NCBI RefSeq assembly: GCF_936925435.1 | Contig: NZ_CAKZHQ010000002.1 | Location: forward strand, 248,001 to 312,000 | Reading direction: 5' to 3' | DNA: 64,000 bases | Origin: an uncultured Ramlibacter sp. | Lineage (GTDB): Bacteria > Pseudomonadota > Gammaproteobacteria > Burkholderiales > Burkholderiaceae_C | Part shown: piece by piece, positions 1 to 64,000 of the stretch | Layout: every line of letters begins with the position of its first letter | Numbering within the stretch: the first letter of the stretch is position 1 | Translations under genes and position numbers: made by a program | The notes under the pieces: generated by a model | Told to the model about the DNA's origin: nothing | Databases searched by the model: none | The model's input: the letters and a program-made list of their open reading frames with translations, nothing else

Positions 1-7
1 CACAAGC

Positions 8-508
8 ATGAGCAAGAACAACTCACCCCACGCCACCCTGTGGAACCTGATCAAAGACATCAAATTCGGCATGCTCACCCACCGCCACGCCAACGGCATG
101 CTGCACGCCCATCCTCTGACCACGCAGAACAAGGCGCTGGACGATGGCAACACCTTGTACTTCTTCATCTCGAAGAAAAGCGAGTTGGCCCGCGCCCTGC
201 TCGCCGACGGCTCGGTCAACGTTTCGTATGCCGAGCCCAAGACCGACAGCTACGTCTCCCTCTCCGGCCAGGCCGGCATCGTCGAAGACCAGGCCAAGAA
301 GGACGAACTGTTCAACACCTTTGTGAAGGCCTGGTTCCCCGGCGGCGCCACCGACCCCGATCTGGGCCTGCTGGAGGTGCACATCGGCCACGCCGAGTAC
401 TGGGACGCCAAGGACAGCCAGATGCTGCAGCTGTTCAAGATGGCCAGGGCCGCTGTCACTGGCACGCCGCCCCAGCTGGAAGCCGACCACAAGGAACTGC
501 AGCTGTAA
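8..508 (+). CDS. Pyridoxamine 5'-phosphate oxidase-like flavoprotein (general stress protein 26 group)
   Basis: A 166-residue cytoplasmic protein of the PNPOx-like split beta-barrel family, whose members usually bind FMN or a related flavin as dimers. The general stress protein 26 subgroup has no agreed substrate. Family features visible are the strand LYFFISKKSELARAL (about residues 50-64), the following VNVSYAEPKTDSYVSLSG strand (70-87) and a conserved WFPGG turn near 109. There is no signal peptide. The ATG at base 8 is the first in frame, and its promoter lies outside the window. It converges on acnB, with a shared terminator between them. A stress or redox role is inferred from the family only. 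Confidence 0.85.
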   Translation: MSKNNSPHATLWNLIKDIKFGMLTHRHANGMLHAHPLTTQNKALDDGNTLYFFISKKSELARALLADGSVNVSYAEPKTDSYVSLSGQAGIVEDQAKKDELFNTFVKAWFPGGATDPDLGLLEVHIGHAEYWDAKDSQMLQLFKMARAAVTGTPPQLEADHKELQL

Positions 509-511
509 AAG

Positions 512-537
512 AAAAAGCGGCCCGGGGGCCGCTTTTT
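512..537. terminator. Bidirectional intrinsic terminator between the PNPOx-like gene and acnB
   Basis: An 11-bp perfect inverted repeat (AAAAAGCGGCC / GGCCGCTTTTT) with a 4-nt loop. The GC-rich stem is flanked by an A-run on one side and a T-run on the other, so it can end transcription of both convergent genes. It starts four bases after the stop of the left gene and ends 16 bases before the acnB stop. Confidence 0.9.
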
Positions 538-553
538 CATGGCGCAGGCACGC

Positions 554-3139
554 TCAGGCGGCGACGCTGTCGGCAGCCTTCTGGTACTCGGCGATCTTGT
601 CGAAGTTCAGGTACTGGTAGACCGTGTCGCTGGCGGCCGTGAGCACGCCCATGTCGGCCATGTACTCCTCCTTGGTGGGGATGCGGCCCAGCTTGGAGCA
701 GATGGATGCGAGTTCCGCGCTGCCCAGGTAGACATTGCTGTTCTTGCCCAGGCGGTTGGGGAAGTTGCGGGTCGAGGTGGAGAACACGGTGGCGCCCTCC
801 TTGACCTGGGCCTGGTTGCCCATGCACAGCGAGCAGCCCGGCATTTCCATGCGGGCACCGGCCGTGCCCAGCACGCCGTAGTGGCCTTCCTCGGTCAGCT
901 GGGCGGCGTCCATCTTGGTCGGCGGCGCGACCCAGAGCTTGACCGGGATGTCGCGCTTGCCTTCGAGCAGCTTGGAGGCCGCGCGGAAGTGGCCGATGTT
1001 GGTCATGCACGAGCCGATGAAGACTTCGTCGATCTTGGCGCCAGCCACCTCGGCCAGGGTCTTGACGTCGTCCGGGTCGTTCGGGCAGGCCACGATGGGC
1101 TCGTGCACGTCGGCCAGGTCGATCTCGATGACGGCGGCGTAGTCGGCGTCGTCATCACCCTTGAGCAGCTGCGGGTCCTTGAGCCAGGCTTCCTGGGCGG
1201 CGATGCGGCGCGCCAGGGTGCGGCCGTCGGCGTAGCCGTTGGCGATCATCCAGCGCATCAGCGTGATGTTGCTGTTGACGTACTCGATGATGGGCTCCTT
1301 GTTCAGGTGCACCGTGCAACCGGCGGCCGAGCGCTCGGCCGAGGCATCGGACAGCTCGAAGGCCTGTTCCACCTTCAGGTCCGGCAGGCCCTCGATCTCG
1401 AGGATGCGGCCGGAGAAGATGTTCTTCTTGCCCTTCTTTTCCACCGTCAGCAGGCCGGCCTTGATGGCGTACAGCGGGATGGCGTTGACCAGGTCACGCA
1501 GGGTGACGCCGGGTTGCATCTTGCCCTTGAAGCGCACCAGCACCGACTCGGGCATGTCCAGCGGCATGACGCCGGTGGCGGCCGCAAAGGCCACCAGGCC
1601 GGAGCCGGCCGGGAAGGAAATGCCGATGGGGAAACGGGTGTGGCTGTCGCCGCCCGTGCCCACGGTGTCGGGCAGCAGCAGGCGGTTGAGCCAGCTGTGG
1701 ATCACGCCGTCGCCCGGGCGCAGCGAGACGCCACCGCGGGTGCTGATGAAGTCGGGCAGCTCGTGGTGCATCTTCACGTCCACCGGCTTGGGGTAGGCGG
1801 CCGTGTGGCAGAAGGACTGCATCACCAGGTCGGCGCTGAAACCCAGGCAGGCCAGGTCCTTGAGCTCGTCGCGCGTCATCGGGCCGGTCGTGTCCTGCGA
1901 ACCCACCGAGGTCATCTTCGGTTCGCAGTACGTCCCGGGGCGCACACCCTCGCCTTCAGGCAGGCCGCAGGCGCGTCCGACCATCTTTTGCGCCAGGCTG
2001 AAGCCCTTCTTGGTGTCGACCGGAGCGACCGGCAGACGGAACAGGGTCGAGGGCGGCAGGCCCAGGGCCTCACGCGCCTTGGCCGTCAGGCCGCGGCCGA
2101 CGATCAGCGGGATGCGGCCGCCGGCTCGCACTTCGTCGAACAGCACGTCGCTCTTGACCTTGAACTCGGCGATCACTTCGCCGTTCTTGAGCGCCTTGCC
2201 CTCATAGGGACGCAGCTCGACCTCGTCGCCCATGTCCATCTTGCTGACGTCCAGCTCGATCGGCAGGGCGCCGGCATCTTCCATGGTGTTGTAGAAGATC
2301 GGGGCGATCTTGGAGCCCAGGCAGACGCCGCCGAAACGCTTGTTCGGCACGAAGGGAATGTCCTGGCCGGTGAACCACAGAACGGAGTTGGTGGCCGACT
2401 TGCGCGAGGAGCCGGTGCCCACCACGTCGCCCGCGTAGGCCACGGTGTTGCCCTTGGCGCGCAGGTCCTCGATGAACTTGACCGGACCGCGCTTGCCCTC
2501 TTCCTCGGGCGTGATGCCGGGACGCGGGTTCTTGTGCATGGCCAGGGCGTGCAGCGGGATGTCGGGGCGGCTCCAGGCGTCGGGCGCAGGCGACAGGTCG
2601 TCGGTGTTGATCTCGCCGGCCACCTTGAAGATGCTGACCTTGATGCTTTGCGGCACTTCGGGGCGGCTGGTGAACCACTCGGCGTCGGCCCAGCTTTGCA
2701 GCACGGCCTTGGCGTGGGCATTGCCCTTGTCGGCCTTTTCCTTGACGTCATGGAATTGGTCGAACATCAGCAGCGTCTTTTTCAGGCCATCGGCCGCGAC
2801 CTGGCCGACCTCGGCATCGTCGAGCAGGTCGATCAGCGGGCTGATGTTGTAGCCGCCCAGCATGGTGCCCAGCAGCTCGGTGGCCTTGGCGCGGCTGATG
2901 GCCAGGCACTTCTCCGTGCCATGGGCCACAGCGGCCAGGTAGCTGGCCTTGACCTTGGCGGCGTCGTCCACGCCGGCCGGCACGCGGTGGGTGATCAGGT
3001 TGACCAGCAGCTCGGCCTCGCCGCTCGAGACGTTCTTGAGCAGCTCGATCAGCTCGCCAGTCTGCTTGGCAGACAGCGGCAGGGGAGGAATGCCAAGGGC
3101 GGCGCGCTCGGCAACGTGGTCAACATAGGCTTGCAACAT
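554..3139 (-). CDS. acnB: Bifunctional aconitate hydratase 2 / 2-methylisocitrate dehydratase
   Basis: AcnB interconverts citrate and isocitrate in the TCA cycle and can also dehydrate 2-methylcitrate. The 861-residue product matches the usual length (E. coli AcnB is about 865). The order is AcnB-type: an N-terminal HEAT-like domain, the swivel domain, then the 4Fe-4S catalytic domains. Visible motifs are [11 protein letters not shown], the cluster cysteines in [12 protein letters not shown] and [14 protein letters not shown] chose the ATG at 3139 because it is preceded by a GGAGA ribosome-binding site and begins [12 protein letters not shown], as in the family. It is the last gene of a leftward group with mdh, the CitE-like gene and a periplasmic protein, so three of the four are tied to C4/C6 acid metabolism. 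Confidence 0.97.
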
Positions 3140-3190
3140 GAGGTTCTCCGGTACTAGATCGCAAAAATCAGGCGCTCCTGGCGCCAAGCA

Positions 3191-3772
3191 TCAATTGGGC
3201 CCGGCCGCGGCGCCGGTGGGCGTGGCCTTGGGGCCGCTGGCCTGGGGTTCCAGGATGTTGATGGGGTTCTTCTTCAGGGCTTCGTTCACTGCGTGCTGGG
3301 CCGGGTTCATGCAGTCGTCGGCCAGGCGCTGGCCCAGCTTCTGGCTCATGAGCATGGACTTGTTGCCCAGCTGCAGCCACATGGCGCCCTGCCGCGGGTC
3401 TTCCAGGCGGAAGGCACCGGTGCGGCTTTCCACCGGGTGCATCAGGAAGCGGCTGCGGCCGTGCTGCACGCGGAACATGCCGTCGCGGCGGCCCGGGGTG
3501 ATGGTCACGGAGGCGCCGAGCTCGCAGGGGATGGTGCCGACATAAATCCGCTTGGCGACGGCCAAGTCGCCTTCACTGAGCTGGATGGTCGGATCGTCAT
3601 CGATGGGCGTCACTTCTTCCACTGCCTTCTGGGCTGCGGGCGCGAGCTTCTCGCTCTTCCTGGGAACGGGCTTGGCAGCAGGCTTGGCTTCCGGCTTGGC
3701 CGGTGCGGCGGCCTGGGCCAGGACCAGGACCGGGGTTGCGGCGATCAGCAGGGTGGCGATCAGGGATTTCAT
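3191..3772 (-). CDS. Conserved periplasmic protein of unknown function
   Basis: A 193-residue protein with a clear Sec signal peptide (MKSLIATLLIAATPVLVLAQA, cleavage near residue 20). An Ala/Pro/Lys-rich linker follows (about 21-52), then a compact domain with two cysteines (in GTIPCELG and ADDCMNP) that could form a disulfide. I do not recognise the fold and assign no function. It overlaps the CitE-like gene by four bases (ATGA), so the two are probably translationally coupled, and it is followed 51 bp later by acnB. Being exported, it is unlikely to be an enzyme of the neighbouring TCA reactions. Confidence 0.8.
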   Translation of the reverse strand: MKSLIATLLIAATPVLVLAQAAAPAKPEAKPAAKPVPRKSEKLAPAAQKAVEEVTPIDDDPTIQLSEGDLAVAKRIYVGTIPCELGASVTITPGRRDGMFRVQHGRSRFLMHPVESRTGAFRLEDPRQGAMWLQLGNKSMLMSQKLGQRLADDCMNPAQHAVNEALKKNPINILEPQASGPKATPTGAAAGPN

Positions 3773-4782
3773 ACAGCAGATGTCTCCGTGGAATGGGGAA
3801 AAGTGGCGTCCTGGAACCAGGCCAGGGCCTCGCCGGGCAGGGCCCGGCCGGTGCGGTGCGCCCGCTCCAGCAATTGCCAGTAGTAGCGGTAGCTCGCCCT
3901 GTCTTGCAGCTTACCGTCGAAACTGATGGGCGCCCATTGCGCCTGCATCGCAGCTGCAAGGATTTGTGCCGCGCTGTCGATCTCCTGCGCCCCGGGCGCA
4001 AACGCCTCCAGGATGGGCCGGATCTGGTCGGGATGGATGCTCCACATCCGGGTGAAGCCCATTTCGCCTGCGGCCTTGCGGGCCGCTGCGCGAAAGGCCG
4101 TCGTGTCCTTGAATTCGGTGACGACACAGTGCGCCGGCACCTTGCCGTGGGCATGGCAGGCCGAGGCGATCTCCAGCTTGGCGCGCACCACCAGCGGGTG
4201 TGTGAACTGGCCCTGCACGCCCATGCCATGGGCCGGGATCGCGCCGCCGTGGGTCGAGACGAAATCCATCAGGCCAAAACTGAGCGACTGCAGCCTCGGG
4301 TGGGCGGCGATCTCGAAGGCCCGGTGCACGGCAGCGGGTGACTCGATCAAGGCGTGCACCGGCAGTTGCGAAGCGCCGGCGGCGTCCAGCGCCGCGCAGG
4401 CGCGCTCGATGTCCTGCGGCGACTCCACCTTGGGCAGCATCACGTGGCACAGCTTGCGGCCCGCCTTGCCGGCGATGGTGGCGATGTCCTGCTCGAAGGC
4501 CGGATGGTCGACCGGGTGCACGCGCACCGCGACGCGGGCCTTGTCGCCGGCCAGCAGGGCCAGCGCCACGACCAGGGCCGCATGGTCAGCCTCGCCGCCC
4601 ACGGGGGCGCCGTCCTCGCAGTCGAGCGTCACGTCGAACACGCAGGCGCCGAACTCCTCGGTCATCTCGGCCTGCAGCTGCAGGCTCTTGCGCATCCTGG
4701 CCTCGACACCGCTGTAATGGTCGCAGACCGGCAGCATGCCGGAGCGCGCCTGGGCGCCGAGGAGGACGTCGCGCGGATGCAT
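3769..4782 (-). CDS. HpcH/HpaI aldolase / citrate lyase beta-subunit-like (CoA-ester lyase type)
   Basis: A 337-residue TIM-barrel protein of the CitE/HpcH/HpaI superfamily. Relatives are Mg2+-dependent lyases that cleave citryl-, malyl- or citramalyl-CoA, or aldolases on 2-keto acids. Family signatures are DCEDGAP (about residue 55), MLPKVESPQDI (metal-binding Glu region), LIESPAAV and SFGLMDFVS. No separate CitD or CitF subunit is present, so a bacterial citrate lyase complex is unlikely and a stand-alone acyl-CoA lyase is more plausible; the substrate cannot be read from sequence. It starts 10 bp after mdh and overlaps the next gene by four bases, which points to an operon with malate dehydrogenase and aconitase. 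Confidence 0.85.
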   Translation of the reverse strand: MHPRDVLLGAQARSGMLPVCDHYSGVEARMRKSLQLQAEMTEEFGACVFDVTLDCEDGAPVGGEADHAALVVALALLAGDKARVAVRVHPVDHPAFEQDIATIAGKAGRKLCHVMLPKVESPQDIERACAALDAAGASQLPVHALIESPAAVHRAFEIAAHPRLQSLSFGLMDFVSTHGGAIPAHGMGVQGQFTHPLVVRAKLEIASACHAHGKVPAHCVVTEFKDTTAFRAAARKAAGEMGFTRMWSIHPDQIRPILEAFAPGAQEIDSAAQILAAAMQAQWAPISFDGKLQDRASYRYYWQLLERAHRTGRALPGEALAWFQDATFPHSTETSAV

Positions 4783-4792
4783 GCTGCGTGGT

Positions 4793-5779
4793 TTACAGCA
4801 GGTGGGCGACGCCGGCTTGCTCGTCGGTCAGTTCCTTGAGCGTCTTGTCAATGCGTTCCTGGCTGAAGGCGTCGATGTCCAGGCCCTTGACCACTTCGTA
4901 TTTGCCGTCCTTGGTGGTGACGGGAAAGCCGAACATCACGTCCTTGGGGATGCCGTAGTCGCCGTTGGACGGGATGCCCATGGTGACCCACTTGCCGTTG
5001 GTGCCCAGGGCCCAGTCGCGCATGTGGTCGATGGCGGCGTTGGCGGCCGAAGCAGCCGAGGACAGGCCACGCGCCTCGATGATGGCGGCGCCGCGCTTGC
5101 CCACGGTGGGCAGGAAGGTGTCGGCGTTCCAGACCTGGTCGTTGATCAGGTCCTTGACGGCCTTGCCGCCAACAGTGGCGAAGCGGTAGTCAGCGTACAT
5201 GGTGGGCGAGTGGTTGCCCCAGACGGTGAGCTTCTCGATGTCGCCGACGGCCGTGCCGGTCTTGGCCGCGACCTGCGACAGGGCGCGGTTGTGGTCCAGG
5301 CGCAGCATGGCGGTGAAGTTCTCGCGCGGCAGGCTGGGCGCGCTCTTCATGGCGATGTAGGCATTGGTGTTGGCCGGGTTGCCCACCACCAGCACCTTGA
5401 CGTCGCGACTGGCCACCTGGTCCAGGGCCTTGCCCTGGGCGGTGAAGATGGCGCCGTTGACGGCCAGCAGCTCGGCGCGCTCCATGCCGGGGCCGCGCGG
5501 ACGCGAGCCCACCAGCAGGGCGTAGTCCGCGTCCTTGAAGGCCACCAGCGGGTCGCCGGTGGGGATCACGCCGGCCAGCAGCGGGAAGGCGCAGTCGTCC
5601 AGCTCCATGATCACGCCCTTGAGAGCCTTCTGGGCTTTCTCGTCGGGGATTTCCAGCAGTTGCAGGATGACGGGCTGGTCCTTGCCCAGCATTTCACCGG
5701 AAGCGATGCGAAACAGCAGGGCGTAACCGATTTGGCCAGCGGCACCGGTGACGGCAACGCGAACGGGCTTTTTGCTCAT
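4793..5779 (-). CDS. mdh: Malate dehydrogenase
   Basis: NAD-dependent malate dehydrogenase oxidises malate to oxaloacetate. The 328-residue length fits the cytosolic-type bacterial MDH of beta-proteobacteria. The Rossmann motif [18 protein letters not shown] is at residues 11-28, VGNPANTNA follows, and the catalytic His lies in [14 protein letters not shown]. The ATG at 5779 is preceded by GGAGA on the minus strand. It is the first gene of the leftward group and is divergent from the GntR gene, with a likely promoter (TTGACG-18-TAAACT) in the shared region. Confidence 0.97.
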
Positions 5780-5863
5780 GGGAAAATCTCCGAAAGAAGG
5801 TTGGCGAAGGGGTTGCGCGGCGGCCCTGTCGGCGGCTGCTTCAGCCCTGCTGGAAAGCCCTAG

Positions 5864-5893
5864 AGTTTACCCTCGAAGCGCCGCCAGCGTCAA
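5864..5893 (-). promoter_or_regulatory. Predicted sigma-70 promoter of mdh
   Basis: Read on the minus strand: TTGACG (5893-5888), an 18-bp spacer, TAAACT (5869-5864), which gives a leader of roughly 75-80 nt before the mdh ATG. The GntR-type palindrome (5905-5916) lies just upstream of this -35 box, so one operator could influence both divergent genes. Promoter by pattern only. Confidence 0.5.
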
Positions 5894-5894
5894 T

Positions 5895-5922
5895 TTGTCT
5901 TATGTCTTATATAAGATATGAT
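5895..5922 (+). promoter_or_regulatory. Predicted gntR promoter with operator palindrome between the -35 and -10 boxes
   Basis: TTGTCT (5895-5900) and TATGAT (5917-5922) are 16 bp apart. The spacer carries the perfect 12-bp palindrome TCTTATATAAGA (5905-5916) and a direct repeat GTCTTAT/GTCTTAT (5897-5910). A regulator bound here would block RNA polymerase, the usual layout for GntR-family autorepression. That the adjacent GntR protein is the binder is an inference. Confidence 0.6.
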
Positions 5923-5934
5923 TGACACAGTTTT

Positions 5935-6717
5935 ATGGCCTCCTCCCCCGCCTTCCAGACCGACAACGGCAGCGCCGCCATGGACGCCGCCACGCCGGCC
6001 TTCAGCCCGCTGTACCAGCAGATCAAGGGGCTGATCCTGCAAAGCCTGCAGGGCGGCGAATGGAAGCCCGGCGAATCCATCCCCAGCGAGATGGACCTGG
6101 CAGCGCGCTTTCGCGTCAGCCAGGGCACGGTGCGCAAGGCGATCGACGAACTGGCCGCCGAGAACCTGCTGGTGCGGCGCCAGGGCAAGGGCACCTTCGT
6201 GGCCACCCACTCCGAGCAGCATGTGCAGTACCGCTTCCTCAAGCTGGTGCCCGACATCGGCGACCAGGGCAGCGAAGGGCCGGCCGAGCGCAGCGTGCTC
6301 GAATGCAAGCGCCTGCGCGCCAGCGCCGATGTGGCGCGGGCCCTGGCCCTGCGCAGCGGCGACGCCGTGGTCCAGGTGCGCCGCACCCTGGCTTTCGGCG
6401 GCATGCCCACCATCCTGGAAGACCTCTGGCTTCCCGGCAATGCTTTCAAGGGCCTGACGAGCGAGCAGATGGCCGGTTACCACGGCCCCACCTACGCGAT
6501 GTTCGAAGTGGAGTTCGGCGTGCGCATGGTGCGCGCCGAGGAAAAGATCCGCGCCGTCGCCGCCGATGCAGCCCAGGCCACCCTGCTGCAGGTGGCGCAG
6601 GGCACACCCCTGCTCAGTGTGGAACGCGTGGCCTACACGTACAACGACGTCCCCATGGAACTACGCCGCGGCCTGTACCGCACGGACACCCATCACTACA
6701 GGAACGCACTGAGTTAG
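5935..6717 (+). CDS. GntR-family transcriptional regulator (UTRA effector domain)
   Basis: The N-terminal winged helix-turn-helix (about residues 23-92) shows the GntR pattern SPLYQQIKGLIL, PGESIPSEMDLAARF, VSQGTVRKAIDEL and GKGTFV. Residues about 100-255 form a UTRA-type ligand-binding domain (HutC/FarR subfamily). The gene lies between divergent mdh and the sdh operon, so control of TCA-cycle genes with an organic acid as effector is likely but not shown. The first ATG (5935) would leave only about six bases of leader from the predicted promoter. The internal ATG at 5980 (MDAATPAFSPLYQQ) is an equally good start and still keeps the whole DNA-binding domain. Confidence 0.9.
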   Translation: MASSPAFQTDNGSAAMDAATPAFSPLYQQIKGLILQSLQGGEWKPGESIPSEMDLAARFRVSQGTVRKAIDELAAENLLVRRQGKGTFVATHSEQHVQYRFLKLVPDIGDQGSEGPAERSVLECKRLRASADVARALALRSGDAVVQVRRTLAFGGMPTILEDLWLPGNAFKGLTSEQMAGYHGPTYAMFEVEFGVRMVRAEEKIRAVAADAAQATLLQVAQGTPLLSVERVAYTYNDVPMELRRGLYRTDTHHYRNALS

Positions 6718-6798
6718 TCGGACAAAGCTGAAACCCCGGCGTCAGCTTGGTGCGTTGCAATAGAATTTTGGGTTGGTCACTTTTGACAAAATTACCAA

Positions 6799-6814
6799 GC
6801 GGTTACCAAACCGC
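6799..6814 (+). promoter_or_regulatory. Short stem-loop in the sdhC leader
   Basis: GCGGTT-ACCA-AACCGC, a perfect 6-bp stem with a 4-nt loop, ending 12 bases before the sdhC ATG in an otherwise AT-rich leader. A -10-like TAGAAT is seen near 6761. No function can be assigned; the hairpin could affect ribosome access. Confidence 0.3.
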
Positions 6815-6826
6815 CGAAAGCCTCAC

Positions 6827-7261
6827 ATGACCGAGCTCGCCAGGAAACGGCCTGAATTCCGCAATATCAACGCGCTGACCGACCTGCCCGGCTACCGCAT
6901 GACGGCAGCCGCCTACGTCTCCATCCTGCACCGCATCAGCGGCGTGCTGATGTTCCTGCTGATGCCCTTCATCATCTGGATGTTCGACACCTCGGTGTCC
7001 TCCGAGATCTCGTTCGCGAAGTTCCGCGCCGCCTTCAACGTCGGCCTGTGGTTCGTCCCGGGCTGGTGCCTCAAGCTGGTGGCGCTGGCCCTGATCTGGG
7101 CCTTCCTGCACCATTTCATCGCCGGCCTGCGCCACCTCCTGATGGACGTGAGCCATGCCGCAGTGACCAAGTCCTTCGGCGCCAAGTCGGCCACCTTCAC
7201 CCTGGTTGCCAGCGTGCTGCTGACGCTGGTGCTGGGCGCAAAACTGTTCGGCCTTTACTAA
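6827..7261 (+). CDS. sdhC: Succinate dehydrogenase cytochrome b556 subunit
   Basis: A membrane anchor of complex II that holds heme b and the quinone site. The 144 residues contain three hydrophobic helices (about 30-55, 73-97, 115-140). The family motif HHFIAGLRHLLMD carries the heme-ligand histidine, and an SILHRISGV segment marks the quinone-site region. I chose ATG 6827 (MTELARKRPEFRN) because an upstream extension would start at a non-ATG codon and add a basic, non-homologous tail. The ribosome-binding site is weak (CCGAAAG). It is the first gene of sdhCDAB-sdhE-gltA. Confidence 0.95.
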   Translation: MTELARKRPEFRNINALTDLPGYRMTAAAYVSILHRISGVLMFLLMPFIIWMFDTSVSSEISFAKFRAAFNVGLWFVPGWCLKLVALALIWAFLHHFIAGLRHLLMDVSHAAVTKSFGAKSATFTLVASVLLTLVLGAKLFGLY

Positions 7262-7270
7262 GGAGCTGCC

Positions 7271-7636
7271 ATGTCTGTCAATTACGGCTCCAAGCGCATC
7301 GTCACCGGCGCCCACTACGGCTTGCGCGACTGGCTCAGCCAGCGCGTCACCGCCGGCCTGATGGCCCTGTTCGCCCTGATCGTGCTGGCCCAGGTCATCT
7401 TCAGCAGCGGCCCGATCGGCTACGACAAGTGGGCCGGCATCTTCGCCGCCCAGTGGATGAAGATCCTGACCTTCATCGTCATCGCCAGCCTGCTCTATCA
7501 CGTCTGGGTCGGCATGCGCGATGTCTGGATGGATTACGTCAAACCCGTGTGGATGCGCCTCTTGCTTCAGGTCTTCACCATCGCTTGGCTGACCGGCTGT
7601 GCCGGCTGGGCCATTCAAGTTCTCTGGAGACTGTGA
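7271..7636 (+). CDS. sdhD: Succinate dehydrogenase hydrophobic membrane anchor subunit
   Basis: The 121-residue second membrane anchor of complex II, with three predicted helices. The signature YHVWVGMRDVWMDYV contains the second heme-ligand His and the conserved Asp-Tyr near the quinone site. A good ribosome-binding site (AAGGAG) precedes the ATG. It lies nine bases after sdhC and two bases before sdhA, so it belongs to one operon. Confidence 0.95.
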   Translation: MSVNYGSKRIVTGAHYGLRDWLSQRVTAGLMALFALIVLAQVIFSSGPIGYDKWAGIFAAQWMKILTFIVIASLLYHVWVGMRDVWMDYVKPVWMRLLLQVFTIAWLTGCAGWAIQVLWRL

Positions 7637-7638
7637 GC

Positions 7639-9459
7639 ATGTCCTATACCAACGCCAACATTACCAAGCGCAAGTTCGACGTCGTCATCGTCGGCGCCGG
7701 CGGCTCCGGCATGCGCGCCTCACTGCAGCTGGCCCGCGCCGGCCTGAACGTGGCGGTGCTCAGCAAGGTCTTCCCGACCCGCTCGCACACCGTCGCCGCC
7801 CAGGGCGGCATCGGCGCCTCGCTGGGCAACATGTCCGAGGACAACTGGCACTACCACTTCTACGACACCATCAAGGGCTCGGACTGGCTGGGCGACCAGG
7901 ACGCCATCGAGTTCATGTGCCGTGAAGCGCCCAAGGTCGTCTACGACCTGGAGCACATGGGCATGCCCTTCGACCGCAACCCGGACGGCACCATTTACCA
8001 GCGGCCCTTCGGCGGCCACACGGCCAACTACGGCGAAAAGCCCGTGCAGCGCGCCTGCGCCGCGGCCGACCGCACCGGCCACGCCATGCTGCACACCCTG
8101 TACCAGCAGAACGTCAAGGCCAAGACCAGCTTCTTCGTCGAGTGGATGGCACTGGACCTGGTGCGCGACGCCGAAGGAGACGTGGTCGGCGTCACGGCTC
8201 TGGAAATGGAGACCGGCGACCTGCACATCCTGGAAGCCAAGACCGTGCTGCTGGCCACCGGCGGCGCCGGCCGCATCTTCGCGGCATCGACCAATGCCTT
8301 CATCAACACCGGCGACGGCCTGGGCATGGCGGCGCGTGCCGGCATCCCGCTGGAAGACATGGAGTTCTGGCAGTTCCACCCCACCGGCGTGGCCGGCGCC
8401 GGCGTGCTGCTGACCGAAGGCTGTCGCGGCGAAGGCGCAATCTTGTTGAACAGCAACGGCGAGCGCTTCATGGAGCGCTATGCCCCGACCTTGAAGGATC
8501 TGGCGCCGCGCGACTTCGTCTCGCGCTGCATGGACCAGGAAATCAAGGAAGGCCGCGGCTGCGGTCCCAACAAGGACTACATCCTGCTCAAGTTGGACCA
8601 CCTGGGTGCCGAAACCATCCACAAGCGCCTGCCCTCGGTCTACGAGATCGGCGTGAACTTCGCCAACGTCGACATCACGCGCGAACCGATTCCGGTCGTG
8701 CCCACCATCCACTACCAGATGGGCGGCATCCCGACCAACATCAACGGCCAGGTTGTGACCCAGGAAAACGTGAACGGCAATGTGGTCCACAACCAGGTTG
8801 TCAACGGCCTGTACGCTGTGGGCGAGTGCTCCTGCGTCAGCGTGCACGGCGCCAACCGCCTGGGCACCAACTCGCTGCTGGACCTGCTGGTGTTCGGCCG
8901 CGCCGCCGGCAACCACATCGTCGAATTCAACGACAAGAACAAGAACCACAAGCCGCTGCCGGCCAACGCCGCCGAGCAGACCCTGGAGCGCCTGAACCGC
9001 CTGGAAACCGCCACGGGAGGCGAGTACGCCCAGGACGTGGCCAACGACATCCGCGCCTCCATGCAAAAGCACGCCGGCGTGTTCCGCACCCAGGCCATGC
9101 TGGACCAGGGCGTGACCCAGATCGCCGCCCTGCGCTCGCGCGTGGCCGACCTGGCCCTGAAGGACAAGTCGCGCATCTTCAACACCGCCCGCATCGAGGC
9201 GCTGGAAGTCGAGAACCTGATCGAGTGCGCCCAGGCCACCATCGTCTCGGCCGCCGCCCGCAAGGAATGCCGCGGCGCCCACACGGTCAACGACTACGAG
9301 CGCCCGGCCGACGACCCGGTCACCCCGCTGGGCCGCAACGACGCTGAATGGATGAAGCACACGCTGTGGCACAGCAAGAGCAACAGCCTGACCTACAAGC
9401 CGGTGCAGCTCAAGCCGCTGACGGTGGAATCGGTGCCGCCCAAGGTCCGCACGTTCTGA
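7639..9459 (+). CDS. sdhA: Succinate dehydrogenase flavoprotein subunit
   Basis: The catalytic subunit of complex II, which oxidises succinate to fumarate with covalently bound FAD. The 606-residue product starts [24 protein letters not shown] (dinucleotide-binding fold at 14-24). It has the FAD-linkage histidine in [11 protein letters not shown], the substrate-site motif [10 protein letters not shown] and [15 protein letters not shown] near the C-terminal third. ATG 7639 follows sdhD by two bases and matches the family N-terminus. Confidence 0.97.
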
Positions 9460-9487
9460 GCCTCCAAGAAAATCCGGAAAGCCCCAC

Positions 9488-10192
9488 ATGACCAAACGCA
9501 CCTTCCAGATCTACCGCTACGACCCGGACAAGGACGCCAAGCCCTACATGCAGACCATCGAGATCGAACTCGACGGCCATGAGCGCATGCTGCTGGACGC
9601 CCTGGGCAAGCTCAAGGCGCAGGACCCGACCCTGTCGTTCCGCCGCTCCTGCCGCGAAGGCGTGTGCGGCTCGGACGCGATGAACATCAACGGCAAGAAT
9701 GGCCTGGCCTGCCTGACCAACATGCTCACGCTCAAGGGCACGATCGTCCTCAAGCCTCTGCCCGGCCTGCCGGTGATCCGCGACCTGATCGTGGACATGA
9801 CCGACTTCTTCAAGCAGTACCACTCGATCAAGCCTTATCTGGTCAACGACAACATCCCGCCGGACAAGGAGCGCTTGCAATCGCCCGAGGAGCGCGAGGA
9901 GCTCGACGGGCTGTACGAGTGCATCCTGTGCGCCAGCTGCTCGACCAGCTGCCCCAGCTTCTGGTGGAACCCCGACAAGTTCGTCGGCCCGGCCGGTCTG
10001 CTGCAGGCCTACCGCTTCCTGGCCGACAGCCGCGACGAGGCCACGGCCGAGCGCCTGGACAACCTGGAAGACCCGTACCGCCTGTTCCGCTGCCACACCA
10101 TCATGAATTGCGTCGACGTCTGCCCCAAGGGCTTGAACCCGACGATGGCGATTGGCAAGATCAAGGAACTGATGGTGCGCCGCACCGTCTGA
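9488..10192 (+). CDS. sdhB: Succinate dehydrogenase iron-sulfur subunit
   Basis: Passes electrons from FAD to quinone. The 234-residue protein has an N-terminal 2Fe-2S domain ([19 protein letters not shown]) and a C-terminal domain with ligands for 4Fe-4S and 3Fe-4S clusters ([12 protein letters not shown] and [17 protein letters not shown]). It lies 28 bases downstream of sdhA and eight bases upstream of the assembly factor gene. Confidence 0.97.
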
Positions 10193-10200
10193 GACCGACA

Positions 10201-10505
10201 ATGGCCGACGAACTGCTGGGCGAACGGGCCCTTTCCAAGCTCAAGTGGCGCTGCCGCCGCGGGCTGCTGGAGAACGACCTGTTCATCGAGCGCTTCTTCG
10301 CCACCCACGAGGCGGGCCTGACGGTCCGCCAGGCCGACGGCCTGAACGAATTGATGGACCTGGCTGACAATGACCTGCTGGACCTGCTGCTGCGGCGCAC
10401 GGAGCCGGCCGATGGCAGCCACACGAGTGAAGCAAGACAAGTGCTGGAGATGCTGCGCACCAGGGCAGCGCCGGCAGTGGGCCAAGAAACCGTAGGAAAA
10501 CCGAA

Positions 10506-10509
<4 letters not shown>
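10201..10509 (+). CDS. sdhE: Succinate dehydrogenase assembly factor SdhE (FAD assembly factor)
   Basis: A small protein (102 residues) that helps attach FAD covalently to SdhA. It carries the diagnostic RGLLEND version of the RGxxE motif at about residues 20-26, in the helical SdhE/SDH5 fold. The C-terminal 20 residues are low-complexity and beyond the usual domain. It overlaps gltA by four bases (ATGA), so translation of the two is probably coupled. Confidence 0.93.
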
Positions 10510-11816
<1,307 letters not shown>

Positions 11817-11834
11817 TCCGCTGCCCCGGCCTGA

Positions 11835-11858
11835 AAAAGCCCGCTTCGGCGGGCTTTT
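11835..11858 (+). terminator. Intrinsic terminator after gltA
   Basis: A 10-bp perfect stem (AAAAGCCCGC / GCGGGCTTTT) closed by a TTCG tetraloop and ending in a T-run, 18 bases after the gltA stop. The symmetric A/T tracts would let it work in both directions. Confidence 0.92.
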
Positions 11859-11967
11859 CCCGTTGGCCGGCCCGATCGGCAAGGTGGTCATCGCGGTTTG
11901 CGATGACAAGCCGGCCCTTTAGAAGGGAGAATAGAAAATCCATCGCTGTTGGCGATGGCCAGACACC

Positions 11968-12987
11968 ATGAAGCCCTCCGAACGCAACTTTGCCCGCCGC
12001 ATCGACCTGACCTCGCTTCAGCTGTTCGTCGCCGTTTGCGAGCTGGGCTCCATCGGCAAGGCGGCCGAGCGCGAGTTCATCGCCGCCTCGGCGGTGAGCA
12101 AGCGCCTGTCGGACCTGGAAGCCACACTGGGCACGCCACTGCTGTACCGCCACACCCGCGGCGTCGACCTGACGCCGGCCGGCGAGAGCCTGCTGCACCA
12201 CGCGCGCTCGGTGCTGTTCAGCCTGGACAAGATGCAGGGCGAACTCTCGGAATACGCCGACGGCGTGCGCGGCCACGTGCGCATCCACGCCAGCATCTCG
12301 GCCATCGTGCAGTTCCTGCCCGAGGACCTGGGCCGCTTCGCCCAGGAGCACGGCGAGATCAAGATCGACCTGGAAGAACACCTGTCCACCGAGGTGCTGC
12401 GGGCGGTGCAGGAAGGCGCGGCCGACCTGGGCATCTGCAACACCGGCGTGAAAAGTAGAGCCCCCACGGGCTTCGCCCTGCCCCCCGAGGGGGCTGGGTC
12501 ACCTAGGGGCGGCCCGTCGGTGACCCGCAGCGACGAGCTGCAGACCCTGCCCTACCGCGAGGACGAACTGGTGCTGATCGTGCCGCGCGGCCATGCGCTG
12601 GCGCAGCGCGAGGCCATCGCCTTCGAGGACAGCCTGGACTTCGACCACGTGGGCCTGCACGCCAACAGTTCGATCTACCTGGCCATGCAGGGCGCGGCCG
12701 CGGCCACCGGCCGCACCATCCGCCTGCGCATCCACGTCACCGGCCTGGACGCCATGTGCCGGATGATCCACAACGGTCTGGGCGTGGGCGTGATGCCGCG
12801 CCGGGCCTTCAACCTCATGCACGGCGTCGGCGCCCTCGACTGCGTGGCCTTGACCGATGCCTGGGCGCAGCGCCGCATCGAGCTGGTCGCGCGCGACTTT
12901 TCCACCCTGCCGGTGACGGCCCGCCTGCTGGTCGAGCACCTGCGCGCCAGCGCGCGCACGCCCCAGGCCGCCGCCACATCCACCTAA
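11968..12987 (+). CDS. LysR-family transcriptional regulator with an in-frame repeat insertion
   Basis: The N-terminal winged HTH (about residues 12-72) shows the LysR pattern [20 protein letters not shown] and [13 protein letters not shown]. The effector-binding domain starts near residue 95. The 339 residues are some 25-30 more than usual. The excess lies at about residues 163-188, where the DNA (12460-12520) is a copy of the GC-rich CCCCC-CGA-GGGGG repeat seen elsewhere in this window, read through in frame as a Pro/Gly/Arg-rich stretch. Flanking sequence ([10 protein letters not shown] ... [19 protein letters not shown]) joins smoothly if the insert is removed. Target genes are unknown; neighbours are gltA upstream and leuC downstream. 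Whether the protein still works is uncertain. Confidence 0.88.
12460..12520 (+). repeat. GC-rich palindromic repeat, copy A (inside the LysR gene)
   Basis: Runs from GCCCCCACGG through the TGCCCCCCGAGGGGGC palindrome to a GGGGCGGCCC end, the same order of blocks as copies B, C and D. This is the only copy inside a gene; it adds no stop codon in the LysR frame. Confidence 0.85.
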
Positions 12988-13016
12988 AATCACCTTCAGC
13001 CAACGGAAGTCAAGCC

Positions 13017-14438
13017 ATGGGACGCACCCTTTACGACAAGATCTGGGACGAGCATGTCGTCCACACCGAGGAGGACGGCACGGCCATCCTCTACATCGAC
13101 CGCCACCTGGTCCATGAAGTGACCAGCCCGCAGGCCTTCGAAGGCCTGCGCCAGGCCGGCCGCAAGGTCTGGCGCGTCAGCTCCATCGTCGCCACCGCCG
13201 ACCACAACACGCCCACCACCCACTGGGAGCAGGGCTACGACGGCATCAGCGATCCGATCAGCAAGGAACAGATCACCACGCTGGACAGCAACATCGCCGA
13301 GTTCGGCGCGGCGGCCTACTTCCCCTTCCTGAGCAAGCGCCAGGGCATCGTCCACGTCATGGGGCCGGAACAGGGCGCAACCTTGCCGGGCATGACCGTG
13401 GTCTGCGGCGATTCGCACACCTCCACCCACGGCGCCTTCGGCGCGCTGGCCCACGGCATCGGCACCAGCGAGGTCGAGCACGTGATGGCGACCCAGACCC
13501 TGCTGGCCAAGAAGGCGAAGAACCTGCGGGTCTTGGTCGAGGGCAAGGTGGCGCCCGGCGTCACCGCCAAGGACATCGTGCTGGCCATCATCGGCCGCAT
13601 CGGCACGGCCGGCGGCACCGGCTACACCATCGAGTTCGCCGGCTCGGCCATCCGCTCGCTGTCCATGGAAGGCCGCATGACCGTCTGCAACATGGCCATC
13701 GAGGCCGGCGCGCGTGCCGGCCTGGTGGCGGTGGACGACAAGACCATCGCCTACGTCAAGGGCCGGCCGCTGGCGCCCACGGGCCTGGAGTGGGACCTGG
13801 CCGTGGCCTACTGGAAGACCCTGCAGTCCGATGCCGATGCGAAGTTCGACGCCGTGGTCGAGCTCGACGCGATCCAGATCATCCCGCAGGTCACCTGGGG
13901 CACCTCGCCCGAGATGGTGCTGGGCGTGGACGCCCGTGTGCCCGACCCCGACAAGGAGAAGGACGCCAGCAAGCGCGGCGCCATCGAGCGCGCCCTGACC
14001 TACATGGGCCTGCAGCCGGGCAAGAAGATCGACGACATCCATGTCGACAAGGTCTTCATCGGCTCGTGCACCAACAGCCGCATCGAGGACATGCGCGAGG
14101 CCGCCGCCATGGTCAAGCGCCTGGGCCGCAAGGTCGCTAGCAACGTCAAGCTGGCCATGGTGGTGCCCGGCTCCGGCCTGGTCAAGGACCAGGCCGAGCG
14201 CGAAGGCCTGCACGAGATCTTCAAGGCCGCCGGCTTCGAGTGGCGCGAACCTGGCTGCTCCATGTGCCTGGCCATGAACGCCGACCGGCTGGAGCCGGGC
14301 GAGCGCTGCGCCTCCACCAGCAACCGCAATTTCGAGGGCCGCCAGGGTGCCGGCGGCCGCACCCATCTGGTGAGCCCCGCCATGGCCGCCGCAGCGGCCG
14401 TCCATGGCCATTTCGTCGACGTCCGCCAATTCGCCTGA
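13017..14438 (+). CDS. leuC: 3-isopropylmalate dehydratase large subunit
   Basis: With LeuD it isomerises 2-isopropylmalate to 3-isopropylmalate in leucine synthesis. The 473 residues belong to the aconitase superfamily. 4Fe-4S ligand cysteines lie in [13 protein letters not shown] and [11 protein letters not shown], and [15 protein letters not shown] is present. The start at 13017 ([13 protein letters not shown]) has a GGAAG ribosome-binding site and matches the family. It follows the LysR gene by 29 bp. Confidence 0.97.
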
Positions 14439-14452
14439 AGGAGCCAAAGCCC

Positions 14453-14584
14453 ATGAACAAGACCCTCGCCACCCTGCTCGCCCTGTCCTTCGTCGCCGCC
14501 CTGGCCGGCTGCAACACGATTGCCGGCGCAGGCAAGGACATCCAGAAGGCCGGCAACGCCATCGAAAACTCCACGAAGAAGTAA
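14453..14584 (+). CDS. Entericidin A/B-like small lipoprotein
   Basis: A 43-residue lipoprotein precursor: a basic N-terminus, a hydrophobic core, the lipobox LAGC with the lipidated Cys at residue 20, then a short mature part (NTIAGAGKDIQKAGNAIENS) typical of entericidins. A GGAG ribosome-binding site lies upstream. It sits between leuC and leuD, 14 bp from the first and directly abutting the second, so it is co-transcribed with the leucine genes. In E. coli the family is linked to a toxin/antidote pair, but here only one member is present and its role is unknown. Confidence 0.88.
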   Translation: MNKTLATLLALSFVAALAGCNTIAGAGKDIQKAGNAIENSTKK

Positions 14585-15235
14585 ATGCAGCAGTTCACCG
14601 TACACAAAGGCCTGGTGGCCCCGATGGACCGCGAGAACGTGGACACGGATGCCATCATTCCCAAGCAGTTCCTCAAGTCGATCCGCAAGACCGGCTTCGG
14701 CCAGAACCTGTTCGACGAATGGCGCTACCTGGACCACGGCGAGCCCGGCCAGGACCCGGCCAGCCGCAAGCCCAACCCGGACTTCGTGCTGAACCAGCCG
14801 CGCTACCAGGGCGCCTCAGTCCTGCTGGCGCGCAAGAATTTCGGCTGCGGCTCGTCGCGCGAGCACGCTCCCTGGGCGCTGGACCAGTACGGCTTCCGGG
14901 CCATCATCGCGCCCAGCTACGCCGACATCTTCTTCAACAACTGCTTCAAGAACGGCCTGCTGCCCATCGCGCTGTCCGAGCTGCAGGTCGGACAGCTGTT
15001 CGACGAGGCCCTGGCCTTCCCTGGCTACCAGCTGACCGTCGACCTGGAGCGCCAGGTCATCGTCAAGCCCGACGGCGCCGAACTGGCCTTCGACGTCCAG
15101 CCCTTTCGCAAGTACTGCCTGCTCAACGGCTTCGACGACATCGGCCTGACGCTGCGCCAGAAGGACAAGATCCAGGCCTTCGAGGCCCAGCGCCTGGCGC
15201 AAAAGCCCTGGCTCGCCCACAGCCTGGTGCGCTGA
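14585..15235 (+). CDS. leuD: 3-isopropylmalate dehydratase small subunit
   Basis: The 216-residue swivel-domain partner of LeuC. Family motifs are [15 protein letters not shown] near the N-terminus and the substrate-binding [13 protein letters not shown] at about residues 87-99. Its ATG directly follows the TAA of the entericidin-like gene, so ribosomes can pass straight on. Confidence 0.97.
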
Positions 15236-15246
15236 CCCGCCTTTAA

Positions 15247-15305
15247 GCATTCAACCAGGCCCGAGCCCCCGTGAAATGGACTCGGCCCGCTATCAAAACA
15301 AGAGC
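15247..15305 (-). repeat. GCTAT mini-repeat, copy 1 (leuB leader)
   Basis: Read on the minus strand: GCTCT-N7-ATAGC, 18 bases, GGGGGCT, then a degenerate tail. The spacing is identical to the four other copies. It fills the leuD-leuB gap and ends three bases before the leuB ATG, so the leuB ribosome-binding region derives from the element. Confidence 0.75.
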
Positions 15306-15308
15306 AAC

Positions 15309-16397
15309 ATGAAAATCGCAATCCTTCCCGGCGACGGCATCGGCACCGAGATCGTGGCCGAAGCGGTCAAGGTCCTGAATGTGCTGGACCTGCAATTCGA
15401 AACCGAGACCGCCCTGGTCGGCGGCGCCGCCTACGAGGCCCACGGCCACCCCCTGCCCGAGGGCACGCTCAAGCTGGCCAAGGAAGCCGACGCCATCCTG
15501 TTCGGCGCCGTCGGCGACTGGAAGTACGACAAGCTGGACCGGCCCCTGCGCCCCGAGCAGGCCATCCTGGGCCTGCGCAAGGCGCTGGGCCTGTTCGCCA
15601 ATTTCCGCCCGGCCATCTGCTACGAGGAGCTGGTCAACGCTTCCAGCCTCAAGCCCGAGCTGGTCTCCGGCCTGGACATCCTGATCATCCGCGAGCTGAC
15701 CGGCGACATCTACTTCGGCCAGCCGCGCGGCCGCCGCGTCTCGCCGGACGGCCATTTCCCCGGCGCCGAAGAAGCCTTCGACACCATGCGCTACACCCGG
15801 CCGGAGATCGAGCGCATCGGCCATGTCGCCTTCCAGGCCGCACGCAAGCGCAGCAAGCGCGTGACCAGCGTCGACAAGGCCAATGTGCTGGAAACCTTCC
15901 AGCTGTGGAAAGACGTGATGACCGAGGTCGGCAAGGAGTACCCGGACGTCGCCCTTGACCACATGTATGTGGACAACGCCGCCATGCAGCTGGTGAAGGC
16001 GCCCAAGAAGTTCGACGTGGTGGTGACCGGCAACATGTTCGGCGACATCCTGTCGGACGCCGCCGCCATGCTGACCGGTTCGATCGGCATGCTGCCCTCG
16101 GCCAGCCTGAACGCCGGCAACCAGGGCCTGTACGAGCCCAGCCACGGCAGCGCGCCGGACATCGCCGGCAAGGGCGTGGCCAATCCTTTGGCTACAATAT
16201 TGTCTGCCGCCATGATGCTCCGCTTCTCACTCAACCAGCCCCAGGCCGCCGACCGGATCGAGTCGGCCGTCAAGTCCGTGCTGGCTTCGGGTTTGCGTAC
16301 GCCGGACATCTGGTCGGAAGGCACGCAGAAGGTCGGCACACGCGAGATGGGCGACGCCGTCGTGGCCGCGATTACCAAGAAGACCACCAAGAGCTAA
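15309..16397 (+). CDS. leuB: 3-isopropylmalate dehydrogenase
   Basis: NAD-dependent oxidative decarboxylation of 3-isopropylmalate in leucine synthesis. The 362 residues begin [19 protein letters not shown]. The metal/substrate segment lies around [16 protein letters not shown] and [16 protein letters not shown] prefer the ATG at 15309; a start 33 bases upstream would add 11 residues encoded by a repeat element and not shared with the family. No strong Shine-Dalgarno sequence is present. The gene is separated from leuD by the 59-bp mini-repeat copy. Confidence 0.96.
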
Positions 16398-16471
16398 CAG
16401 CTCCGGTTCGTCGCGCCCTCCCCGGCCAGACGAGCCGGGGACACCAGATCAACATTCTGAAAGGCGCTGAC

Positions 16472-17620
16472 ATGACACTCTCGAACGGACAACAACCGCT
16501 GGTCGGCCTGGTCGGCTGGCGCGGCATGGTCGGCTCGGTCCTGATGGACCGCATGCAGGCCGAAGGCGACTTCGGCCTGATCGAGCCGGTCTTCTTCTCC
16601 ACTTCCAACGCCGGCGGCAAGGCCCCGGCCATGGCCAAGAACGAAACCGCCCTCAAGGACGCTTTCGACATCGATGCCCTGAAGAAGTGCGACATCGTCA
16701 TCACCGCCCAGGGCGGCGACTACACGAGCGAGATCTTTCCCAAGCTGCGCGCCGCCGGCTGGAACGGCCACTGGATCGACGCCGCGTCCACCCTGCGCAT
16801 GCAGGATGACGCCGTCATCATCCTGGATCCGGTCAACATGCCGGTCATCAAGAACGCCCTGGTCAAGGGCGGCAAGAACTGGGTCGGCGGCAACTGCACC
16901 GTCAGCTGCATGTTGATGGGCGTGGGCGCTCTCTACAAGGCCGGCCTGGTCGAGTGGATGTCCAGCATGACCTACCAGGCGGCCTCGGGCGGCGGCGCCC
17001 AGCACATGCGCGAACTGCTGACCCAGTTCGGCACGCTCAACGGCGAAGTGCGCGCCCTGCTGGACGACCCCAAGTCGGCCATCCTGGAGATCGACCGCAA
17101 GGTGCTGGCCCGCCAGCAGTCGCTGGCCGGCGACGAGATCGCCAACTTCGGCGTGCCGCTGGGCGGCTCGCTGATTCCCTGGATCGACAAGGACCTGGGC
17201 GACGGCATGAGCAAGGAAGAGTGGAAGGCCGGGGCCGAGACCAACAAGATCCTGGGCCAGGGCCCGGGCTTTGACGTGCCGGCGATTCCGGTCGACGGTT
17301 TTTGCGTGCGCATCGGCGCCATGCGTTGCCACAGCCAGGCCCTGACCTTCAAGCTCAAGAAGAACGTGCCCTTGGCCGACATCGAGCAGCTCATCGCCAA
17401 CGACAACGCCTGGGTCAAGTTCGTGCCCAACACCAAGGAAGCCACGCTGCGCGACCTGACCCCGGTGGCCGTCACCGGCACGCTGGGCATTCCGGTGGGC
17501 CGGGTGCGCAAGCTGGCCATGGGTCCGGAGTATCTGGGCGCCTTCACGATTGGCGACCAGCTGCTGTGGGGCGCGGCCGAGCCGCTGCGCCGCATGCTTC
17601 GCATCCTGCTCGACGCCTGA
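16472..17620 (+). CDS. asd: Aspartate-semialdehyde dehydrogenase
   Basis: Reduces aspartyl phosphate to aspartate semialdehyde for lysine, threonine, methionine and diaminopimelate synthesis. The 382 residues place it in the longer Gram-negative class. The NADP fold is [14 protein letters not shown] (11-24) and the catalytic Cys142 is in [18 protein letters not shown] ribosome-binding site is present. It lies downstream of leuB, as is common in Burkholderiales, and upstream of fimV. Confidence 0.97.
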
Positions 17621-17647
17621 ACGACATCCGGCTGCACTTCGAAACTG

Positions 17648-17686
17648 CCTGTAGCTTCAAGTTACAGGTAGTTGTCATGCGACAAC
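17648..17686. promoter_or_regulatory. Two palindromes in the asd-fimV intergenic region
   Basis: First, a 21-bp near-perfect palindrome at 17648-17668: arm CCTGTAGCTT, one central base, arm AAGTTACAGG, with a single mismatch between arms. Second, a perfect stem GTTGTC-ATGC-GACAAC at 17671-17686. Neither is followed by a T-run, so the first looks more like a protein-binding site than a terminator. No candidate regulator is evident. Confidence 0.4.
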
Positions 17687-17745
17687 GCGCCGCAGATGTA
17701 AAAACCTGCCTTCGACGCCCCTCAGAAGTTAAAAGCTGTCTCAGC

Positions 17746-17774
17746 TTGTCAGCCTAAAACATTGATGCTATTGT
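17746..17774 (+). promoter_or_regulatory. Predicted sigma-70 promoter of fimV
   Basis: TTGTCA (17746-17751), a 17-bp spacer, TATTGT (17769-17774). It would start transcription near 17781, about 30 bases before the first fimV ATG. Confidence 0.5.
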
Positions 17775-17810
17775 CCTTTTAGCCAATTCAGTCTCGAGGC
17801 GCCGATTCGC

Positions 17811-20552
17811 ATGATGAGAAAAAAACTGCCTGCAGACCGAGCAGTGGGGACTCCAAAACCAATGAAAAAACCGCAGTTGGGGATGACCGCGCTGGCCGTA
17901 GCGGCCGCTGTCGTCCTGGGAGTTGCCACGTCGGATGCGCACGCCCTCGCCCTGGGTCGCCTGACCGTCCAGTCCGCGTTGGGAGAGCCCCTGCGTGCGG
18001 ACATCGACATCCCCGAAATCAACGCCGAAGAAGCCGCCAGCCTGCGGGTCGCGCCGGCCACGCCCGAGGCATTCCGTGCCGCCGGGCTGGAGTTCAGCCC
18101 GACCATTGCCAATCTCCAGGTCACGCTGCAGCGCCGCACCGATGGCCGCTACTTCCTGCGTCTGACCAGCGACCGGCCCGTCAATGACCCCTTTGTCGAC
18201 CTGATCCTGGAGACCAGTTGGTCGTCCGGCCGCATCGTCCGCGACTACACCCTGCTGTTCGACCCGCCCAATCTGCGCCAACCGGCACAGCCGCCCGTCG
18301 CCGCCCAGGTGTCCCCCTTGCCGGTGCCAGGCGCAGCCGCCCGACCTTCCGCCGCAGCTGCCGCAGCAGCACCTGTCGCTCGCGCGCCCGCAGCGCCTCG
18401 CCCGGCCCCCGCCACCCCAGCACCCCGTGCCGCGCCGGCAACAGCCGCCGCCGGCGATGGCCAGCGCGTGACCGTGCAAGCCGGCGACACCGCCGGCAAG
18501 ATCGCCGCCACCCACAAGCCCGCCACGGTGTCGCTCGACCAGATGCTGCTGGCCCTGCTGCGCAGCAATCCCGACGCTTTCATCGGCGGCAATGTCAATC
18601 GCCTGAAGGCCGGCGCCGTGCTGGACCTGCCCACGGCGGACCAAGCGGGCGCCACCGGCGCCAACGAAGCCAGCCAGACCATCGTCGCGCAAAGCCGCGA
18701 CTTCAATGAATTCCGCCGCCGCCTGGCCGAGGGCCTGCCCACTGCCAAGGTCGACAGCTCCAGCCGCCAGGCTTCGGGCAAGGTCCAGACCCAGGTCGAA
18801 GACCGCAAGAGCGCCGCCGCAACGCCGGACAAGCTGACCTTGTCCAAGGGCGCCACCCAGGCCCAGGCCACCGACAAGATCGCGCAGGACCGCGCCGCAC
18901 AGGAATCCGCGGCCCGCGTTGCCGAACTGAACAAGAACATCGCCGACCTCAACAAGCTCGGCACTGCCACCAGCACCACCTCGGCCCTGCCGGCGGCCAG
19001 CGCAGCCAAGCCGGCTCTGGCTGTGCCGGTGGCAGCCGCGCCCGCCAGCGCGGCCCCTGCTGCGCCCGTGGTTGCGGCGCCAGCCTCTGCCCCTGCGGCC
19101 GCCGTGCCTGTTGCGCCGGCTGCGGTTGTCGCCGCATCGGCCCCTGCTGCGCTTGCTCCCGCCTCCGCCACAGCGGAGCCTGCTTCCGCGCCTGTTGCCG
19201 CCGCCGTCACAGCCAGCGCGCCCGCGCCTGCCGCAGCGGCCAGCGCAGCACGCAAGCTGCCGCCGCCCGCCCCGGTGGCGGAACCCAGCCTGGTCGATGA
19301 CCTGCTGGAAAATCCCATCGTTCCGGCCGCAGCCGGTGGCTTGCTGGCCCTGCTGCTGGGCTTTGGTTTCTACCGCGCGCGCCAACGCAAGAAATCCAAC
19401 CAGGTCGACAGTTCCTTCCTGGAAAGCCGCCTGCAGCCCGACTCCTTCTTCGGCGCCAGCGGCGGCCAGCGCATCGACACCGCCGAGGGCGCCAGCGTCA
19501 CCGGCTCGTCCATGGTCTATTCGCCCAGCCAGCTGGACGCGGCCGGCGATGTGGACCCGGTGGCCGAAGCCGACGTCTACCTGGCCTATGGCCGCGACCT
19601 GCAGGCCGAGGAAATCCTCAAGGAAGCCCTGCGCACCAGCCCGCAGCGTGTCGCCATCCATGGCAAGCTGCTGGAGATCTATTCCAAGCGGCGCGATGCC
19701 AAGGCCTTCGAGCAGGTGGCGACCGAGGCCTACAGCCTGACCCGCGGTGAAGGCCCCGAGTGGGAGCACATCTGCGAGATGGGCCAGGAACTCGATTCGA
19801 CCAATCCCCTGTACCGCCCCGGCGGCCAGCCTTCCGAAGGCGGCCCTACCGCTGCGGAAGCTGCAGCGGCAGTCGCAGCAGCCTCCATGGCCACCCAGCG
19901 GATCGAGGTGGTGGCGCCTGCGCCGAGCGCCGCAGACCTGGACCTGGACCTGGATTTCTCGCTGGGCGACGACGAACCCGTGCAGCCGCCGACCATGCCG
20001 GCCGGCTTCAGCAGCGCGCCCGCGCCGCTGCCCGAGCCCACCGTGTCGTTCAACGCATCGCCAGCTCCGCAGGCGCCGTCCATGGACATGGACTTTGACA
20101 GCGCCACCGTCAACCTGGATGCACCCGGCCTGACCCTGTCGGAAGACAGCCTGAACTTCGACACCCTGCACACACCCTCGCTGCCGAACATCGGCGCAGC
20201 GGTGTCCACGCCGGCCCCCACGGCCGCGCCGGCAGCGGCAGCCGACAGCGGCATGATCGAGTTCGACATGGGCGCCCTGTCGCTGGACCTGGATGCACCC
20301 GCACCGGCACCGGCCGCTGCGCTGGGCGGCGACACCGAAGGCTCGCAGCTGACCACGGCAGGCGCCGCGCTGGAACCGGCTGGCGCCGACGACACCAGCG
20401 GTGACCCGCTGGCCACCAAGCTGGCCCTGGCTGAGGAATTCAACGCCATCGGCGACCCCGACGGGGCGCGCAGCCTGGCCGAAGAGGTGTTGGCCGAGGC
20501 CTCGGGCGAGCTCAAGAGCCGCGCCCAGCGCTTCCTGGCGGAGATCGGCTGA
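17811..20552 (+). CDS. fimV: FimV-like polar hub / peptidoglycan-binding protein
   Basis: A large (913-residue) inner-membrane protein of the FimV/HubP family, which organises the cell pole and supports type IV pilus assembly in relatives. Order: signal peptide (about 18-48), the conserved FimV N-terminal domain beginning LGRLTVQSALGEPLRADI, a LysM-like module (about 218-273), a long Ala/Pro-rich linker, one transmembrane segment (about 500-522), an acidic cytoplasmic part with TPR-like repeats, and the C-terminal FimV domain (about 863-913, ATKLALAEEFNAIGDPDGA). The ATG at 17862 (MKKPQLGM) would give a more typical signal peptide. Repeated GCC/CCG codons make the linker prone to length change. 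Confidence 0.93.
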   Translation: MMRKKLPADRAVGTPKPMKKPQLGMTALAVAAAVVLGVATSDAHALALGRLTVQSALGEPLRADIDIPEINAEEAASLRVAPATPEAFRAAGLEFSPTIANLQVTLQRRTDGRYFLRLTSDRPVNDPFVDLILETSWSSGRIVRDYTLLFDPPNLRQPAQPPVAAQVSPLPVPGAAARPSAAAAAAAPVARAPAAPRPAPATPAPRAAPATAAAGDGQRVTVQAGDTAGKIAATHKPATVSLDQMLLALLRSNPDAFIGGNVNRLKAGAVLDLPTADQAGATGANEASQTIVAQSRDFNEFRRRLAEGLPTAKVDSSSRQASGKVQTQVEDRKSAAATPDKLTLSKGATQAQATDKIAQDRAAQESAARVAELNKNIADLNKLGTATSTTSALPAASAAKPALAVPVAAAPASAAPAAPVVAAPASAPAAAVPVAPAAVVAASAPAALAPASATAEPASAPVAAAVTASAPAPAAAASAARKLPPPAPVAEPSLVDDLLENPIVPAAAGGLLALLLGFGFYRARQRKKSNQVDSSFLESRLQPDSFFGASGGQRIDTAEGASVTGSSMVYSPSQLDAAGDVDPVAEADVYLAYGRDLQAEEILKEALRTSPQRVAIHGKLLEIYSKRRDAKAFEQVATEAYSLTRGEGPEWEHICEMGQELDSTNPLYRPGGQPSEGGPTAAEAAAAVAAASMATQRIEVVAPAPSAADLDLDLDFSLGDDEPVQPPTMPAGFSSAPAPLPEPTVSFNASPAPQAPSMDMDFDSATVNLDAPGLTLSEDSLNFDTLHTPSLPNIGAAVSTPAPTAAPAAAADSGMIEFDMGALSLDLDAPAPAPAAALGGDTEGSQLTTAGAALEPAGADDTSGDPLATKLALAEEFNAIGDPDGARSLAEEVLAEASGELKSRAQRFLAEIG

Positions 20553-20574
20553 TCTCCCGCCTCCTGGGCCGCCG

Positions 20575-21357
20575 ATGAGGCTGGCGCTCGGCATCAGCTA
20601 CAACGGACAGGCCTATGCAGGCTGGCAAAGCCAGCTTGCAGGCAACACCGTGCAGGACAAGCTGGAATTGGCCCTTGGCCAGTTCACCACCCAGGCCGTC
20701 TCCACCGTTTGCGCCGGCCGCACCGACGCCGGCGTGCATGGCCTGATGCAGGTCGTTCATTTCGACACGCCGCTGGAGCGCGAGGAGTTCTCCTGGATCC
20801 GCGGCACCAACCGCTTCCTGCCGCCCGACATCGCGGTGCAATGGGCACGGCCTGTGCCCGACAGCTTCCATGCGCGCGGCAGTGCCGTGGCGCGCCGCTA
20901 TGCCTACGTGCTGCTGGAGTCACCGGTGCGGCCTGCGGTCGAGGCCGGCCGGGTCGGCTGGGTCTTCCGCCCACTGGACGGCGACGCGATGCGCGCCAGC
21001 GCCCAGGCCTTGCTGGGCGAGCACGACTTCACCTCGTTTCGCGCCTCCAGCTGCCAGTCCCACACGCCGGTCAAGACCATCAACAGCATCGCCATCACGC
21101 GGCGCGGTCCCTACTGGCGCTTCGAGTTCGAGGCCAACGCCTTCCTGCACCACATGATCCGCAACGTCATGGGCTGCCTGCTGGTGGTCGGCCAGGGTCA
21201 GCAGCCGCCGCAATGGATGGCGCAGGTGCTGCTGGCGCGCGACCGCGACGCCGCCGCGCCGACCTTCTCGCCCGATGGGCTGTACTTCCTGGGGCCGGTC
21301 TATGACGCCCGCTGGGGCCTGCCCGAGCGCAGCCCTGCGTATGATTGGCTGCCCTGA
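20575..21357 (+). CDS. truA: tRNA pseudouridine(38-40) synthase
   Basis: Makes pseudouridine at positions 38-40 of tRNA anticodon arms. The 260-residue product starts MRLALGISYNGQAYAGWQ. The catalytic Asp51 lies in CAGRTDAGVHG, and FRASSCQS and HHMIRNVMGCLL follow. The ATG at 20575 lies 22 bases after fimV. No strong ribosome-binding site is evident, so coupling to fimV is likely. Confidence 0.96.
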   Translation: MRLALGISYNGQAYAGWQSQLAGNTVQDKLELALGQFTTQAVSTVCAGRTDAGVHGLMQVVHFDTPLEREEFSWIRGTNRFLPPDIAVQWARPVPDSFHARGSAVARRYAYVLLESPVRPAVEAGRVGWVFRPLDGDAMRASAQALLGEHDFTSFRASSCQSHTPVKTINSIAITRRGPYWRFEFEANAFLHHMIRNVMGCLLVVGQGQQPPQWMAQVLLARDRDAAAPTFSPDGLYFLGPVYDARWGLPERSPAYDWLP

Positions 21358-21365
21358 AGGCCAGC

Positions 21366-22044
21366 ATGCACCAACGAACCCGCATCAAGATCTGCGGCCT
21401 GACCCGCGAGCAGGACGTGGACGCCGCCGTAGAGGCCGGTGCCGACGCGGTCGGCTTCGTCATGTACGGCGCCAGCCCGCGCTTCGTCAGCCTGCAGCGC
21501 GCTGCCCAGCTGGCGCGGCGGCTGCCCGCTTTCGTCACGCCGGTGCTGCTCTTCGTCAATGCCGATGCTACTGAAATCGTAGCGGCATGCGACCAATTGG
21601 CGGGGGCTACAGTGCAATTTCATGGCGATGAGACGCCTGCGCAGTGCCTGGCGGCCACGGCAGGCGGCGCGCGTCCATTCCTGCGCGCGGCGCGCATCCC
21701 GCTGGACGAGGCCACTCCCTTCGACTTGCTAAAATTCGCTTCCGACTACTCTGCAGCCCAGGCCATCCTGCTCGACGCCCACGTCGACGGCTATGGCGGC
21801 GGCGGGAAAGCATTCAATTGGTCACGTCTTCCTCCAAGCGTCAGCTCTCACCTCGTTTTGTCTGGTGGACTCACGCCTGCAAACGTGACCGATGGCATCT
21901 TGCAAGTGCGGCCGCGCTGCAAATCGCTGGCCGTTGATGTGAGCTCCGGCGTCGAGTCCTCCAAGGGAATCAAGGACGCCGGCAAGATCAATCTGTTTGT
22001 CGCCGCCGTGCGCGCGGCCGACAGGCAACTTGCGGAAACCAACC

Positions 22045-22067
<23 letters not shown>
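21366..22067 (+). CDS. trpF: Phosphoribosylanthranilate isomerase
   Basis: The third step of tryptophan synthesis. The TIM-barrel protein has 233 residues; catalytic Cys is in [12 protein letters not shown] and catalytic Asp in [16 protein letters not shown], with [11 protein letters not shown] and [15 protein letters not shown] near the end. The start at 21366 avoids a long overlap with truA. A copy of the GCTAT mini-repeat lies inside it (21567-21620), read in frame as [18 protein letters not shown] with rare codons, yet the protein has normal length there. The second half also uses more AT-rich codons than its neighbours. Its end overlaps trpB by 23 bases. Confidence 0.95.
21567..21620 (+). 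repeat. GCTAT mini-repeat, copy 2 (inside trpF)
   Basis: GCTAC-N7-GTAGC (21567-21583, perfect 5-bp arms), 18 bases, GGGGGCT (21602-21608), then CAATTT. Codon-aligned with trpF; the codons ACT, GTA, CAA, TTG, ACA and TTT stand out from the surrounding GC-rich usage. Confidence 0.8.
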
Positions 22068-23288
<1,221 letters not shown>

Positions 23289-23292
<4 letters not shown>

Positions 23293-24098
23293 GCCGCATC
23301 GCCGCCACCTTCGCTGCGCTCAAGGCAAACAAGCGCAAGGCTCTCATCCCCTATGTGACCGCCGGCTTCCCCTACGCCGACGTCACGCCCGACCTCATGC
23401 ACGCCATGGTGCAAGCCGGCGCCGATGTCATCGAGCTGGGCGTGCCCTTTTCCGACCCCATGGCCGATGGCCCGGTGATCCAGAAGGCCGGCGAAAAAGC
23501 CCTGGCCCTGGGCATCGGCACGACCCAGGTTCTGGCCATGGTGCGCAGCTTTCGCGAGACCGACGGCAAGACGCCGGTGGTCCTCATGGGCTACGCCAAC
23601 CCGGTCGAACGCTACGACCAGAAGCACGGCGCCGACGCGTTCATCCGCGACGCCGCAGCCGCGGGCGTGGACGGCATCCTGGTGGTCGACTACCCGCCCG
23701 AGGAATGCGAGGACTTCGCCGCCAAGCTCAAGGCCGCCGGCCTGGACCTGATCTTCCTGCTGGCGCCCACCAGCACCGATGAGCGCATGCAGCAGGTCGC
23801 CCGCGTGGCCAGCGGCTATGTCTACTACGTCTCGCTCAAGGGCGTGACCGGGGCCGGCCACCTGGACACCGACGCCGTGGAGCAAATGCTGCCGCGGATC
23901 CGCGCCCACGTGCGCGTCCCGGTAGGCGTGGGTTTTGGCATCCGCGACGCAGCCACGGCCCAGGCCGTGGGCAAGGTGGCCGATGCCGTGGTGATCGGCA
24001 CCAGGATCATCCAGCTGATCGAGGCCCAGCCGCGCGGGCGGGTGGCCACTGCGGCAGCCGAGTTCCTGCGCGGCATCCGTGCCGCGCTGGACGCATAA
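23289..24098 (+). CDS. trpA: Tryptophan synthase alpha chain
   Basis: Cleaves indole-3-glycerol phosphate to indole and passes it to TrpB. The 269-residue TIM barrel has the catalytic Glu in [31 protein letters not shown], and the phosphate site [14 protein letters not shown]. The ATGA overlap with trpB indicates translational coupling, which suits the equimolar complex. Confidence 0.97.
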
Positions 24099-24127
24099 AA
24101 TGGTGGACCGCCAAGGAGAGATACCCC

Positions 24128-25000
24128 ATGAGCTGGCTTGAAAAACTGCTGCCCCCGAAGATCCAGCCGACCGACCCGGCCGACCGCCGCCAGGTGCCCG
24201 AAGGCCTGTGGGTCAAGTGCCCCAGCTGCGAAACGGTGCTGTACAAGACCGACCTGGAGCAGAACCAGAACGTCTGCCCGACCTGCAGTCACCACCACCG
24301 CATGGGCGCGCGGGCGCGCCTGAACGCCTTCCTCGATCCCGAAGGCCGTTACGAGCTGGGCCAGGAAGTGCTACCGGTCGATCCGCTGAAGTTCAAGGAC
24401 AGCCGCCGCTACCCCGAGCGGCTGAAAGAGGCCCTGGAGAACACCGGCGAGACCGACGCCCTGGTCGTGATGGGTGGCTCCGTGCACAGCATCAACCTGG
24501 TGGCGGCGGCCTTCGAGTTCGATTTCATGGGCGGAAGCATGGGCAGCGTGGTCGGCGAGCGCTTCGTGCGCGGCGTCGAGGCTGCGATCGAGCAGAAAGT
24601 GCCCTTCCTGTGCTTCACCGCCACCGGTGGCGCGCGCATGCAGGAAGGCCTGCTGTCGCTGATGCAGATGGCCAAGACCAATGCCTCCCTGACCCGGCTG
24701 GCCAAGAAGGGCCTGCCCTACATCAGCGTGCTGACAGACCCCACCATGGGCGGCGTCAGTGCCGGTTTCGCCTTCGTCGGCGACGTGGTGATCGCCGAGC
24801 CCAAGGCCCTGATCGGCTTTGCCGGCCCGCGCGTGATCGAGTCGACCGTGCGCGTGACCTTGCCAGAAGGCTTCCAGCGCGCCGAGTTCCTGCAAACCAA
24901 GGGCGCGGTGGACTTCATCTGCGACCGCCGCGAGCTGCGCAAGACCGTGGCCAACACCCTGGCCATGCTGCAGCGCCAGCCGGCCGACGCGGTGGACTGA
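24128..25000 (+). CDS. accD: Acetyl-CoA carboxylase carboxyltransferase beta subunit
   Basis: The carboxyltransferase half of acetyl-CoA carboxylase, making malonyl-CoA for fatty acids. The 290 residues carry an N-terminal zinc ribbon (CPSC and CPTC, about 31-53) and a crotonase-fold domain with [20 protein letters not shown] and [13 protein letters not shown] strong AAGGAGAG ribosome-binding site is present. It lies 29 bp after trpA, probably in the same transcript; a GC-rich repeat copy follows two bases after the stop. Confidence 0.97.
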
Positions 25001-25002
25001 TT

Positions 25003-25080
25003 GGCCCCCACGGACGCTCACTGCGTGTAGCGCCCTGCCCCCCGAGGGGGCCCAGTCGCCTTGGGGTGGCCCAGCGGCGA
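25003..25080 (+). repeat. GC-rich palindromic repeat, copy B (after accD)
   Basis: GGCCCCCACGG, an inner CACTGCGTG part, TGCCCCCCGAGGGGGC, then CCTTGGGGTGGCCCAGCGGCG. It starts two bases after the accD TGA and ends before the convergent yggT stop, where it could fold as a terminator-like hairpin without a T-run. Confidence 0.85.
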
Positions 25081-25090
25081 CTGACCGCTT

Positions 25091-25639
25091 CTATCCGACT
25101 ACTGCCTTTTGCAGCGAGGCCAGCACGATGGCCCCGACCTGCAGCAGCAGCAGCAGGACCAGCGGCGACAGATCGACGCCGCCCACCAGCGGAATGACGC
25201 GGCGCAGCGGCCGCAGCAGCGGCGCGCACAGGCGGTCGATCACGTCGCTGATGGGCGAATCCGAGCGCACCCAGGACAGGATGGCGTAGACGATCAGCAG
25301 GCCCGTCAGCGAGGACAGGACCAGCCGCACCAGGCCGAACAGCGCCAGCAGGGGCAGCAGCTCGGCGCCGGCGCCGCGTCCCATCAGCAGGTACAGCAGG
25401 CCGTACTGCGCCAGTTGCAGCAGATACGCGCCCACCAGGCTGGCCGTGTCGACCCGCCCCATCGCCGGCAGCACGCGACGCAGTGGCAGCACCAGCCAGT
25501 CGGTCAGCGCGAAGACAAAGCGGCCGATCGGGTTGCCGAAGCCGATCCGCTGGTACTGCATGTACAGGCGCAGCAGGCAGGCGCCGCCGAGCAGGCCGGC
25601 GGCCACATCGAGCAGGAAGGAAGCAATTTGGTAGACCAT
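25091..25639 (-). CDS. YggT-family integral membrane protein
   Basis: A 182-residue membrane protein with two YggT repeats, each containing hydrophobic helices. The recurring motif is seen as IGFGNPIGRFVFALTDWLVLPLRRVLP in the first and SWVRSDSPISDVIDRLCAPLLRPLRRVIP in the second. Family members are linked to cell-envelope or osmotic functions, but the molecular role is not established. The ATG at 25639 has no obvious Shine-Dalgarno. It is divergent from the LON-domain gene, with 54 bp between starts. Confidence 0.9.
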   Translation of the reverse strand: MVYQIASFLLDVAAGLLGGACLLRLYMQYQRIGFGNPIGRFVFALTDWLVLPLRRVLPAMGRVDTASLVGAYLLQLAQYGLLYLLMGRGAGAELLPLLALFGLVRLVLSSLTGLLIVYAILSWVRSDSPISDVIDRLCAPLLRPLRRVIPLVGGVDLSPLVLLLLLQVGAIVLASLQKAVVG

Positions 25640-25693
25640 GGGCAGGGGGCAATAGGGTCGTGGGATGATAGCGGCCAGAAACGGAAAAAAACC

Positions 25694-26326
25694 GTGCCGT
25701 CCGCCCTGACCCTGCAGTCTCTTCCGCTGTTTCCCCTGGGAACGGTGCTTTTCCCCGGCGGCCTGCTGCCGCTGCGCGTGTTCGAGGTGCGCTACCTGGA
25801 CATGATCGGCCGTTGCCACAAGGCCGGCGCGCCCTTCGGCGTGGTGTCCCTCACCCACGGCAGCGAGGTGCGCACGCCTGGCGGCAGCGAAGCCTTTGCC
25901 GGCGTCGGCACCCTGGCCACCATCGACAGCTTCGAGATGCCGCGTCCCGGCCTGATGATGATCCGCGCCAGCGGCGCCCAGCGCTTTCGCATCACCGCCA
26001 GCGACCAGCTCAAACACGGCCTGTGGGTGGCCGACGTCGAGCGGCTCGATGCCGACATGGCCGTCTCCATCCCCGAGGACCTGCAGGGCACGGCGCAGGC
26101 GCTGGGCCGGCTGATCCTGTCGCTGCAGCAAAAGGCCGGCGCGCCCGAGCAAGTGCCGTTGCGCGAGCCTTTCCAGCTCGATGACTGCGGCTGGGTGGCC
26201 AACCGCTGGTGCGAGCTGCTGCCGCTGCCAGTGGCGCTCAAGCAGCGCCTGATGGAACTGGACAACCCGCTGGTGCGGCTGGAGCTGGTCAGCGACGTTC
26301 TGGCCCGAACCGGCATCGCGACCTGA
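25694..26326 (+). CDS. LON substrate-binding-domain protein
   Basis: A 210-residue stand-alone LON N-terminal (PUA-like) domain without the AAA+ or protease parts of Lon. The family start is plain: LPLFPLGTVLFPGGLLPLRVFEVRYLDM, followed by FGVV and the helical C-terminal half. A GTG at 25694 is the best start; no in-frame ATG lies nearby and a purine run (GGAAAAAAA) precedes it. The function of such proteins is unclear; adaptor or substrate-recognition roles are inference. It converges on the glycan operon. Confidence 0.88.
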   Translation: MPSALTLQSLPLFPLGTVLFPGGLLPLRVFEVRYLDMIGRCHKAGAPFGVVSLTHGSEVRTPGGSEAFAGVGTLATIDSFEMPRPGLMMIRASGAQRFRITASDQLKHGLWVADVERLDADMAVSIPEDLQGTAQALGRLILSLQQKAGAPEQVPLREPFQLDDCGWVANRWCELLPLPVALKQRLMELDNPLVRLELVSDVLARTGIAT

Positions 26327-26342
26327 GCCGGCTGCGGCTCAG
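26323..26342. terminator. Stem-loop spanning both convergent stop codons
   Basis: Perfect 8-bp stem CTGAGCCG-GCTG-CGGCTCAG covering the TGA stops of the LON-domain gene and the dehydratase gene. There is no T-run, so its strength as a terminator is uncertain. Confidence 0.45.
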
Positions 26343-28147
26343 CGCGGCGTGTACTCGGGCACCTGGCTGCGCAGCCAATCGCGCAACGCCGTACCAGCCG
26401 GCGCCGGGCCCGCCTCCTCCACCCAGCGCAGCACGGCATCGACATCGGGCTGCTGCGCCGCGGTCTTGGCAACGCGCAGCTTGGGGTGTGGCGTGGCCAC
26501 GCTGGTCTCGTCGTCGGCCAGCAACTCCTCGTACAACTTCTCGCCCGGGCGCAGGCCGCTGTAGCTGATGGGCACTTCCTGCTCGGTCTTGCCCGACAGG
26601 CGGATCAGCATGCGCGCCAGTTCGACGATCTTCACCGGCTCGCCCATGTCCAGCACGAAGATCTGGCCCGAGCGGCCCATCAGGCCGGCCTGCAGCACCA
26701 GTTGCGCGGCCTCGGGAATGGTCATGAAGTAGCGCACGATGTCCGGGTGCGTCACCGTCACCGGCCCGCCCCGCGCGATCTGCGCAGTGAACAGCGGCAC
26801 GACCGAACCGCTGGAACCCAGCACGTTGCCAAAGCGCACCGACACGTACTGGGTCTTGTCGAACAGCGCGGCCACGCCCTGCACCACCAGTTCGGCCAGG
26901 CGCTTGCTGGCGCCCATCACGTTGGTCGGGTTGACCGCCTTGTCGGTGGAGATCATGACGAAGCGGCGCACGCCGCATTCACCGGCCACGCGTGCCGCAT
27001 TGAGCGTGCCGACCACGTTGGTGCGCAGCGCCTCGACCTCGTTCAAGGTCTCCATCAGCGGCACATGCTTGTAGGCCGCGGCGTGGAGCACGACCGATGG
27101 GCGGTGCTTGCGGAAAATGGCCCGCAAGCGTTCCGGCTCGCGCACATTGGCCGTGTAGTAGACGCCCTGCATCTGCGGATGGGCCTCGCGCAGTTCCTGC
27201 TCGAGCTGGTAGATGCCGAACTCGGACATGTCGACGCAGACCAGGCGCATCACCCCCAGGCGCGCGATCTGGCGGCACAGCTCCGAGCCGATCGAGCCGC
27301 CCGCGCCGGTGACCAGCACGGTCTGGCCGGAGAACAGCTCGGCCAGACCGGCCACGTCCAGCTGCACCGGCGTGCGGCCCAGCAGGTCTTCCAGCTCGAT
27401 CTTGCGCGGGCCGACGCTATCGGTCTTGAGCCATTCGTCGGGCCGCGGCATGGTCAGCAAGGTGACGCCAGCGCCAGTGGCATTGAGCAGGGCCTCGCGC
27501 CGCTCCGACGAGCCGGGCGGGCTGGCGACCAGGGCGGTGCGCGCATCGACGTCGGCGCAGACTTCGGCCAGCGCAGCAATCGTGCCCAGCACGCGCACGT
27601 TCTGGATCGAACGGCCGGTCTCGGCGGCAATCGGCGAGACGATGCCCACCGGCTGCCATTGCTGCGAGCCTTTGAGGGCGCGCAGTGCATCGGCCGCGTC
27701 CTGCAATGAGCCAACGATCAGCAGGCGCCGGCCGGCCAGGGGCAGCAGCCTGCGCTCGGCCAGGGTGCGCCAGGCAGCCCGGGCGGCAGCCAGCAACACC
27801 AGCGCAATCAGCGGCTGCAGCAGCAGCACCGAACGTGGGAAGGCCGGCAGGCGCAGCATGAGCACGGCGGCAGCCGTCAACACGCCCCCCAGCATGATGC
27901 CGGTCGCCAGCTGGCGCAGCTCGGGCAGGCCGATGTAGCTCCAGACCTGCCGGTAGACACGACAGACCATCAGGGCCAGACCATAAGCCAGAAGGAACAC
28001 CGGGCTGGCCGACAAGGCCAGTGCCTCGAACTCGTCCGGGACATCCAGGTTGAAGCGCAGCCAGAACGCCGCAGCCCAGGCCAGCGCCACCAGTGCCATG
28101 TCGATCCCGAACAGGATCCATATGTTCCTAGGCAGGCGCACTGGCAT
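26339..28147 (-). CDS. Membrane-anchored nucleotide-sugar 4,6-dehydratase (CapD/PglF/EpsC family)
   Basis: Predicted to convert UDP-GlcNAc to UDP-4-keto-6-deoxy-GlcNAc, the first step to bacillosamine and legionaminic acid. The 602 residues hold four N-terminal membrane helices (about 8-120), a first Rossmann-like segment (RRLLIVGSLQDAADALRAL) and the catalytic extended SDR domain, with TGAGGSIGSELCRQ near 283-296 and MISTDKAVNPTNVMGASKR near 396-414, where the usual Tyr is replaced by Met as in this family. ATG 28147 (MPVRLPRNIWIL) is preferred over an upstream TTG. It overlaps the aminotransferase gene by 20 bp and is the last gene of the operon. Confidence 0.9.
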   Translation of the reverse strand: MPVRLPRNIWILFGIDMALVALAWAAAFWLRFNLDVPDEFEALALSASPVFLLAYGLALMVCRVYRQVWSYIGLPELRQLATGIMLGGVLTAAAVLMLRLPAFPRSVLLLQPLIALVLLAAARAAWRTLAERRLLPLAGRRLLIVGSLQDAADALRALKGSQQWQPVGIVSPIAAETGRSIQNVRVLGTIAALAEVCADVDARTALVASPPGSSERREALLNATGAGVTLLTMPRPDEWLKTDSVGPRKIELEDLLGRTPVQLDVAGLAELFSGQTVLVTGAGGSIGSELCRQIARLGVMRLVCVDMSEFGIYQLEQELREAHPQMQGVYYTANVREPERLRAIFRKHRPSVVLHAAAYKHVPLMETLNEVEALRTNVVGTLNAARVAGECGVRRFVMISTDKAVNPTNVMGASKRLAELVVQGVAALFDKTQYVSVRFGNVLGSSGSVVPLFTAQIARGGPVTVTHPDIVRYFMTIPEAAQLVLQAGLMGRSGQIFVLDMGEPVKIVELARMLIRLSGKTEQEVPISYSGLRPGEKLYEELLADDETSVATPHPKLRVAKTAAQQPDVDAVLRWVEEAGPAPAGTALRDWLRSQVPEYTPR

Positions 28148-29627
28148 TCTCAATCTGCGCCAGCGCGCGCCGCAATTCCTGGCTGACCCGATCGAGCTGG
28201 CTGTCGGTCAGGTTCGAGCCCGATGGCAGGCAGATGCCCGCTTCGAACAGTCCGGCCGACACATCCTGGTGCGGCGCATGTGGAAAGTACGGCGCGTCCT
28301 GGAACAGCGGCTGCAGGTGCATGGGCTTCCAGACCGGCCTGGCCTCGATTGAATGGCGCTCCAGCGACCTGAGAAGCCGGTCGCGCCGCGCACCGGCGTT
28401 GCTGCCCGCCAGGGTGAAACAGGTCAGCCAACGGGTGGAGCGGTAGCCCTCAGGCTCAGGCATCCATTGCAGCTGCGCGAGGTCGGCCAGTTCCCGCGTG
28501 TAGGTGGCAAAGACGCGGCGGCGCTGCGCCACCCGGTCGTCCAGCACCCGCAACTGGCCGCGGCCTATGCCTGCCAGCACGTTGCTCATGCGGTAGTTGA
28601 AGCCGACTTCGACATGCTCGTAATGGGGCGCCGGCTCGCGCGCCTGCGTGGCCAGCTTGCGGGCCCGGTCCATCAGGGCCTGGTCCTGTGCCACCAGCAT
28701 GCCGCCGCCGGAGGTGGTGATGATCTTGTTGCCGTTGAAGGAATAGATGCCGATGGCGCCGAAGCTGCCGCTGGGCCGTCCCTTGTAGAGCGCGCCCAGC
28801 GACTCGGCCGCGTCTTCCAGCACCGGCACGCCGTAGCGCTCGCACACCGGCAGCAGCGCGTCCATGTCCGCGCTCTGGCCGTAGAGGTTGACGATGAGCA
28901 CGCAACGCGGCAGGCGGTTCTCCTTCTGGGCCCAGGCCAGGGCGCGTTCCAGCGCCGCCGGCGACATGTTCCAGGTCTGCGGTTCCGAATCGATGAACAC
29001 AGGCTGCGCGCCGCAGTACAGGATGGGGTTGCAACTGCCGACGAAGGTCAGTGAGGAACAGAACACCGTGTCGCCCGGCTGCACGCCCAGCAGCAGCAGG
29101 GCCAGGTGGATGGCGGCGGTTCCGGAACTCACCGCGGCGCCGTGCCCCATGCCCACGTGGGCCGCCAGCTCGCGCTCGAAGCCGTCGACGTGCGGGCCCA
29201 GCGGCGCAATCCAGTTGGTCCTGAAGGCGTCTTCGACAAAGCCCAGTTCCTCCACACCCAGGTGCGGAGACGATAGATAGATGCGGCTGCCCAGGTCGCG
29301 CCGCGAAATCAGGTCAGCCACCTTGCCGGCGCCGTCGAGCACCGGCACATCGTCGATCTGGTGCTGCTCCATCAGCTTTTGCACGTCCTGCAGGCTGGCG
29401 GCCTGGCCGACCGACAGCGGCGGCCTGCCGCTGAGCCCGGAAATCTGCGCGTCCAGCGGCAAGCCGGCCAGGATGCCACGGCGCAGGTCGCCATCGGTCA
29501 GGGTCCGCAGCAGGCGCTGCGCCGCATCGACGACCAGCAGCACACCACGGCCGGTCTGGTCCAGGCGTTCCAGTGCCTGCGACAGGGTGGCCTGGGGCGT
29601 CAGCTGCAGTTGGTCAAGGTCACGCAT
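28128..29627 (-). CDS. CBS-domain-fused DegT/EpsN-type nucleotide-sugar aminotransferase
   Basis: Residues 1 to about 125 form a CBS pair (LLRTLTDGDLRRGILAGLPLD, IDDVPVLDGAGKVADLISRRDL). This type is usually found in front of sugar-1-phosphate nucleotidyltransferases such as PtmE. Residues about 130-499 are a PLP-dependent DegT/DnrJ/EryC1 aminotransferase, very like B. subtilis EpsN (IYLSSPHLGVEELGFVEDAF, WIAPLGPHVDGFE, EDAAESLGALYKG, PLP-lysine motif SFNGNKIITTSGGGML). It should add the 4-amino group to the dehydratase product. ATG 29627 overlaps the Rieske gene by 8 bp. The CBS fusion suggests nucleotide regulation and is unusual. Confidence 0.9.
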   Translation of the reverse strand: MRDLDQLQLTPQATLSQALERLDQTGRGVLLVVDAAQRLLRTLTDGDLRRGILAGLPLDAQISGLSGRPPLSVGQAASLQDVQKLMEQHQIDDVPVLDGAGKVADLISRRDLGSRIYLSSPHLGVEELGFVEDAFRTNWIAPLGPHVDGFERELAAHVGMGHGAAVSSGTAAIHLALLLLGVQPGDTVFCSSLTFVGSCNPILYCGAQPVFIDSEPQTWNMSPAALERALAWAQKENRLPRCVLIVNLYGQSADMDALLPVCERYGVPVLEDAAESLGALYKGRPSGSFGAIGIYSFNGNKIITTSGGGMLVAQDQALMDRARKLATQAREPAPHYEHVEVGFNYRMSNVLAGIGRGQLRVLDDRVAQRRRVFATYTRELADLAQLQWMPEPEGYRSTRWLTCFTLAGSNAGARRDRLLRSLERHSIEARPVWKPMHLQPLFQDAPYFPHAPHQDVSAGLFEAGICLPSGSNLTDSQLDRVSQELRRALAQIENASAPA

Positions 29628-30675
29628 GGGCAACTGACTGGGCAACTGACTGGGCAACTGACTGGGCTGCGGTCTGGGCGCGGTAGCTGGCGCGGAAGTG
29701 CTCGACCTTGGCTTCCGCGGCAGTCGGCCAGGGCAGCGCCTCGCTGGTCCAGGTGCCGGCAGGAACCAGGCGGCAGACCGCCGCATCCTCGGCAAACACC
29801 TGGCGGTTCATGGCCGCACTGGCATTGAACATGGTGGAGGCCACGCCGTCGGGCGCGCCAGGCTGCACCGCGGTCTGGTACAGGCGGCTGGTGAAGTGCG
29901 TGCTACCCGGCGCCGCCGCGGGAAAGAAGTTCTGCATCGAATACGACAGGCCAAAGGTGGACGACAGCATGCTGAAGGGAAAAAGGTAGATGCTCAGATA
30001 GCCCTGGTAAGCGCCCTGCGCGCCGAAAAAACGGCTGATGCTGGCCAGCCGGCGCGCGGTGGAACGCGACCCCAGGGGTGCGGACCACACGGAATTGATG
30101 CCATGGAAAGCGTTGTCGCCGTCCTGCAGGTCCAGCTTGCCCAGCGACTGCGGATGGACGAAGCCGATGTGGTCCGGTTCCAGCGCGTTTTCCACCGCCA
30201 CCTGCCAGTCGCACTCGTAGTGCGCGCGGTTGAAGTCATGCCGCCCTGCCAGCTGGAATGAAATATCTTCGAGCATGGGCGCCACGCCCCCGAGCTGCGC
30301 TTGCAGCGAAGCCGCGGGGTCGATCGCCACGAACAGGAAATCCGCGCACCAGGCTGTGGGCAACTCGCGCAGTTGCACGCCGCAGGCCAGCGCCGGTTCA
30401 GGGGCGCCGCCGGCAAGGCGGCCCGCCCGGTAGGTCCAGCCGTGGTACGGGCAGGTGGCCACGGCATTGCCGACATCGCCGCCAAAGATGCGCGCACCGC
30501 GGTGGCGGCACAGGTTGTCGAAGGCCAGGATGCGGCCGCCGTCGTGGTGCACCACCAGGTCCTCGCCAAGCCATTCAAATCGCAGATAGTCGCCCTCGGC
30601 CGGCAGTTCGCTGCGATGGCACACCGGATGCCAGAAACGGTCGCGAAGATGCCGTGTGGCGTCGAAGGTTTGCAT
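29620..30675 (-). CDS. Rieske non-heme iron oxygenase-like protein
   Basis: A 351-residue protein with an N-terminal Rieske 2Fe-2S domain (ligands Cys56, His58 in CRHRGARIFGGD and Cys75, His78 in CPYHGW) and a C-terminal catalytic domain with a mononuclear iron motif (NALEPDHIGFVHP, His169 and His174). This is the architecture of ring-hydroxylating and related monooxygenase alpha subunits. No reductase or ferredoxin gene is nearby. In this operon it may hydroxylate the sugar or its acyl group; animal CMP-sialate hydroxylase is also a Rieske protein, but of different architecture. The C-terminus ends in three AQSV repeats encoded by a 12-bp tandem repeat. Confidence 0.87.
   Translation of the reverse strand: MQTFDATRHLRDRFWHPVCHRSELPAEGDYLRFEWLGEDLVVHHDGGRILAFDNLCRHRGARIFGGDVGNAVATCPYHGWTYRAGRLAGGAPEPALACGVQLRELPTAWCADFLFVAIDPAASLQAQLGGVAPMLEDISFQLAGRHDFNRAHYECDWQVAVENALEPDHIGFVHPQSLGKLDLQDGDNAFHGINSVWSAPLGSRSTARRLASISRFFGAQGAYQGYLSIYLFPFSMLSSTFGLSYSMQNFFPAAAPGSTHFTSRLYQTAVQPGAPDGVASTMFNASAAMNRQVFAEDAAVCRLVPAGTWTSEALPWPTAAEAKVEHFRASYRAQTAAQSVAQSVAQSVAHA
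29628..29663 (-). repeat. 12-bp tandem repeat, three units, at the end of the Rieske gene
   Basis: GGGCAACTGACT is repeated perfectly three times (29628-29639, 29640-29651, 29652-29663) and followed by a decayed fourth unit. It encodes AQSV repeats at the Rieske C-terminus and lies directly upstream of the aminotransferase ATG (29627), so it also forms that gene's leader. Confidence 0.9.
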
Positions 30676-30680
30676 GGGGC

Positions 30681-31304
30681 TCAGATGCGCTTGGCCGGCG
30701 TGGTGTAGACGCTGGTGTCTGGCGCCAGGCTGCGCACCACGGTCGCACCCGCGCCAACTCGGGCACGTTCGCCGATTTTGACCCGCGGCAACACGCGCGC
30801 ACCGGAACCAAAAAACGCATCCTCGCCCACCTGTACATAACCGGTCAGGTCCACATGGGCGCTGAGATTCGAATAGTCTCCCAGCACCACGTCATGGCCG
30901 ATGCTGCACATCAGGTTGATGGTGACGAAGTCACCGATCCTGGCATCGGCCGAGACCACCGAGCGCGGGCAGACAACGACCCCCACGCCCAGCTTGGCGG
31001 TGAAATGCACCAGGGCGCTGCTGTGCACAAAGGAAGCGAACAGGTCGTGGTGGGCGGCGAGCTCACCGACCACCTTCCGCTTGGCTGCCGGGTCTCCGAT
31101 CACCAGCAGCAGCTGGTCATCCGCCACCGGCTGGAATGCCGAGGGTTTGCCCAGCCAGGCCACACCGTAGGCATCCATGCCGGCATCAGCCTCCTGGGCC
31201 ACATAGCCGCGCACGGTCGAAGCACCGCCCTGCGCATCGCTGCGGATCCAGCCGATCACTTCGCGGGCGAAAGCCCCGCCACCAACCAGTACCCAGCTTG
31301 TCAT
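30681..31304 (-). CDS. NeuD/PglD/EpsM-family sugar N-acyltransferase
   Basis: A 207-residue hexapeptide-repeat acyltransferase. The N-terminal Rossmann-like part (WVLVGGGAFAREVIGWI) binds the nucleotide sugar. The left-handed beta-helix follows, with the catalytic His in SIGHDVVLGDYS. PglD and EpsM acetylate the 4-amino group of UDP-bacillosamine precursors; here the donor could instead be an acyl-ACP from the neighbouring ACP module (inference). ATG 31304 has an AAAGG ribosome-binding site. It lies five bases before the Rieske gene. Confidence 0.9.
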   Translation of the reverse strand: MTSWVLVGGGAFAREVIGWIRSDAQGGASTVRGYVAQEADAGMDAYGVAWLGKPSAFQPVADDQLLLVIGDPAAKRKVVGELAAHHDLFASFVHSSALVHFTAKLGVGVVVCPRSVVSADARIGDFVTINLMCSIGHDVVLGDYSNLSAHVDLTGYVQVGEDAFFGSGARVLPRVKIGERARVGAGATVVRSLAPDTSVYTTPAKRI

Positions 31305-31324
31305 GGTCTGCCTTTCGGTTCTTT

Positions 31325-32104
31325 CTATTGCGCGCAATAGCCGCCGTCGACCACCATGGCGGTTCCGGTGATCCAGCGCGCCTGGGGTGACAGCAGGAAC
31401 AGGACAGCGGCGGCGATGTCTTCCACTTCGCCGAAGCCCAGGGGATGGCGCCGCTCGTACGCCGCCATCGCGTCGCCGGGCATGCCGCCGGCCAGGCGTT
31501 CATGCATGGCCGTCTTCACGGCTGCCGCCGCCACTGAATTCACGCGCACCTTGCGCGGCGCGAGTTCGCAGGCCAGCGAGCGCACCAGGCCGTCCAGCGC
31601 CGCCTTGCTCGCGCAGTAGGCGCTCATGCCCACCTGCCCGCGCAAGGCCGCGACCGAGGACATCATGACCAGCGAGCCGCCGTCGACCAGCACCGAACGC
31701 GACGCCGCCGCGCGGGCAATGCCGAACGCGGCCTTGAGCGACGGCCCCAGCAGCGCGTCGATGTGCTGGTCCTTGGTCATCGCGATCGGCCTGATCGCTT
31801 CCTGGCCGGCGGCGTGGAAGACGCCGGCAAGGGGCGCGCCTTGCGCCTGCACCAGTTTCTTGATCCAGTCGGCCACGCTGTCGGCGTCCTTCAACTCGGC
31901 CACGATGGCCTGGTGGCCATCGCCCGCGAGCGACGCCAGCGTCTGCTGCAAGCGCTCTTCGTTGCGTCCCGAAACGACCACACGGGCGCCATGGCCGGCC
32001 AGCGCCGCTGCGGTGGCCCTGCCGATGCCCGATGAAGCCCCGGTGACCAGGAAAATCTGGCCGGCGAAGGCATCCGCACGGAACAAGCTGACTGTGTCAC
32101 TCAC
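31325..32104 (-). CDS. SDR-family oxidoreductase (3-oxoacyl-ACP reductase-like)
   Basis: A 259-residue classical short-chain dehydrogenase: cofactor motif TGASSGIG (21-28), catalytic Ser149/150, Tyr163 and Lys167 (SAYCASKAAL), C-terminal WITGTAMVVDGGY. FabG-like members reduce 3-oxoacyl-ACP to 3-hydroxyacyl-ACP. Together with the two KAS III-like enzymes and the ACP it probably makes a hydroxyacyl group for the glycan, as proposed for VioR/VioS in Pseudomonas syringae. The start is GTG 32104, inside the TGA of the preceding KAS gene (GTGA overlap). Confidence 0.87.
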   Translation of the reverse strand: MSDTVSLFRADAFAGQIFLVTGASSGIGRATAAALAGHGARVVVSGRNEERLQQTLASLAGDGHQAIVAELKDADSVADWIKKLVQAQGAPLAGVFHAAGQEAIRPIAMTKDQHIDALLGPSLKAAFGIARAAASRSVLVDGGSLVMMSSVAALRGQVGMSAYCASKAALDGLVRSLACELAPRKVRVNSVAAAAVKTAMHERLAGGMPGDAMAAYERRHPLGFGEVEDIAAAVLFLLSPQARWITGTAMVVDGGYCAQ

Positions 32105-33162
32105 GGGGTGTACTCCACGAACGCCAGAGGCACATCCGGCGCCAGGTCGACCAGGGCGCCGCCCCAGGAGAAGCCCACGCCAAAGCCCAGGGCGGCCAGC
32201 CGCAAGGTCTGCGCGCGCCCGGCCGGCTGGCTGGTGCAAAGCAGCAGCGGAATCGAAGCGCAACTGGTGTTGCCGAAACTGTCGATGTTCGAAGGTGCCT
32301 GCTGGGGGGCCAGGCCGCATTTTTTGGCCAGGTGCTTGAGCATGAAGGAATTGGCCTGGTGCAGGGCCACAAGGTCCCAGCCGGTGCGCGCCTCGCCGCT
32401 GGCTTCTTCCAGGGCGACCACCAGGGCCGGCACGGTGCGCAGCGTGAAGTTGAAGATCTCGGCGCCATCCATGAACAGGCAGGCTGGATCACGGTCGGCC
32501 AGCCGGGGATCGGCCTGCACCTGGGTCTGGCGGAAACCGCCCTGCGGGACGATGAGATGGCGCTCGCCGGCGCCATCGCTGCCCAGCACGAAGAAGGACT
32601 TGTTGCCGGCGCCTTCGGCCTGCGCTTCGATCGCCGTCATGGTGCCGGCATCGCCGAACAGCATCGCCGTGGCGCGGTCGGCGGGGTCGACGATCCTGGA
32701 GACCGTGTCACCGACCGCCAGCAGCACCCGGCGGGCAGCGCCGCTTTGCACCATGGTCATGCCCAGCCACAGCGCATAGGGATAGGCGGAACAGCCCAGG
32801 TTGATGTCCAGAGCGATGATGCCGCTGCGCAGGCCCAGCCGTGTGCCCAATGCCGACGCGGTGGCCGGCAAGCGGTAATCGGGTGTCTGTGAGACGAAGA
32901 TCAGGGCATCGACCGAGCCGGCCTGCCACTCCAGGCGCTGCAGCAGTTGTGCCCCGGCCTGCTGGCACAGGTCCGATGTGGTGACCCCCGGGCCGGCCCA
33001 GCGCCGCGCGTTGACGCCAATCATCTTGGTGACGTCGTCGACGGCCTTCTGGCCGAACTTCTTCACAAAACCGGTGTTGTCGATCACCTGTGCCGGCACA
33101 CATGCCGCCACACCCGCGATGCGCGCGCCAGCCAACACCGCTCGCTGGCCGGCCGGGGTCAT
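32101..33162 (-). CDS. KAS III (FabH)-like 3-oxoacyl-ACP synthase, second copy
   Basis: A 353-residue thiolase-fold condensing enzyme with the full KAS III triad: Cys124 in LGCSAYPYA, His268 in ALHQANSFML and Asn298 in SFGNTSCAS. It should condense an acyl-CoA with malonyl-ACP. It differs clearly from the other KAS III-like protein of this operon, so the two probably have different substrates or act as partners. It lies 45 bp after the ACP gene and is coupled to the SDR gene. Confidence 0.88.
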   Translation of the reverse strand: MTPAGQRAVLAGARIAGVAACVPAQVIDNTGFVKKFGQKAVDDVTKMIGVNARRWAGPGVTTSDLCQQAGAQLLQRLEWQAGSVDALIFVSQTPDYRLPATASALGTRLGLRSGIIALDINLGCSAYPYALWLGMTMVQSGAARRVLLAVGDTVSRIVDPADRATAMLFGDAGTMTAIEAQAEGAGNKSFFVLGSDGAGERHLIVPQGGFRQTQVQADPRLADRDPACLFMDGAEIFNFTLRTVPALVVALEEASGEARTGWDLVALHQANSFMLKHLAKKCGLAPQQAPSNIDSFGNTSCASIPLLLCTSQPAGRAQTLRLAALGFGVGFSWGGALVDLAPDVPLAFVEYTP

Positions 33163-33207
33163 GGCCGGCGCTCCGGATGGCTGGCGGGACCTGCCATGGC
33201 GCGGCCT

Positions 33208-33429
33208 TCAGCCCTTGCGCGAGGCAATCAGCGCTTCCACGTCGGCCAGCGTGCCGCACGCGCCAAGCGCCTGCCCGTCAAGGGTGATGTTGAAGCAGTC
33301 GTCCACCAGCGCGATGATGGAAACAATGGCCAGCGAATCCCAACCGGCGGCCACCAGGTCGAAGTCAGGGCCGACCTGCGCCACGTCGACCTCAAAAATG
33401 TCGGCCACGCCATCGTAAAAATCGCTCAT
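33208..33429 (-). CDS. Dedicated acyl carrier protein
   Basis: A 73-residue ACP with the phosphopantetheine serine Ser32 in GWDSLAIVS. It is acidic, four-helix in pattern, and divergent from the housekeeping AcpP encoded at 63314-63553 (GADSLDTVE). Its position between two KAS III-like genes points to a pathway-specific acyl shuttle. An AcpS that could activate it is encoded in this window at 50423-50824. Confidence 0.9.
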   Translation of the reverse strand: MSDFYDGVADIFEVDVAQVGPDFDLVAAGWDSLAIVSIIALVDDCFNITLDGQALGACGTLADVEALIASRKG

Positions 33430-33450
33430 AAATTCCTTCTGGGGCGGCCT

Positions 33451-34464
33451 TCAGGCCACCATGGCCGCACCGGCCCAAGAATACCCGACACCGAAACCCA
33501 TCAGAACGAGCTTCTGCCCAGTGTGAATGCTGCCGGTGTTGCGCAGGTGCTCCAGGACCAGGGGGATGGTGGAAGACACCGTGTTGCCGCAATTTTCCAT
33601 GAATACCGGCATGCGGCCGGCGTCGATCTTCATTTTTTTCCGGAGCGTCTCCAGCATGAAGCGGTTGGCCTGGTGGAAGACGAAATGGTCGACTTCGTCG
33701 CGCTGCCAGCCGGAGCGCTCCAGCAGTTCGTCCACCGCCCTGGGCACCCGTTGCAGGCTGAAGCTCATGACCTCCGGGCCGTTCATGTACAGATCTGCGG
33801 CCCTGCGCACATTGCCCGAGCCGTCGGCCGTCTCCTGCATCGCGCTGGCGTCCAGCGGCCGGCGAAAGCCGCCGGCCGGAACGATCAGGTTGCCGGCGCC
33901 CGAACCATCCGTACCAAACACGAAGGGGCCGATGGCAGCCGCGCCGTCGCTGGCCTCCACCAGGGTTGCGGCGGCTGCATCGCCAAAGATGGTGCGCACG
34001 CTCTTGTCTTTGGGGTGGATGTATTTGGAATAGGTGTCCGCCGTCAGCAGCAGCACGCGCCGGGCTGCACCCGTGCCGATCAGGCCGCGGGCCAGCGACA
34101 GGCCATAGACGAAGCCCGAGCATCCCAGGTTGAAGTCCAGCGCTCCAATATCGGTGCGCAGCCCCAGGCGGTGCTGCAACATGCAGGCTGTGGTCGGCAG
34201 CACATGGTCCGGCGCCTGAGTGCACAGCAGGATGAAATCGATGTCGGTCGGCTGGACCGCACCCGAGTCAAACAGCTTGCGGGCCGCGTGGAAAGCCAGG
34301 TCGGCCGCGGTCTCGCCGTCGGCGGCGATGTGCCGGCTGGCGACACCGGTCTTGTCCAGGATTTTCTGCGCCGGCCAGTCGGGGAACAGCAGGGCCAGTT
34401 CCTCGTTGTCCAGCAACTGGTCCGGCAGGTGGCTGGCGATGGCGCCGATCCGGCTGTTCAGCAT
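33451..34464 (-). CDS. KAS III (FabH)-like 3-oxoacyl-ACP synthase, first copy
   Basis: A 337-residue thiolase-fold enzyme with an intact triad: Cys115 (LGCSGFVYGL), His264 (FVFHQANRFML) and Asn294 (ENCGNTVSST). Similar genes occur beside an ACP and a reductase in the flagellin glycosylation island of P. aeruginosa PAK and in the viosamine island of P. syringae. The ATG 34464 overlaps the neuC stop region by 7 bp. The chosen start (MLNSRIGAIASHLP) matches the family N-terminus. Confidence 0.9.
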   Translation of the reverse strand: MLNSRIGAIASHLPDQLLDNEELALLFPDWPAQKILDKTGVASRHIAADGETAADLAFHAARKLFDSGAVQPTDIDFILLCTQAPDHVLPTTACMLQHRLGLRTDIGALDFNLGCSGFVYGLSLARGLIGTGAARRVLLLTADTYSKYIHPKDKSVRTIFGDAAAATLVEASDGAAAIGPFVFGTDGSGAGNLIVPAGGFRRPLDASAMQETADGSGNVRRAADLYMNGPEVMSFSLQRVPRAVDELLERSGWQRDEVDHFVFHQANRFMLETLRKKMKIDAGRMPVFMENCGNTVSSTIPLVLEHLRNTGSIHTGQKLVLMGFGVGYSWAGAAMVA

Positions 34465-35663
34465 GAAGCCTCCTGCGGCGGCGGCCCAGCCACCCAATGA
34501 AAGGGCTTGGCCAGCAGTTCGCGCGGCCGCTCCACGGCCTTGAGCAGGGCGGCCACCCGGGGGCCGGTCATGCCATCGCCGTAGGGATTGACGACGCCCG
34601 AGCAATCGAGCGCAAGCGCCTGGGCCATGGCCGCGGCAATGGCGGCGCATGTGGCTTCGCAGCGGATGACATTGGCCGCGGCGAGGCGGCTGGCCTGGCG
34701 GCGCCCGATGTCCACCGCCGGCACTTTCAGCGAGGGCGCCTCGCCCAGGGCGCTGGAGGAGTTGCCCACCATCAGCTCGCATTGCGCCATGAGGCCGAGA
34801 AAAACCGCGCGGGGAACCGACTCGATCAGACAGACATCGGTCCTGCCCGCCGCCCATTGCCGCCATCTGTCCTTGATGGCGCGCCCGCCCTCGTCGGCAT
34901 TGGGCATGACCACCCAGAATGCCGCGCCCTGGGACAGGCCCTCCAGAGCGCCGATCAGTGCCCCGGTAGCCGCCGCTGCGCTGTCGGCCAGCGGCCTTGT
35001 GTCGGACCCGGCAGGCAGCGTCTCGGGATGGAAGACCACCAGCACATTGCGCTCGGCCAACGGCCGGCCCAGTGCCTCCTGCACCGCAGGCCTTGCCATC
35101 AATGGCTGTTCGCGGAAGGCGTCCAGGCCGGGATTGCCGACAACGTGCACGCGTTGCGGCAGCTCACCCATCTGGACCACGCGCCGCGCCGACTCCTCGT
35201 TGCTGACCAGGTGCAGGTGCGACAGCTTGGTGATGGCATGGCGCATGGCGTCATCGAGCGCGCCCTCCGTGACATCGCCACCGGCGAGGTGGGCCACCGG
35301 GATGCGCGCCAGCAGGCAGGCCTGCGCCGCCGCCAGCGTTTCGAAGCGGTCACCCAGCAGCAGCACCAGGTCGGGCGCCTGGCGCGCCAGGGCGTCGGAC
35401 AGGCCGATCAGGCCCAGCGCCATCGACCGCGCGACGCCGCCGGGCGTATCGGAGGCCACCAGCATCTCCACGCGCTCGTCCACACGAACGCCATCGCGCT
35501 CGATGTCGTGCACGGTCATGCCGAACTCAGGCGCCAGGTGCGACCCGGTCGCGATCACCCGCACATCGAAATGCGGATCGGCAGACAGCGCGCGGATGAC
35601 CCAGTACAGCAGGCCGTATTCGGCGCGGCTGCCGGTGATCACGGCCACGCGCAGGCCGCTCAT
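34458..35663 (-). CDS. neuC: NeuC/LegG-type hydrolysing UDP-sugar 2-epimerase
   Basis: Removes UDP and epimerises C2 to give a ManNAc-like or 2,4-diacetamido-2,4,6-trideoxymannose product, the NeuB substrate. The 401 residues have the GT-B fold of the family: VITGSRAEYGLLYWVI at the start, LLLGDRFETLAAAQAC, HLAGGDVTEGALDDAMRH, and the UDP-binding MVGNSSSALGEAPSLKVPAVDIG. It overlaps neuB by four bases (ATGA). As the operon makes a 4-amino-6-deoxy sugar, the LegG reaction is more likely than true sialic-acid synthesis. Confidence 0.93.
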   Translation of the reverse strand: MSGLRVAVITGSRAEYGLLYWVIRALSADPHFDVRVIATGSHLAPEFGMTVHDIERDGVRVDERVEMLVASDTPGGVARSMALGLIGLSDALARQAPDLVLLLGDRFETLAAAQACLLARIPVAHLAGGDVTEGALDDAMRHAITKLSHLHLVSNEESARRVVQMGELPQRVHVVGNPGLDAFREQPLMARPAVQEALGRPLAERNVLVVFHPETLPAGSDTRPLADSAAAATGALIGALEGLSQGAAFWVVMPNADEGGRAIKDRWRQWAAGRTDVCLIESVPRAVFLGLMAQCELMVGNSSSALGEAPSLKVPAVDIGRRQASRLAAANVIRCEATCAAIAAAMAQALALDCSGVVNPYGDGMTGPRVAALLKAVERPRELLAKPFHWVAGPPPQEASC

Positions 35664-36679
35664 GCCAGGTCCTGCAGCGAAAGGCGCTCGAGCTCGCCGA
35701 GATCGCGTTGCAGGGTCCGGCCCACCAGCTGCGGCGCCAGGTCAGGCGACAGGCCGCCGGCGGGACGGATGGCGCACATGTCCTGCATGGTCAGCCTGCT
35801 TCCGGCCTGCATGGGGCGCACCATGTGGATGGAGCGGCGCGCCAGCGTGCGCAGTTCCTGCTCTTCCGGCCCGCAGATCTTCTGCCCGTCGCCCAGCGAC
35901 AGCGCCGATTCGCGCAGCAGGGTGACGAACTGTGCCATCTCCGCCGGGTTCAGGGAGAACGCGTGGTCCGGGCCGAGCATGGCCTTGTCCAGCGTGAAAT
36001 GCTTCTCGACGATCTGCGCGCCCAGGGCCACGGCGGCGCAGCCCGCGGCGAAGCCTGTGGTGTGGTCGGAGTAACCGGTGACCAGGCCGAACTGCTCGCG
36101 CAAGGTGCGCACGGCGCGGACATTGGCAACCTCGATCGGCGCCGGGTAGCTGGAAACGCAGTGCAGCAGGCAGACCCCCGCAGCCCCGGCCGACAGGGTG
36201 AAGTCGACGGCCGCGCGGATTTCCGCCAAGGTCCCCATGCCGGTCGAGATGATGATCTGGGAGCGGCTTTTCGCCACCTCCTCCAGCAGCAGGAAGTTGT
36301 CCAGGTCGCCCGAGGAGATCTTGATGTAGCGCGGGTTCAGGGCCACCATCAGCTGGGCGCTGGGACGGTCGAACGGCGTGGACATGAAATCAATGCCCAC
36401 CTCGTTGCACAGGATCTGCAGTTCGCGGAACTCGTCGAAGCTCAGGGCCAGGGTCCGCACCATCTCCAGCATGGTGCTGGCCTCGGTCTTCATCGCCTTC
36501 TTCTGGTACTCGGCCAGGGGCGTGTCGGCCAGGACGCCGATCTCGGGAATGAAGGTCTGGAATTTGACGGCGTCGGCGCCAGCGGCCTTGGCCGCATGCA
36601 CCAGCTCGCGCGCCAGCGCGATCCGGCCGTTGTGGTTGACGCCGGCCTCGGCGATGACGTAGGGCCGCGGCGCGCTCAT
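35660..36679 (-). CDS. neuB: N-acylneuraminate / legionaminate synthase
   Basis: Condenses the mannosamine-type sugar with PEP to form a nine-carbon nonulosonic acid. The 339 residues hold the NeuB TIM barrel (VIAEAGVNHNGRIALARELV, AVKFQTFIPE, KISSGDLDNFLLL, GYSDHTTG, EKHFTLDKAMLGPDHAFSL) and a C-terminal SAF/antifreeze-like domain (about 280-339). ATG 36679 (MSAPRPYVIAEAG) overlaps the amidotransferase gene by four bases. Confidence 0.95.
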   Translation of the reverse strand: MSAPRPYVIAEAGVNHNGRIALARELVHAAKAAGADAVKFQTFIPEIGVLADTPLAEYQKKAMKTEASTMLEMVRTLALSFDEFRELQILCNEVGIDFMSTPFDRPSAQLMVALNPRYIKISSGDLDNFLLLEEVAKSRSQIIISTGMGTLAEIRAAVDFTLSAGAAGVCLLHCVSSYPAPIEVANVRAVRTLREQFGLVTGYSDHTTGFAAGCAAVALGAQIVEKHFTLDKAMLGPDHAFSLNPAEMAQFVTLLRESALSLGDGQKICGPEEQELRTLARRSIHMVRPMQAGSRLTMQDMCAIRPAGGLSPDLAPQLVGRTLQRDLGELERLSLQDLA

Positions 36680-37890
36680 GCCAGGAACCCGAAGTTCTTG
36701 GGCACGCCGGCCGCGCGCTGCGTCAGCCACCAGCCGTCACTGCGCTTGTCCCACAGGTGTTCTGGGCGGAACGAGTCGGCAATCGCCAGGAAGCGCTCGC
36801 GCGTCAAGCCCATGTACTCCAGCACGTCGGGCAGGTAACGCTCGGGCAATTCGCCGTCGTAGAGGTCGACCAGGTTGAGCGCCTCGTCACGCGTGATGTG
36901 GCGGTGCCGCACTTCCTGCGATGCCTCGTGGGTGCAGCGGCCGACACCGAATTTGATGAACGCGCACCAGTAGTGGAAGCCGTCGATCTTGTCGTCGATG
37001 GAGTTGTATTTGGAATAGGTCCCCTCGGTGCGGCGGTCATTGGGTGTGAAGCCGGTGGCCTTCTGGGCGTAGTAGAAGACCTCCTGCGGATCCCAGCGCA
37101 GGAAATGGCCGAGGAAATGGGTTTCGATGCCGCTGGCCAGGTAGTCCTTCTCGGACATCGGCAGGTAGATGTCCAGGTCGCGCATGCCGATGCCTTCCTT
37201 CTCCAGCTCCGGCAGCGTCAGGCCGGAGATGCGCGACTGCGGCGTCACTTCGCCGGTGTAGTACTTGGGCGGGATCAGGGAGAACGCGTCTTCTCCCTTG
37301 GGGGCGCCGTATTCCGCGTGGTGTTCGCCGAAAAAGATCAGGTCGATGCCGAAGCGCTTGGCCAGCTTGGAGGCCTGGTGGCGCTGCCCGAAGACGAAGG
37401 GCTGAAAGGGATGGAGCAGGTTTTCGTAGGCCAGCCGGGTCAGCTTGCGGTGCACCGCGCCATCGGGCGTGACCAGCAGGTTGTCGAAGCCGCCCTTGTT
37501 GATCCATGCCTGGAAATTGACCCAGCCCACGTCCGTGTACATGTGCGGAGCCCAGGTGATGGTCAGGGGACGCATGCCGTACTTGGTCTTGAGCACATGG
37601 GCCTGGAACACCGAGTCCTTGCCGCCGGAGCCCGGGATCAGCACGTCATAAGGCTTGGTCGGATCCCTGTACCGGTCCAGAAGCTTGAGCAGGTCCTGCT
37701 CGCGCGCGGCCCAGTCGATGCTGTCCTTCTTGGCGACGACCTGGCAGGCGTCGCACACGCCATCGTCGATTTCCAGCGTATGCCGCACGTTGTCGCGCGA
37801 ATCGGCGGTCACCATCGAAGGGGAGACCCGCTGGTTCGATTGAACGCAATGCGTGCAGAACTTCACCAGCTGCTTGCCCATATAACTCAT
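36676..37890 (-). CDS. N-acetyl sugar amidotransferase (WbpG/PseA family)
   Basis: A 404-residue PP-loop ATP pyrophosphatase with GSGGKDS at 87-93 and a probable zinc site (Cys12, Cys15, Cys46, Cys49). Family members turn an acetamido group into an acetamidino group, as in P. aeruginosa O-antigen (WbpG) and Campylobacter pseudaminic acid (PseA). Ammonia is supplied by a HisH-like glutaminase with a HisF-like partner, and both are encoded directly upstream. The ATG at 37890 follows the hisH-like stop immediately. Confidence 0.92.
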   Translation of the reverse strand: MSYMGKQLVKFCTHCVQSNQRVSPSMVTADSRDNVRHTLEIDDGVCDACQVVAKKDSIDWAAREQDLLKLLDRYRDPTKPYDVLIPGSGGKDSVFQAHVLKTKYGMRPLTITWAPHMYTDVGWVNFQAWINKGGFDNLLVTPDGAVHRKLTRLAYENLLHPFQPFVFGQRHQASKLAKRFGIDLIFFGEHHAEYGAPKGEDAFSLIPPKYYTGEVTPQSRISGLTLPELEKEGIGMRDLDIYLPMSEKDYLASGIETHFLGHFLRWDPQEVFYYAQKATGFTPNDRRTEGTYSKYNSIDDKIDGFHYWCAFIKFGVGRCTHEASQEVRHRHITRDEALNLVDLYDGELPERYLPDVLEYMGLTRERFLAIADSFRPEHLWDKRSDGWWLTQRAAGVPKNFGFLA

Positions 37891-38499
37891 TCAGACACCT
37901 TCTCCCGACACATGGTCGATGCAATTTTCGAGCAGCTTCAATCCCTGCAGGCCGGATTTCTCGGGGTGAAACTGCAAGCCCAGGATGTTGTCGCGCCCCA
38001 CCACGGCGGCGATGCGGGCCGCCCCATACCGGTACGACGCAAGGCAATGCGGATGGTCGGCCGCGATGCCGTAAGAGTGGTTGAAATACATGTTCAGGCC
38101 GTTCCAGGCCGGCACTTCGCTCTCCAGCTTGCGCCAACCGGTGACCGGCAACCGCTCGCCCCCCACCGGCAGGCTGCGCAGGTCGAGCACGGCGTCGGGC
38201 AGCAGGTCCAGGCCCGCCGAGTCCGGTGCTTCGGCCGACGAGCGGCACAGCAGCTGCATGCCCAGGCAGATGCCGATCACCGGCCGGCCCCGCTGCGCAT
38301 GGGAGCGGATCGCGTCCATCCAGCCGGACTTGCGCATCACCTCGCTGACAAAACCGAAATTGCCGATGCCGGGGATCAGGCAGATCGCCTCGAGCTCGCG
38401 CGGCTCGGCCGCCACATGGGCGGCCTGGCCGATGTGCTCGAGCGCGCCCATCACAGATTTGATGTTGTTGACGCCCAGGTTGACGACGCTGACCCTCAC
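37891..38499 (-). CDS. hisH: HisH-like glutamine amidotransferase (glycan amidination)
   Basis: A 202-residue class I glutaminase: nucleophile Cys78 in VIGICLGMQLL and the His-Glu pair in LQFHPEKSG near residue 184. Start is GTG 38499, read within the stop of the HisF-like gene (GTGA overlap). In P. aeruginosa, HisH2 and HisF2 feed ammonia to WbpG rather than making histidine. The position next to a WbpG-like gene, with no other his genes nearby, supports the same job here. Confidence 0.9.
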   Translation of the reverse strand: MRVSVVNLGVNNIKSVMGALEHIGQAAHVAAEPRELEAICLIPGIGNFGFVSEVMRKSGWMDAIRSHAQRGRPVIGICLGMQLLCRSSAEAPDSAGLDLLPDAVLDLRSLPVGGERLPVTGWRKLESEVPAWNGLNMYFNHSYGIAADHPHCLASYRYGAARIAAVVGRDNILGLQFHPEKSGLQGLKLLENCIDHVSGEGV

Positions 38500-39239
38500 A
38501 GGTTCACCTCGAACTCGTCTTGCAGTTCGGTCTTGACCTTGAGCGCGGAAAAATCGGCGTCGTGGAAGGCGCACCCTATCGCCACCGCCGAAGCGCCGGC
38601 GCGAAAGGCCTGGCGCACGTCGTCGGCGTTGCGGATGCCGCCGGAATAGACCACCGGCACGTCGCAGGAGCCGGCCACCTGCTCGATCAGCTCCAGGTCC
38701 GGGCCGCTCAGGCAGCCGTCGCGGTCGATGCTGGTGACCAGGATTTCGCCGGCTTGCGGCGCCATGCGCGGGACGAAGTCGCTGACCAGGGTGTGGGTGG
38801 CCTCGCGGCCGCCCAGGATCTGGCATTCGTAGCGGCCCGCACCAATCTTCTTGGCGTCGATCGACAGCACGCAGAACTGCCGGCCGAACAGGCGCGCCAT
38901 TTCGCCCAGCAGTTCGGGCTTGTGGTGCGCCTGCGTGTTGATGCCGACCTTCTCCACGCCCGACAGCACCAGAGTCTGCACGTCGTCGATGCCCGAGACA
39001 CCGCCGGTCACGGAAAAGGGAATGAACAGCGAGCTGGCAACCTGCTGGACCACGCCGGCATCGAAGCGGCGGCGGTACAGCGACGCCACCAGGTCGATGT
39101 AGAAGACCTCGTCGAACGCGGCACCGAAAGCCCGGTGGCCGACAGCGCCGGCGGGGCCGATCTTGCGCAGGCCCTCGTAGTTCTTGCCCTTGACGCAGTT
39201 GTCGCCCTTGACGTCGATGCGGGCGCAGATTCTTTTCAT
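38496..39239 (-). CDS. hisF: HisF-like cyclase subunit (glycan amidination)
   Basis: A 247-residue (beta-alpha)8 protein with the HisF N-terminus KRICARIDVKGDNCVKGKNYEG, the catalytic-type Asp in YIDLVAS and SIDRDGCLSGPDLELIEQV, and SVTGGVSGIDDVQ. The first Lys-Gly region is changed compared with true HisF, as in other glycan-linked copies. ATG 39239 overlaps neuA by four bases. It probably channels ammonia to the WbpG-like enzyme. Confidence 0.9.
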   Translation of the reverse strand: MKRICARIDVKGDNCVKGKNYEGLRKIGPAGAVGHRAFGAAFDEVFYIDLVASLYRRRFDAGVVQQVASSLFIPFSVTGGVSGIDDVQTLVLSGVEKVGINTQAHHKPELLGEMARLFGRQFCVLSIDAKKIGAGRYECQILGGREATHTLVSDFVPRMAPQAGEILVTSIDRDGCLSGPDLELIEQVAGSCDVPVVYSGGIRNADDVRQAFRAGASAVAIGCAFHDADFSALKVKTELQDEFEVNL

Positions 39240-39964
39240 GCCAGGGCCTCCTGCGCGGCCTGGCGCCGGTACAGCCATGCAGCCCATTCGAAATCCAGCA
39301 GGTCGTCGATGTCGGCCGAGCGCTCGCGCGGCATGGTCACGCCCCGCACCGGCACGCTCCACAGCCCGTGAACGGCGGCGCGGGCCAGCGCGGCCCGGCG
39401 CCAGCAGTAGATGCTGCCGTTCATGGCGTAAACCGGCGGCAAAGCCTGGCGGCTCACACCGCCGGCTTGCGCGTACAGCCGCGCCAGGCCGTCGGGCGCC
39501 AGTTCAACGAGGTTGAAGGCCGGGTGAAAGCCGCTGTCGTAGACCGACACTGCCAGATCCACGCCATCCATCGCATCCAGGCAGCGTTCGATGTCGCCGC
39601 GGTTGCGCAGCGGCGAGGTGGGCTGGAGGTCGACGACGGTGGCGATCCGCAGGCCCTGGGCTTCCAGGTGGGCCACCAGGTGCTCCACGGCCGGCAGCTT
39701 GCCGACGCTGTCTGTCGCCAGTTCAGCCGGACGCAGATAGGGGACGGTCGCGCCCGCGTTACGGGCGGCTTGCGCGATGGCATCGTCATCGGTTGACACG
39801 TACACCTGGTCGATGCGCGTGCTGGCCAGGGCATGGCCGATGGTGTGGGCGATGAGGGGAGCCCCGTCCGCACCGGGAAAAGGCCGGATGTTCTTGCCCG
39901 GCAGTCCCTTGCTTCCGCCCCTTGCGCAAACCGTCGCGATGGTGATGCCGCGGGGTGATTCCAT
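39236..39964 (-). CDS. neuA: CMP-nonulosonate cytidylyltransferase (NeuA/LegF type)
   Basis: Activates the nonulosonic acid as its CMP-sugar. The 242 residues carry the signature ARGGSKGLPGKNIRPF (14-29), VSTDDDAIAQAA, and DLQPTSPLRNRGDIERCL. There is no extra esterase domain. The ATG at 39964 lies eight bases after the upstream gene. It completes the dehydratase-aminotransferase-acyltransferase-NeuC-NeuB-NeuA set. Confidence 0.93.
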   Translation of the reverse strand: MESPRGITIATVCARGGSKGLPGKNIRPFPGADGAPLIAHTIGHALASTRIDQVYVSTDDDAIAQAARNAGATVPYLRPAELATDSVGKLPAVEHLVAHLEAQGLRIATVVDLQPTSPLRNRGDIERCLDAMDGVDLAVSVYDSGFHPAFNLVELAPDGLARLYAQAGGVSRQALPPVYAMNGSIYCWRRAALARAAVHGLWSVPVRGVTMPRERSADIDDLLDFEWAAWLYRRQAAQEALA

Positions 39965-39972
39965 GGGGCCAA

Positions 39973-41205
39973 TTATAGGTTGGCGAGCTCTCGCAACACC
40001 TGGATCACACGCGGTGTTGAGGGCTCCACGGCTTGCTGTGAAACAGCCGCCGTGGCCAGCGCGCGGTCCATCGCCGGACCCAGTGTCGCCAGCGTCGCGG
40101 CCGTCGCAATGCCCATGGCGGAGAACGGCGCGCCGTCGTCGAACATGGACCCGCCGACCTGAACGACCGGCTTGCCGGCCAGGTGAGCCTGCAGACCAAC
40201 GGTCGATACCGTGATACAGACGGCGTCGCTGGCATGGAGCAAGGGCTCCAGCGCCATGTCCTGACCGGCCAGCACCGCCTGGCTGGAACCGAGGGCGAAT
40301 TCCTCGCGCTGGCTGGGATGGGGACGCACGGCGACGCGCACAGACGGCCGCTGCTGCGCCCAGGCCAGCAAGGCTGCCAAGACCTCATGCGGCAGCTGCT
40401 CGTTGCCCGCCTGCTGGCGGACCGGATGGTGCAGGGGCTCAGGACTGGGCGCATACAGCACAAGCTTTTCACCGCCCGGGGCCAGCGCCTGCCTGACGCC
40501 GGCAGCCGCCTGGCGCACCTGCGGATCCTGCAACCGGTCGAAGCCCGGATTGCCGGTCACGACGATGTCGGCCGGCGCGCGCCCTTCGTCGATGAACATC
40601 TGGCGCACCTGTTCATTGAGAACGCAGACCCGGTCGGCATAGCCTGGCCGGCCGATCCAGACCTTCTCGTCGACCGCGAACAGGTCGACCAGGCAGGCGG
40701 CGGGAATCCCCAGTTCGCGTGCCGCCTCTACGGCCGCACGCTCCGCGCGTGGCGAATTGGTGGTCACCAGCAGCGACGGCGCCAGCGTGCGAAGGATGCG
40801 GCGCATCGTCGGCAAGGGATGGAAGCACTGGCGGCCGTACTGCGCGTAGGCCTGGGCTGCGCCTTCCTTGCCCAGGCTCGCTTGCAGGTCGGCGTAGCTC
40901 AAACCCAGGTAGGCCGTGCTCTGCGCCGCATGGACGGGCGAGGTCGGCAGCTGCGCCGCCAGCAGCGCCCCGTGCTGCAAAGCCTCGCCATCGTCCGGCC
41001 CGGCGAAGTCGGCGAAGCCCACGGTCTCCAGGCCGGCCTGGCGGCTGACCGCTTCGGCCGTCGTCAGCGCGAGCATCAGGGGGCGTGCCAGGCCCAGTTC
41101 GCGCACCCGCTGGGCAACGGGCAGCAGCATGGCGATATGCCCGCCGCCGTAGGCCACAAACAACCAGGTCGGCAAGCCGCCGCTGTCCTTCTCAATGCTG
41201 ACCAT
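39973..41205 (-). CDS. GT-B-fold protein, probable polysaccharide glycosyltransferase
   Basis: A 410-residue protein with a glycogen phosphorylase-like (GT-B) layout: an N-terminal nucleotide-binding-like half (LFVAYGGGHIAMLLPVAQRV) and a C-terminal half with VLYAPSPEPLHHP, VRPHPSQREEF and a donor-binding-like VSTVGLQAHLAGKPVVQVGG. Resemblance is to UDP-sugar epimerase/glycosyltransferase and CDP-glycerol transferase families, but I cannot name an activity. ATG 41205 overlaps the asparagine synthase-like gene by 14 bp. It is a candidate to transfer the CMP-nonulosonate or another operon sugar. Confidence 0.75.
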   Translation of the reverse strand: MVSIEKDSGGLPTWLFVAYGGGHIAMLLPVAQRVRELGLARPLMLALTTAEAVSRQAGLETVGFADFAGPDDGEALQHGALLAAQLPTSPVHAAQSTAYLGLSYADLQASLGKEGAAQAYAQYGRQCFHPLPTMRRILRTLAPSLLVTTNSPRAERAAVEAARELGIPAACLVDLFAVDEKVWIGRPGYADRVCVLNEQVRQMFIDEGRAPADIVVTGNPGFDRLQDPQVRQAAAGVRQALAPGGEKLVLYAPSPEPLHHPVRQQAGNEQLPHEVLAALLAWAQQRPSVRVAVRPHPSQREEFALGSSQAVLAGQDMALEPLLHASDAVCITVSTVGLQAHLAGKPVVQVGGSMFDDGAPFSAMGIATAATLATLGPAMDRALATAAVSQQAVEPSTPRVIQVLRELANL

Positions 41206-42985
41206 GGTTCGCCCACAGCGCCAGCGCCGCCAGCGCGCGCAACTCGCGCGTGAAGTTGGCGCTGCCGTCGCGGTGGCGCGACAGCATGGCGTCGATCTCG
41301 CTGCGCTGGAACAGCCGGCCCAGCAGCGCGCTGTCCCGCAGCAGCGCAGCCAGCCAGGCATGGCTCTCGCCGCGGAACCACTCGCCCACCGGCACGGTGA
41401 ACATCTGCTTCTTGCGGTAGGCCAGGTCAGCACCGATCAGCGGCGCCGCCGCCTTCTTGTACCAGTGCTTCTTGTCGCCGGCGGCCGACAGCTTGGTGGC
41501 GCCGCGCGAACGGAAGGCGAACTCCATCATCCGCCAGTCCAGGAAGGGGGTGCGGGCCTCGATCGACACCGCCATGCCCATGCGGTCGGGCTTGACCAGG
41601 TTGTTGCCGGACAAAAGCAGCTGCATGTCCAGGTATAGGGCCTGGTTGACGCGGTCCAAGTGCTGGGCCTCGTCGAACCAGGGCCGGGCCGCCACGCCGA
41701 AGCTGTCAATGCCGGCCAGACTGGCCGCCACTTCAGGCCGGTACAGCGCCTGCTTGGCCGCGGGCGAGAACAGCGAGATCGAGTCGAAGTAGGCGCGCTG
41801 GAAGGCCGGCGCGTCCAGTGTCTGTGCATCGGGCCGGGCGAAGAAGGCGGCGTACTTGTCGTAGCCGGCAAACAATTCGTCGCCGCCGTCGCCGGTGAGC
41901 ACGACCTTGACGTGCTTGGCCGCCAGCTCGCTCACACGCAGCGTCGGCATGAAGGAGGCGTCGCCGTGCGGCTGGTCCAGGTGCCACAGCACCTGGGGCC
42001 AGCGGTCCAGCATGTTGAGTTCGGCGATCTCGCTGCTGTGGTCGCAGCCGAAGCGGCGCGCGGCCTCGGCGGCAAAGGCCGACTCGTTGTAGCGCGGGTC
42101 GGCAAAGCCGATGCAGAAGGTCTTGACCGGCCGGTCCACGTGACGGGCCATCAGGCCGACGATGGTGCTGGAATCGACGCCGCCCGACAGGAAGGCGCCC
42201 CAGGGCACATCGGCGCGCAAGCGGATGCGGGTGGCGTCGTCCAGGATGGCCATGAATTCGGCGGCCCAGTCGCCGTAGTCATGGTCGCACTCGCGCTGGT
42301 CCGCCAGGCTCCACCAGCGCTGGGTCTGCACGCCGGAGCGGCCGAACTTCATCCACGTTCCGGGCATGACGTGGCGGATGCCGCGCCAGATGGTCCAGGG
42401 CACGGGAATGTAATTGAAGCTCAGGTAGTGATGGATTGCTTCGATATCGATGGCATCTGAAGCAGACAATTCGGGGGCTGCAGCCGTAATTGCCTTGATT
42501 TCCGAGCCGAACAGCAGGCGCTGGCCGTCGTCGGCCACATACAGCGGCTTGACGCCGATGCGGTCGCGCACCAGGTACAGAGCGTCCTCGCGCGCGTCGT
42601 CGATGGCAATGGCAAACATGCCATTGAGCTTGGAGAGGAAGGCGATGCCCTCGCGCTCGTACAGCCGCAGCAGCACCTCGGTGTCGGAGGCGGTGTCCAG
42701 CCGCACGCCCTGGCTGCGCAGTTCCTGCGCCAGCTCCACATAGTTGAATATCTCGCCGTTCTGCACGATTGCGATGCTGCCGTCGTCCGACACGAAAGGC
42801 TGGTGACCACCGCCGATGTCGATGATGGACAGGCGCCGGTTGCCCACGGCCACGCCGCGCGCCGGCTGGTGGTGCACGCCCTCGTCGTCGGGGCCGCGGT
42901 GCACCAGTGTCCGGGCCATCGCGGCCAGGCGGTCCGCCGGCAGCGCGCGCCGGCCGCGGTCCCAGTAGCCGAAGATGCCGCACAT
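41192..42985 (-). CDS. asnB: Asparagine synthase-like glutamine amidotransferase
   Basis: A 597-residue AsnB-family enzyme with an N-terminal class II glutaminase (MCGIFGYWD; Cys2 is the nucleophile after Met removal, so ATG 42985 is chosen over a start two codons upstream), HRGPDDEGVHH, and a C-terminal synthase domain (FLSGGVDSSTIVGLMARH). Such genes in polysaccharide clusters (WbpS-like) amidate sugar carboxylates. A GCTAT mini-repeat lies inside the gene in antisense orientation (42438-42494), read as ITAAAPELSASDAIDIEA, in a surface loop between the two domains. A GC-rich repeat copy fills the gap to the sugar transferase gene. Confidence 0.9.
   Translation of the reverse strand: MCGIFGYWDRGRRALPADRLAAMARTLVHRGPDDEGVHHQPARGVAVGNRRLSIIDIGGGHQPFVSDDGSIAIVQNGEIFNYVELAQELRSQGVRLDTASDTEVLLRLYEREGIAFLSKLNGMFAIAIDDAREDALYLVRDRIGVKPLYVADDGQRLLFGSEIKAITAAAPELSASDAIDIEAIHHYLSFNYIPVPWTIWRGIRHVMPGTWMKFGRSGVQTQRWWSLADQRECDHDYGDWAAEFMAILDDATRIRLRADVPWGAFLSGGVDSSTIVGLMARHVDRPVKTFCIGFADPRYNESAFAAEAARRFGCDHSSEIAELNMLDRWPQVLWHLDQPHGDASFMPTLRVSELAAKHVKVVLTGDGGDELFAGYDKYAAFFARPDAQTLDAPAFQRAYFDSISLFSPAAKQALYRPEVAASLAGIDSFGVAARPWFDEAQHLDRVNQALYLDMQLLLSGNNLVKPDRMGMAVSIEARTPFLDWRMMEFAFRSRGATKLSAAGDKKHWYKKAAAPLIGADLAYRKKQMFTVPVGEWFRGESHAWLAALLRDSALLGRLFQRSEIDAMLSRHRDGSANFTRELRALAALALWANHGQH
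42438..42494 (+). repeat. GCTAT mini-repeat, copy 3 (inside asnB, antisense)
   Basis: GCTTC-N7-ATGGC (42438-42454), 18 bases, GGGGGCT (42473-42479), then GTAATTGCC. Arms are degenerate, but spacing equals the other copies. The segment is AT-richer than the rest of asnB. Confidence 0.7.
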
Positions 42986-43000
42986 GCTCAATGCCCGCCC

Positions 43001-43062
43001 GGCCGCCCGTAGGGCATTGACGGCCCCCTCGGGGGGCAGGGAACGAAGTGACCGTGGGGGCT
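43001..43062 (-). repeat. GC-rich palindromic repeat, copy C (between the sugar transferase and asnB)
   Basis: On the minus strand: GAGCCCCCACGG, CCTGCCCCCCGAGGGGGC, then CTACGGGCGGCC. It begins two bases after the sugar transferase TGA and ends 15 bases before the asnB ATG, inside an operon. It may therefore affect read-through or mRNA stability. Confidence 0.85.
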
Positions 43063-43064
43063 CA

Positions 43065-43619
43065 TCAATTGCTCCCGTTTCCAGAAATGCGCGCCAGCGT
43101 CCACCAGATGATCTTCAGGTCCAGCCACACGCTGACTTCGCGGGTGTATTGCAGGTCCAGGTCCAGCCGCTGTTGCGGTGTGGCTTCGGAGCGCAGCAAG
43201 GCCTGGGCCAGGCCGGTGATGCCGGGGCGCACGCTGCAGCGCTGGGCCCAGTCGGCATCGCTGTAGAGCGAACGCTGGGCCTGCACGTCGGGCCGCGGCC
43301 CCACCAGGCTCATGTCGCCACGCAGCACGTTCAGCAGCTGGGGCAGTTCGTCGATGCTGGTGCGGCGCACGAAACGACCGACCCTTGTGATGCGCGGGTC
43401 GTTGGCGCTGGTGGAATACGGCCCGATGGCCGCCGCGTCCTTGACCATGCTGCGGAACTTGTACATGCCAAACAGCTGGCCGCCGCGGCCGACCCGCTGC
43501 TGGCGAAACAGCACCGGCAAGCCACTCTCGGCGGCGATTGCCAGCGCCGCCCCCAGCATCAAGGGCGAGAGCAGAACCAGGGCCAGCGCCGCGACCAGCA
43601 TGTCCAGCAGCCGCTTCAT
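43065..43619 (-). CDS. Initiating sugar-1-phosphate transferase (PglC/EpsL type)
   Basis: A 184-residue monotopic phosphoglycosyl transferase: one N-terminal membrane helix (MLVAALALVLLSPLMLGAA), FRQQRVGRGGQLFGMYKFRSM, RRTSIDELPQLLNVLRGDMSLVGPRP and GITGLAQ. This short form lacks the multi-helix part of WcaJ/WbaP enzymes. PglC-type members move diacetylbacillosamine phosphate to undecaprenyl phosphate, and the operon's dehydratase, aminotransferase and acyltransferase could make exactly that donor. It overlaps the HpcH/HpaI-like gene by four bases. Confidence 0.93.
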   Translation of the reverse strand: MKRLLDMLVAALALVLLSPLMLGAALAIAAESGLPVLFRQQRVGRGGQLFGMYKFRSMVKDAAAIGPYSTSANDPRITRVGRFVRRTSIDELPQLLNVLRGDMSLVGPRPDVQAQRSLYSDADWAQRCSVRPGITGLAQALLRSEATPQQRLDLDLQYTREVSVWLDLKIIWWTLARISGNGSN

Positions 43620-44422
43620 GCGGCCTGGGCCAGCTGGGCGGCGATGGCCTCGATGGTGGCGGCGATGCGCCGCGAATCGGCTTGCACCTGGGCCGGCTCG
43701 CGCCCAGCCAGTTCGGCCTGCGCGCGGCGCAGGGCGGCGACCTCGTCCTCGAAGGGAACGGGCTCGCTGCTGCGGTGGAAGGTGCGCGACAGGATGACCG
43801 CGTCGGAACCCAGGCGCAGATGCTCGGCCAGCACGTCGCGGCCAGGCAGCAGGCCCTCGTCGAGCCGGGCGATGCCACCGAAGCCAAAGCGCAGGCCCTG
43901 GCGTCTGGCGGCCGCAGCGATCCGATCGACCAGGCCCAGGGCCAGCGGCTCGAACATGAAGCGCTGGCCCAGCGACAGGTGCAGGTCGTTCAGGCCGACG
44001 AACACTTCGTGCAGCCCCGGCGTGGCGATCCAGTCATCAAGGGAATCGAGCGCGGCGCCGGTCTCCAGCAGCAGCACGATGGGCACGCGGCCGGCCACCA
44101 GGGCAGCGAAGTCGCGCACCTCGTCGGCGCTGCCGAACATGGGCAACATCAGCAGGTCGGCGCCGCCGGCCAGCACGGCATCGACCTCGGCCGGCGTCTG
44201 CGGGTTCAGCGGGTTGATGCGCACCATCAGCTGGGCCCGGCGCAGTTCGCGCTTGATGCGGGCCACATCCTCGATGCCGTGGGTGCTGATGAAGGTGTTG
44301 CGCCCGGCCTGGCGTTCGGCCTTGCCCAGGCGCTCGAGATCGACCCATAGCCGCATCCCGTCCAGGACGTCGCAGCGGCGGGCGAACGCGGGGTCGTTCG
44401 TGATCTGGATCAGTTCGAGCAT
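43616..44422 (-). CDS. HpcH/HpaI-like aldolase family protein in the glycan operon
   Basis: A 268-residue TIM-barrel protein of the HpcH/HpaI/CitE superfamily: RLWVDLERLGKAERQ, TFISTHGIEDVARIKREL, MVRINPLNPQTPAEVDAVLAGGADLLMLPMF with the PMF variant of the metal-site region, IVLLLETGAAL, and FVGLNDLHLSLGQR. Relatives are class II pyruvate aldolases or acyl-CoA lyases. Its place within a nonulosonate operon, coupled to the sugar transferase by an ATGA overlap, suggests a role in sugar metabolism, but the substrate is unknown. It is distinct from the CitE-like protein at 3769-4782. Confidence 0.8.
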   Translation of the reverse strand: MLELIQITNDPAFARRCDVLDGMRLWVDLERLGKAERQAGRNTFISTHGIEDVARIKRELRRAQLMVRINPLNPQTPAEVDAVLAGGADLLMLPMFGSADEVRDFAALVAGRVPIVLLLETGAALDSLDDWIATPGLHEVFVGLNDLHLSLGQRFMFEPLALGLVDRIAAAARRQGLRFGFGGIARLDEGLLPGRDVLAEHLRLGSDAVILSRTFHRSSEPVPFEDEVAALRRAQAELAGREPAQVQADSRRIAATIEAIAAQLAQAA

Positions 44423-44433
44423 GGATGCCGAAA

Positions 44434-45900
44434 TTATCGCTGCAGGGCTTGGCGCAATTCGCTGCTGCCCAGCCAGCTGGCGGCCAGCACCAGCGCCGCC
44501 GCCAACACTGCGGCAGCCAGGCCGCCGGCCAGCCCCAGCGCCGCGGCGCCCAGCCAGGCGCTGGCGCCGGCGACCAGCAACAAGCCGGCAAATCCGATCA
44601 CCATCGCGCGCCAGGGCATCCAGCGCAGCGCGTCGCGGCCCATGGCAAGCACCACGACCACAGCGACGCCGGCAAACACCGCATTGAGCAGGCGCATCAG
44701 GCCGGCGCCGTCGCGCACGCCCCAGGAGGCGGCCAGCAGCAGGGTCAGCAAGCCCAGGCCATAGGCCGCCACGGCCATGCGCATGCGTGCCTGGGCGGCC
44801 AGCACGGTCAGGGCCACGGCGATCAGCGCCTGCGGCAGCAGGCCCCAGGCAGCAATGGCGCCCCACTGGGCTATGCGCTCCAGCGCCACTGCGTCCAACC
44901 GGCCCCAGCCAAACAGCAGCTGGCCCAGGGCCGGCGCGCCCAGCAGCAAGGCGGCAGCGGCGGCGCAGGCCAGGGTCCAGGCCAGGGCCAGGGCCAGCCG
45001 CACAGTGCGCCCGCCATCGCGCGGCGCCACGCCGCCCGAAAATGCCGCGGCGACGGCTGGAAAGGCCAGGGTGGCGACCAGCTGGATGGCCAGCAGCAGG
45101 GGCAGCTCCACCAGCTTCCAGGCGTAGTTGAAGGTCGCCAGCGCGCCCTCGCCGGCCTGCGAGGCGATCGAGCGGGCGGCAAACGGCAGGGCCAGGGGCA
45201 GGCCTGCACTGAGCGCCGCCCACAGCCAGACCGGCGGCGCCGGCAAGGCCAGGGGCTGGTGGCTGGCAGCGGACGGGGCGGCGGCGGCCCCGGCCTGGCG
45301 GCGCCACAGCCAGGCCAGCCGCAGGCCCATGGCAGCCAGCAAGCCCAGGCCCAGCCAGGTGATCGCCTGCTCCCCGCTGGCCCAGCCCACGCCCGCGATG
45401 GCCGTGATCAGGACGGTGTTGACCACCAGGTTGGCGCCGTACAGGCCGGTGAAGTCACGCTGGTGCTGCAGCCGGGTGGCCCACAGGGCCGCCAACATGG
45501 CCGCCGGCAAGGCCAGGGCGCTCCAGGCCAGGCCCTGGCTGGCCTGCGGCCGCAAGAGCGCGGGCAGGCCCCCGGCCAGCCAGTCCACCGCCGGTGCGCG
45601 CAGCAGCAGCAAGGCCAGCGCCAGCAGCAGGCTGCCGGCCAATAGCCAGACCGTCACCCTGCGCTGGCTGGCACGCACCTGGGCGGCGCCCTGCCCGGCC
45701 CAGGCCGGCAGCAGCACATAGGCCAGGGCGCCGCTGGCCAGAACGCCTGCCAGCCAGTCCGGCAGGGTCAGCATCAGCACCGCCACGTCGGCCAGGCCGG
45801 AGGCGCCGAAGGCCGCGGCCTGGGCCGATTCGCGCACCAGCCCCAACAGCCGGCTGGCCAGCAGCAACGCCAGGGAAACGGCACCCGCTTTGAGAAACAT
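44434..45900 (-). CDS. murJ: MVF-superfamily lipid flippase (MurJ-like)
   Basis: A 488-residue polytopic membrane protein with about 13-14 hydrophobic helices and the MurJ/MviN start pattern GAVSLALLLASRLLGLVRESAQAAAFGAS. Because it is the first gene of a glycan operon, export of the undecaprenyl-linked glycan is more likely than lipid II transport, but sequence alone does not separate these. ATG 45900 is chosen over an upstream TTG. A GATAAT -10-like box ends six bases before this ATG, so the mRNA may be leaderless. Confidence 0.85.
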   Translation of the reverse strand: MFLKAGAVSLALLLASRLLGLVRESAQAAAFGASGLADVAVLMLTLPDWLAGVLASGALAYVLLPAWAGQGAAQVRASQRRVTVWLLAGSLLLALALLLLRAPAVDWLAGGLPALLRPQASQGLAWSALALPAAMLAALWATRLQHQRDFTGLYGANLVVNTVLITAIAGVGWASGEQAITWLGLGLLAAMGLRLAWLWRRQAGAAAAPSAASHQPLALPAPPVWLWAALSAGLPLALPFAARSIASQAGEGALATFNYAWKLVELPLLLAIQLVATLAFPAVAAAFSGGVAPRDGGRTVRLALALAWTLACAAAAALLLGAPALGQLLFGWGRLDAVALERIAQWGAIAAWGLLPQALIAVALTVLAAQARMRMAVAAYGLGLLTLLLAASWGVRDGAGLMRLLNAVFAGVAVVVVLAMGRDALRWMPWRAMVIGFAGLLLVAGASAWLGAAALGLAGGLAAAVLAAALVLAASWLGSSELRQALQR

Positions 45901-45907
45901 GGCCGGG

Positions 45908-45913
45908 ATTATC
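45908..45913 (-). promoter_or_regulatory. Possible -10 box of the glycan operon (murJ)
   Basis: GATAAT on the minus strand, ending seven bases before the murJ ATG; the -35 is poorly defined (TTGCGG at 20 bp). If used, transcription would start at or next to the start codon. Confidence 0.3.
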
Positions 45914-45944
45914 GAGGCCGCTGCGAAAGCGCCCCGCAAAAAAC

Positions 45945-45950
45945 TAAAAT
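45945..45950 (+). promoter_or_regulatory. Possible -10 box of lysS
   Basis: TAAAAT about 28 bases before the lysS ATG in the 77-bp divergent region; no clear -35 box is present. Confidence 0.35.
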
Positions 45951-45977
45951 CGACGGTTTCGCCTGAACCCTTCCCCC

Positions 45978-47516
45978 ATGTCCGATCCCAAGACCTCCGC
46001 CCCCGCCGCGCCCGCCGCCGACGACAACCAGCTGATCGCCGAGCGCCGCGAGAAGCTCAAGGCCCTGCGCGAGGCCCAGAAACAGGGCAAGGGCGTGGCC
46101 TTCCCCAACGACTTCAAACCGGCCGACCATGCCCAGGCCCTGCTGGACGCGCACGGCGCCAAGGAGGCCGAGCCGCTGGCAGCCGAAGGCACGACGGCGA
46201 AGATCGCCGGCCGCATGATGCTCAAGCGGGTCATGGGCAAGGCCAGCTTCGCCACCTTGCAGGACCAGAGCGGCCGCATCCAGATCTACGTCACGCGCGA
46301 CGACATCGGCGAGGAGCTCTATGCTGCCTTCAAGCACTGGGACCTGGGCGACATCGTTGCGGCCGAGGGCAAGGTTTTCAAGACCCGCACCGGCGAGTTG
46401 TCCATCCACGCCAGCAGCGTGCGCCTGCTGACCAAGAGCCTGCGGCCCATGCCCGACAAGTTCCACGGCGTGGCCGACCAGGAGGTCAAGTACCGCCAGC
46501 GCTACGTCGACCTGATGACCGACGAAAGCGCGCGCAAGCGCTTCATCGCCCGCAGCAAGGCAGTCTCGGGCATCCGCGAGTTCATGGTGGCGCACCAGTT
46601 CCTCGAGGTGGAGACGCCCATGCTCCACCCCATCCCAGGCGGCGCCAATGCCAAGCCCTTCGTGACGCACCACAACGCGCTGGACCAGCAGATGTACCTG
46701 CGCATCGCGCCGGAGCTGTACCTCAAGCGCCTGATCGTCGGCGGCTTCGAGCGGGTCTTCGAGATCAACCGCAGCTACCGCAACGAAGGCATCTCGGTGC
46801 GCCACAACCCCGAGTTCACCATGATGGAGTTCTACGCGGCCTACTGGAACTACCGCGACCTGATGGACTTCACCGAGTCGCTGATCCGCGACGCGGCCCA
46901 GAAGGCCTGCGGCACGCTCCAGCTGACCTACGCCGGCAAGCCGGTCGACCTGGCCCAGCCCTTCGAGCGCCTGACCATCCGCGAAGCCATCCTCAAGCAC
47001 ACCGTAGCGGGTGACCAGGTCGACGACCGCGAATGGCTGGTCAATGCCTTGCGCAAGCTGGGCCTGTCGGAAGACAAGAACAAGCTGTCGGCGCGCTCGC
47101 TGGCCAGCCTGCAGGTCATGTACTTCGAAGAGACGGTGGAAGACAAGCTCTGGCAGCCCACCTTCATCATGGAACACCCGACCGAGATCTCGCCGCTGGC
47201 ACGCGCCAACGACGAGCGGCCCGAGGTGACCGAGCGCTTCGAGCTGTACATCACCGGCCGCGAATTCGGCAATGGTTTCTCCGAGCTCAACGACGCCGAG
47301 GACCAGGCTGCGCGTTTCAATGCCCAGGTCGATGCCAAGGACGCCGGCGACGACGAGGCCATGTTCTTCGACCACGACTTCGTGCGCGCGCTGGAGTACG
47401 GCATGCCGCCCACCGGCGGCTGCGGCGTGGGCATCGACCGGCTGATGATGCTGCTGACCGACAGCCCCAGCATCCGCGACGTCATCCTCTTTCCCGCCCT
47501 GCGGCGGGAAGGCTGA
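45978..47516 (+). CDS. lysS: Lysyl-tRNA synthetase (class II)
   Basis: Charges tRNA-Lys. The 512 residues comprise an N-terminal OB-fold anticodon-binding domain (about 70-180) and the class II catalytic core: motif 2 [25 protein letters not shown] (split over 260-285) and motif 3 [20 protein letters not shown] near the C-terminus. The N-terminus has an Ala/Pro-rich extension. It is divergent from the glycan operon and eight bases upstream of the Hsp70-like gene. Confidence 0.97.
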
Positions 47517-47524
47517 CCGGCGCC

Positions 47525-48778
47525 ATGCCCGGCGGCGCGCTCGGCATCGATTTCGGCACCTCCAATTCGGCCATCGCCGCTGTAGGTGCCGATGGCTTGG
47601 CACGCCTGGTGCCGCTGGAGGGCGAAGCCGGCCCCATTCCCACCGCGGTGTTTTTCAACGCAGAGGAACGCAGCATTCATTTCGGCCGCGAAGCCATAGG
47701 CCTGTACCTGGCGGGCGTGGACGGCCGCCTGATGCGCTCGCTCAAGAGCCTGTTGGGCAGCAGCCTGCTGCAGGAAAAGACCGCCGTGCCCGGCGGCATG
47801 GTCAGCTTCCAGGAGGTGATCTCGCGCTTCCTGGGCGAGCTGGGCGCGCGGGCGCAGCGCCATCTGGGCCAGCCACTGCGGCGCGCCATCATTGGCCGGC
47901 CTGTGCATTTCGTCGACGATGAAGATGGCCGCGACCGCCAGGCCCAGGCCTCGCTGCTGCAGGCCGCGCAGGCGGCGGGCTTCCAGGAGGTGGGCTTCGA
48001 GCTGGAGCCGATCGCGGCTGCCTTCGACTTCGAGCAGCGCGTGCAGCGCGAGACCCTGACCCTGATCGTGGACATCGGCGGCGGCACCTCCGACTTCACC
48101 GTCGTGCGGCTGGGTCCGCAGCGCATGGCGCGGGCCGACCGCGCCAGCGACATCCTGGCCACCAGCGGTGTGCACATAGGCGGCACCGACTACGACCGCC
48201 GCCTGGAGCTGGACTGCGTCATGCCCTTGCTGGGCTTTCGCCACCAGGGCCCGCAGGGACGCGAAGTGCCCAACCCGGTGTTTTTCGACCTGTCGACCTG
48301 GCACCTGATCAACTGGATGTACACGCCGCGCATCCTGCGCCAGGCGCAGGACCTGCGCACCAGCTACGCGCAGCTGCGCCTGCACGACCGCCTGATGACG
48401 GTGCTGACCGAGCGCCTGGGCCACCGGCTGGTCAGCGAGGTGGAGCAGGCCAAGATCCGCGCATCGCTGGCTGGGGCTGGTGCCACCATCGACCTGTCCT
48501 GCATCGAGCCCGCCCTGCACGCGGAACTCGGCACGCAGGACATGGAAGCCAGCCTGGGCGAGCTGCTGTCCAAGGTGGTGGCTTGCGCCCATGACTGCGT
48601 GAAGCTCGCCGGCCTGCAGGCAAGCGACCTGGACGCCGTCTACCTGACCGGCGGCTCCTCGGCACTGCGGCCTTTCCAGCACGCGCTGCGTGCCAGCTTT
48701 GCGCAGACCGAGGTGCTCGAGGGTGACCTGTTCGGCGGCGTCGCCTCGGGCCTGGCCTACGCTGCCCGACGGGCATGA
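47525..48778 (+). CDS. Hsp70-family chaperone-like protein (YegD type)
   Basis: A 417-residue actin/Hsp70-fold ATPase without a full substrate-binding domain. ATP-binding motifs: LGIDFGTSNSAIA (phosphate 1), LIVDIGGGTSDFTVVRLG (phosphate 2), IGGTDYDRRLE, VYLTGGSSALRPFQHAL (adenosine). YegD-like proteins have no firmly assigned function. It starts eight bases after lysS and overlaps the next gene by four bases. Confidence 0.9.
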   Translation: MPGGALGIDFGTSNSAIAAVGADGLARLVPLEGEAGPIPTAVFFNAEERSIHFGREAIGLYLAGVDGRLMRSLKSLLGSSLLQEKTAVPGGMVSFQEVISRFLGELGARAQRHLGQPLRRAIIGRPVHFVDDEDGRDRQAQASLLQAAQAAGFQEVGFELEPIAAAFDFEQRVQRETLTLIVDIGGGTSDFTVVRLGPQRMARADRASDILATSGVHIGGTDYDRRLELDCVMPLLGFRHQGPQGREVPNPVFFDLSTWHLINWMYTPRILRQAQDLRTSYAQLRLHDRLMTVLTERLGHRLVSEVEQAKIRASLAGAGATIDLSCIEPALHAELGTQDMEASLGELLSKVVACAHDCVKLAGLQASDLDAVYLTGGSSALRPFQHALRASFAQTEVLEGDLFGGVASGLAYAARRA

Positions 48779-49278
48779 ACTACCTGGGTGCCTATCCGCA
48801 GGAGCTGCAGGCCCAGGCGCAGGACCTGCTGCAACGCAACCGCGCGGGCGAGATGCTGCTGCGCAAGTATCCGCAGGCCCACCAGCTGCGCACCGACAAC
48901 GCGCTGTACGGCTATGTGATGGAGTTGAAGCAGGAGTTCCTGCGCAGCTCGGAGCCCTTGTCCAAGGTGGCCTACGACAACAAGCTGCACATCATCCACC
49001 AGGCGCTGGGCACCCACACCACGGTCTCAAGGGTGCAGGGCAGCCGGCTCAAGGCCAAGCGCGAAATCCGCGTGGCGGCGATGTTCCGTGAGCTGCCGCT
49101 GGAGTTCCTGCGCATGATCAGCGTCCATGAGCTGGCCCACATGAAGCAGAAGGAGCACGACAAGGCCTTCTACCAGCTGTGCTGCCGCATGGAGCCGCAC
49201 TACCACCAGTACGAATTCGACCTGCGCCTGTACCTGGCCCATGCCGACCTGCACGGCAAGCTGGCCTGGCCAGGGTAA
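48775..49278 (+). CDS. YgjP-like (DUF45) metallopeptidase family protein
   Basis: A 167-residue protein with the zinc motif HELAHMKQKEHDKAF (HExxH) in the C-terminal half and a downstream conserved YLAH segment, as in the YgjP/WLM-related family. There is no signal peptide, so it is cytoplasmic. The ATGA overlap with the Hsp70-like gene suggests a joint function, perhaps protein quality control (inference). Confidence 0.85.
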   Translation: MNYLGAYPQELQAQAQDLLQRNRAGEMLLRKYPQAHQLRTDNALYGYVMELKQEFLRSSEPLSKVAYDNKLHIIHQALGTHTTVSRVQGSRLKAKREIRVAAMFRELPLEFLRMISVHELAHMKQKEHDKAFYQLCCRMEPHYHQYEFDLRLYLAHADLHGKLAWPG

Positions 49279-49280
49279 TT

Positions 49281-49357
49281 GGCCCCCACGCTCGCCCACT
49301 GCGTGTGGCTCGCTGCCCCCGAGGGGGCGTTCGCGCCTTGGGGCGGCCCAGCGGCGC
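49281..49357 (+). repeat. GC-rich palindromic repeat, copy D (after the ygjP-like gene)
   Basis: GGCCCCCACG, CACTGCGTGTGG, TGCCCCCGAGGGGGC, CCTTGGGGCGGCCCAGCGGCG. It starts two bases after the TAA stop and lies between two convergent genes. It is the closest match to copy B. Confidence 0.88.
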
Positions 49358-49367
49358 TCAGGTCCGC

Positions 49368-50426
49368 TTAAGGAAGCAGGTCCAGCGCGTGCATGTAGGC
49401 CGGCTGGGTCATGAGCTCATCCCAGGCCGTGCCAGGCGTGCGCGGCAGCAGTTCGCGCCGACGCTGTTCGCTGGCGTCGCTGGCCTGCCAGTGGCCCTTG
49501 AGCTGGGCCTCGGTCAGGCCGTCCAGCAATTCGTCGACCGCAGCGCCCTGACCCAGCGACTGGTTGCACAGCAGCACCAGGTCGCAGCCTGCGCTCAGTG
49601 CCGTCATCGCGGCCTCGGTGTAGCTGATCTCGCGGCCGTCGATCAGGCGGGCGCCGGCCATGCTCAGATCGTCGCTGAAGACCGCGCCGCCGAAACCCAG
49701 CTGCCGGCGCAGGATGTCATTGAGCCAGCGGCTGGAGAAACCCGCCGGACGGCTGTCCACCTTGGGATAAATGACATGGGCCGGCATCACGCTGCTGAGC
49801 GTGGCGCTCAGCCAGTCATACGGCGCGGCATCGTCGGCCAGGATGGCCTTGAGGCTGCGCCGGTCCACCGGGATGTCGGTGTGCGAATCGGCCTTGACGA
49901 AGCCGTGGCCGGGGAAATGCTTGCCGCAGTTGGCCATACCGGCCTGCAGCAGGCCGTGCATCAGGCTCTTGGCCAGCATGGCGGTGACCCGCGCGTCGCT
50001 GTGGAAGGCACGGTCGCCGATCACCCCGCTGCCACCCCAATCGAGATCCAAGACTGGGGTGAAACTGAAATCGACGCCACAGGCGCGCAACTCGGAAGCC
50101 AGCACATAGCCGCAGGCGGTCGCGGCGTTGGTCGCCTTCAACGCGTCGCGCATCCACAGCTCGCCCAGGGCGCGCATGGGCGGAAGATGGGTGAAGCCGT
50201 CGCTACGAAAGCGCTGCACGCGGCCGCCCTCATGGTCCACGCAGACCAGCAGGTCGTCGCGCAGCGCGGCGATCTCGGCGCACAAGGCCGTGAGCTGGGC
50301 CCGGTCCTGCCAGTTGCGGCCGAACAGGATCAGGCCGCCGGTCAGCGGGTGCTTGAGGCGGCGTCGGTCGGCGGCGCTGAGCGTCGTGCCGGCGATGTCG
50401 AGGATGACGGGAGCATGCATGCTCAT
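49368..50426 (-). CDS. nagZ: Beta-N-acetylhexosaminidase (cytoplasmic)
   Basis: Removes GlcNAc from muropeptides in cell-wall recycling. The 352-residue GH3-family protein has no signal peptide. It has [11 protein letters not shown], the substrate-binding and catalytic-loop motif [16 protein letters not shown] and the nucleophile Asp in FSDDLSMAG. It overlaps acpS by four bases. Confidence 0.96.
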
Positions 50427-50824
50427 TGCAAGTCTTTCTTTTCCACCACGACGAAGCTCGCCGCGTAGTCGGTTTCATCGGTGACACTGACATGGGCCGA
50501 CAGGCCCTGGGCCTGGAACCATTCCTTCAGGCCGCCATGCAGCACGATGACCGGCTGGCCGCTGGGCAGCTTGCCGATCTCGCACAGCCGCCAGGTCATG
50601 GGCATGCGCATGCCCAGCCCCACCGCCTTGCTGAAGGCCTCCTTGGCGGAAAAGCGGGTCGCCAGGTAACGGGTGCCGCGCTCGGGCCAGCGGGCGCTGC
50701 GCGCCTTCCAGGTCGCCAGCTCGGCGTCGCTGAGAATCTTGCGGGCGAAGCGCTCGCCGTGGCGCCGCAGCGACGCCTGGATGCGCCGCACGTCGCAGAT
50801 GTCGGTGCCCACGCCGTAGATCAT
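50423..50824 (-). CDS. acpS: Holo-ACP synthase
   Basis: Transfers 4'-phosphopantetheine to ACP. The 133 residues show [12 protein letters not shown] (metal Asp) and the second motif [13 protein letters not shown]. It is the likely activator of both AcpP and the glycan-operon ACP encoded in this window. It lies 10 bases after pdxJ and overlaps nagZ by four bases. Confidence 0.95.
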
Positions 50825-50834
50825 CCGCTGCCCT

Positions 50835-51593
50835 TCAGGCGAAAGCGGAGTGGATCTGGGCCAGGTAGGCCTTGACGGTGGCCTCGTAACCCAGCTCGAG
50901 CGCGTCAGAGATCAGGGCATGGCCGATCGACACCTCCTGCACGCCGGGCACGGCACGCAGGAAGTCAGCCAGGTTCTCGCGGCTCAGGTCGTGGCCGGCA
51001 TTGACGCCCAGGCCGGCATCGAGCGCCGCCTGCGCCGCCACGGCGAAGCGCTGCAGCGCATCCGGCTTGCCGGCCGTGCCCCAGGCACTGGCGTAGCTCT
51101 CGGTGTAGAGCTCGACCCGGTCGGCGCCGGCGGCCTTGACGGCGGCCATCATGGCTGGCTGCGGGTCCATGAACAGGCTGACCCGCACGCCCAGCGCCCT
51201 GGCCTGCGCGATCAGGGGCAGCAGGCGCTGGCTGTCGGCCGGGAAGTCCCAGCCGTGGTCACTGGTGAACTGGCCTTCGCTGTCGGGCACAAAGGTGCAC
51301 TGGTGCGGGCGGAACTCGCGCACGAAGTCCATCAGGTTGTGAAAGGGATTGCCCTCGATGTTGAATTCCACCTCCGGCCGCCCGGCCACCAACTTGTGCA
51401 GCAGCGGAATGTCGTCGGCACGGATGTGGCGGCCATCGGGCCGCGGATGCACCGTGATGCCCTGGGCGCCGGCGTCCAGGCACAGCGTGGCCGCCCGAAC
51501 CACGCTGGGGATGCCCAGGTGCCGGGTGTTGCGCACCAGGGCCACCTTGTTGAGGTTGACGGACAATGCGGTGTGGGCTGGGGAGGTGGTCAT
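50835..51593 (-). CDS. pdxJ: Pyridoxine 5'-phosphate synthase
   Basis: The last ring-forming step of de novo vitamin B6 synthesis, from 1-deoxyxylulose 5-phosphate and aminoacetone phosphate. The 252-residue TIM barrel has [40 protein letters not shown] and [15 protein letters not shown] 51593 ([16 protein letters not shown]) overlaps recO by four bases. Confidence 0.96.
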
Positions 51594-52342
51594 AGGGACT
51601 GCAGATCCATCATCAGCTGGCGGGTGCGCAGCGTCGAGACCCCGCAATGGTAGTGCAGCAGGGTGCGCAGCAGCGGCTTGAGTTCGGACAGGGTTTGCGC
51701 CGCCTGGCGCAGCGTGGCGGTGAAGGATGCGCCATCGTCCAGCGCGCCCTGCAGCGCCAGCCACTGTTCGCCGCTGAGGCTGGCGCGGCCGTCGCCCTGG
51801 CGCGCCGCCACCAGGCCTCCTTCGGGCACCAGGCTGTAGCGGGCCTGCGGCTCCATCAGGCGCAGGGTGGGCGTCTGCATGTCCAGCGCCGGCAGCAGGC
51901 CGATCTCGCGCAGCAGCAGCAATTCGAAGGCGCGCAAGGCCGGCTGCAGCGCCTCACCATGCTCCGAGGCCAGCACCTGCACGGCGCTGGCATAGGCGTC
52001 GAACAGGCGGGGATGGGGGTCGTCGCGCGCCAGCAGGCGCATCACCAGCTCGTTGAGGTAGTAGCCCGCGAGCAGCGCGTCGCCGGTGGGCATGACCTGA
52101 CCGCCGGCCCATTCCGCCCCCTTGAGCGTGCGGATCTCGGCATCGCCGCCGAAACCCAGGCGCAAGGGCTGCAGGGGCAACAGCACCGGCCGGAAGTTGG
52201 AACTGGGCTTCTTGGCGCCCTTGGCCACCAGGGCGATGCGACCGTGGTGGCGGGTGAACACCTCCAGGATCAGGCTGGACTCGCTCCAGTCGTAGCGGTG
52301 CAGGACGAAAGCCGGTTCGTCGGAAATGCGCTGCGTCGCCAC
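51590..52342 (-). CDS. recO: DNA repair protein RecO
   Basis: A 250-residue recombination mediator that helps load RecA in the RecFOR pathway: an N-terminal OB-fold ([34 protein letters not shown]) and a helical C-terminal part. The cysteines of the zinc-binding RecO subset are absent. The only usable start is GTG at 52342, 16 bases after era. Confidence 0.93.
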
Positions 52343-52358
52343 GCTCAGGTCGCCCTGG

Positions 52359-53330
52359 CTACTCGTAGCCGAAGCTCTTGACCCGGGCCTCGTCGTCGGC
52401 CCAGCCGCTGCGCACCTTGACCCAGATCTCGAGGAAGACCTTGGCGTCCATCAGCTTTTCCAGCTCCTGGCGCGCCTCGGTGCCAATGCGCTTGAGCTTC
52501 TCGCCCTTGTCGCCGATCACCATGGCCTTGTGACCGTCGCGCTCGACCACGATGGTGGCGGCGATGCGCACCATGCGGCCGTGCTTGGGGCTGGGCTCTT
52601 CCTCGAACTTCTCGACCACCACGGTGGAGGTATAGGGCAGCTCATCGCCGGTGAAGCGAAACAGCTTCTCGCGCACCGTCTCGCCGGCCAGGAATTTCTC
52701 GCTGCGGTCGGTCAGTTCGTCTTCGGCGTACCACCAGGCCTGCTCGGGCAGGTATTTCTCGCAGATGCCGAACAGGCGTTCCGCGTCCTTGGCGTTCTTG
52801 GCCGACATGGGGACGAACTCGGTGAAGGCGTGGCGCTGCTGCATCTCCTGCAGCCAGGGCGCGATGTCGCCGCGACGGTGCACCTCGTCGAGCTTGTTGG
52901 CCACCAGCAGCACCGGGATGCCGGGCTTGAGCAGAGTCAACACCTTGGCATCGTCCGGGGTGAACTTGCCGGCCTCGACCACGAACAGCACCAGGTCGAC
53001 GTCGCCAACCGCGCCCAGAACCGTCTTGTTCAGGGACTTGTTCAAGGCTTTGGCATGGCGGGTCTGGAAACCCGGCGTGTCGACGAAGACGAACTGCGCG
53101 GCGCCAACGGTGCGGATGCCAGTGATGCGGTGCCGCGTGGTCTGCGCCTTGCGCGAGGTGATGCTGATCTTCTGGCCGACCAGGGCGTTGAGAAGGGTCG
53201 ATTTGCCGACGTTGGGCTTGCCGACGATGGCGATCAGGCCGCAGCGCTGCCCGCTCCCATTTTCGGAAGCAATTGCCGCTCCAGCCCCCGTGTTTTCTGG
53301 GCTAGCCGCTTCATTTTCTATAGCATTCAT
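52359..53330 (-). CDS. era: GTPase Era with a repeat-derived N-terminal extension
   Basis: Era binds 16S rRNA during 30S maturation. G1 is GKPNVGKST (37-45), then DTPGFQ, NKLDEV (G4) and a C-terminal KH domain with [17 protein letters not shown]. The 323 residues include an extra 25-30 at the N-terminus. Most of it ([19 protein letters not shown]) is encoded by a GCTAT mini-repeat that starts three codons after the ATG, in the same reading frame as the trpF and rseA copies. No in-frame ATG lies between it and the GTPase domain. The ATGA overlap with rnc supports the upstream start. Confidence 0.94.
53268..53324 (-). repeat. GCTAT mini-repeat, copy 4 (5' end of era)
   Basis: On the minus strand: GCTAT-N7-GAAGC (53324-53308), 18 bases, GGGGGCT (53289-53283), then GCAATTGC. 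It encodes the era N-terminal extension. Confidence 0.8.
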
Positions 53331-54022
53331 GAGTGTCCCTTGGCCTTGAGTGCCAGCAGCATGGCCGCTGCCGCGGCCTGCTCGCCGGCCCGGCGTGATG
53401 CGCCGATACCGCGCTCGGAAGCGCCGAGCTCGGGGATTTCGCATTCCACGTCAAAAGTCTGTTTGTGCGCCGCGCCCAGCGTGCCCACCACATGGTAGAC
53501 CGGCAGCTTCATCTTGCGCCCCTGCAACCACTCCTGCAACTCGGTCTTGGGGTCACGGGCGACGGCCTTCATCTGCGGATTGATTTCCACGTCCTTGAAC
53601 AGCCGATGCACCAGCGCTTCGGCCGCGCCATAGCCCGCGTCCAGGTGCACGGCGCCGATCACGGCCTCCAGCGCGTCGGCCAGGATGGAAGGCCGCTTGC
53701 TGCCACCCGAGCGCGCCTCGCCCTCGCCCAGGCGCAGCACGTCGGACAGGCCCAGACCGGCCGCGAGCTGGTGCAGGGTGTCCTGCTTGACGAGATTGGC
53801 GCGCACGCGCGAGAGGTCGCCCTCGGGCAGGGCCTTGAGCCTGTCGTACAGCAGGGCCGCGACCGCCAGGTTCAGGACAGAATCACCCAGGAATTCCAGG
53901 CGCTCGTTGTGGTCGGCGGAGAAACTGCGGTGCGTCAGCGCCCGCGCCAGCAGCTGCGGCTGCGCGAACTGGTACTGCAGGCGATCCTGCAGGGCTGAGT
54001 GGGCCGGAGGGAAACCATTCAC
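53327..54022 (-). CDS. rnc: Ribonuclease III
   Basis: Cleaves double-stranded RNA in rRNA and mRNA processing. The 231 residues include the signature [12 protein letters not shown] (39-50), the second acidic pair in [13 protein letters not shown] (Asp116, Glu119) and a C-terminal dsRNA-binding domain (about 155-228). The apparent start is GTG 54022; an overlapping ATG is out of frame. Coupled to era by a four-base overlap. Confidence 0.96.
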
Positions 54023-54032
54023 GCGAGGGATG

Positions 54033-54386
54033 CTATTTCGACTGCCCAGCGTACTTGAGCAGCAGGTAGGCAGGCCCGAACATGTGGATTTCCTTGTTGT
54101 AGGCGAACTTCACGAGCCACTTGTCGCCGGCTTTCGTGACTTCCAGGTCCTTGGCGGTGATCGACTTGATGTCGTCGATCTGCGCCGCCTTGTCGAAAAT
54201 GGTCTTGACTTCGGGGATCGAGCCCCCCGCCTTGGACTTTTCGACGGCCTTGAGGATCGCCTGGTATTCGATTGCCGTCGGTACAGCCTGGGCGGCAAGC
54301 GCACCCAGACCGACCAGCACGGCGATCAGGAAGACCAGCGTGAAAAAGGAAACGCCCCTCTGACCCGATTTGAATTTATGTCCCAT
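54033..54386 (-). CDS. DUF4845 membrane-anchored protein
   Basis: A 117-residue protein with one N-terminal transmembrane segment ([21 protein letters not shown]) like a type IV pilin or TadE-type anchor, followed by a soluble extracytoplasmic part. DUF4845 genes often sit between lepB and rnc, as here, but the function is unknown. The segment after a basic KSGQRG turn resembles a prepilin leader without the full cleavage motif. Confidence 0.88.
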
Positions 54387-54416
54387 CTGCCCACCCTCGC
54401 AACGAAGAGAAAACCG

Positions 54417-55391
54417 TCATTCGAAAGAACCGATCCGCTTGAGATCGCTGAAATTCATCCAGACAAAGAATGCCTTGCCCACGATGTTGCGATCGGGCAC
54501 GAAGCCCCAGTAGCGTGAATCGAGCGAGTTGTCCCGGTTGTCACCCATCATGAAATAGTGACCTTGCGGTACCTTGCAGACCACGCCCTCGACACTGTAG
54601 CGGCAATTCTGCTTGAAAGGAAAGTCCGCAATCTCCCGTTCGTCGAAGCCGCCGCGCCGTGCGTCGTCGTTGAGCAACTGGTGCTGCCGGTCCCCGACCT
54701 GCTCGCTGAACTGCTTGAAGTAGCGCATTGCATCGCCGTCGAAGAAGTCGGGCACGGCCTGCTTGCTGACCGGCTTGCCGTTGATGGTGAGCTTCTTGTT
54801 CAGGTAGGCGACCTCGTCGCCGGGCACGCCGACGACCCGCTTGATGTAGTCCAGACTGGGCTGGGGCGGGTAGCGAAAGACCATGACATCGCCCCGCTGG
54901 GGCGGCGTGCCCTCGGTCAACCTGGTGTGGATGACCGGCAGCCGCAGGCCGTAGGTGAACTTGTTGACCAGGATCAGGTCGCCCACCATCAGGGTGGGGA
55001 TCATCGATCCGGACGGGATCTTGAAGGGTTCGAACAGGAAGGAACGCAGCACGAAAACGGCCAGGATCACCGGGAACAGGCCGGCCGTCCAGTCCAGCCA
55101 CCAGGGCTGCATCAACAGACGCTGGCGCCCCTGGGCCACATCGCCGTCCACCTGCGTGATGCCGCGGGCGGCCAGGTCGGCGCGGCGCGTCACCGCCTGC
55201 GCCTCCAGCTGCGCCGCCGCACGGCGCCGCTGGGGCAGGAAGTACAGGCGCTCGGCCAGCCAGTACAGGCCAGTGACCACGGTGGCCAGGAACAGCAGCA
55301 GCGCGAAGTTGCCCTCCACCAGACCGACGTACCAGGCGCCGGCGTAGCCAGCGAAGGCCGCGAGCACCACGGCCGTGAGTGCCTGCATCAT
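54417..55391 (-). CDS. lepB: Signal peptidase I
   Basis: Removes Sec/Tat signal peptides at the inner membrane. The 324 residues have two N-terminal membrane helices (about 5-22, 28-47) and a third before the catalytic part. Catalytic Ser129 lies in [14 protein letters not shown] and Lys184 in [12 protein letters not shown], and [17 protein letters not shown] is near the C-terminus. It overlaps lepA by four bases. Confidence 0.97.
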
Positions 55392-57199
55392 TCTTCCACC
55401 TGCAGGATGGCCAGGAAGGCTTCTTGAGGGACTTCGACCGAGCCGATCTGCTTCATTCTTTTCTTGCCTGCTTTCTGCTTTTCAAGGAGCTTGCGCTTGC
55501 GGCTGATGTCGCCGCCGTAGCATTTTGCCAGCACGTTCTTGCGCAACGCCTTGACGGTCTCGCGAGCGATGATGTTGGCGCCGATGGCCGCCTGGATCGC
55601 CACGTCGAACATCTGGCGGCTGATGATCTCGCGCATCTTGGCCACCACCGCCCGGCCGCGATAAGGCGCCTGGCTGCGGTGCACGATGATGGACAGCGCG
55701 TCGACCTTCTCGCCATTGAGCAGGATGTCGACCTTGACGACGTCGGAGGCCCGGTATTCCTTGAACTCGTAGTCCATCGAGGCGTAACCGCGGCTGACGG
55801 ATTTGAGCTTGTCGAAAAAGTCCAGGACGATCTCGCCCAGCGGCATTTCGTAGGTCAGCATGACCTGCTTGCCGTGGTAGGCCATGTTCATCTGCACGCC
55901 GCGCTTGAGGTTGGCCAGGGTCATCACCGGCCCGACGTACTCCTGCGGCATATAGAGATGCACCGTCACGATGGGCTCGCGGATCTCCTCCATCCGGCCC
56001 TGGTCGGGAATCTTGGACGGGTTCTCGACCATCATCACCTCGCCGTCGCCCTTGACCACCTGGTAGACCACGCTGGGTGCGGTGGTGATCAGGTCCTGGT
56101 CGAATTCGCGCTCCAGACGCTCCTGCACGATTTCCATGTGCAGCAGGCCCAGGAAGCCGCAGCGGAAACCGAAGCCCAGCGCCTGGCTGACCTCGGGCTC
56201 GTAATGCAGCGAAGCGTCGTTGAGCTTGAGCTTTTCCAGCGCGTCGCGCAGCGAGTCGTACTGGTTGGCTTCGGTGGGATACAGGCCGGCAAAGACCTGG
56301 GGCTGGATTTCCTTGAAACCGGGCAGCGCCTCGGTCGCCGTGGCGGCCGCGCCGCCGGTGCCGGCCTTGATCAGGGTGACGGTGTCGCCGACCTTGGCAG
56401 CCTGCAGCTCCTTGATGCCGGCGATGATGTAACCCACCTCGCCGGCTTCCAGTGACTGCCGCGGCTCGTTGCCGGGCGTGAAAACACCCAGGTTGTCGGC
56501 GTTGTAGGTGGCGCCGCTGGCCATCAGCTTGATGCGCTCGCCCTTGGCCAGGCGGCCGTCGACCACCCGCACCAGCATGACGACGCCGACGTAAGTGTCG
56601 AACCAGCTGTCCACGATCATGGCGCGCAGCGGGCCGTCCGGGTTGCCCTTGGGCGCGGGAATGCGCGCCACCACGGCTTCCAGGATGTCGTCGATGCCCA
56701 TGCCGGTTTTGGCCGAGCAGGGAATCGCATCCGTCGCGTCGATGCCGATCACGTCCTCGATCTCCGCCTTGGCGTTGTCGGGATCGGCCTGCGGCAGGTC
56801 CATCTTGTTGAGGACCGGAACCACTTCGACTCCCAGGTCCAACGCGGTGTAGCAGTTGGCCACCGTCTGCGCTTCCACGCCCTGGCTGGCATCGACCACC
56901 AGCAGCGCGCCCTCGCATGCCGACAGCGAACGCGAGACCTCGTAGGAGAAGTCCACATGGCCTGGCGTGTCGATCAGATTGAGGTTGTAGACCTCGCCAT
57001 TTCGCGCCTTGTATTTGAGAGAAGCGGTCTGCGCCTTGATGGTTATCCCACGCTCTTTTTCAAGATCCATGGAATCGAGCACCTGCTCCTGCATCTCACG
57101 ATCGGACAGTCCTCCGCAACGCTGAATCAGACGATCTGCCAACGTCGATTTGCCGTGGTCGATGTGCGCAATGATCGAAAAGTTTCTGATGTGATTCAT
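55388..57199 (-). CDS. lepA: Elongation factor 4 (LepA, back-translocating GTPase)
   Basis: A ribosome-associated GTPase. The 603 residues start [20 protein letters not shown] (ATG 57199; a TTG one codon upstream is unlikely). It has switch regions (DTPGHVDF), [10 protein letters not shown], the EF-G-like domains and the LepA-specific C-terminal domain ([18 protein letters not shown]). Its 5' side faces a 480-bp gene-free region containing a terminator-like hairpin 51 bp upstream of the ATG. Confidence 0.97.
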
Positions 57200-57244
57200 C
57201 AACGGGAACGCTTAAGTGATTGAATTCAAACGGCGTGGGGAAAG

Positions 57245-57276
57245 AAAAAAGGGCGCGTCGAGTGGTGACGCGCCCT
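57245..57276 (-). terminator. Terminator-like hairpin upstream of lepA
   Basis: Minus-strand reading: AGGGCGCGTC, a 7-nt loop, GACGCGCCCT, then a run of six T. The stem is 10 bp and perfect. It lies 51 bp before the lepA ATG and 350 bp beyond the mucD terminator, so it could end a short leader or small RNA, or act as an attenuator for lepA. Confidence 0.8.
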
Positions 57277-57315
57277 GAACCAACAATCTATGGCAACTGC
57301 GATAGTTGGAACTTC

Positions 57316-57321
57316 ATTGTA
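57316..57321 (-). promoter_or_regulatory. -10-like box upstream of the lepA leader hairpin
   Basis: TACAAT on the minus strand, about 40 bp before the hairpin at 57276; the -35 region is weak. A transcript starting here and ending at the hairpin would be about 65-70 nt. Confidence 0.35.
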
Positions 57322-57391
57322 GGCAAAAAGCCCGGGCAGTACAGACGTGGGGACGCCAAAACAGGGTCGTTGCAGGCCAGCAACAGGAATT

Positions 57392-57459
57392 TTATACACA
57401 GCTTATCAACAAAATTGGTGGGCAAGTACTGGGACAACATGTGGGCGATCTGTGGATCG
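57392..57459 (+). promoter_or_regulatory. Cluster of DnaA-box-like 9-mers
   Basis: TTATACACA (57392-57400) matches the TTATNCACA consensus fully. TTATCAACA (57403-57411) differs at one position. TGTGGATCG (57451-57459) is a two-mismatch box on the other strand. They lie in AT-rich, gene-free DNA. Binding is not shown. Confidence 0.4.
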
Positions 57460-57625
57460 GCTGTGCAACACCCGGAATCTTCTCGCATCGTGGTCGGCAG
57501 CGTTTTTGTTATGCGTCTAATTGCCAATGCGCAGGACGGATTCTATCGAAAAACGTCATTAGCCCGGCGATTAAGTAAGCGTGCGCAAACTTTCTTTTTG
57601 ATCTCTGGCCATCAAAAAATATTTT

Positions 57626-57662
57626 GAAAAAAGCCCCAAACCCGACTTCGGGCTGGGGCTTT
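57626..57662 (-). terminator. Intrinsic terminator after mucD
   Basis: Minus-strand reading: AAAGCCCCA, an inner stem-loop CCCG/CGGG, TGGGGCTTT, then a T-run. It lies about 20 bp after the mucD stop and marks the end of the rpoE-rseA-rseB-mucD transcript. Confidence 0.88.
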
Positions 57663-57681
57663 GCAGGCCGGGGTTGCAGAT

Positions 57682-59169
57682 TCAGCGCAGAGGGCGAATC
57701 AACAAGTAAGTGGCAAGCTCACCGCGGCGCAGCAGAACCGGGACAGGCTTGGTCTTGTCCACCTTGGCCACCACAGCGTCGAATTCGCGCAGGCTGCCGA
57801 CTTCGGTGTTGCCGATGGCCACGATGATGTCGCCCTCGCGGATGCCTGCACGGGCGGCCGCTTCGGCCACCGACTCGACCTTGACGCCGCCCTTGAGCTT
57901 GAGCTCCTTCTTCTGCGCCTCGGGCAGGTCGCTGACCACCAGGCCGATCGACTGCGCCGCCGGAGAACCCTTGGGCTTGTCGTCCTTGGCTGGAGCCTTG
58001 GTGGCGACCTTTTCCGGCTCGATCTCGGCGATCTGCACACCCAGGTCCTTGGAGCCGCCGCGCCGGAAGACGGTCAGGGTCGACTTGGTGCCCGGCTTGG
58101 TATTGCCCACCAGGCGCGGCAAGTCGGTGGCCTTCTCGATGGCCTTGCCGTCGAACTTGGTGATGATGTCGCCCGCCTCCACGCCCGCCTTGTCGGCCGG
58201 CGAGCCGCTTTCGACGCTGCGCACCAGGGCACCCTGCGGCTTGCCCAGGCCGATGGACTCGGCGACATCCTTGGTCACCTGGTCGATCTGCACGCCGATG
58301 CGCCCGCGCGAGACCCGGCCGGTGGGCGAGCGCAGCTGTTCGGCCACGCGGATGGCCTCGTCGATGGGAATGGCGAAGGAGATGCCCATGAAGCCGCCCG
58401 AGCGCGAATAGATCTGGCTGTTGATGCCCACCACCTCGCCGCGCATGTTGATCAGGGGGCCGCCAGAATTGCCGGGGTTGATCGCCACGTCGGTCTGGAT
58501 GAAGGGCAGGTAGTCGCCCGTGTCGCGCTGCTTGGCGCTGACGATGCCTGCGGTGACTGTGTTTTCCAGGCCGAAGGGCGAACCGATCGCCATCACCCAT
58601 TCGCCGACCTTGAGGCGGTTGACGTCGCCGATCTTGACCGCCGGCAGGCCGGTGGCTTCGATCTTGACCACGGCCACGTCGGTGCGCTTGTCGGGCGTGC
58701 CGACGATGCGGGCCTTGAACTCGCGCTTGTCCGGCAGGGTGACCAGCACCTCTTCGGCGCCGTCCACCACATGGGCATTGGTCATGACGAAACCGTCCGA
58801 ACTCAGGATGAAGCCGGAACCGACCCCGCGCGGCTGTGCCTCCTCGTCCTGCGGACGGTTCGGGCGCGGCCCCTGGCGCGGCGCGTTGGGCATGGGCTGG
58901 CCGAAAAAGCGGCGGAAGAACTCCTGCATTTCCTCGTCCATGGCACCGGGCGCGGCGCTGCCGGGGGCGGCGCGCTTTTCCAGCGTGCGGATATTGACCA
59001 CCGCGGGCCCGACCTGTTCGACCAGATCGGTGAAATCAGGCAGGGAGCGCGGCTGCGGCGCCGACTGGGCCACCACCGGCTGGACGGCAACCAGAGCCAT
59101 GGTCCCGGCGGCGGCCAGCGCGCCCACCAGCGCGTATGAACGCATTTTTTTCCAATCGATCTGGAGCAT
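57682..59169 (-). CDS. mucD: Periplasmic serine protease/chaperone of the DegP/HtrA family
   Basis: Degrades or refolds damaged envelope proteins. The 495 residues have a signal peptide (cleavage after VAQ, about residue 35), a trypsin-like domain with triad His133 (TNAHVVDG), Asp164 (RTDVAVVKI) and Ser235 (NPGNSGGPLI), and two PDZ domains (about 290-375 and 405-490). It sits last in the sigma-E locus, as mucD does in Pseudomonas, 99 bp after rseB. Confidence 0.95.
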   Translation of the reverse strand: MLQIDWKKMRSYALVGALAAAGTMALVAVQPVVAQSAPQPRSLPDFTDLVEQVGPAVVNIRTLEKRAAPGSAAPGAMDEEMQEFFRRFFGQPMPNAPRQGPRPNRPQDEEAQPRGVGSGFILSSDGFVMTNAHVVDGAEEVLVTLPDKREFKARIVGTPDKRTDVAVVKIEATGLPAVKIGDVNRLKVGEWVMAIGSPFGLENTVTAGIVSAKQRDTGDYLPFIQTDVAINPGNSGGPLINMRGEVVGINSQIYSRSGGFMGISFAIPIDEAIRVAEQLRSPTGRVSRGRIGVQIDQVTKDVAESIGLGKPQGALVRSVESGSPADKAGVEAGDIITKFDGKAIEKATDLPRLVGNTKPGTKSTLTVFRRGGSKDLGVQIAEIEPEKVATKAPAKDDKPKGSPAAQSIGLVVSDLPEAQKKELKLKGGVKVESVAEAAARAGIREGDIIVAIGNTEVGSLREFDAVVAKVDKTKPVPVLLRRGELATYLLIRPLR

Positions 59170-59268
59170 GTGGACCTCTAAAGATGTCTTGATGGGAATC
59201 GGGCAATCCGGATTGGTTCACCAGCGCCTTGCAAACGTCTTGCAAAGCGGCCCTGCGCAATTGGGGGC

Positions 59269-60318
59269 TTACTTGCGCCGCTCAAGGCTTTGCGCAAAGG
59301 CCCGCAGAGTCTGTGCCGGCACCTCGCCCACGGCCGTGAGCCACCAGTCCTGAATGCGCCGGGTCAGGGTCTGCGTGGCACCGACCGAGAACAGACCTTC
59401 CTGCGAATGGCGCTGGCGCTCGTAGGGCTCGACGAAGAGCGAGACGGATGCCAGGCCGTCGGAGAAGATCCATTGCATGGTGCCTTCGGGCGCCGAGGCA
59501 GAACCGGCCGGGCGCTTGTAGCAACTCATGGGCTTGAAACCAGCCACGGCCACCTTGAGCGTCCAGCCTTCGGCGGCGGCGCTGGTGCGGGCGGCCTCCG
59601 ACTTCTCGACGCGCCAGCCCTCGGGCGCGGCCATCATCTGGGCCAGCTTGTCCATGCGCACGGGCGCATCCAGCTGCAGCTCGGAAAAAGCCGCCTGCTC
59701 GAGCACCGTGCCGTCGGTGTCCAGGGTCTGCAGCTTGACCACCAGGCCGGACTTCTTCTCGCTCCAGATGCGGTAGCCAAAGCGCAGGTTGTCCCGTGGC
59801 GCCAGTTGCACCACGTCGGCGTCAAAGCCAGCCACCCGGTCCTGGCCGATGCGGCGGGCGCCATAGAACTCCGCCAGGGCGGTTTCGTTGGACTTGAGCA
59901 GTTCCGGGAACATGCCCAGGGAATCGCGCTTTTCGGTGCGCACCACCCGCGCCTCGGGCAGAAAGGTGACGACCTCGTCGTTGCGCCGGAAAGTGGAGCG
60001 CGGCACGCCGGTGAGGATTTCCACGCGCTCGATCTGCTGCTCCCCATCGCAGGCGTGCCAGATCTTGGCGCTGGACATGGCGCCGGCGTTGGACGAGACC
60101 ACAAAGGTTCCGATGTAGCTGCGCTGGCGCGATGCTTCGTGCATGCGCATCAGCCATTCGGACACGTTGCGCTCGGCCGGCTTGGCGGCAACGGCCGGAA
60201 CCGCGCTCTGGCCATGGGCCAGGCCGATGGCCGCCAGCGCGCCCAATGCCACCAGAGCGCGCAGGCCCAGGAGGCGCGGATGCCAGGCGGCAGTGCGGAT
60301 CAGGCTGTGGCTGCTCAA
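59269..60318 (-). CDS. rseB: Sigma-E regulatory protein RseB/MucB
   Basis: A periplasmic protein that binds RseA and protects it from proteolysis until lipopolysaccharide or protein stress releases it. The 349 residues have a signal peptide ending near GLAHGQSA and the two-domain RseB fold (SYIGTFVVSSNAGAMSSAKIWHACDG, EQIERVE-type strand). No in-frame ATG precedes the signal peptide. The start is most likely the TTG at 60318 within the rseA stop (TTGA overlap), implying coupling. Confidence 0.92.
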   Translation of the reverse strand: MSSHSLIRTAAWHPRLLGLRALVALGALAAIGLAHGQSAVPAVAAKPAERNVSEWLMRMHEASRQRSYIGTFVVSSNAGAMSSAKIWHACDGEQQIERVEILTGVPRSTFRRNDEVVTFLPEARVVRTEKRDSLGMFPELLKSNETALAEFYGARRIGQDRVAGFDADVVQLAPRDNLRFGYRIWSEKKSGLVVKLQTLDTDGTVLEQAAFSELQLDAPVRMDKLAQMMAAPEGWRVEKSEAARTSAAAEGWTLKVAVAGFKPMSCYKRPAGSASAPEGTMQWIFSDGLASVSLFVEPYERQRHSQEGLFSVGATQTLTRRIQDWWLTAVGEVPAQTLRAFAQSLERRK

Positions 60319-60890
60319 CGCGCCGGCCCTTCAAACGTGGCATTGCGCAGGAAGCCTGCGGGCGCCTGCAGGGCCGAGGCCCCGCCGAACTGGCGGTGGG
60401 CTGCCATCAATTCGTCCAGGCGGGCATCGCGGATCATGACGCCGCTGCCAACCGGCGCCGGCGCGGCCGCCAGTTGGGCCTGCTCGGGCTTGCCGGACTG
60501 GCTTGCCAGCACGGTCCAGCCGATCGCCGCAACCGCCGCCATGGAGGCCACACCGGCCACCATCTTCCAGCGGAAGCTGGCATCGTTGACTGCCGGCTTT
60601 GCAGCACCTGATTGGCCATGAGCCACCGTGGATTGGACCTCAGAAGCTATCGAATTAATAGCAAAAGAGGGCTCCTGGGCCAGCCGCAGCTGCAGCTTCG
60701 CGAGAAAAGCGGTGTCCACCGGGCCGGCCGCAAGCTCGCTCGAACGCAGCACATCGCCGATCAGGTGGTAGGCCTGCCAGGTGTCCCGGGCGGACGGATC
60801 GTGGGCGACGAGCTGCACGCAGCGCGCGAATTCCTCGCCCTGCAACTGGCCATCGGCGAGCGCCGAAATTGTTTCCTGCGTAGTCATCAT
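60315..60890 (-). CDS. rseA: Anti-sigma-E factor RseA/MucA
   Basis: An inner-membrane anti-sigma factor: an N-terminal RseA domain (ETISALADGQLQGEEFARC ... DTWQAYHLIGDVLRSSEL) binding RpoE, a linker, one transmembrane segment (VAGVASMAAVAAIGWTVLA) and a short periplasmic tail. ATG 60890 (MMTTQETISAL) is preceded by GGGACGAAG and is preferred over an ATG eight codons upstream. The cytoplasmic linker AINSIASEVQSTVAHG is encoded by a GCTAT mini-repeat copy, in the same reading frame as in trpF and era. Confidence 0.93.
   Translation of the reverse strand: MMTTQETISALADGQLQGEEFARCVQLVAHDPSARDTWQAYHLIGDVLRSSELAAGPVDTAFLAKLQLRLAQEPSFAINSIASEVQSTVAHGQSGAAKPAVNDASFRWKMVAGVASMAAVAAIGWTVLASQSGKPEQAQLAAAPAPVGSGVMIRDARLDELMAAHRQFGGASALQAPAGFLRNATFEGPAR
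60607..60662 (-). repeat. GCTAT mini-repeat, copy 5 (inside rseA)
   Basis: On the minus strand: GCTAT-N7-ATAGC (60662-60646, perfect arms), 18 bases, GGTGGCT (60627-60621, one mismatch), then CCAAT. It encodes the linker between the RpoE-binding domain and the membrane helix. Confidence 0.78.
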
Positions 60891-60920
60891 CTTCGTCCCA
60901 TCAACTTGCCGCATTGCCGT

Positions 60921-61556
60921 TCACCAGCGCTTGCCCGACTGGTTTTCCAGCAGGGGCTTGACCTTGGCCGAGATCGCCTCGCGCGCCCGGAAGATCCGGG
61001 ACCGCACGGTGCCGATCGGGCAATTCATCACTTCCGAGATCTCTTCGTAGCTCAGGCCCTCGATCTCGCGCAGGGTCACTGCCTGGCGTAACTCCTCGGG
61101 CAGGGCCTCCATGGCCGAGTTAACCGCAGCGGCGATTTCCTTGGCGGCGAGCACTGTTTCGGGGGTTTCGGCGGTGGTTAGTTCATTCTCGACGGCGGAA
61201 GTTTCATCGTCTTCATCACCGCCGCGAAAGGAGTTTTCCGACACCAGAGGATTGCGCTTGAGGTCGCCCAGGGTCTTCTTGGCGGTGTTGACCGCGATCC
61301 GGTAGAGCCAGGTGTAGAACTGGGCCTCTCCCCGGAACTGGGCCAGCGCACGGTAGGCACGGATGAAGGTCTCCTGCGCGATGTCCTCGACCAGGTCGAC
61401 GTCGCGCACCATCCGCCCGATCAGCCGCTGGATGCGACGCTGGTACTTCAGCACCAGAAGGTCGTAGGCTCGGGAGTCGCCGGCTACCGTGCGCTCCACC
61501 AGCATCTGGTCGGTGTCGGCGGGACTGGGGGCGGCAACGGGCGGGATCAAGGTCAT
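60921..61556 (-). CDS. rpoE: RNA polymerase sigma factor RpoE (sigma-24/AlgU type)
   Basis: An ECF sigma factor for envelope stress. The 211 residues show region 2 (RAYDLLVLKYQRRIQRLIGR, DVDLVEDIAQETFIRAYRAL, FYTWLYRIAVNTAKK) and region 4 (LREIEGLSYEEISEVMNCPIGTVRSRIFRAREAI, split here as 160-195). An acidic linker (GGDEDDETSAVENE) lies between. The gene is followed by rseA-rseB-mucD in the standard order. Confidence 0.96.
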   Translation of the reverse strand: MTLIPPVAAPSPADTDQMLVERTVAGDSRAYDLLVLKYQRRIQRLIGRMVRDVDLVEDIAQETFIRAYRALAQFRGEAQFYTWLYRIAVNTAKKTLGDLKRNPLVSENSFRGGDEDDETSAVENELTTAETPETVLAAKEIAAAVNSAMEALPEELRQAVTLREIEGLSYEEISEVMNCPIGTVRSRIFRAREAISAKVKPLLENQSGKRW

Positions 61557-62020
61557 GGTTTCGCTGCCGGCGGCCGGGCCCCGGCCAGCGCGTCGGGTGT
61601 GGCGCGCGAATATACCGCACGGCGCAGGTCGCCCCAGCGTTCAGGGCAGGCCGCGCGATCGAGCCAGAGCCACTGGGCCGCGCCCCTGCCCTCGCCGCGG
61701 CCCTGCCAGCGCAGCAGCAGGGCCCGCTGCAGGTCCAGGCTGACCGCCAGCACGCCGGCCTCGGCCGCCAGAGCTGGCCAGAACCAGCCCCGGCCGTCCC
61801 AAGCCAGTTCGCCTTCGGGCAGGCGTCGCCACATGCGCAGAGCGCAGGCGCCGGCCAGGGCCAGCACGGCGGCCACCAGCAGTTGCGCCCCGGCCGAAGG
61901 GGCGGTCTGCCAGGCCCAGGCGGCCGCCGCGGCCGCGCCAAGCAGCCACAGCACCGCCAGAAGGACACCCGGCAAAGACGAACGCCCCACCGGGTAAGTC
62001 ACCGATGGGGCGTTGTGCAT
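61553..62020 (-). CDS. Small membrane protein upstream of rpoE, function unknown
   Basis: A 155-residue protein with two adjacent hydrophobic helices (about 16-38 and 45-65) followed by a soluble tail. A Trp-rich segment (LAWDGRGWFWPALA, GAAQWLWLDRAACPERW) follows. This layout resembles the YgfX/CptA-like group often found next to rpoE or iron-sulfur repair genes, but similarity is loose. ATGA overlap with rpoE shows it is part of that operon. Confidence 0.75.
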   Translation of the reverse strand: MHNAPSVTYPVGRSSLPGVLLAVLWLLGAAAAAAWAWQTAPSAGAQLLVAAVLALAGACALRMWRRLPEGELAWDGRGWFWPALAAEAGVLAVSLDLQRALLLRWQGRGEGRGAAQWLWLDRAACPERWGDLRRAVYSRATPDALAGARPPAAKP

Positions 62021-62057
62021 GGAGAACAGGTCAGGCGCGCTTGAAGAACAGGGCCCA

Positions 62058-62081
62058 CGTTTTTAAAGACGTTTAAAAACG
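62058..62081. promoter_or_regulatory. Perfect AT-rich palindrome over the fabF stop codon
   Basis: CGTTTTTAAA-GACG-TTTAAAAACG: 10-bp perfect arms, 4-nt loop, containing the fabF TAA. No T-run follows on either strand. It could be a weak terminator, a processing site or a protein-binding site for the downstream rpoE operon, which starts about 40 bp further. Confidence 0.35.
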
Positions 62082-63307
62082 AGTGTCCCGTTCGTGCCGC
62101 CGAACCCGAAGTTGTTCTTCACGGCCACGTCAATCTTCATGTCCCGCGCCGTGTTGGCGCAGTAGTCCAGGTCGCACTCCGGGTCCTGGTTGAAGATGTT
62201 GATGGTCGGCGGGCTCTTTTGCTGGTGGATCGCCAGCACGGTGAAAACCGATTCGATGCCGCCGGCGCCGCCCAGCAGGTGGCCGGTCATGGACTTGGTC
62301 GAATTGACAACCAGACTCTTCGCGGCATCGCCGAAAGCGGCCTTGATGGCGTTGGTTTCGTTCAGGTCACCCAGCGGCGTGGAGGTACCGTGGGCATTGA
62401 GGTACTGCACCTCGTCGGCATTGACGCCGGCATTGCGCAGCGCGCCCACCATGGAGCGGCGCGGGCCATCCACATCGGGTGCGGTCATGTGGTACGCGTC
62501 GGCGCTCATGCCGAATCCGGCAACCTCGGCATAGATCCTGGCGCCGCGCGCCTTGGCATGCTCGTACTCTTCCAGCACCAGCACACCGCCGCCCTCGCCC
62601 AGCACGAAGCCGTCGCGGTCCTTGTCCCAGGGGCGCGAAGCCGTCTTGGGATCGTCGTTGCGGGTGGACAGTGCCCTCGACGACGCGAACCCACCAATGC
62701 CCAGGGGTGAGATGGCGGCTTCAGCGCCACCGGCGACCATCACATCGGCGTCGCCGCACTCGATCAGGCGGGCCGACAGGCCAATGGCGTGCAGGCCTGT
62801 GGTGCAGGCCGTTACCACGGCGATGTTCGGGCCCTTGAATCCGTACTTGATCGACACGTGGCCGGAGATCATGTTGATGATCGAGGCCGGCACAAAAAAC
62901 GGCGAGATGCGGCGCGGCCCGCGGTTGGTCAATTCGGCATGGGTCTGCTCGATCATCGGCAGGCCGCCGATGCCGGCGCCGATGTTCACGCCGATGCGCG
63001 TGGCCAGTTCCCCGTCCAGCGCCTCATTGGTGGGCAAGCCGCTGTCGGCCACCGCCTGGCAGGCCGCAGCCAGGCCCAGGTGGATGAACCTGTCCATGTG
63101 CCGGGCGTCCTTCTCGGGGATGTAGTCTCCGATGTTGAAGCCCTTGGCCTCGCCCGCGAACTTGCAGGCGAAGTTGCCTGCATCGAAGTGGGTGATGAGG
63201 TCAATGCCGGAATTGCCGGCAAGCAGATTGGCCCAGGATTGCTCCACCGTGTTGCCCACGGGGCTGACGCAGCCCAGGCCGGTCACGACGACACGGCGAC
63301 GGCTCAT
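62063..63307 (-). CDS. fabF: 3-oxoacyl-ACP synthase II
   Basis: The elongating condensing enzyme of fatty-acid synthesis. The 414 residues carry the Cys-His-His triad: Cys168 ([13 protein letters not shown]), [12 protein letters not shown] and [15 protein letters not shown]. It lies six bases after acpP, the standard order. Confidence 0.97.
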
Positions 63308-63313
63308 TCCGGA

Positions 63314-63655
<342 letters not shown>

Positions 63656-64000
63656 CTATGCCATGTACATGCCGCCATTGACGTGGAGCTCTTGTCCCGT
63701 CACATAGCCGGCCTGGGGCGAGGCAAGGAATGCCACAGCATGCGCAATATCGCCGGGTTTGCCCAGATGGCCCAGCGGAATCTGGCCCAGCAGCGCCTTT
63801 TGCTGCTCTTCGGGCAGGCCCGACGTCATGTCGGTCTCGATGAAGCCGGGCGCCACGCAATTGACCGTGATACCGCGGCTTCCCAATTCGCGCGCCAATG
63901 CGCGTGTCATGCCCGCCACGCCCGCCTTGGCGGCCGCGTAGTTGGCCTGGCCGGCGTTGCCCGAAGCGCCCACCACCGAAGTGATGCTGATGATGCGGCC
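63656..64000 (-). CDS. fabG: 3-oxoacyl-ACP reductase (partial, 5' end outside the window)
   Basis: The C-terminal 114 residues of a FabG-type SDR, read from the right edge ([18 protein letters not shown]). The catalytic Tyr and Lys are in [18 protein letters not shown], and the C-terminus is [17 protein letters not shown]. The nucleotide-binding half lies beyond base 64000. Order with acpP and fabF is the standard fab cluster. Confidence 0.95.

What the first reader, a model, noticed from the sequence alone, without database searches (positions are those of the whole stretch)
26339..45900. A 19-gene operon predicted to build an acyl-decorated, amidinated legionaminic-acid-like sugar
Seen: nearly continuous leftward genes with many 4-bp overlaps, encoding dehydratase, aminotransferase, NeuD-type acyltransferase, NeuC, NeuB, NeuA, two KAS III-like enzymes, ACP, SDR, Rieske oxygenase, WbpG/HisH/HisF, AsnB-like, GT-B, PglC-like transferase, HpcH/HpaI-like protein and an MVF flippase. 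Known: the first six families make CMP-legionaminic acid or a relative in Campylobacter/Legionella; the WbpG set makes acetamidino groups. Inferred: the acyl module and oxygenase create a new side chain. I know of no described pathway combining all of these.
Basis: partly seen in the sequence, partly recalled or inferred. Interest (0 to 1): 0.85.

Follow-up and report, generated by a model that had tools for sequence, protein, structure and literature searches.

The report
Sugar operon with borrowed hydroxyacyl cassette
A bacterium carries a sialic-acid-like sugar pathway in which a single acyl-adding gene appears to have been replaced by a six-gene set predicted to build and oxidise a small hydroxylated side chain; the parts are of known kinds, but what the oxygenase does is unknown.

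Summary
The 19-gene leftward operon is real (26339-45900; 10 of 18 junctions overlap). It encodes a legionaminic-acid-type nonulosonic acid (NulO) pathway, the WbpG/HisH/HisF acetamidino set, a phosphoglycosyltransferase and a MurJ-like flippase.

Two new facts. (1) It is a genus-wide NulO locus between accD and lysS: NeuB matches in 31 of 31 related stretches, with conserved ends and a variable centre. None of the 31 shows the KAS, ACP or Rieske genes (one stretch is cut short). (2) KASIII-ACP-KASIII-ketoreductase-NeuD-Rieske is a cassette, in this order in 30 of 59 named loci, usually near a sugar aminotransferase (40 of 59). In the window it sits where the closest relative keeps a lone NeuD.

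Similar genes without Rieske (wfpC-G, Flavobacterium psychrophilum) are assigned to an N-(3,5-dihydroxyhexanoyl) group in a solved O-antigen. Most likely the window makes a CMP-Leg5-amidino sugar with such a chain, further oxidised by the Rieske enzyme, on the 7-amino group.

The conserved Rieske step is the real unknown. No chemistry was tested.

The parts
26339..28147 (-). PglF/WbpM-type membrane UDP-GlcNAc 4,6-dehydratase (602 aa)
   Evidence: Polysacc_synt_2 376 bits; matched in 30 of 31 genus loci, median 77% identity
28128..29627 (-). LegC-family aminotransferase with N-terminal CBS module (499 aa)
   Evidence: TIGR04181 LegC 359 bits, below its cut-off of 420; CBS and DegT domains; best solved relatives 1o61/4ztc
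29620..30675 (-). Rieske non-heme iron oxygenase (351 aa), last gene of the acyl cassette
   Evidence: PF00355/PF00848; ligand residues conserved in the family; model pLDDT 91, best fold CntA
30681..31304 (-). NeuD/PglD/VioB-type sugar N-acyltransferase (207 aa)
   Evidence: TIGR03570 168.6 bits, above the cut-off of 160.8; best solved relatives perosamine N-acetyltransferase, VioB, bacillosamine N-acetyltransferase
31325..32104 (-). SDR, FabG-like 3-ketoacyl-ACP reductase (259 aa)
   Evidence: adh_short_C2; Ser and Tyr in 56 of 56, Lys in 53 of 56 (Arg in 3) loci
32101..33162 (-). KASIII-like ketosynthase 2 (353 aa)
   Evidence: Cys-His-Asn triad; closest solved entry 4efi, 414 bits
33208..33429 (-). 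acyl carrier protein (73 aa)
   Evidence: PP-binding 33 bits; DSL motif visible in the translation (motif recalled)
33451..34464 (-). KASIII-like ketosynthase 1 (337 aa), first gene of the acyl cassette
   Evidence: Cys-His-Asn triad; closest solved entry 3gwa, 472 bits
34458..35663 (-). NeuC/LegG-type hydrolysing 2-epimerase (401 aa)
   Evidence: TIGR03568 394 bits, above cut-off; best solved relative is the N,N'-diacetylbacillosamine 2-epimerase
35660..36679 (-). NeuB/LegI-type nonulosonic acid synthase (339 aa)
   Evidence: PF03102 281 bits; TIGR03569 363 bits, below cut-off 399.65
36676..37890 (-). WbpG/WbuX N-acetyl sugar amidotransferase (404 aa)
   Evidence: TIGR03573 309 bits, above cut-off; 83% identical in the closest relative locus
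37891..38499 (-). HisH-like glutaminase of the acetamidino set (202 aa)
   Evidence: TIGR01855 138.8 bits, above cut-off
38496..39239 (-). HisF-like subunit of the acetamidino set (247 aa)
   Evidence: PF00977; HisF 180 and WbuZ 179 bits, both below equivalog cut-offs
39236..39964 (-). CMP-nonulosonic acid cytidylyltransferase (242 aa)
   Evidence: CTP_transf_3 61 bits; TIGR03584 PseF 120 bits, below cut-off 205.7
39973..41205 (-). putative GT-B glycosyltransferase (410 aa)
   Evidence: weak Epimerase_2, Capsule_synth, BFO_1060-type glycosyltransferase and surface-polysaccharide similarity, all under cut-off
41192..42985 (-). AsnB-like amidotransferase (597 aa)
   Evidence: Asn_synthase and GATase_7; in 31 of 31 genus loci, median 78%
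43065..43619 (-). PglC-like phosphoglycosyltransferase (184 aa)
   Evidence: Bac_transf 223 bits
43616..44422 (-). HpcH/HpaI-like aldolase (268 aa), role unknown
   Evidence: PF03328; R68, E120 and D146 invariant in 18 sequences; model resembles class II aldolases and acyl-CoA lyases
44434..45900 (-). MurJ/MVF-family flippase (488 aa)
   Evidence: PF03023 58.6 bits; the genome has a separate, much stronger MurJ
29620..34464 (-). six-gene acyl cassette KAS1-ACP-KAS2-SDR-NeuD-Rieske
   Evidence: same order in 30 of 59 named loci; no KAS1, KAS2, ACP or Rieske match in 31 genus stretches, one of which (L153) is cut off at NeuC

Best explanation
The operon makes a CMP-activated legionaminic-type sugar and a carrier-lipid-linked glycan that holds it. 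PglF and LegC make UDP-4-amino-4,6-dideoxy-GlcNAc. In the closest relative a lone NeuD-type transferase would acylate this 4-amino group. Here NeuD belongs to an imported cassette: KAS1 and KAS2 extend an acetyl starter twice on the dedicated ACP, the SDR reduces each keto group to give 3,5-dihydroxyhexanoyl-ACP, and NeuD transfers that chain to the 4-amino group. The Rieske enzyme adds oxygen to the chain, before or after transfer. NeuC hydrolyses and epimerises the sugar and NeuB condenses it with PEP, so the chain ends on N7 of the NulO; WbpG/HisH/HisF turn the 5-acetamido into an acetamidino group; the cytidylyltransferase gives the CMP sugar. The PglC-like enzyme and a glycosyltransferase build a short glycan that the MVF flippase exports. 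Shown by sequence: gene families, order, catalytic residues, cassette conservation, locus conservation. Inferred: every substrate and product, the chain length, the site of oxidation and the order of steps.
For: Families. Legionaminic rather than sialic type. Cassette conserved as a unit: at least 2 KAS in 52 of 59 loci, SDR in 56, NeuD in 54, identical order in 30; catalytic residues kept. The cassette often lies near a DegT aminotransferase (40 of 59), sometimes a PglF-type dehydratase (10), i.e. enzymes that make a 4-amino sugar acceptor. Closest relative locus L148 has GTB-NeuA-HisF-HisH-WbpG-NeuB-NeuC-NeuD-LegC-PglF without the cassette, so the cassette occupies the NeuD slot. Window NeuD has median identity 43% (31-55%) to 54 cassette NeuDs against 36% (29-38%) to NeuD matches in 18 genus loci. 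Chain: F. psychrophilum wfp genes and an NMR-based 3,5-dihydroxyhexanoyl O-antigen (PMC6519341 passages).
Against: The NeuD tree was uninformative (2 genus rows, long branches) and the identity ranges above overlap. Several NulO enzymes score below equivalog cut-offs. No reductase or ferredoxin for the Rieske enzyme is in the operon. The PGT may use the same acylated UDP sugar, so the chain may sit on the first sugar as well or instead.
Confidence: 0.55

Rival explanations
1. The cassette product is 3-hydroxybutanoyl; one KAS condenses acetyl-CoA with malonyl-ACP, the second KAS is accessory, and the Rieske enzyme hydroxylates that C4 chain or the sugar.
For: P. syringae vioS/acp/vioR/vioB with one KAS accompany N-(3-hydroxy-1-oxobutyl)viosamine, and the vioR mutant lacks modified viosamine (PMC3927599); Leg with Ac or 3-hydroxybutanoyl at N7 is listed in A. 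baumannii (PMC6586298).
Against: Two KASIII genes in 52 of 59 loci and conserved triads; the two-KAS set is the one tied to a C6 chain.
Confidence: 0.2
2. The acylated sugar is the initiating UDP-QuiNAc4N-acyl used by the PglC-like transferase, and the NulO is made from the same pool only partly or carries another N7 group.
For: In F. psychrophilum the PglC homologue WfpB is assigned to transferring Qui2NAc4NR (PMC6519341); cassette loci L031, L035, L047 and L078 run PGT-KAS-ACP-KAS-SDR-NeuD-Rieske-DegT-PglF without a NeuB match.
Against: The window has one NeuD for the whole operon; PGT, AsnB and HpcH match in 31 of 31 genus loci that lack the cassette, so PGT does not depend on it.
Confidence: 0.2
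3. The operon is a chimera that no longer works or is silent.
For: Rieske gene found in 1 of 60 genus genomes; no sigma-70-like promoter match in the region (not decisive).
Against: All 19 frames open, catalytic residues present, tight junctions.
Confidence: 0.05

Closest known systems
Flavobacterium psychrophilum O-polysaccharide wfp genes with pglE/pglF (PMC6519341, passages read)
   Same: PglC-like transferase, two different ketoacyl-ACP synthases, ACP, ketoreductase and PglD-type acyltransferase assigned to an N-acyl group on a UDP-4-amino sugar; 3,5-dihydroxyhexanoyl by NMR
   Different: Terms Rieske and oxygenase do not occur in its main text; acceptor stays a hexose (Qui2NAc4N), no NulO or acetamidino set in the passages read
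Pseudomonas syringae viosamine island vioA/vioB/vioS/vioR/acp (PMC3927599, sections 2.1 and 2.3 and passages read)
   Same: KASIII, ACP, ketoreductase and NeuD-like transferase give a hydroxyacyl amide on a 4-amino sugar
   Different: One KASIII, no Rieske among its seven genes, dTDP-viosamine acceptor
Acinetobacter baumannii lga loci, Leg5Ac7R with R acetyl or 3-hydroxybutanoyl (PMC6586298, passages read)
   Same: A change of acylation genes goes with a different N7 group of legionaminic acid
   Different: Locus genes listed as lgaABCHIFG; no dedicated ACP/KAS set or amidination named in the passages read
C. jejuni/C. coli Leg5Am7Ac flagellin glycans (review PMC3958885, passages read)
   Same: Legionaminic acid with an acetamidino group
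   Different: N7 acetyl; no acyl cassette named in the passages; GDP-linked precursors (title of a reference seen)
Aeromonas polar flagellin glycosylation island group II (PMC7874193, passages read)
   Same: Acyl-chain genes (ACP, 3-oxoacyl-ACP reductase, ligase, luxE, luxC) between NulO genes
   Different: Pseudaminic type, different acyl genes; terms oxygenase and Rieske do not occur
Shewanella oneidensis sfmABCDE flagellin modification (PMC3765264, passages read)
   Same: NeuB-domain protein and a 3-oxoacyl-ACP reductase in one operon; NulO with a further substituent
   Different: TPP enzyme, methyltransferase and ATP-grasp protein instead of KAS/ACP/Rieske
Carnitine monooxygenase CntA
   Same: Best sequence and fold match of the Rieske enzyme among solved structures; a Glu aligned at the position I read as bridging
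   Different: About 20-23% identity, TM about 0.65; substrate class cannot be inferred

Membership tests
UDP-linked legionaminic acid pathway | PglF-type dehydratase, LegC aminotransferase, NeuD-type transferase, hydrolysing 2-epimerase, NeuB-type synthase and CMP transferase together | tested here: met
   All six families present; epimerase closest to the diacetylbacillosamine type
UDP-linked legionaminic acid pathway | Equivalog-level identity of each enzyme | tested here: inconclusive
   Of these six, only NeuC and NeuD exceed an NCBIfam cut-off; LegC, NeuB, PseF-like and the dehydratase score below
UDP-linked legionaminic acid pathway | Product with D-glycero-D-galacto configuration | not testable with these tools
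   Needs NMR
Acetamidino (WbpG/HisH/HisF) set | All three genes adjacent | tested here: met
   36676-39239; WbuX 309 and HisH 139 bits over cut-off, HisF below
Dihydroxyhexanoyl N-acyl cassette (wfpCDEFG kind) | Two KAS, ACP, ketoreductase and PglD-type transferase as neighbours | tested here: met
   Window order KAS1-ACP-KAS2-SDR-NeuD against the paper's description, where order is implied by the gene letters
Dihydroxyhexanoyl N-acyl cassette (wfpCDEFG kind) | Sequence relationship to wfpC-G | not tested
   wfp sequences not held; not identified in any search
Rieske non-heme iron oxygenase, alpha subunit | CxH and CxxH cluster ligands and 2-His-1-carboxylate iron site | tested here: met
   C56, H58, C75, H78 in 57 of 59 (2 not covered); H169, H174, D297 in 59 of 59 loci
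Rieske non-heme iron oxygenase, alpha subunit | Dedicated reductase or ferredoxin nearby | tested here: not met
   None among the 19 genes; electron donors may lie elsewhere, not searched

The most novel reading that the evidence does not exclude
A conserved Rieske oxygenase family works on carrier- or sugar-bound hydroxyhexanoyl chains, giving an oxidised (e.g. trihydroxyhexanoyl) amide on bacterial glycans, and in this strain that group has been grafted onto an amidinated legionaminic acid, a sugar I did not meet in the papers seen here.
Probability: 0.35. Interest if true: 0.65.

Novelty: new variant of a known kind. Interest (0 to 1): 0.5.

Why it matters
If true, it shows a concrete route by which bacteria diversify sialic-acid-like surface sugars: because bacillosamine-type and legionaminic-type pathways share one 4-amino acceptor, a whole acyl cassette can replace a single acyltransferase gene. 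It also marks a Rieske oxygenase family, found with the cassette in most of 59 named loci (which were chosen by that family), whose reaction is unassigned and which makes a sharp mass prediction.

Tried and rejected
NeuD tree to prove replacement: only two genus-locus NeuD rows were long enough, both on very long branches, so the tree shows nothing either way; I use pairwise identities instead. Order-level co-occurrence: Rieske in 1 of 399 genomes (the host), KAS2 in 5 of 399 (the host; the four others at 38-41%), and at most 5 first-look candidates a genome were scored, so this cannot say whether cassettes without Rieske exist. Viral contigs: 12 relatives at 21-34% identity; not pursued. Rfam and tRNA scans of the window: nothing. 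Promoter/terminator scan: 0 promoter-like and 9 terminator-like sites, no more than shuffled sequence gives. The HpcH/HpaI fold search gives only the general aldolase/lyase class; I considered a NulO-lyase or proofreading role but have no evidence. An idea that the whole operon was imported was dropped: its ends are genus-wide.

Literature: searches (flagellin glycosylation island with Rieske; legionaminic acid with Rieske; nonulosonic acid with oxygenase and acyl carrier protein) returned 0 papers. One search gave nothing used. Searches led to papers opened; PMC6519341 was opened by a DOI I recalled after a passage of PMC10609480. Also opened in passages without changing the reading: PMC12053666, PMC3628348, PMC3210612. 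Only the held PMC subset was searched.
Full report
What is there. Nineteen leftward genes fill 26339-45900. The flanks are housekeeping genes: trpF, trpB, trpA and accD-type genes and a YGGT gene on the left, lysS on the right.

The locus is genus-wide. A strong match to the HpcH gene (E below 1e-90) occurs in 44 of 59 genomes examined, the host included (my count from its rows). In these 31, matches are present for NeuB, AsnB, PGT, HpcH and GTB in 31, PglF in 30, MVF in 30, LegC in 29, NeuA in 29, lysS in 28, NeuC in 27, NeuD in 18, and WbpG/HisH/HisF in 11 (the script counted an empty 32nd stretch, L169). The ends are similar (median 72-78% for HpcH, PGT, AsnB, LegC, PglF; 62% for MVF) while the centre is not (NeuB 43%, NeuC 36%, GT 45%). 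In L155 and L165 the NeuB match runs the other way, and in L155, L163, L166 and L168 LegC matches only at 33-37%. This looks like a variable NulO locus with conserved ends. KAS1, KAS2, ACP and Rieske match in 0 of 31 at E 1e-5; L153 is cut off at NeuC, so its slot was not seen. An SDR matches weakly (25-37%) in 11.

The closest locus. L148 has the window's own order (GTB-NeuA-HisF-HisH-WbpG-NeuB-NeuC-NeuD-LegC-PglF) with 54-83% identity from NeuA to NeuC, and a lone NeuD (31%) where the window has KAS1-ACP-KAS2-SDR-NeuD-Rieske. No other of 60 genus genomes has the Rieske gene at E below 1e-50; 5 of 399 family genomes do, the host included, and 1 of 399 order genomes at E below 1e-60, the host itself. 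In some searches at most five candidates a genome were scored.

The cassette elsewhere. A pattern-based scan of the named species genomes with a Rieske alignment gave 78 loci, a lower bound. I analysed the 59 from L022 to L080 and left out L081-L099, which match at 26-34% identity over parts of the protein; three of those kept (L076, L077, L079) also match at only 26-30%. At least two KAS are found in 52 of 59, SDR in 56, NeuD in 54, a recognisable ACP in 44, a DegT aminotransferase in 40, PGT in 11, PglF in 10; the window's exact order occurs in 30 and a second order, mostly in Pseudomonas, in 11. The loci were chosen by the Rieske gene, so this says nothing about cassettes without it, and some contigs are short (L074 shows the Rieske gene alone). 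Flagellin or FliD matches lie within reach in 12 of 59 and a TPR glycosyltransferase in 20 of 59. In Burkholderia glumae plasmid pBGF3 the cassette follows flagellin, fliD, fliT, a TPR protein and vioA.

NulO plus acyl genes is not unique. One of the 59 loci, L069 (Phenylobacterium), has NeuB nearby, and there PseI and PseG score above cut-off, so it is a pseudaminic context with another gene arrangement. Azospirillum brasilense has pseI with ACP, ligase, SDR and a KASIII beside flagellin. A. lipoferum plasmid AZO_p6 has a distant Rieske oxygenase (25% identity), an SDR, a KASIII and neuB within about 10 kb. These weaken any claim that the combination is unprecedented in genomes; I found none with the legionaminic plus acetamidino set, in the loci looked at.

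What the chain is. In F. psychrophilum two ketoacyl-ACP synthases, an ACP, a reductase and a PglD homologue are assigned to a 3,5-dihydroxyhexanoyl group seen by NMR in the O-polysaccharide (PMC6519341, passages); that gene assignment is the authors' prediction. The P. syringae island with one KAS accompanies 3-hydroxybutanoyl, and a vioR mutant lost modified viosamine (PMC3927599). The window has two KAS with Cys-His-Asn triads (Cys in 56 of 57, His and Asn in 57 of 57 best matches for each), so I favour the C6 chain. That the chain ends on N7 follows from the established route (4-amino of the UDP sugar becomes N7 of the NulO; recalled pathway knowledge).

What the Rieske enzyme does. It is a real oxygenase by sequence: cluster ligands C56, H58, C75, H78 in 57 of 59 (2 not covered), iron ligands H169, H174, D297 in 59 of 59, and E166 as Glu in 54 and Asp in 5. 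Its best solved relative by sequence and fold is carnitine monooxygenase. E166 aligns with a Glu there; that this is the bridging residue is recalled. Its substrate is not known; oxidation of the acyl chain is inferred from its place at the end of the cassette. No redox partner is among the 19 genes.

Export. The genome has its own MurJ elsewhere (397 bits) besides the operon's weaker MVF protein, and a 550-aa protein with Wzy_C, Wzy_C_2 and PglL_A domains, a candidate O-oligosaccharyltransferase. Three flagellin matches exist. Where the glycan goes is not settled.

Against my reading. No product, no expression data, sub-threshold NulO models, no wfp sequences to compare, no informative NeuD tree. 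GC content shows no break between cassette genes (63-70%) and the rest (63-75%), so composition gives no sign of recent import.

Noticed in passing
window 28128-29627: LegC aminotransferase is fused to an N-terminal CBS module. The match extends over it at over 60% identity in 24 of 29 genus loci with a LegC match; the module alone had no match in the 59 cassette loci.
   Followed up: partly
window 43616-44422: HpcH/HpaI-like aldolase conserved genus-wide beside the PGT and flippase; R68, E120 and D146 invariant in 18 aligned sequences. Its role in a glycan locus is unexplained.
   Followed up: partly
window 41192-42985: AsnB-like amidotransferase is genus-wide (31 of 31 loci, median 78%), and a distant AsnB lies in 3 of 59 cassette loci (L032, L047, L051); it may amidate a sugar carboxylate.
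   Followed up: no
L195 17226-21059: B. glumae pBGF3 carries the cassette in its flagellin region. The KAS2 match there comes in two pieces and no gene is listed at it.
   Followed up: no
L198 2176-11928: Azospirillum lipoferum plasmid AZO_p6: distant Rieske oxygenase, SDR, KASIII and neuB within about 10 kb, a loose parallel.
   Followed up: partly
not in window: A review gives 291.1 Da for a Burkholderia pseudomallei flagellin glycan (PMC3958885); viosamine plus dihydroxyhexanoyl plus one oxygen is 291.132. The review suggests other groups, and whether that species has the cassette was not tested; it may be coincidence.
   Followed up: no
window 32101-34464: Both KAS proteins have close solved relatives, 3gwa (472 bits) and 4efi (414 bits), named only as 3-oxoacyl-ACP synthases; they could be used to read the chain-length pocket.
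   Followed up: no
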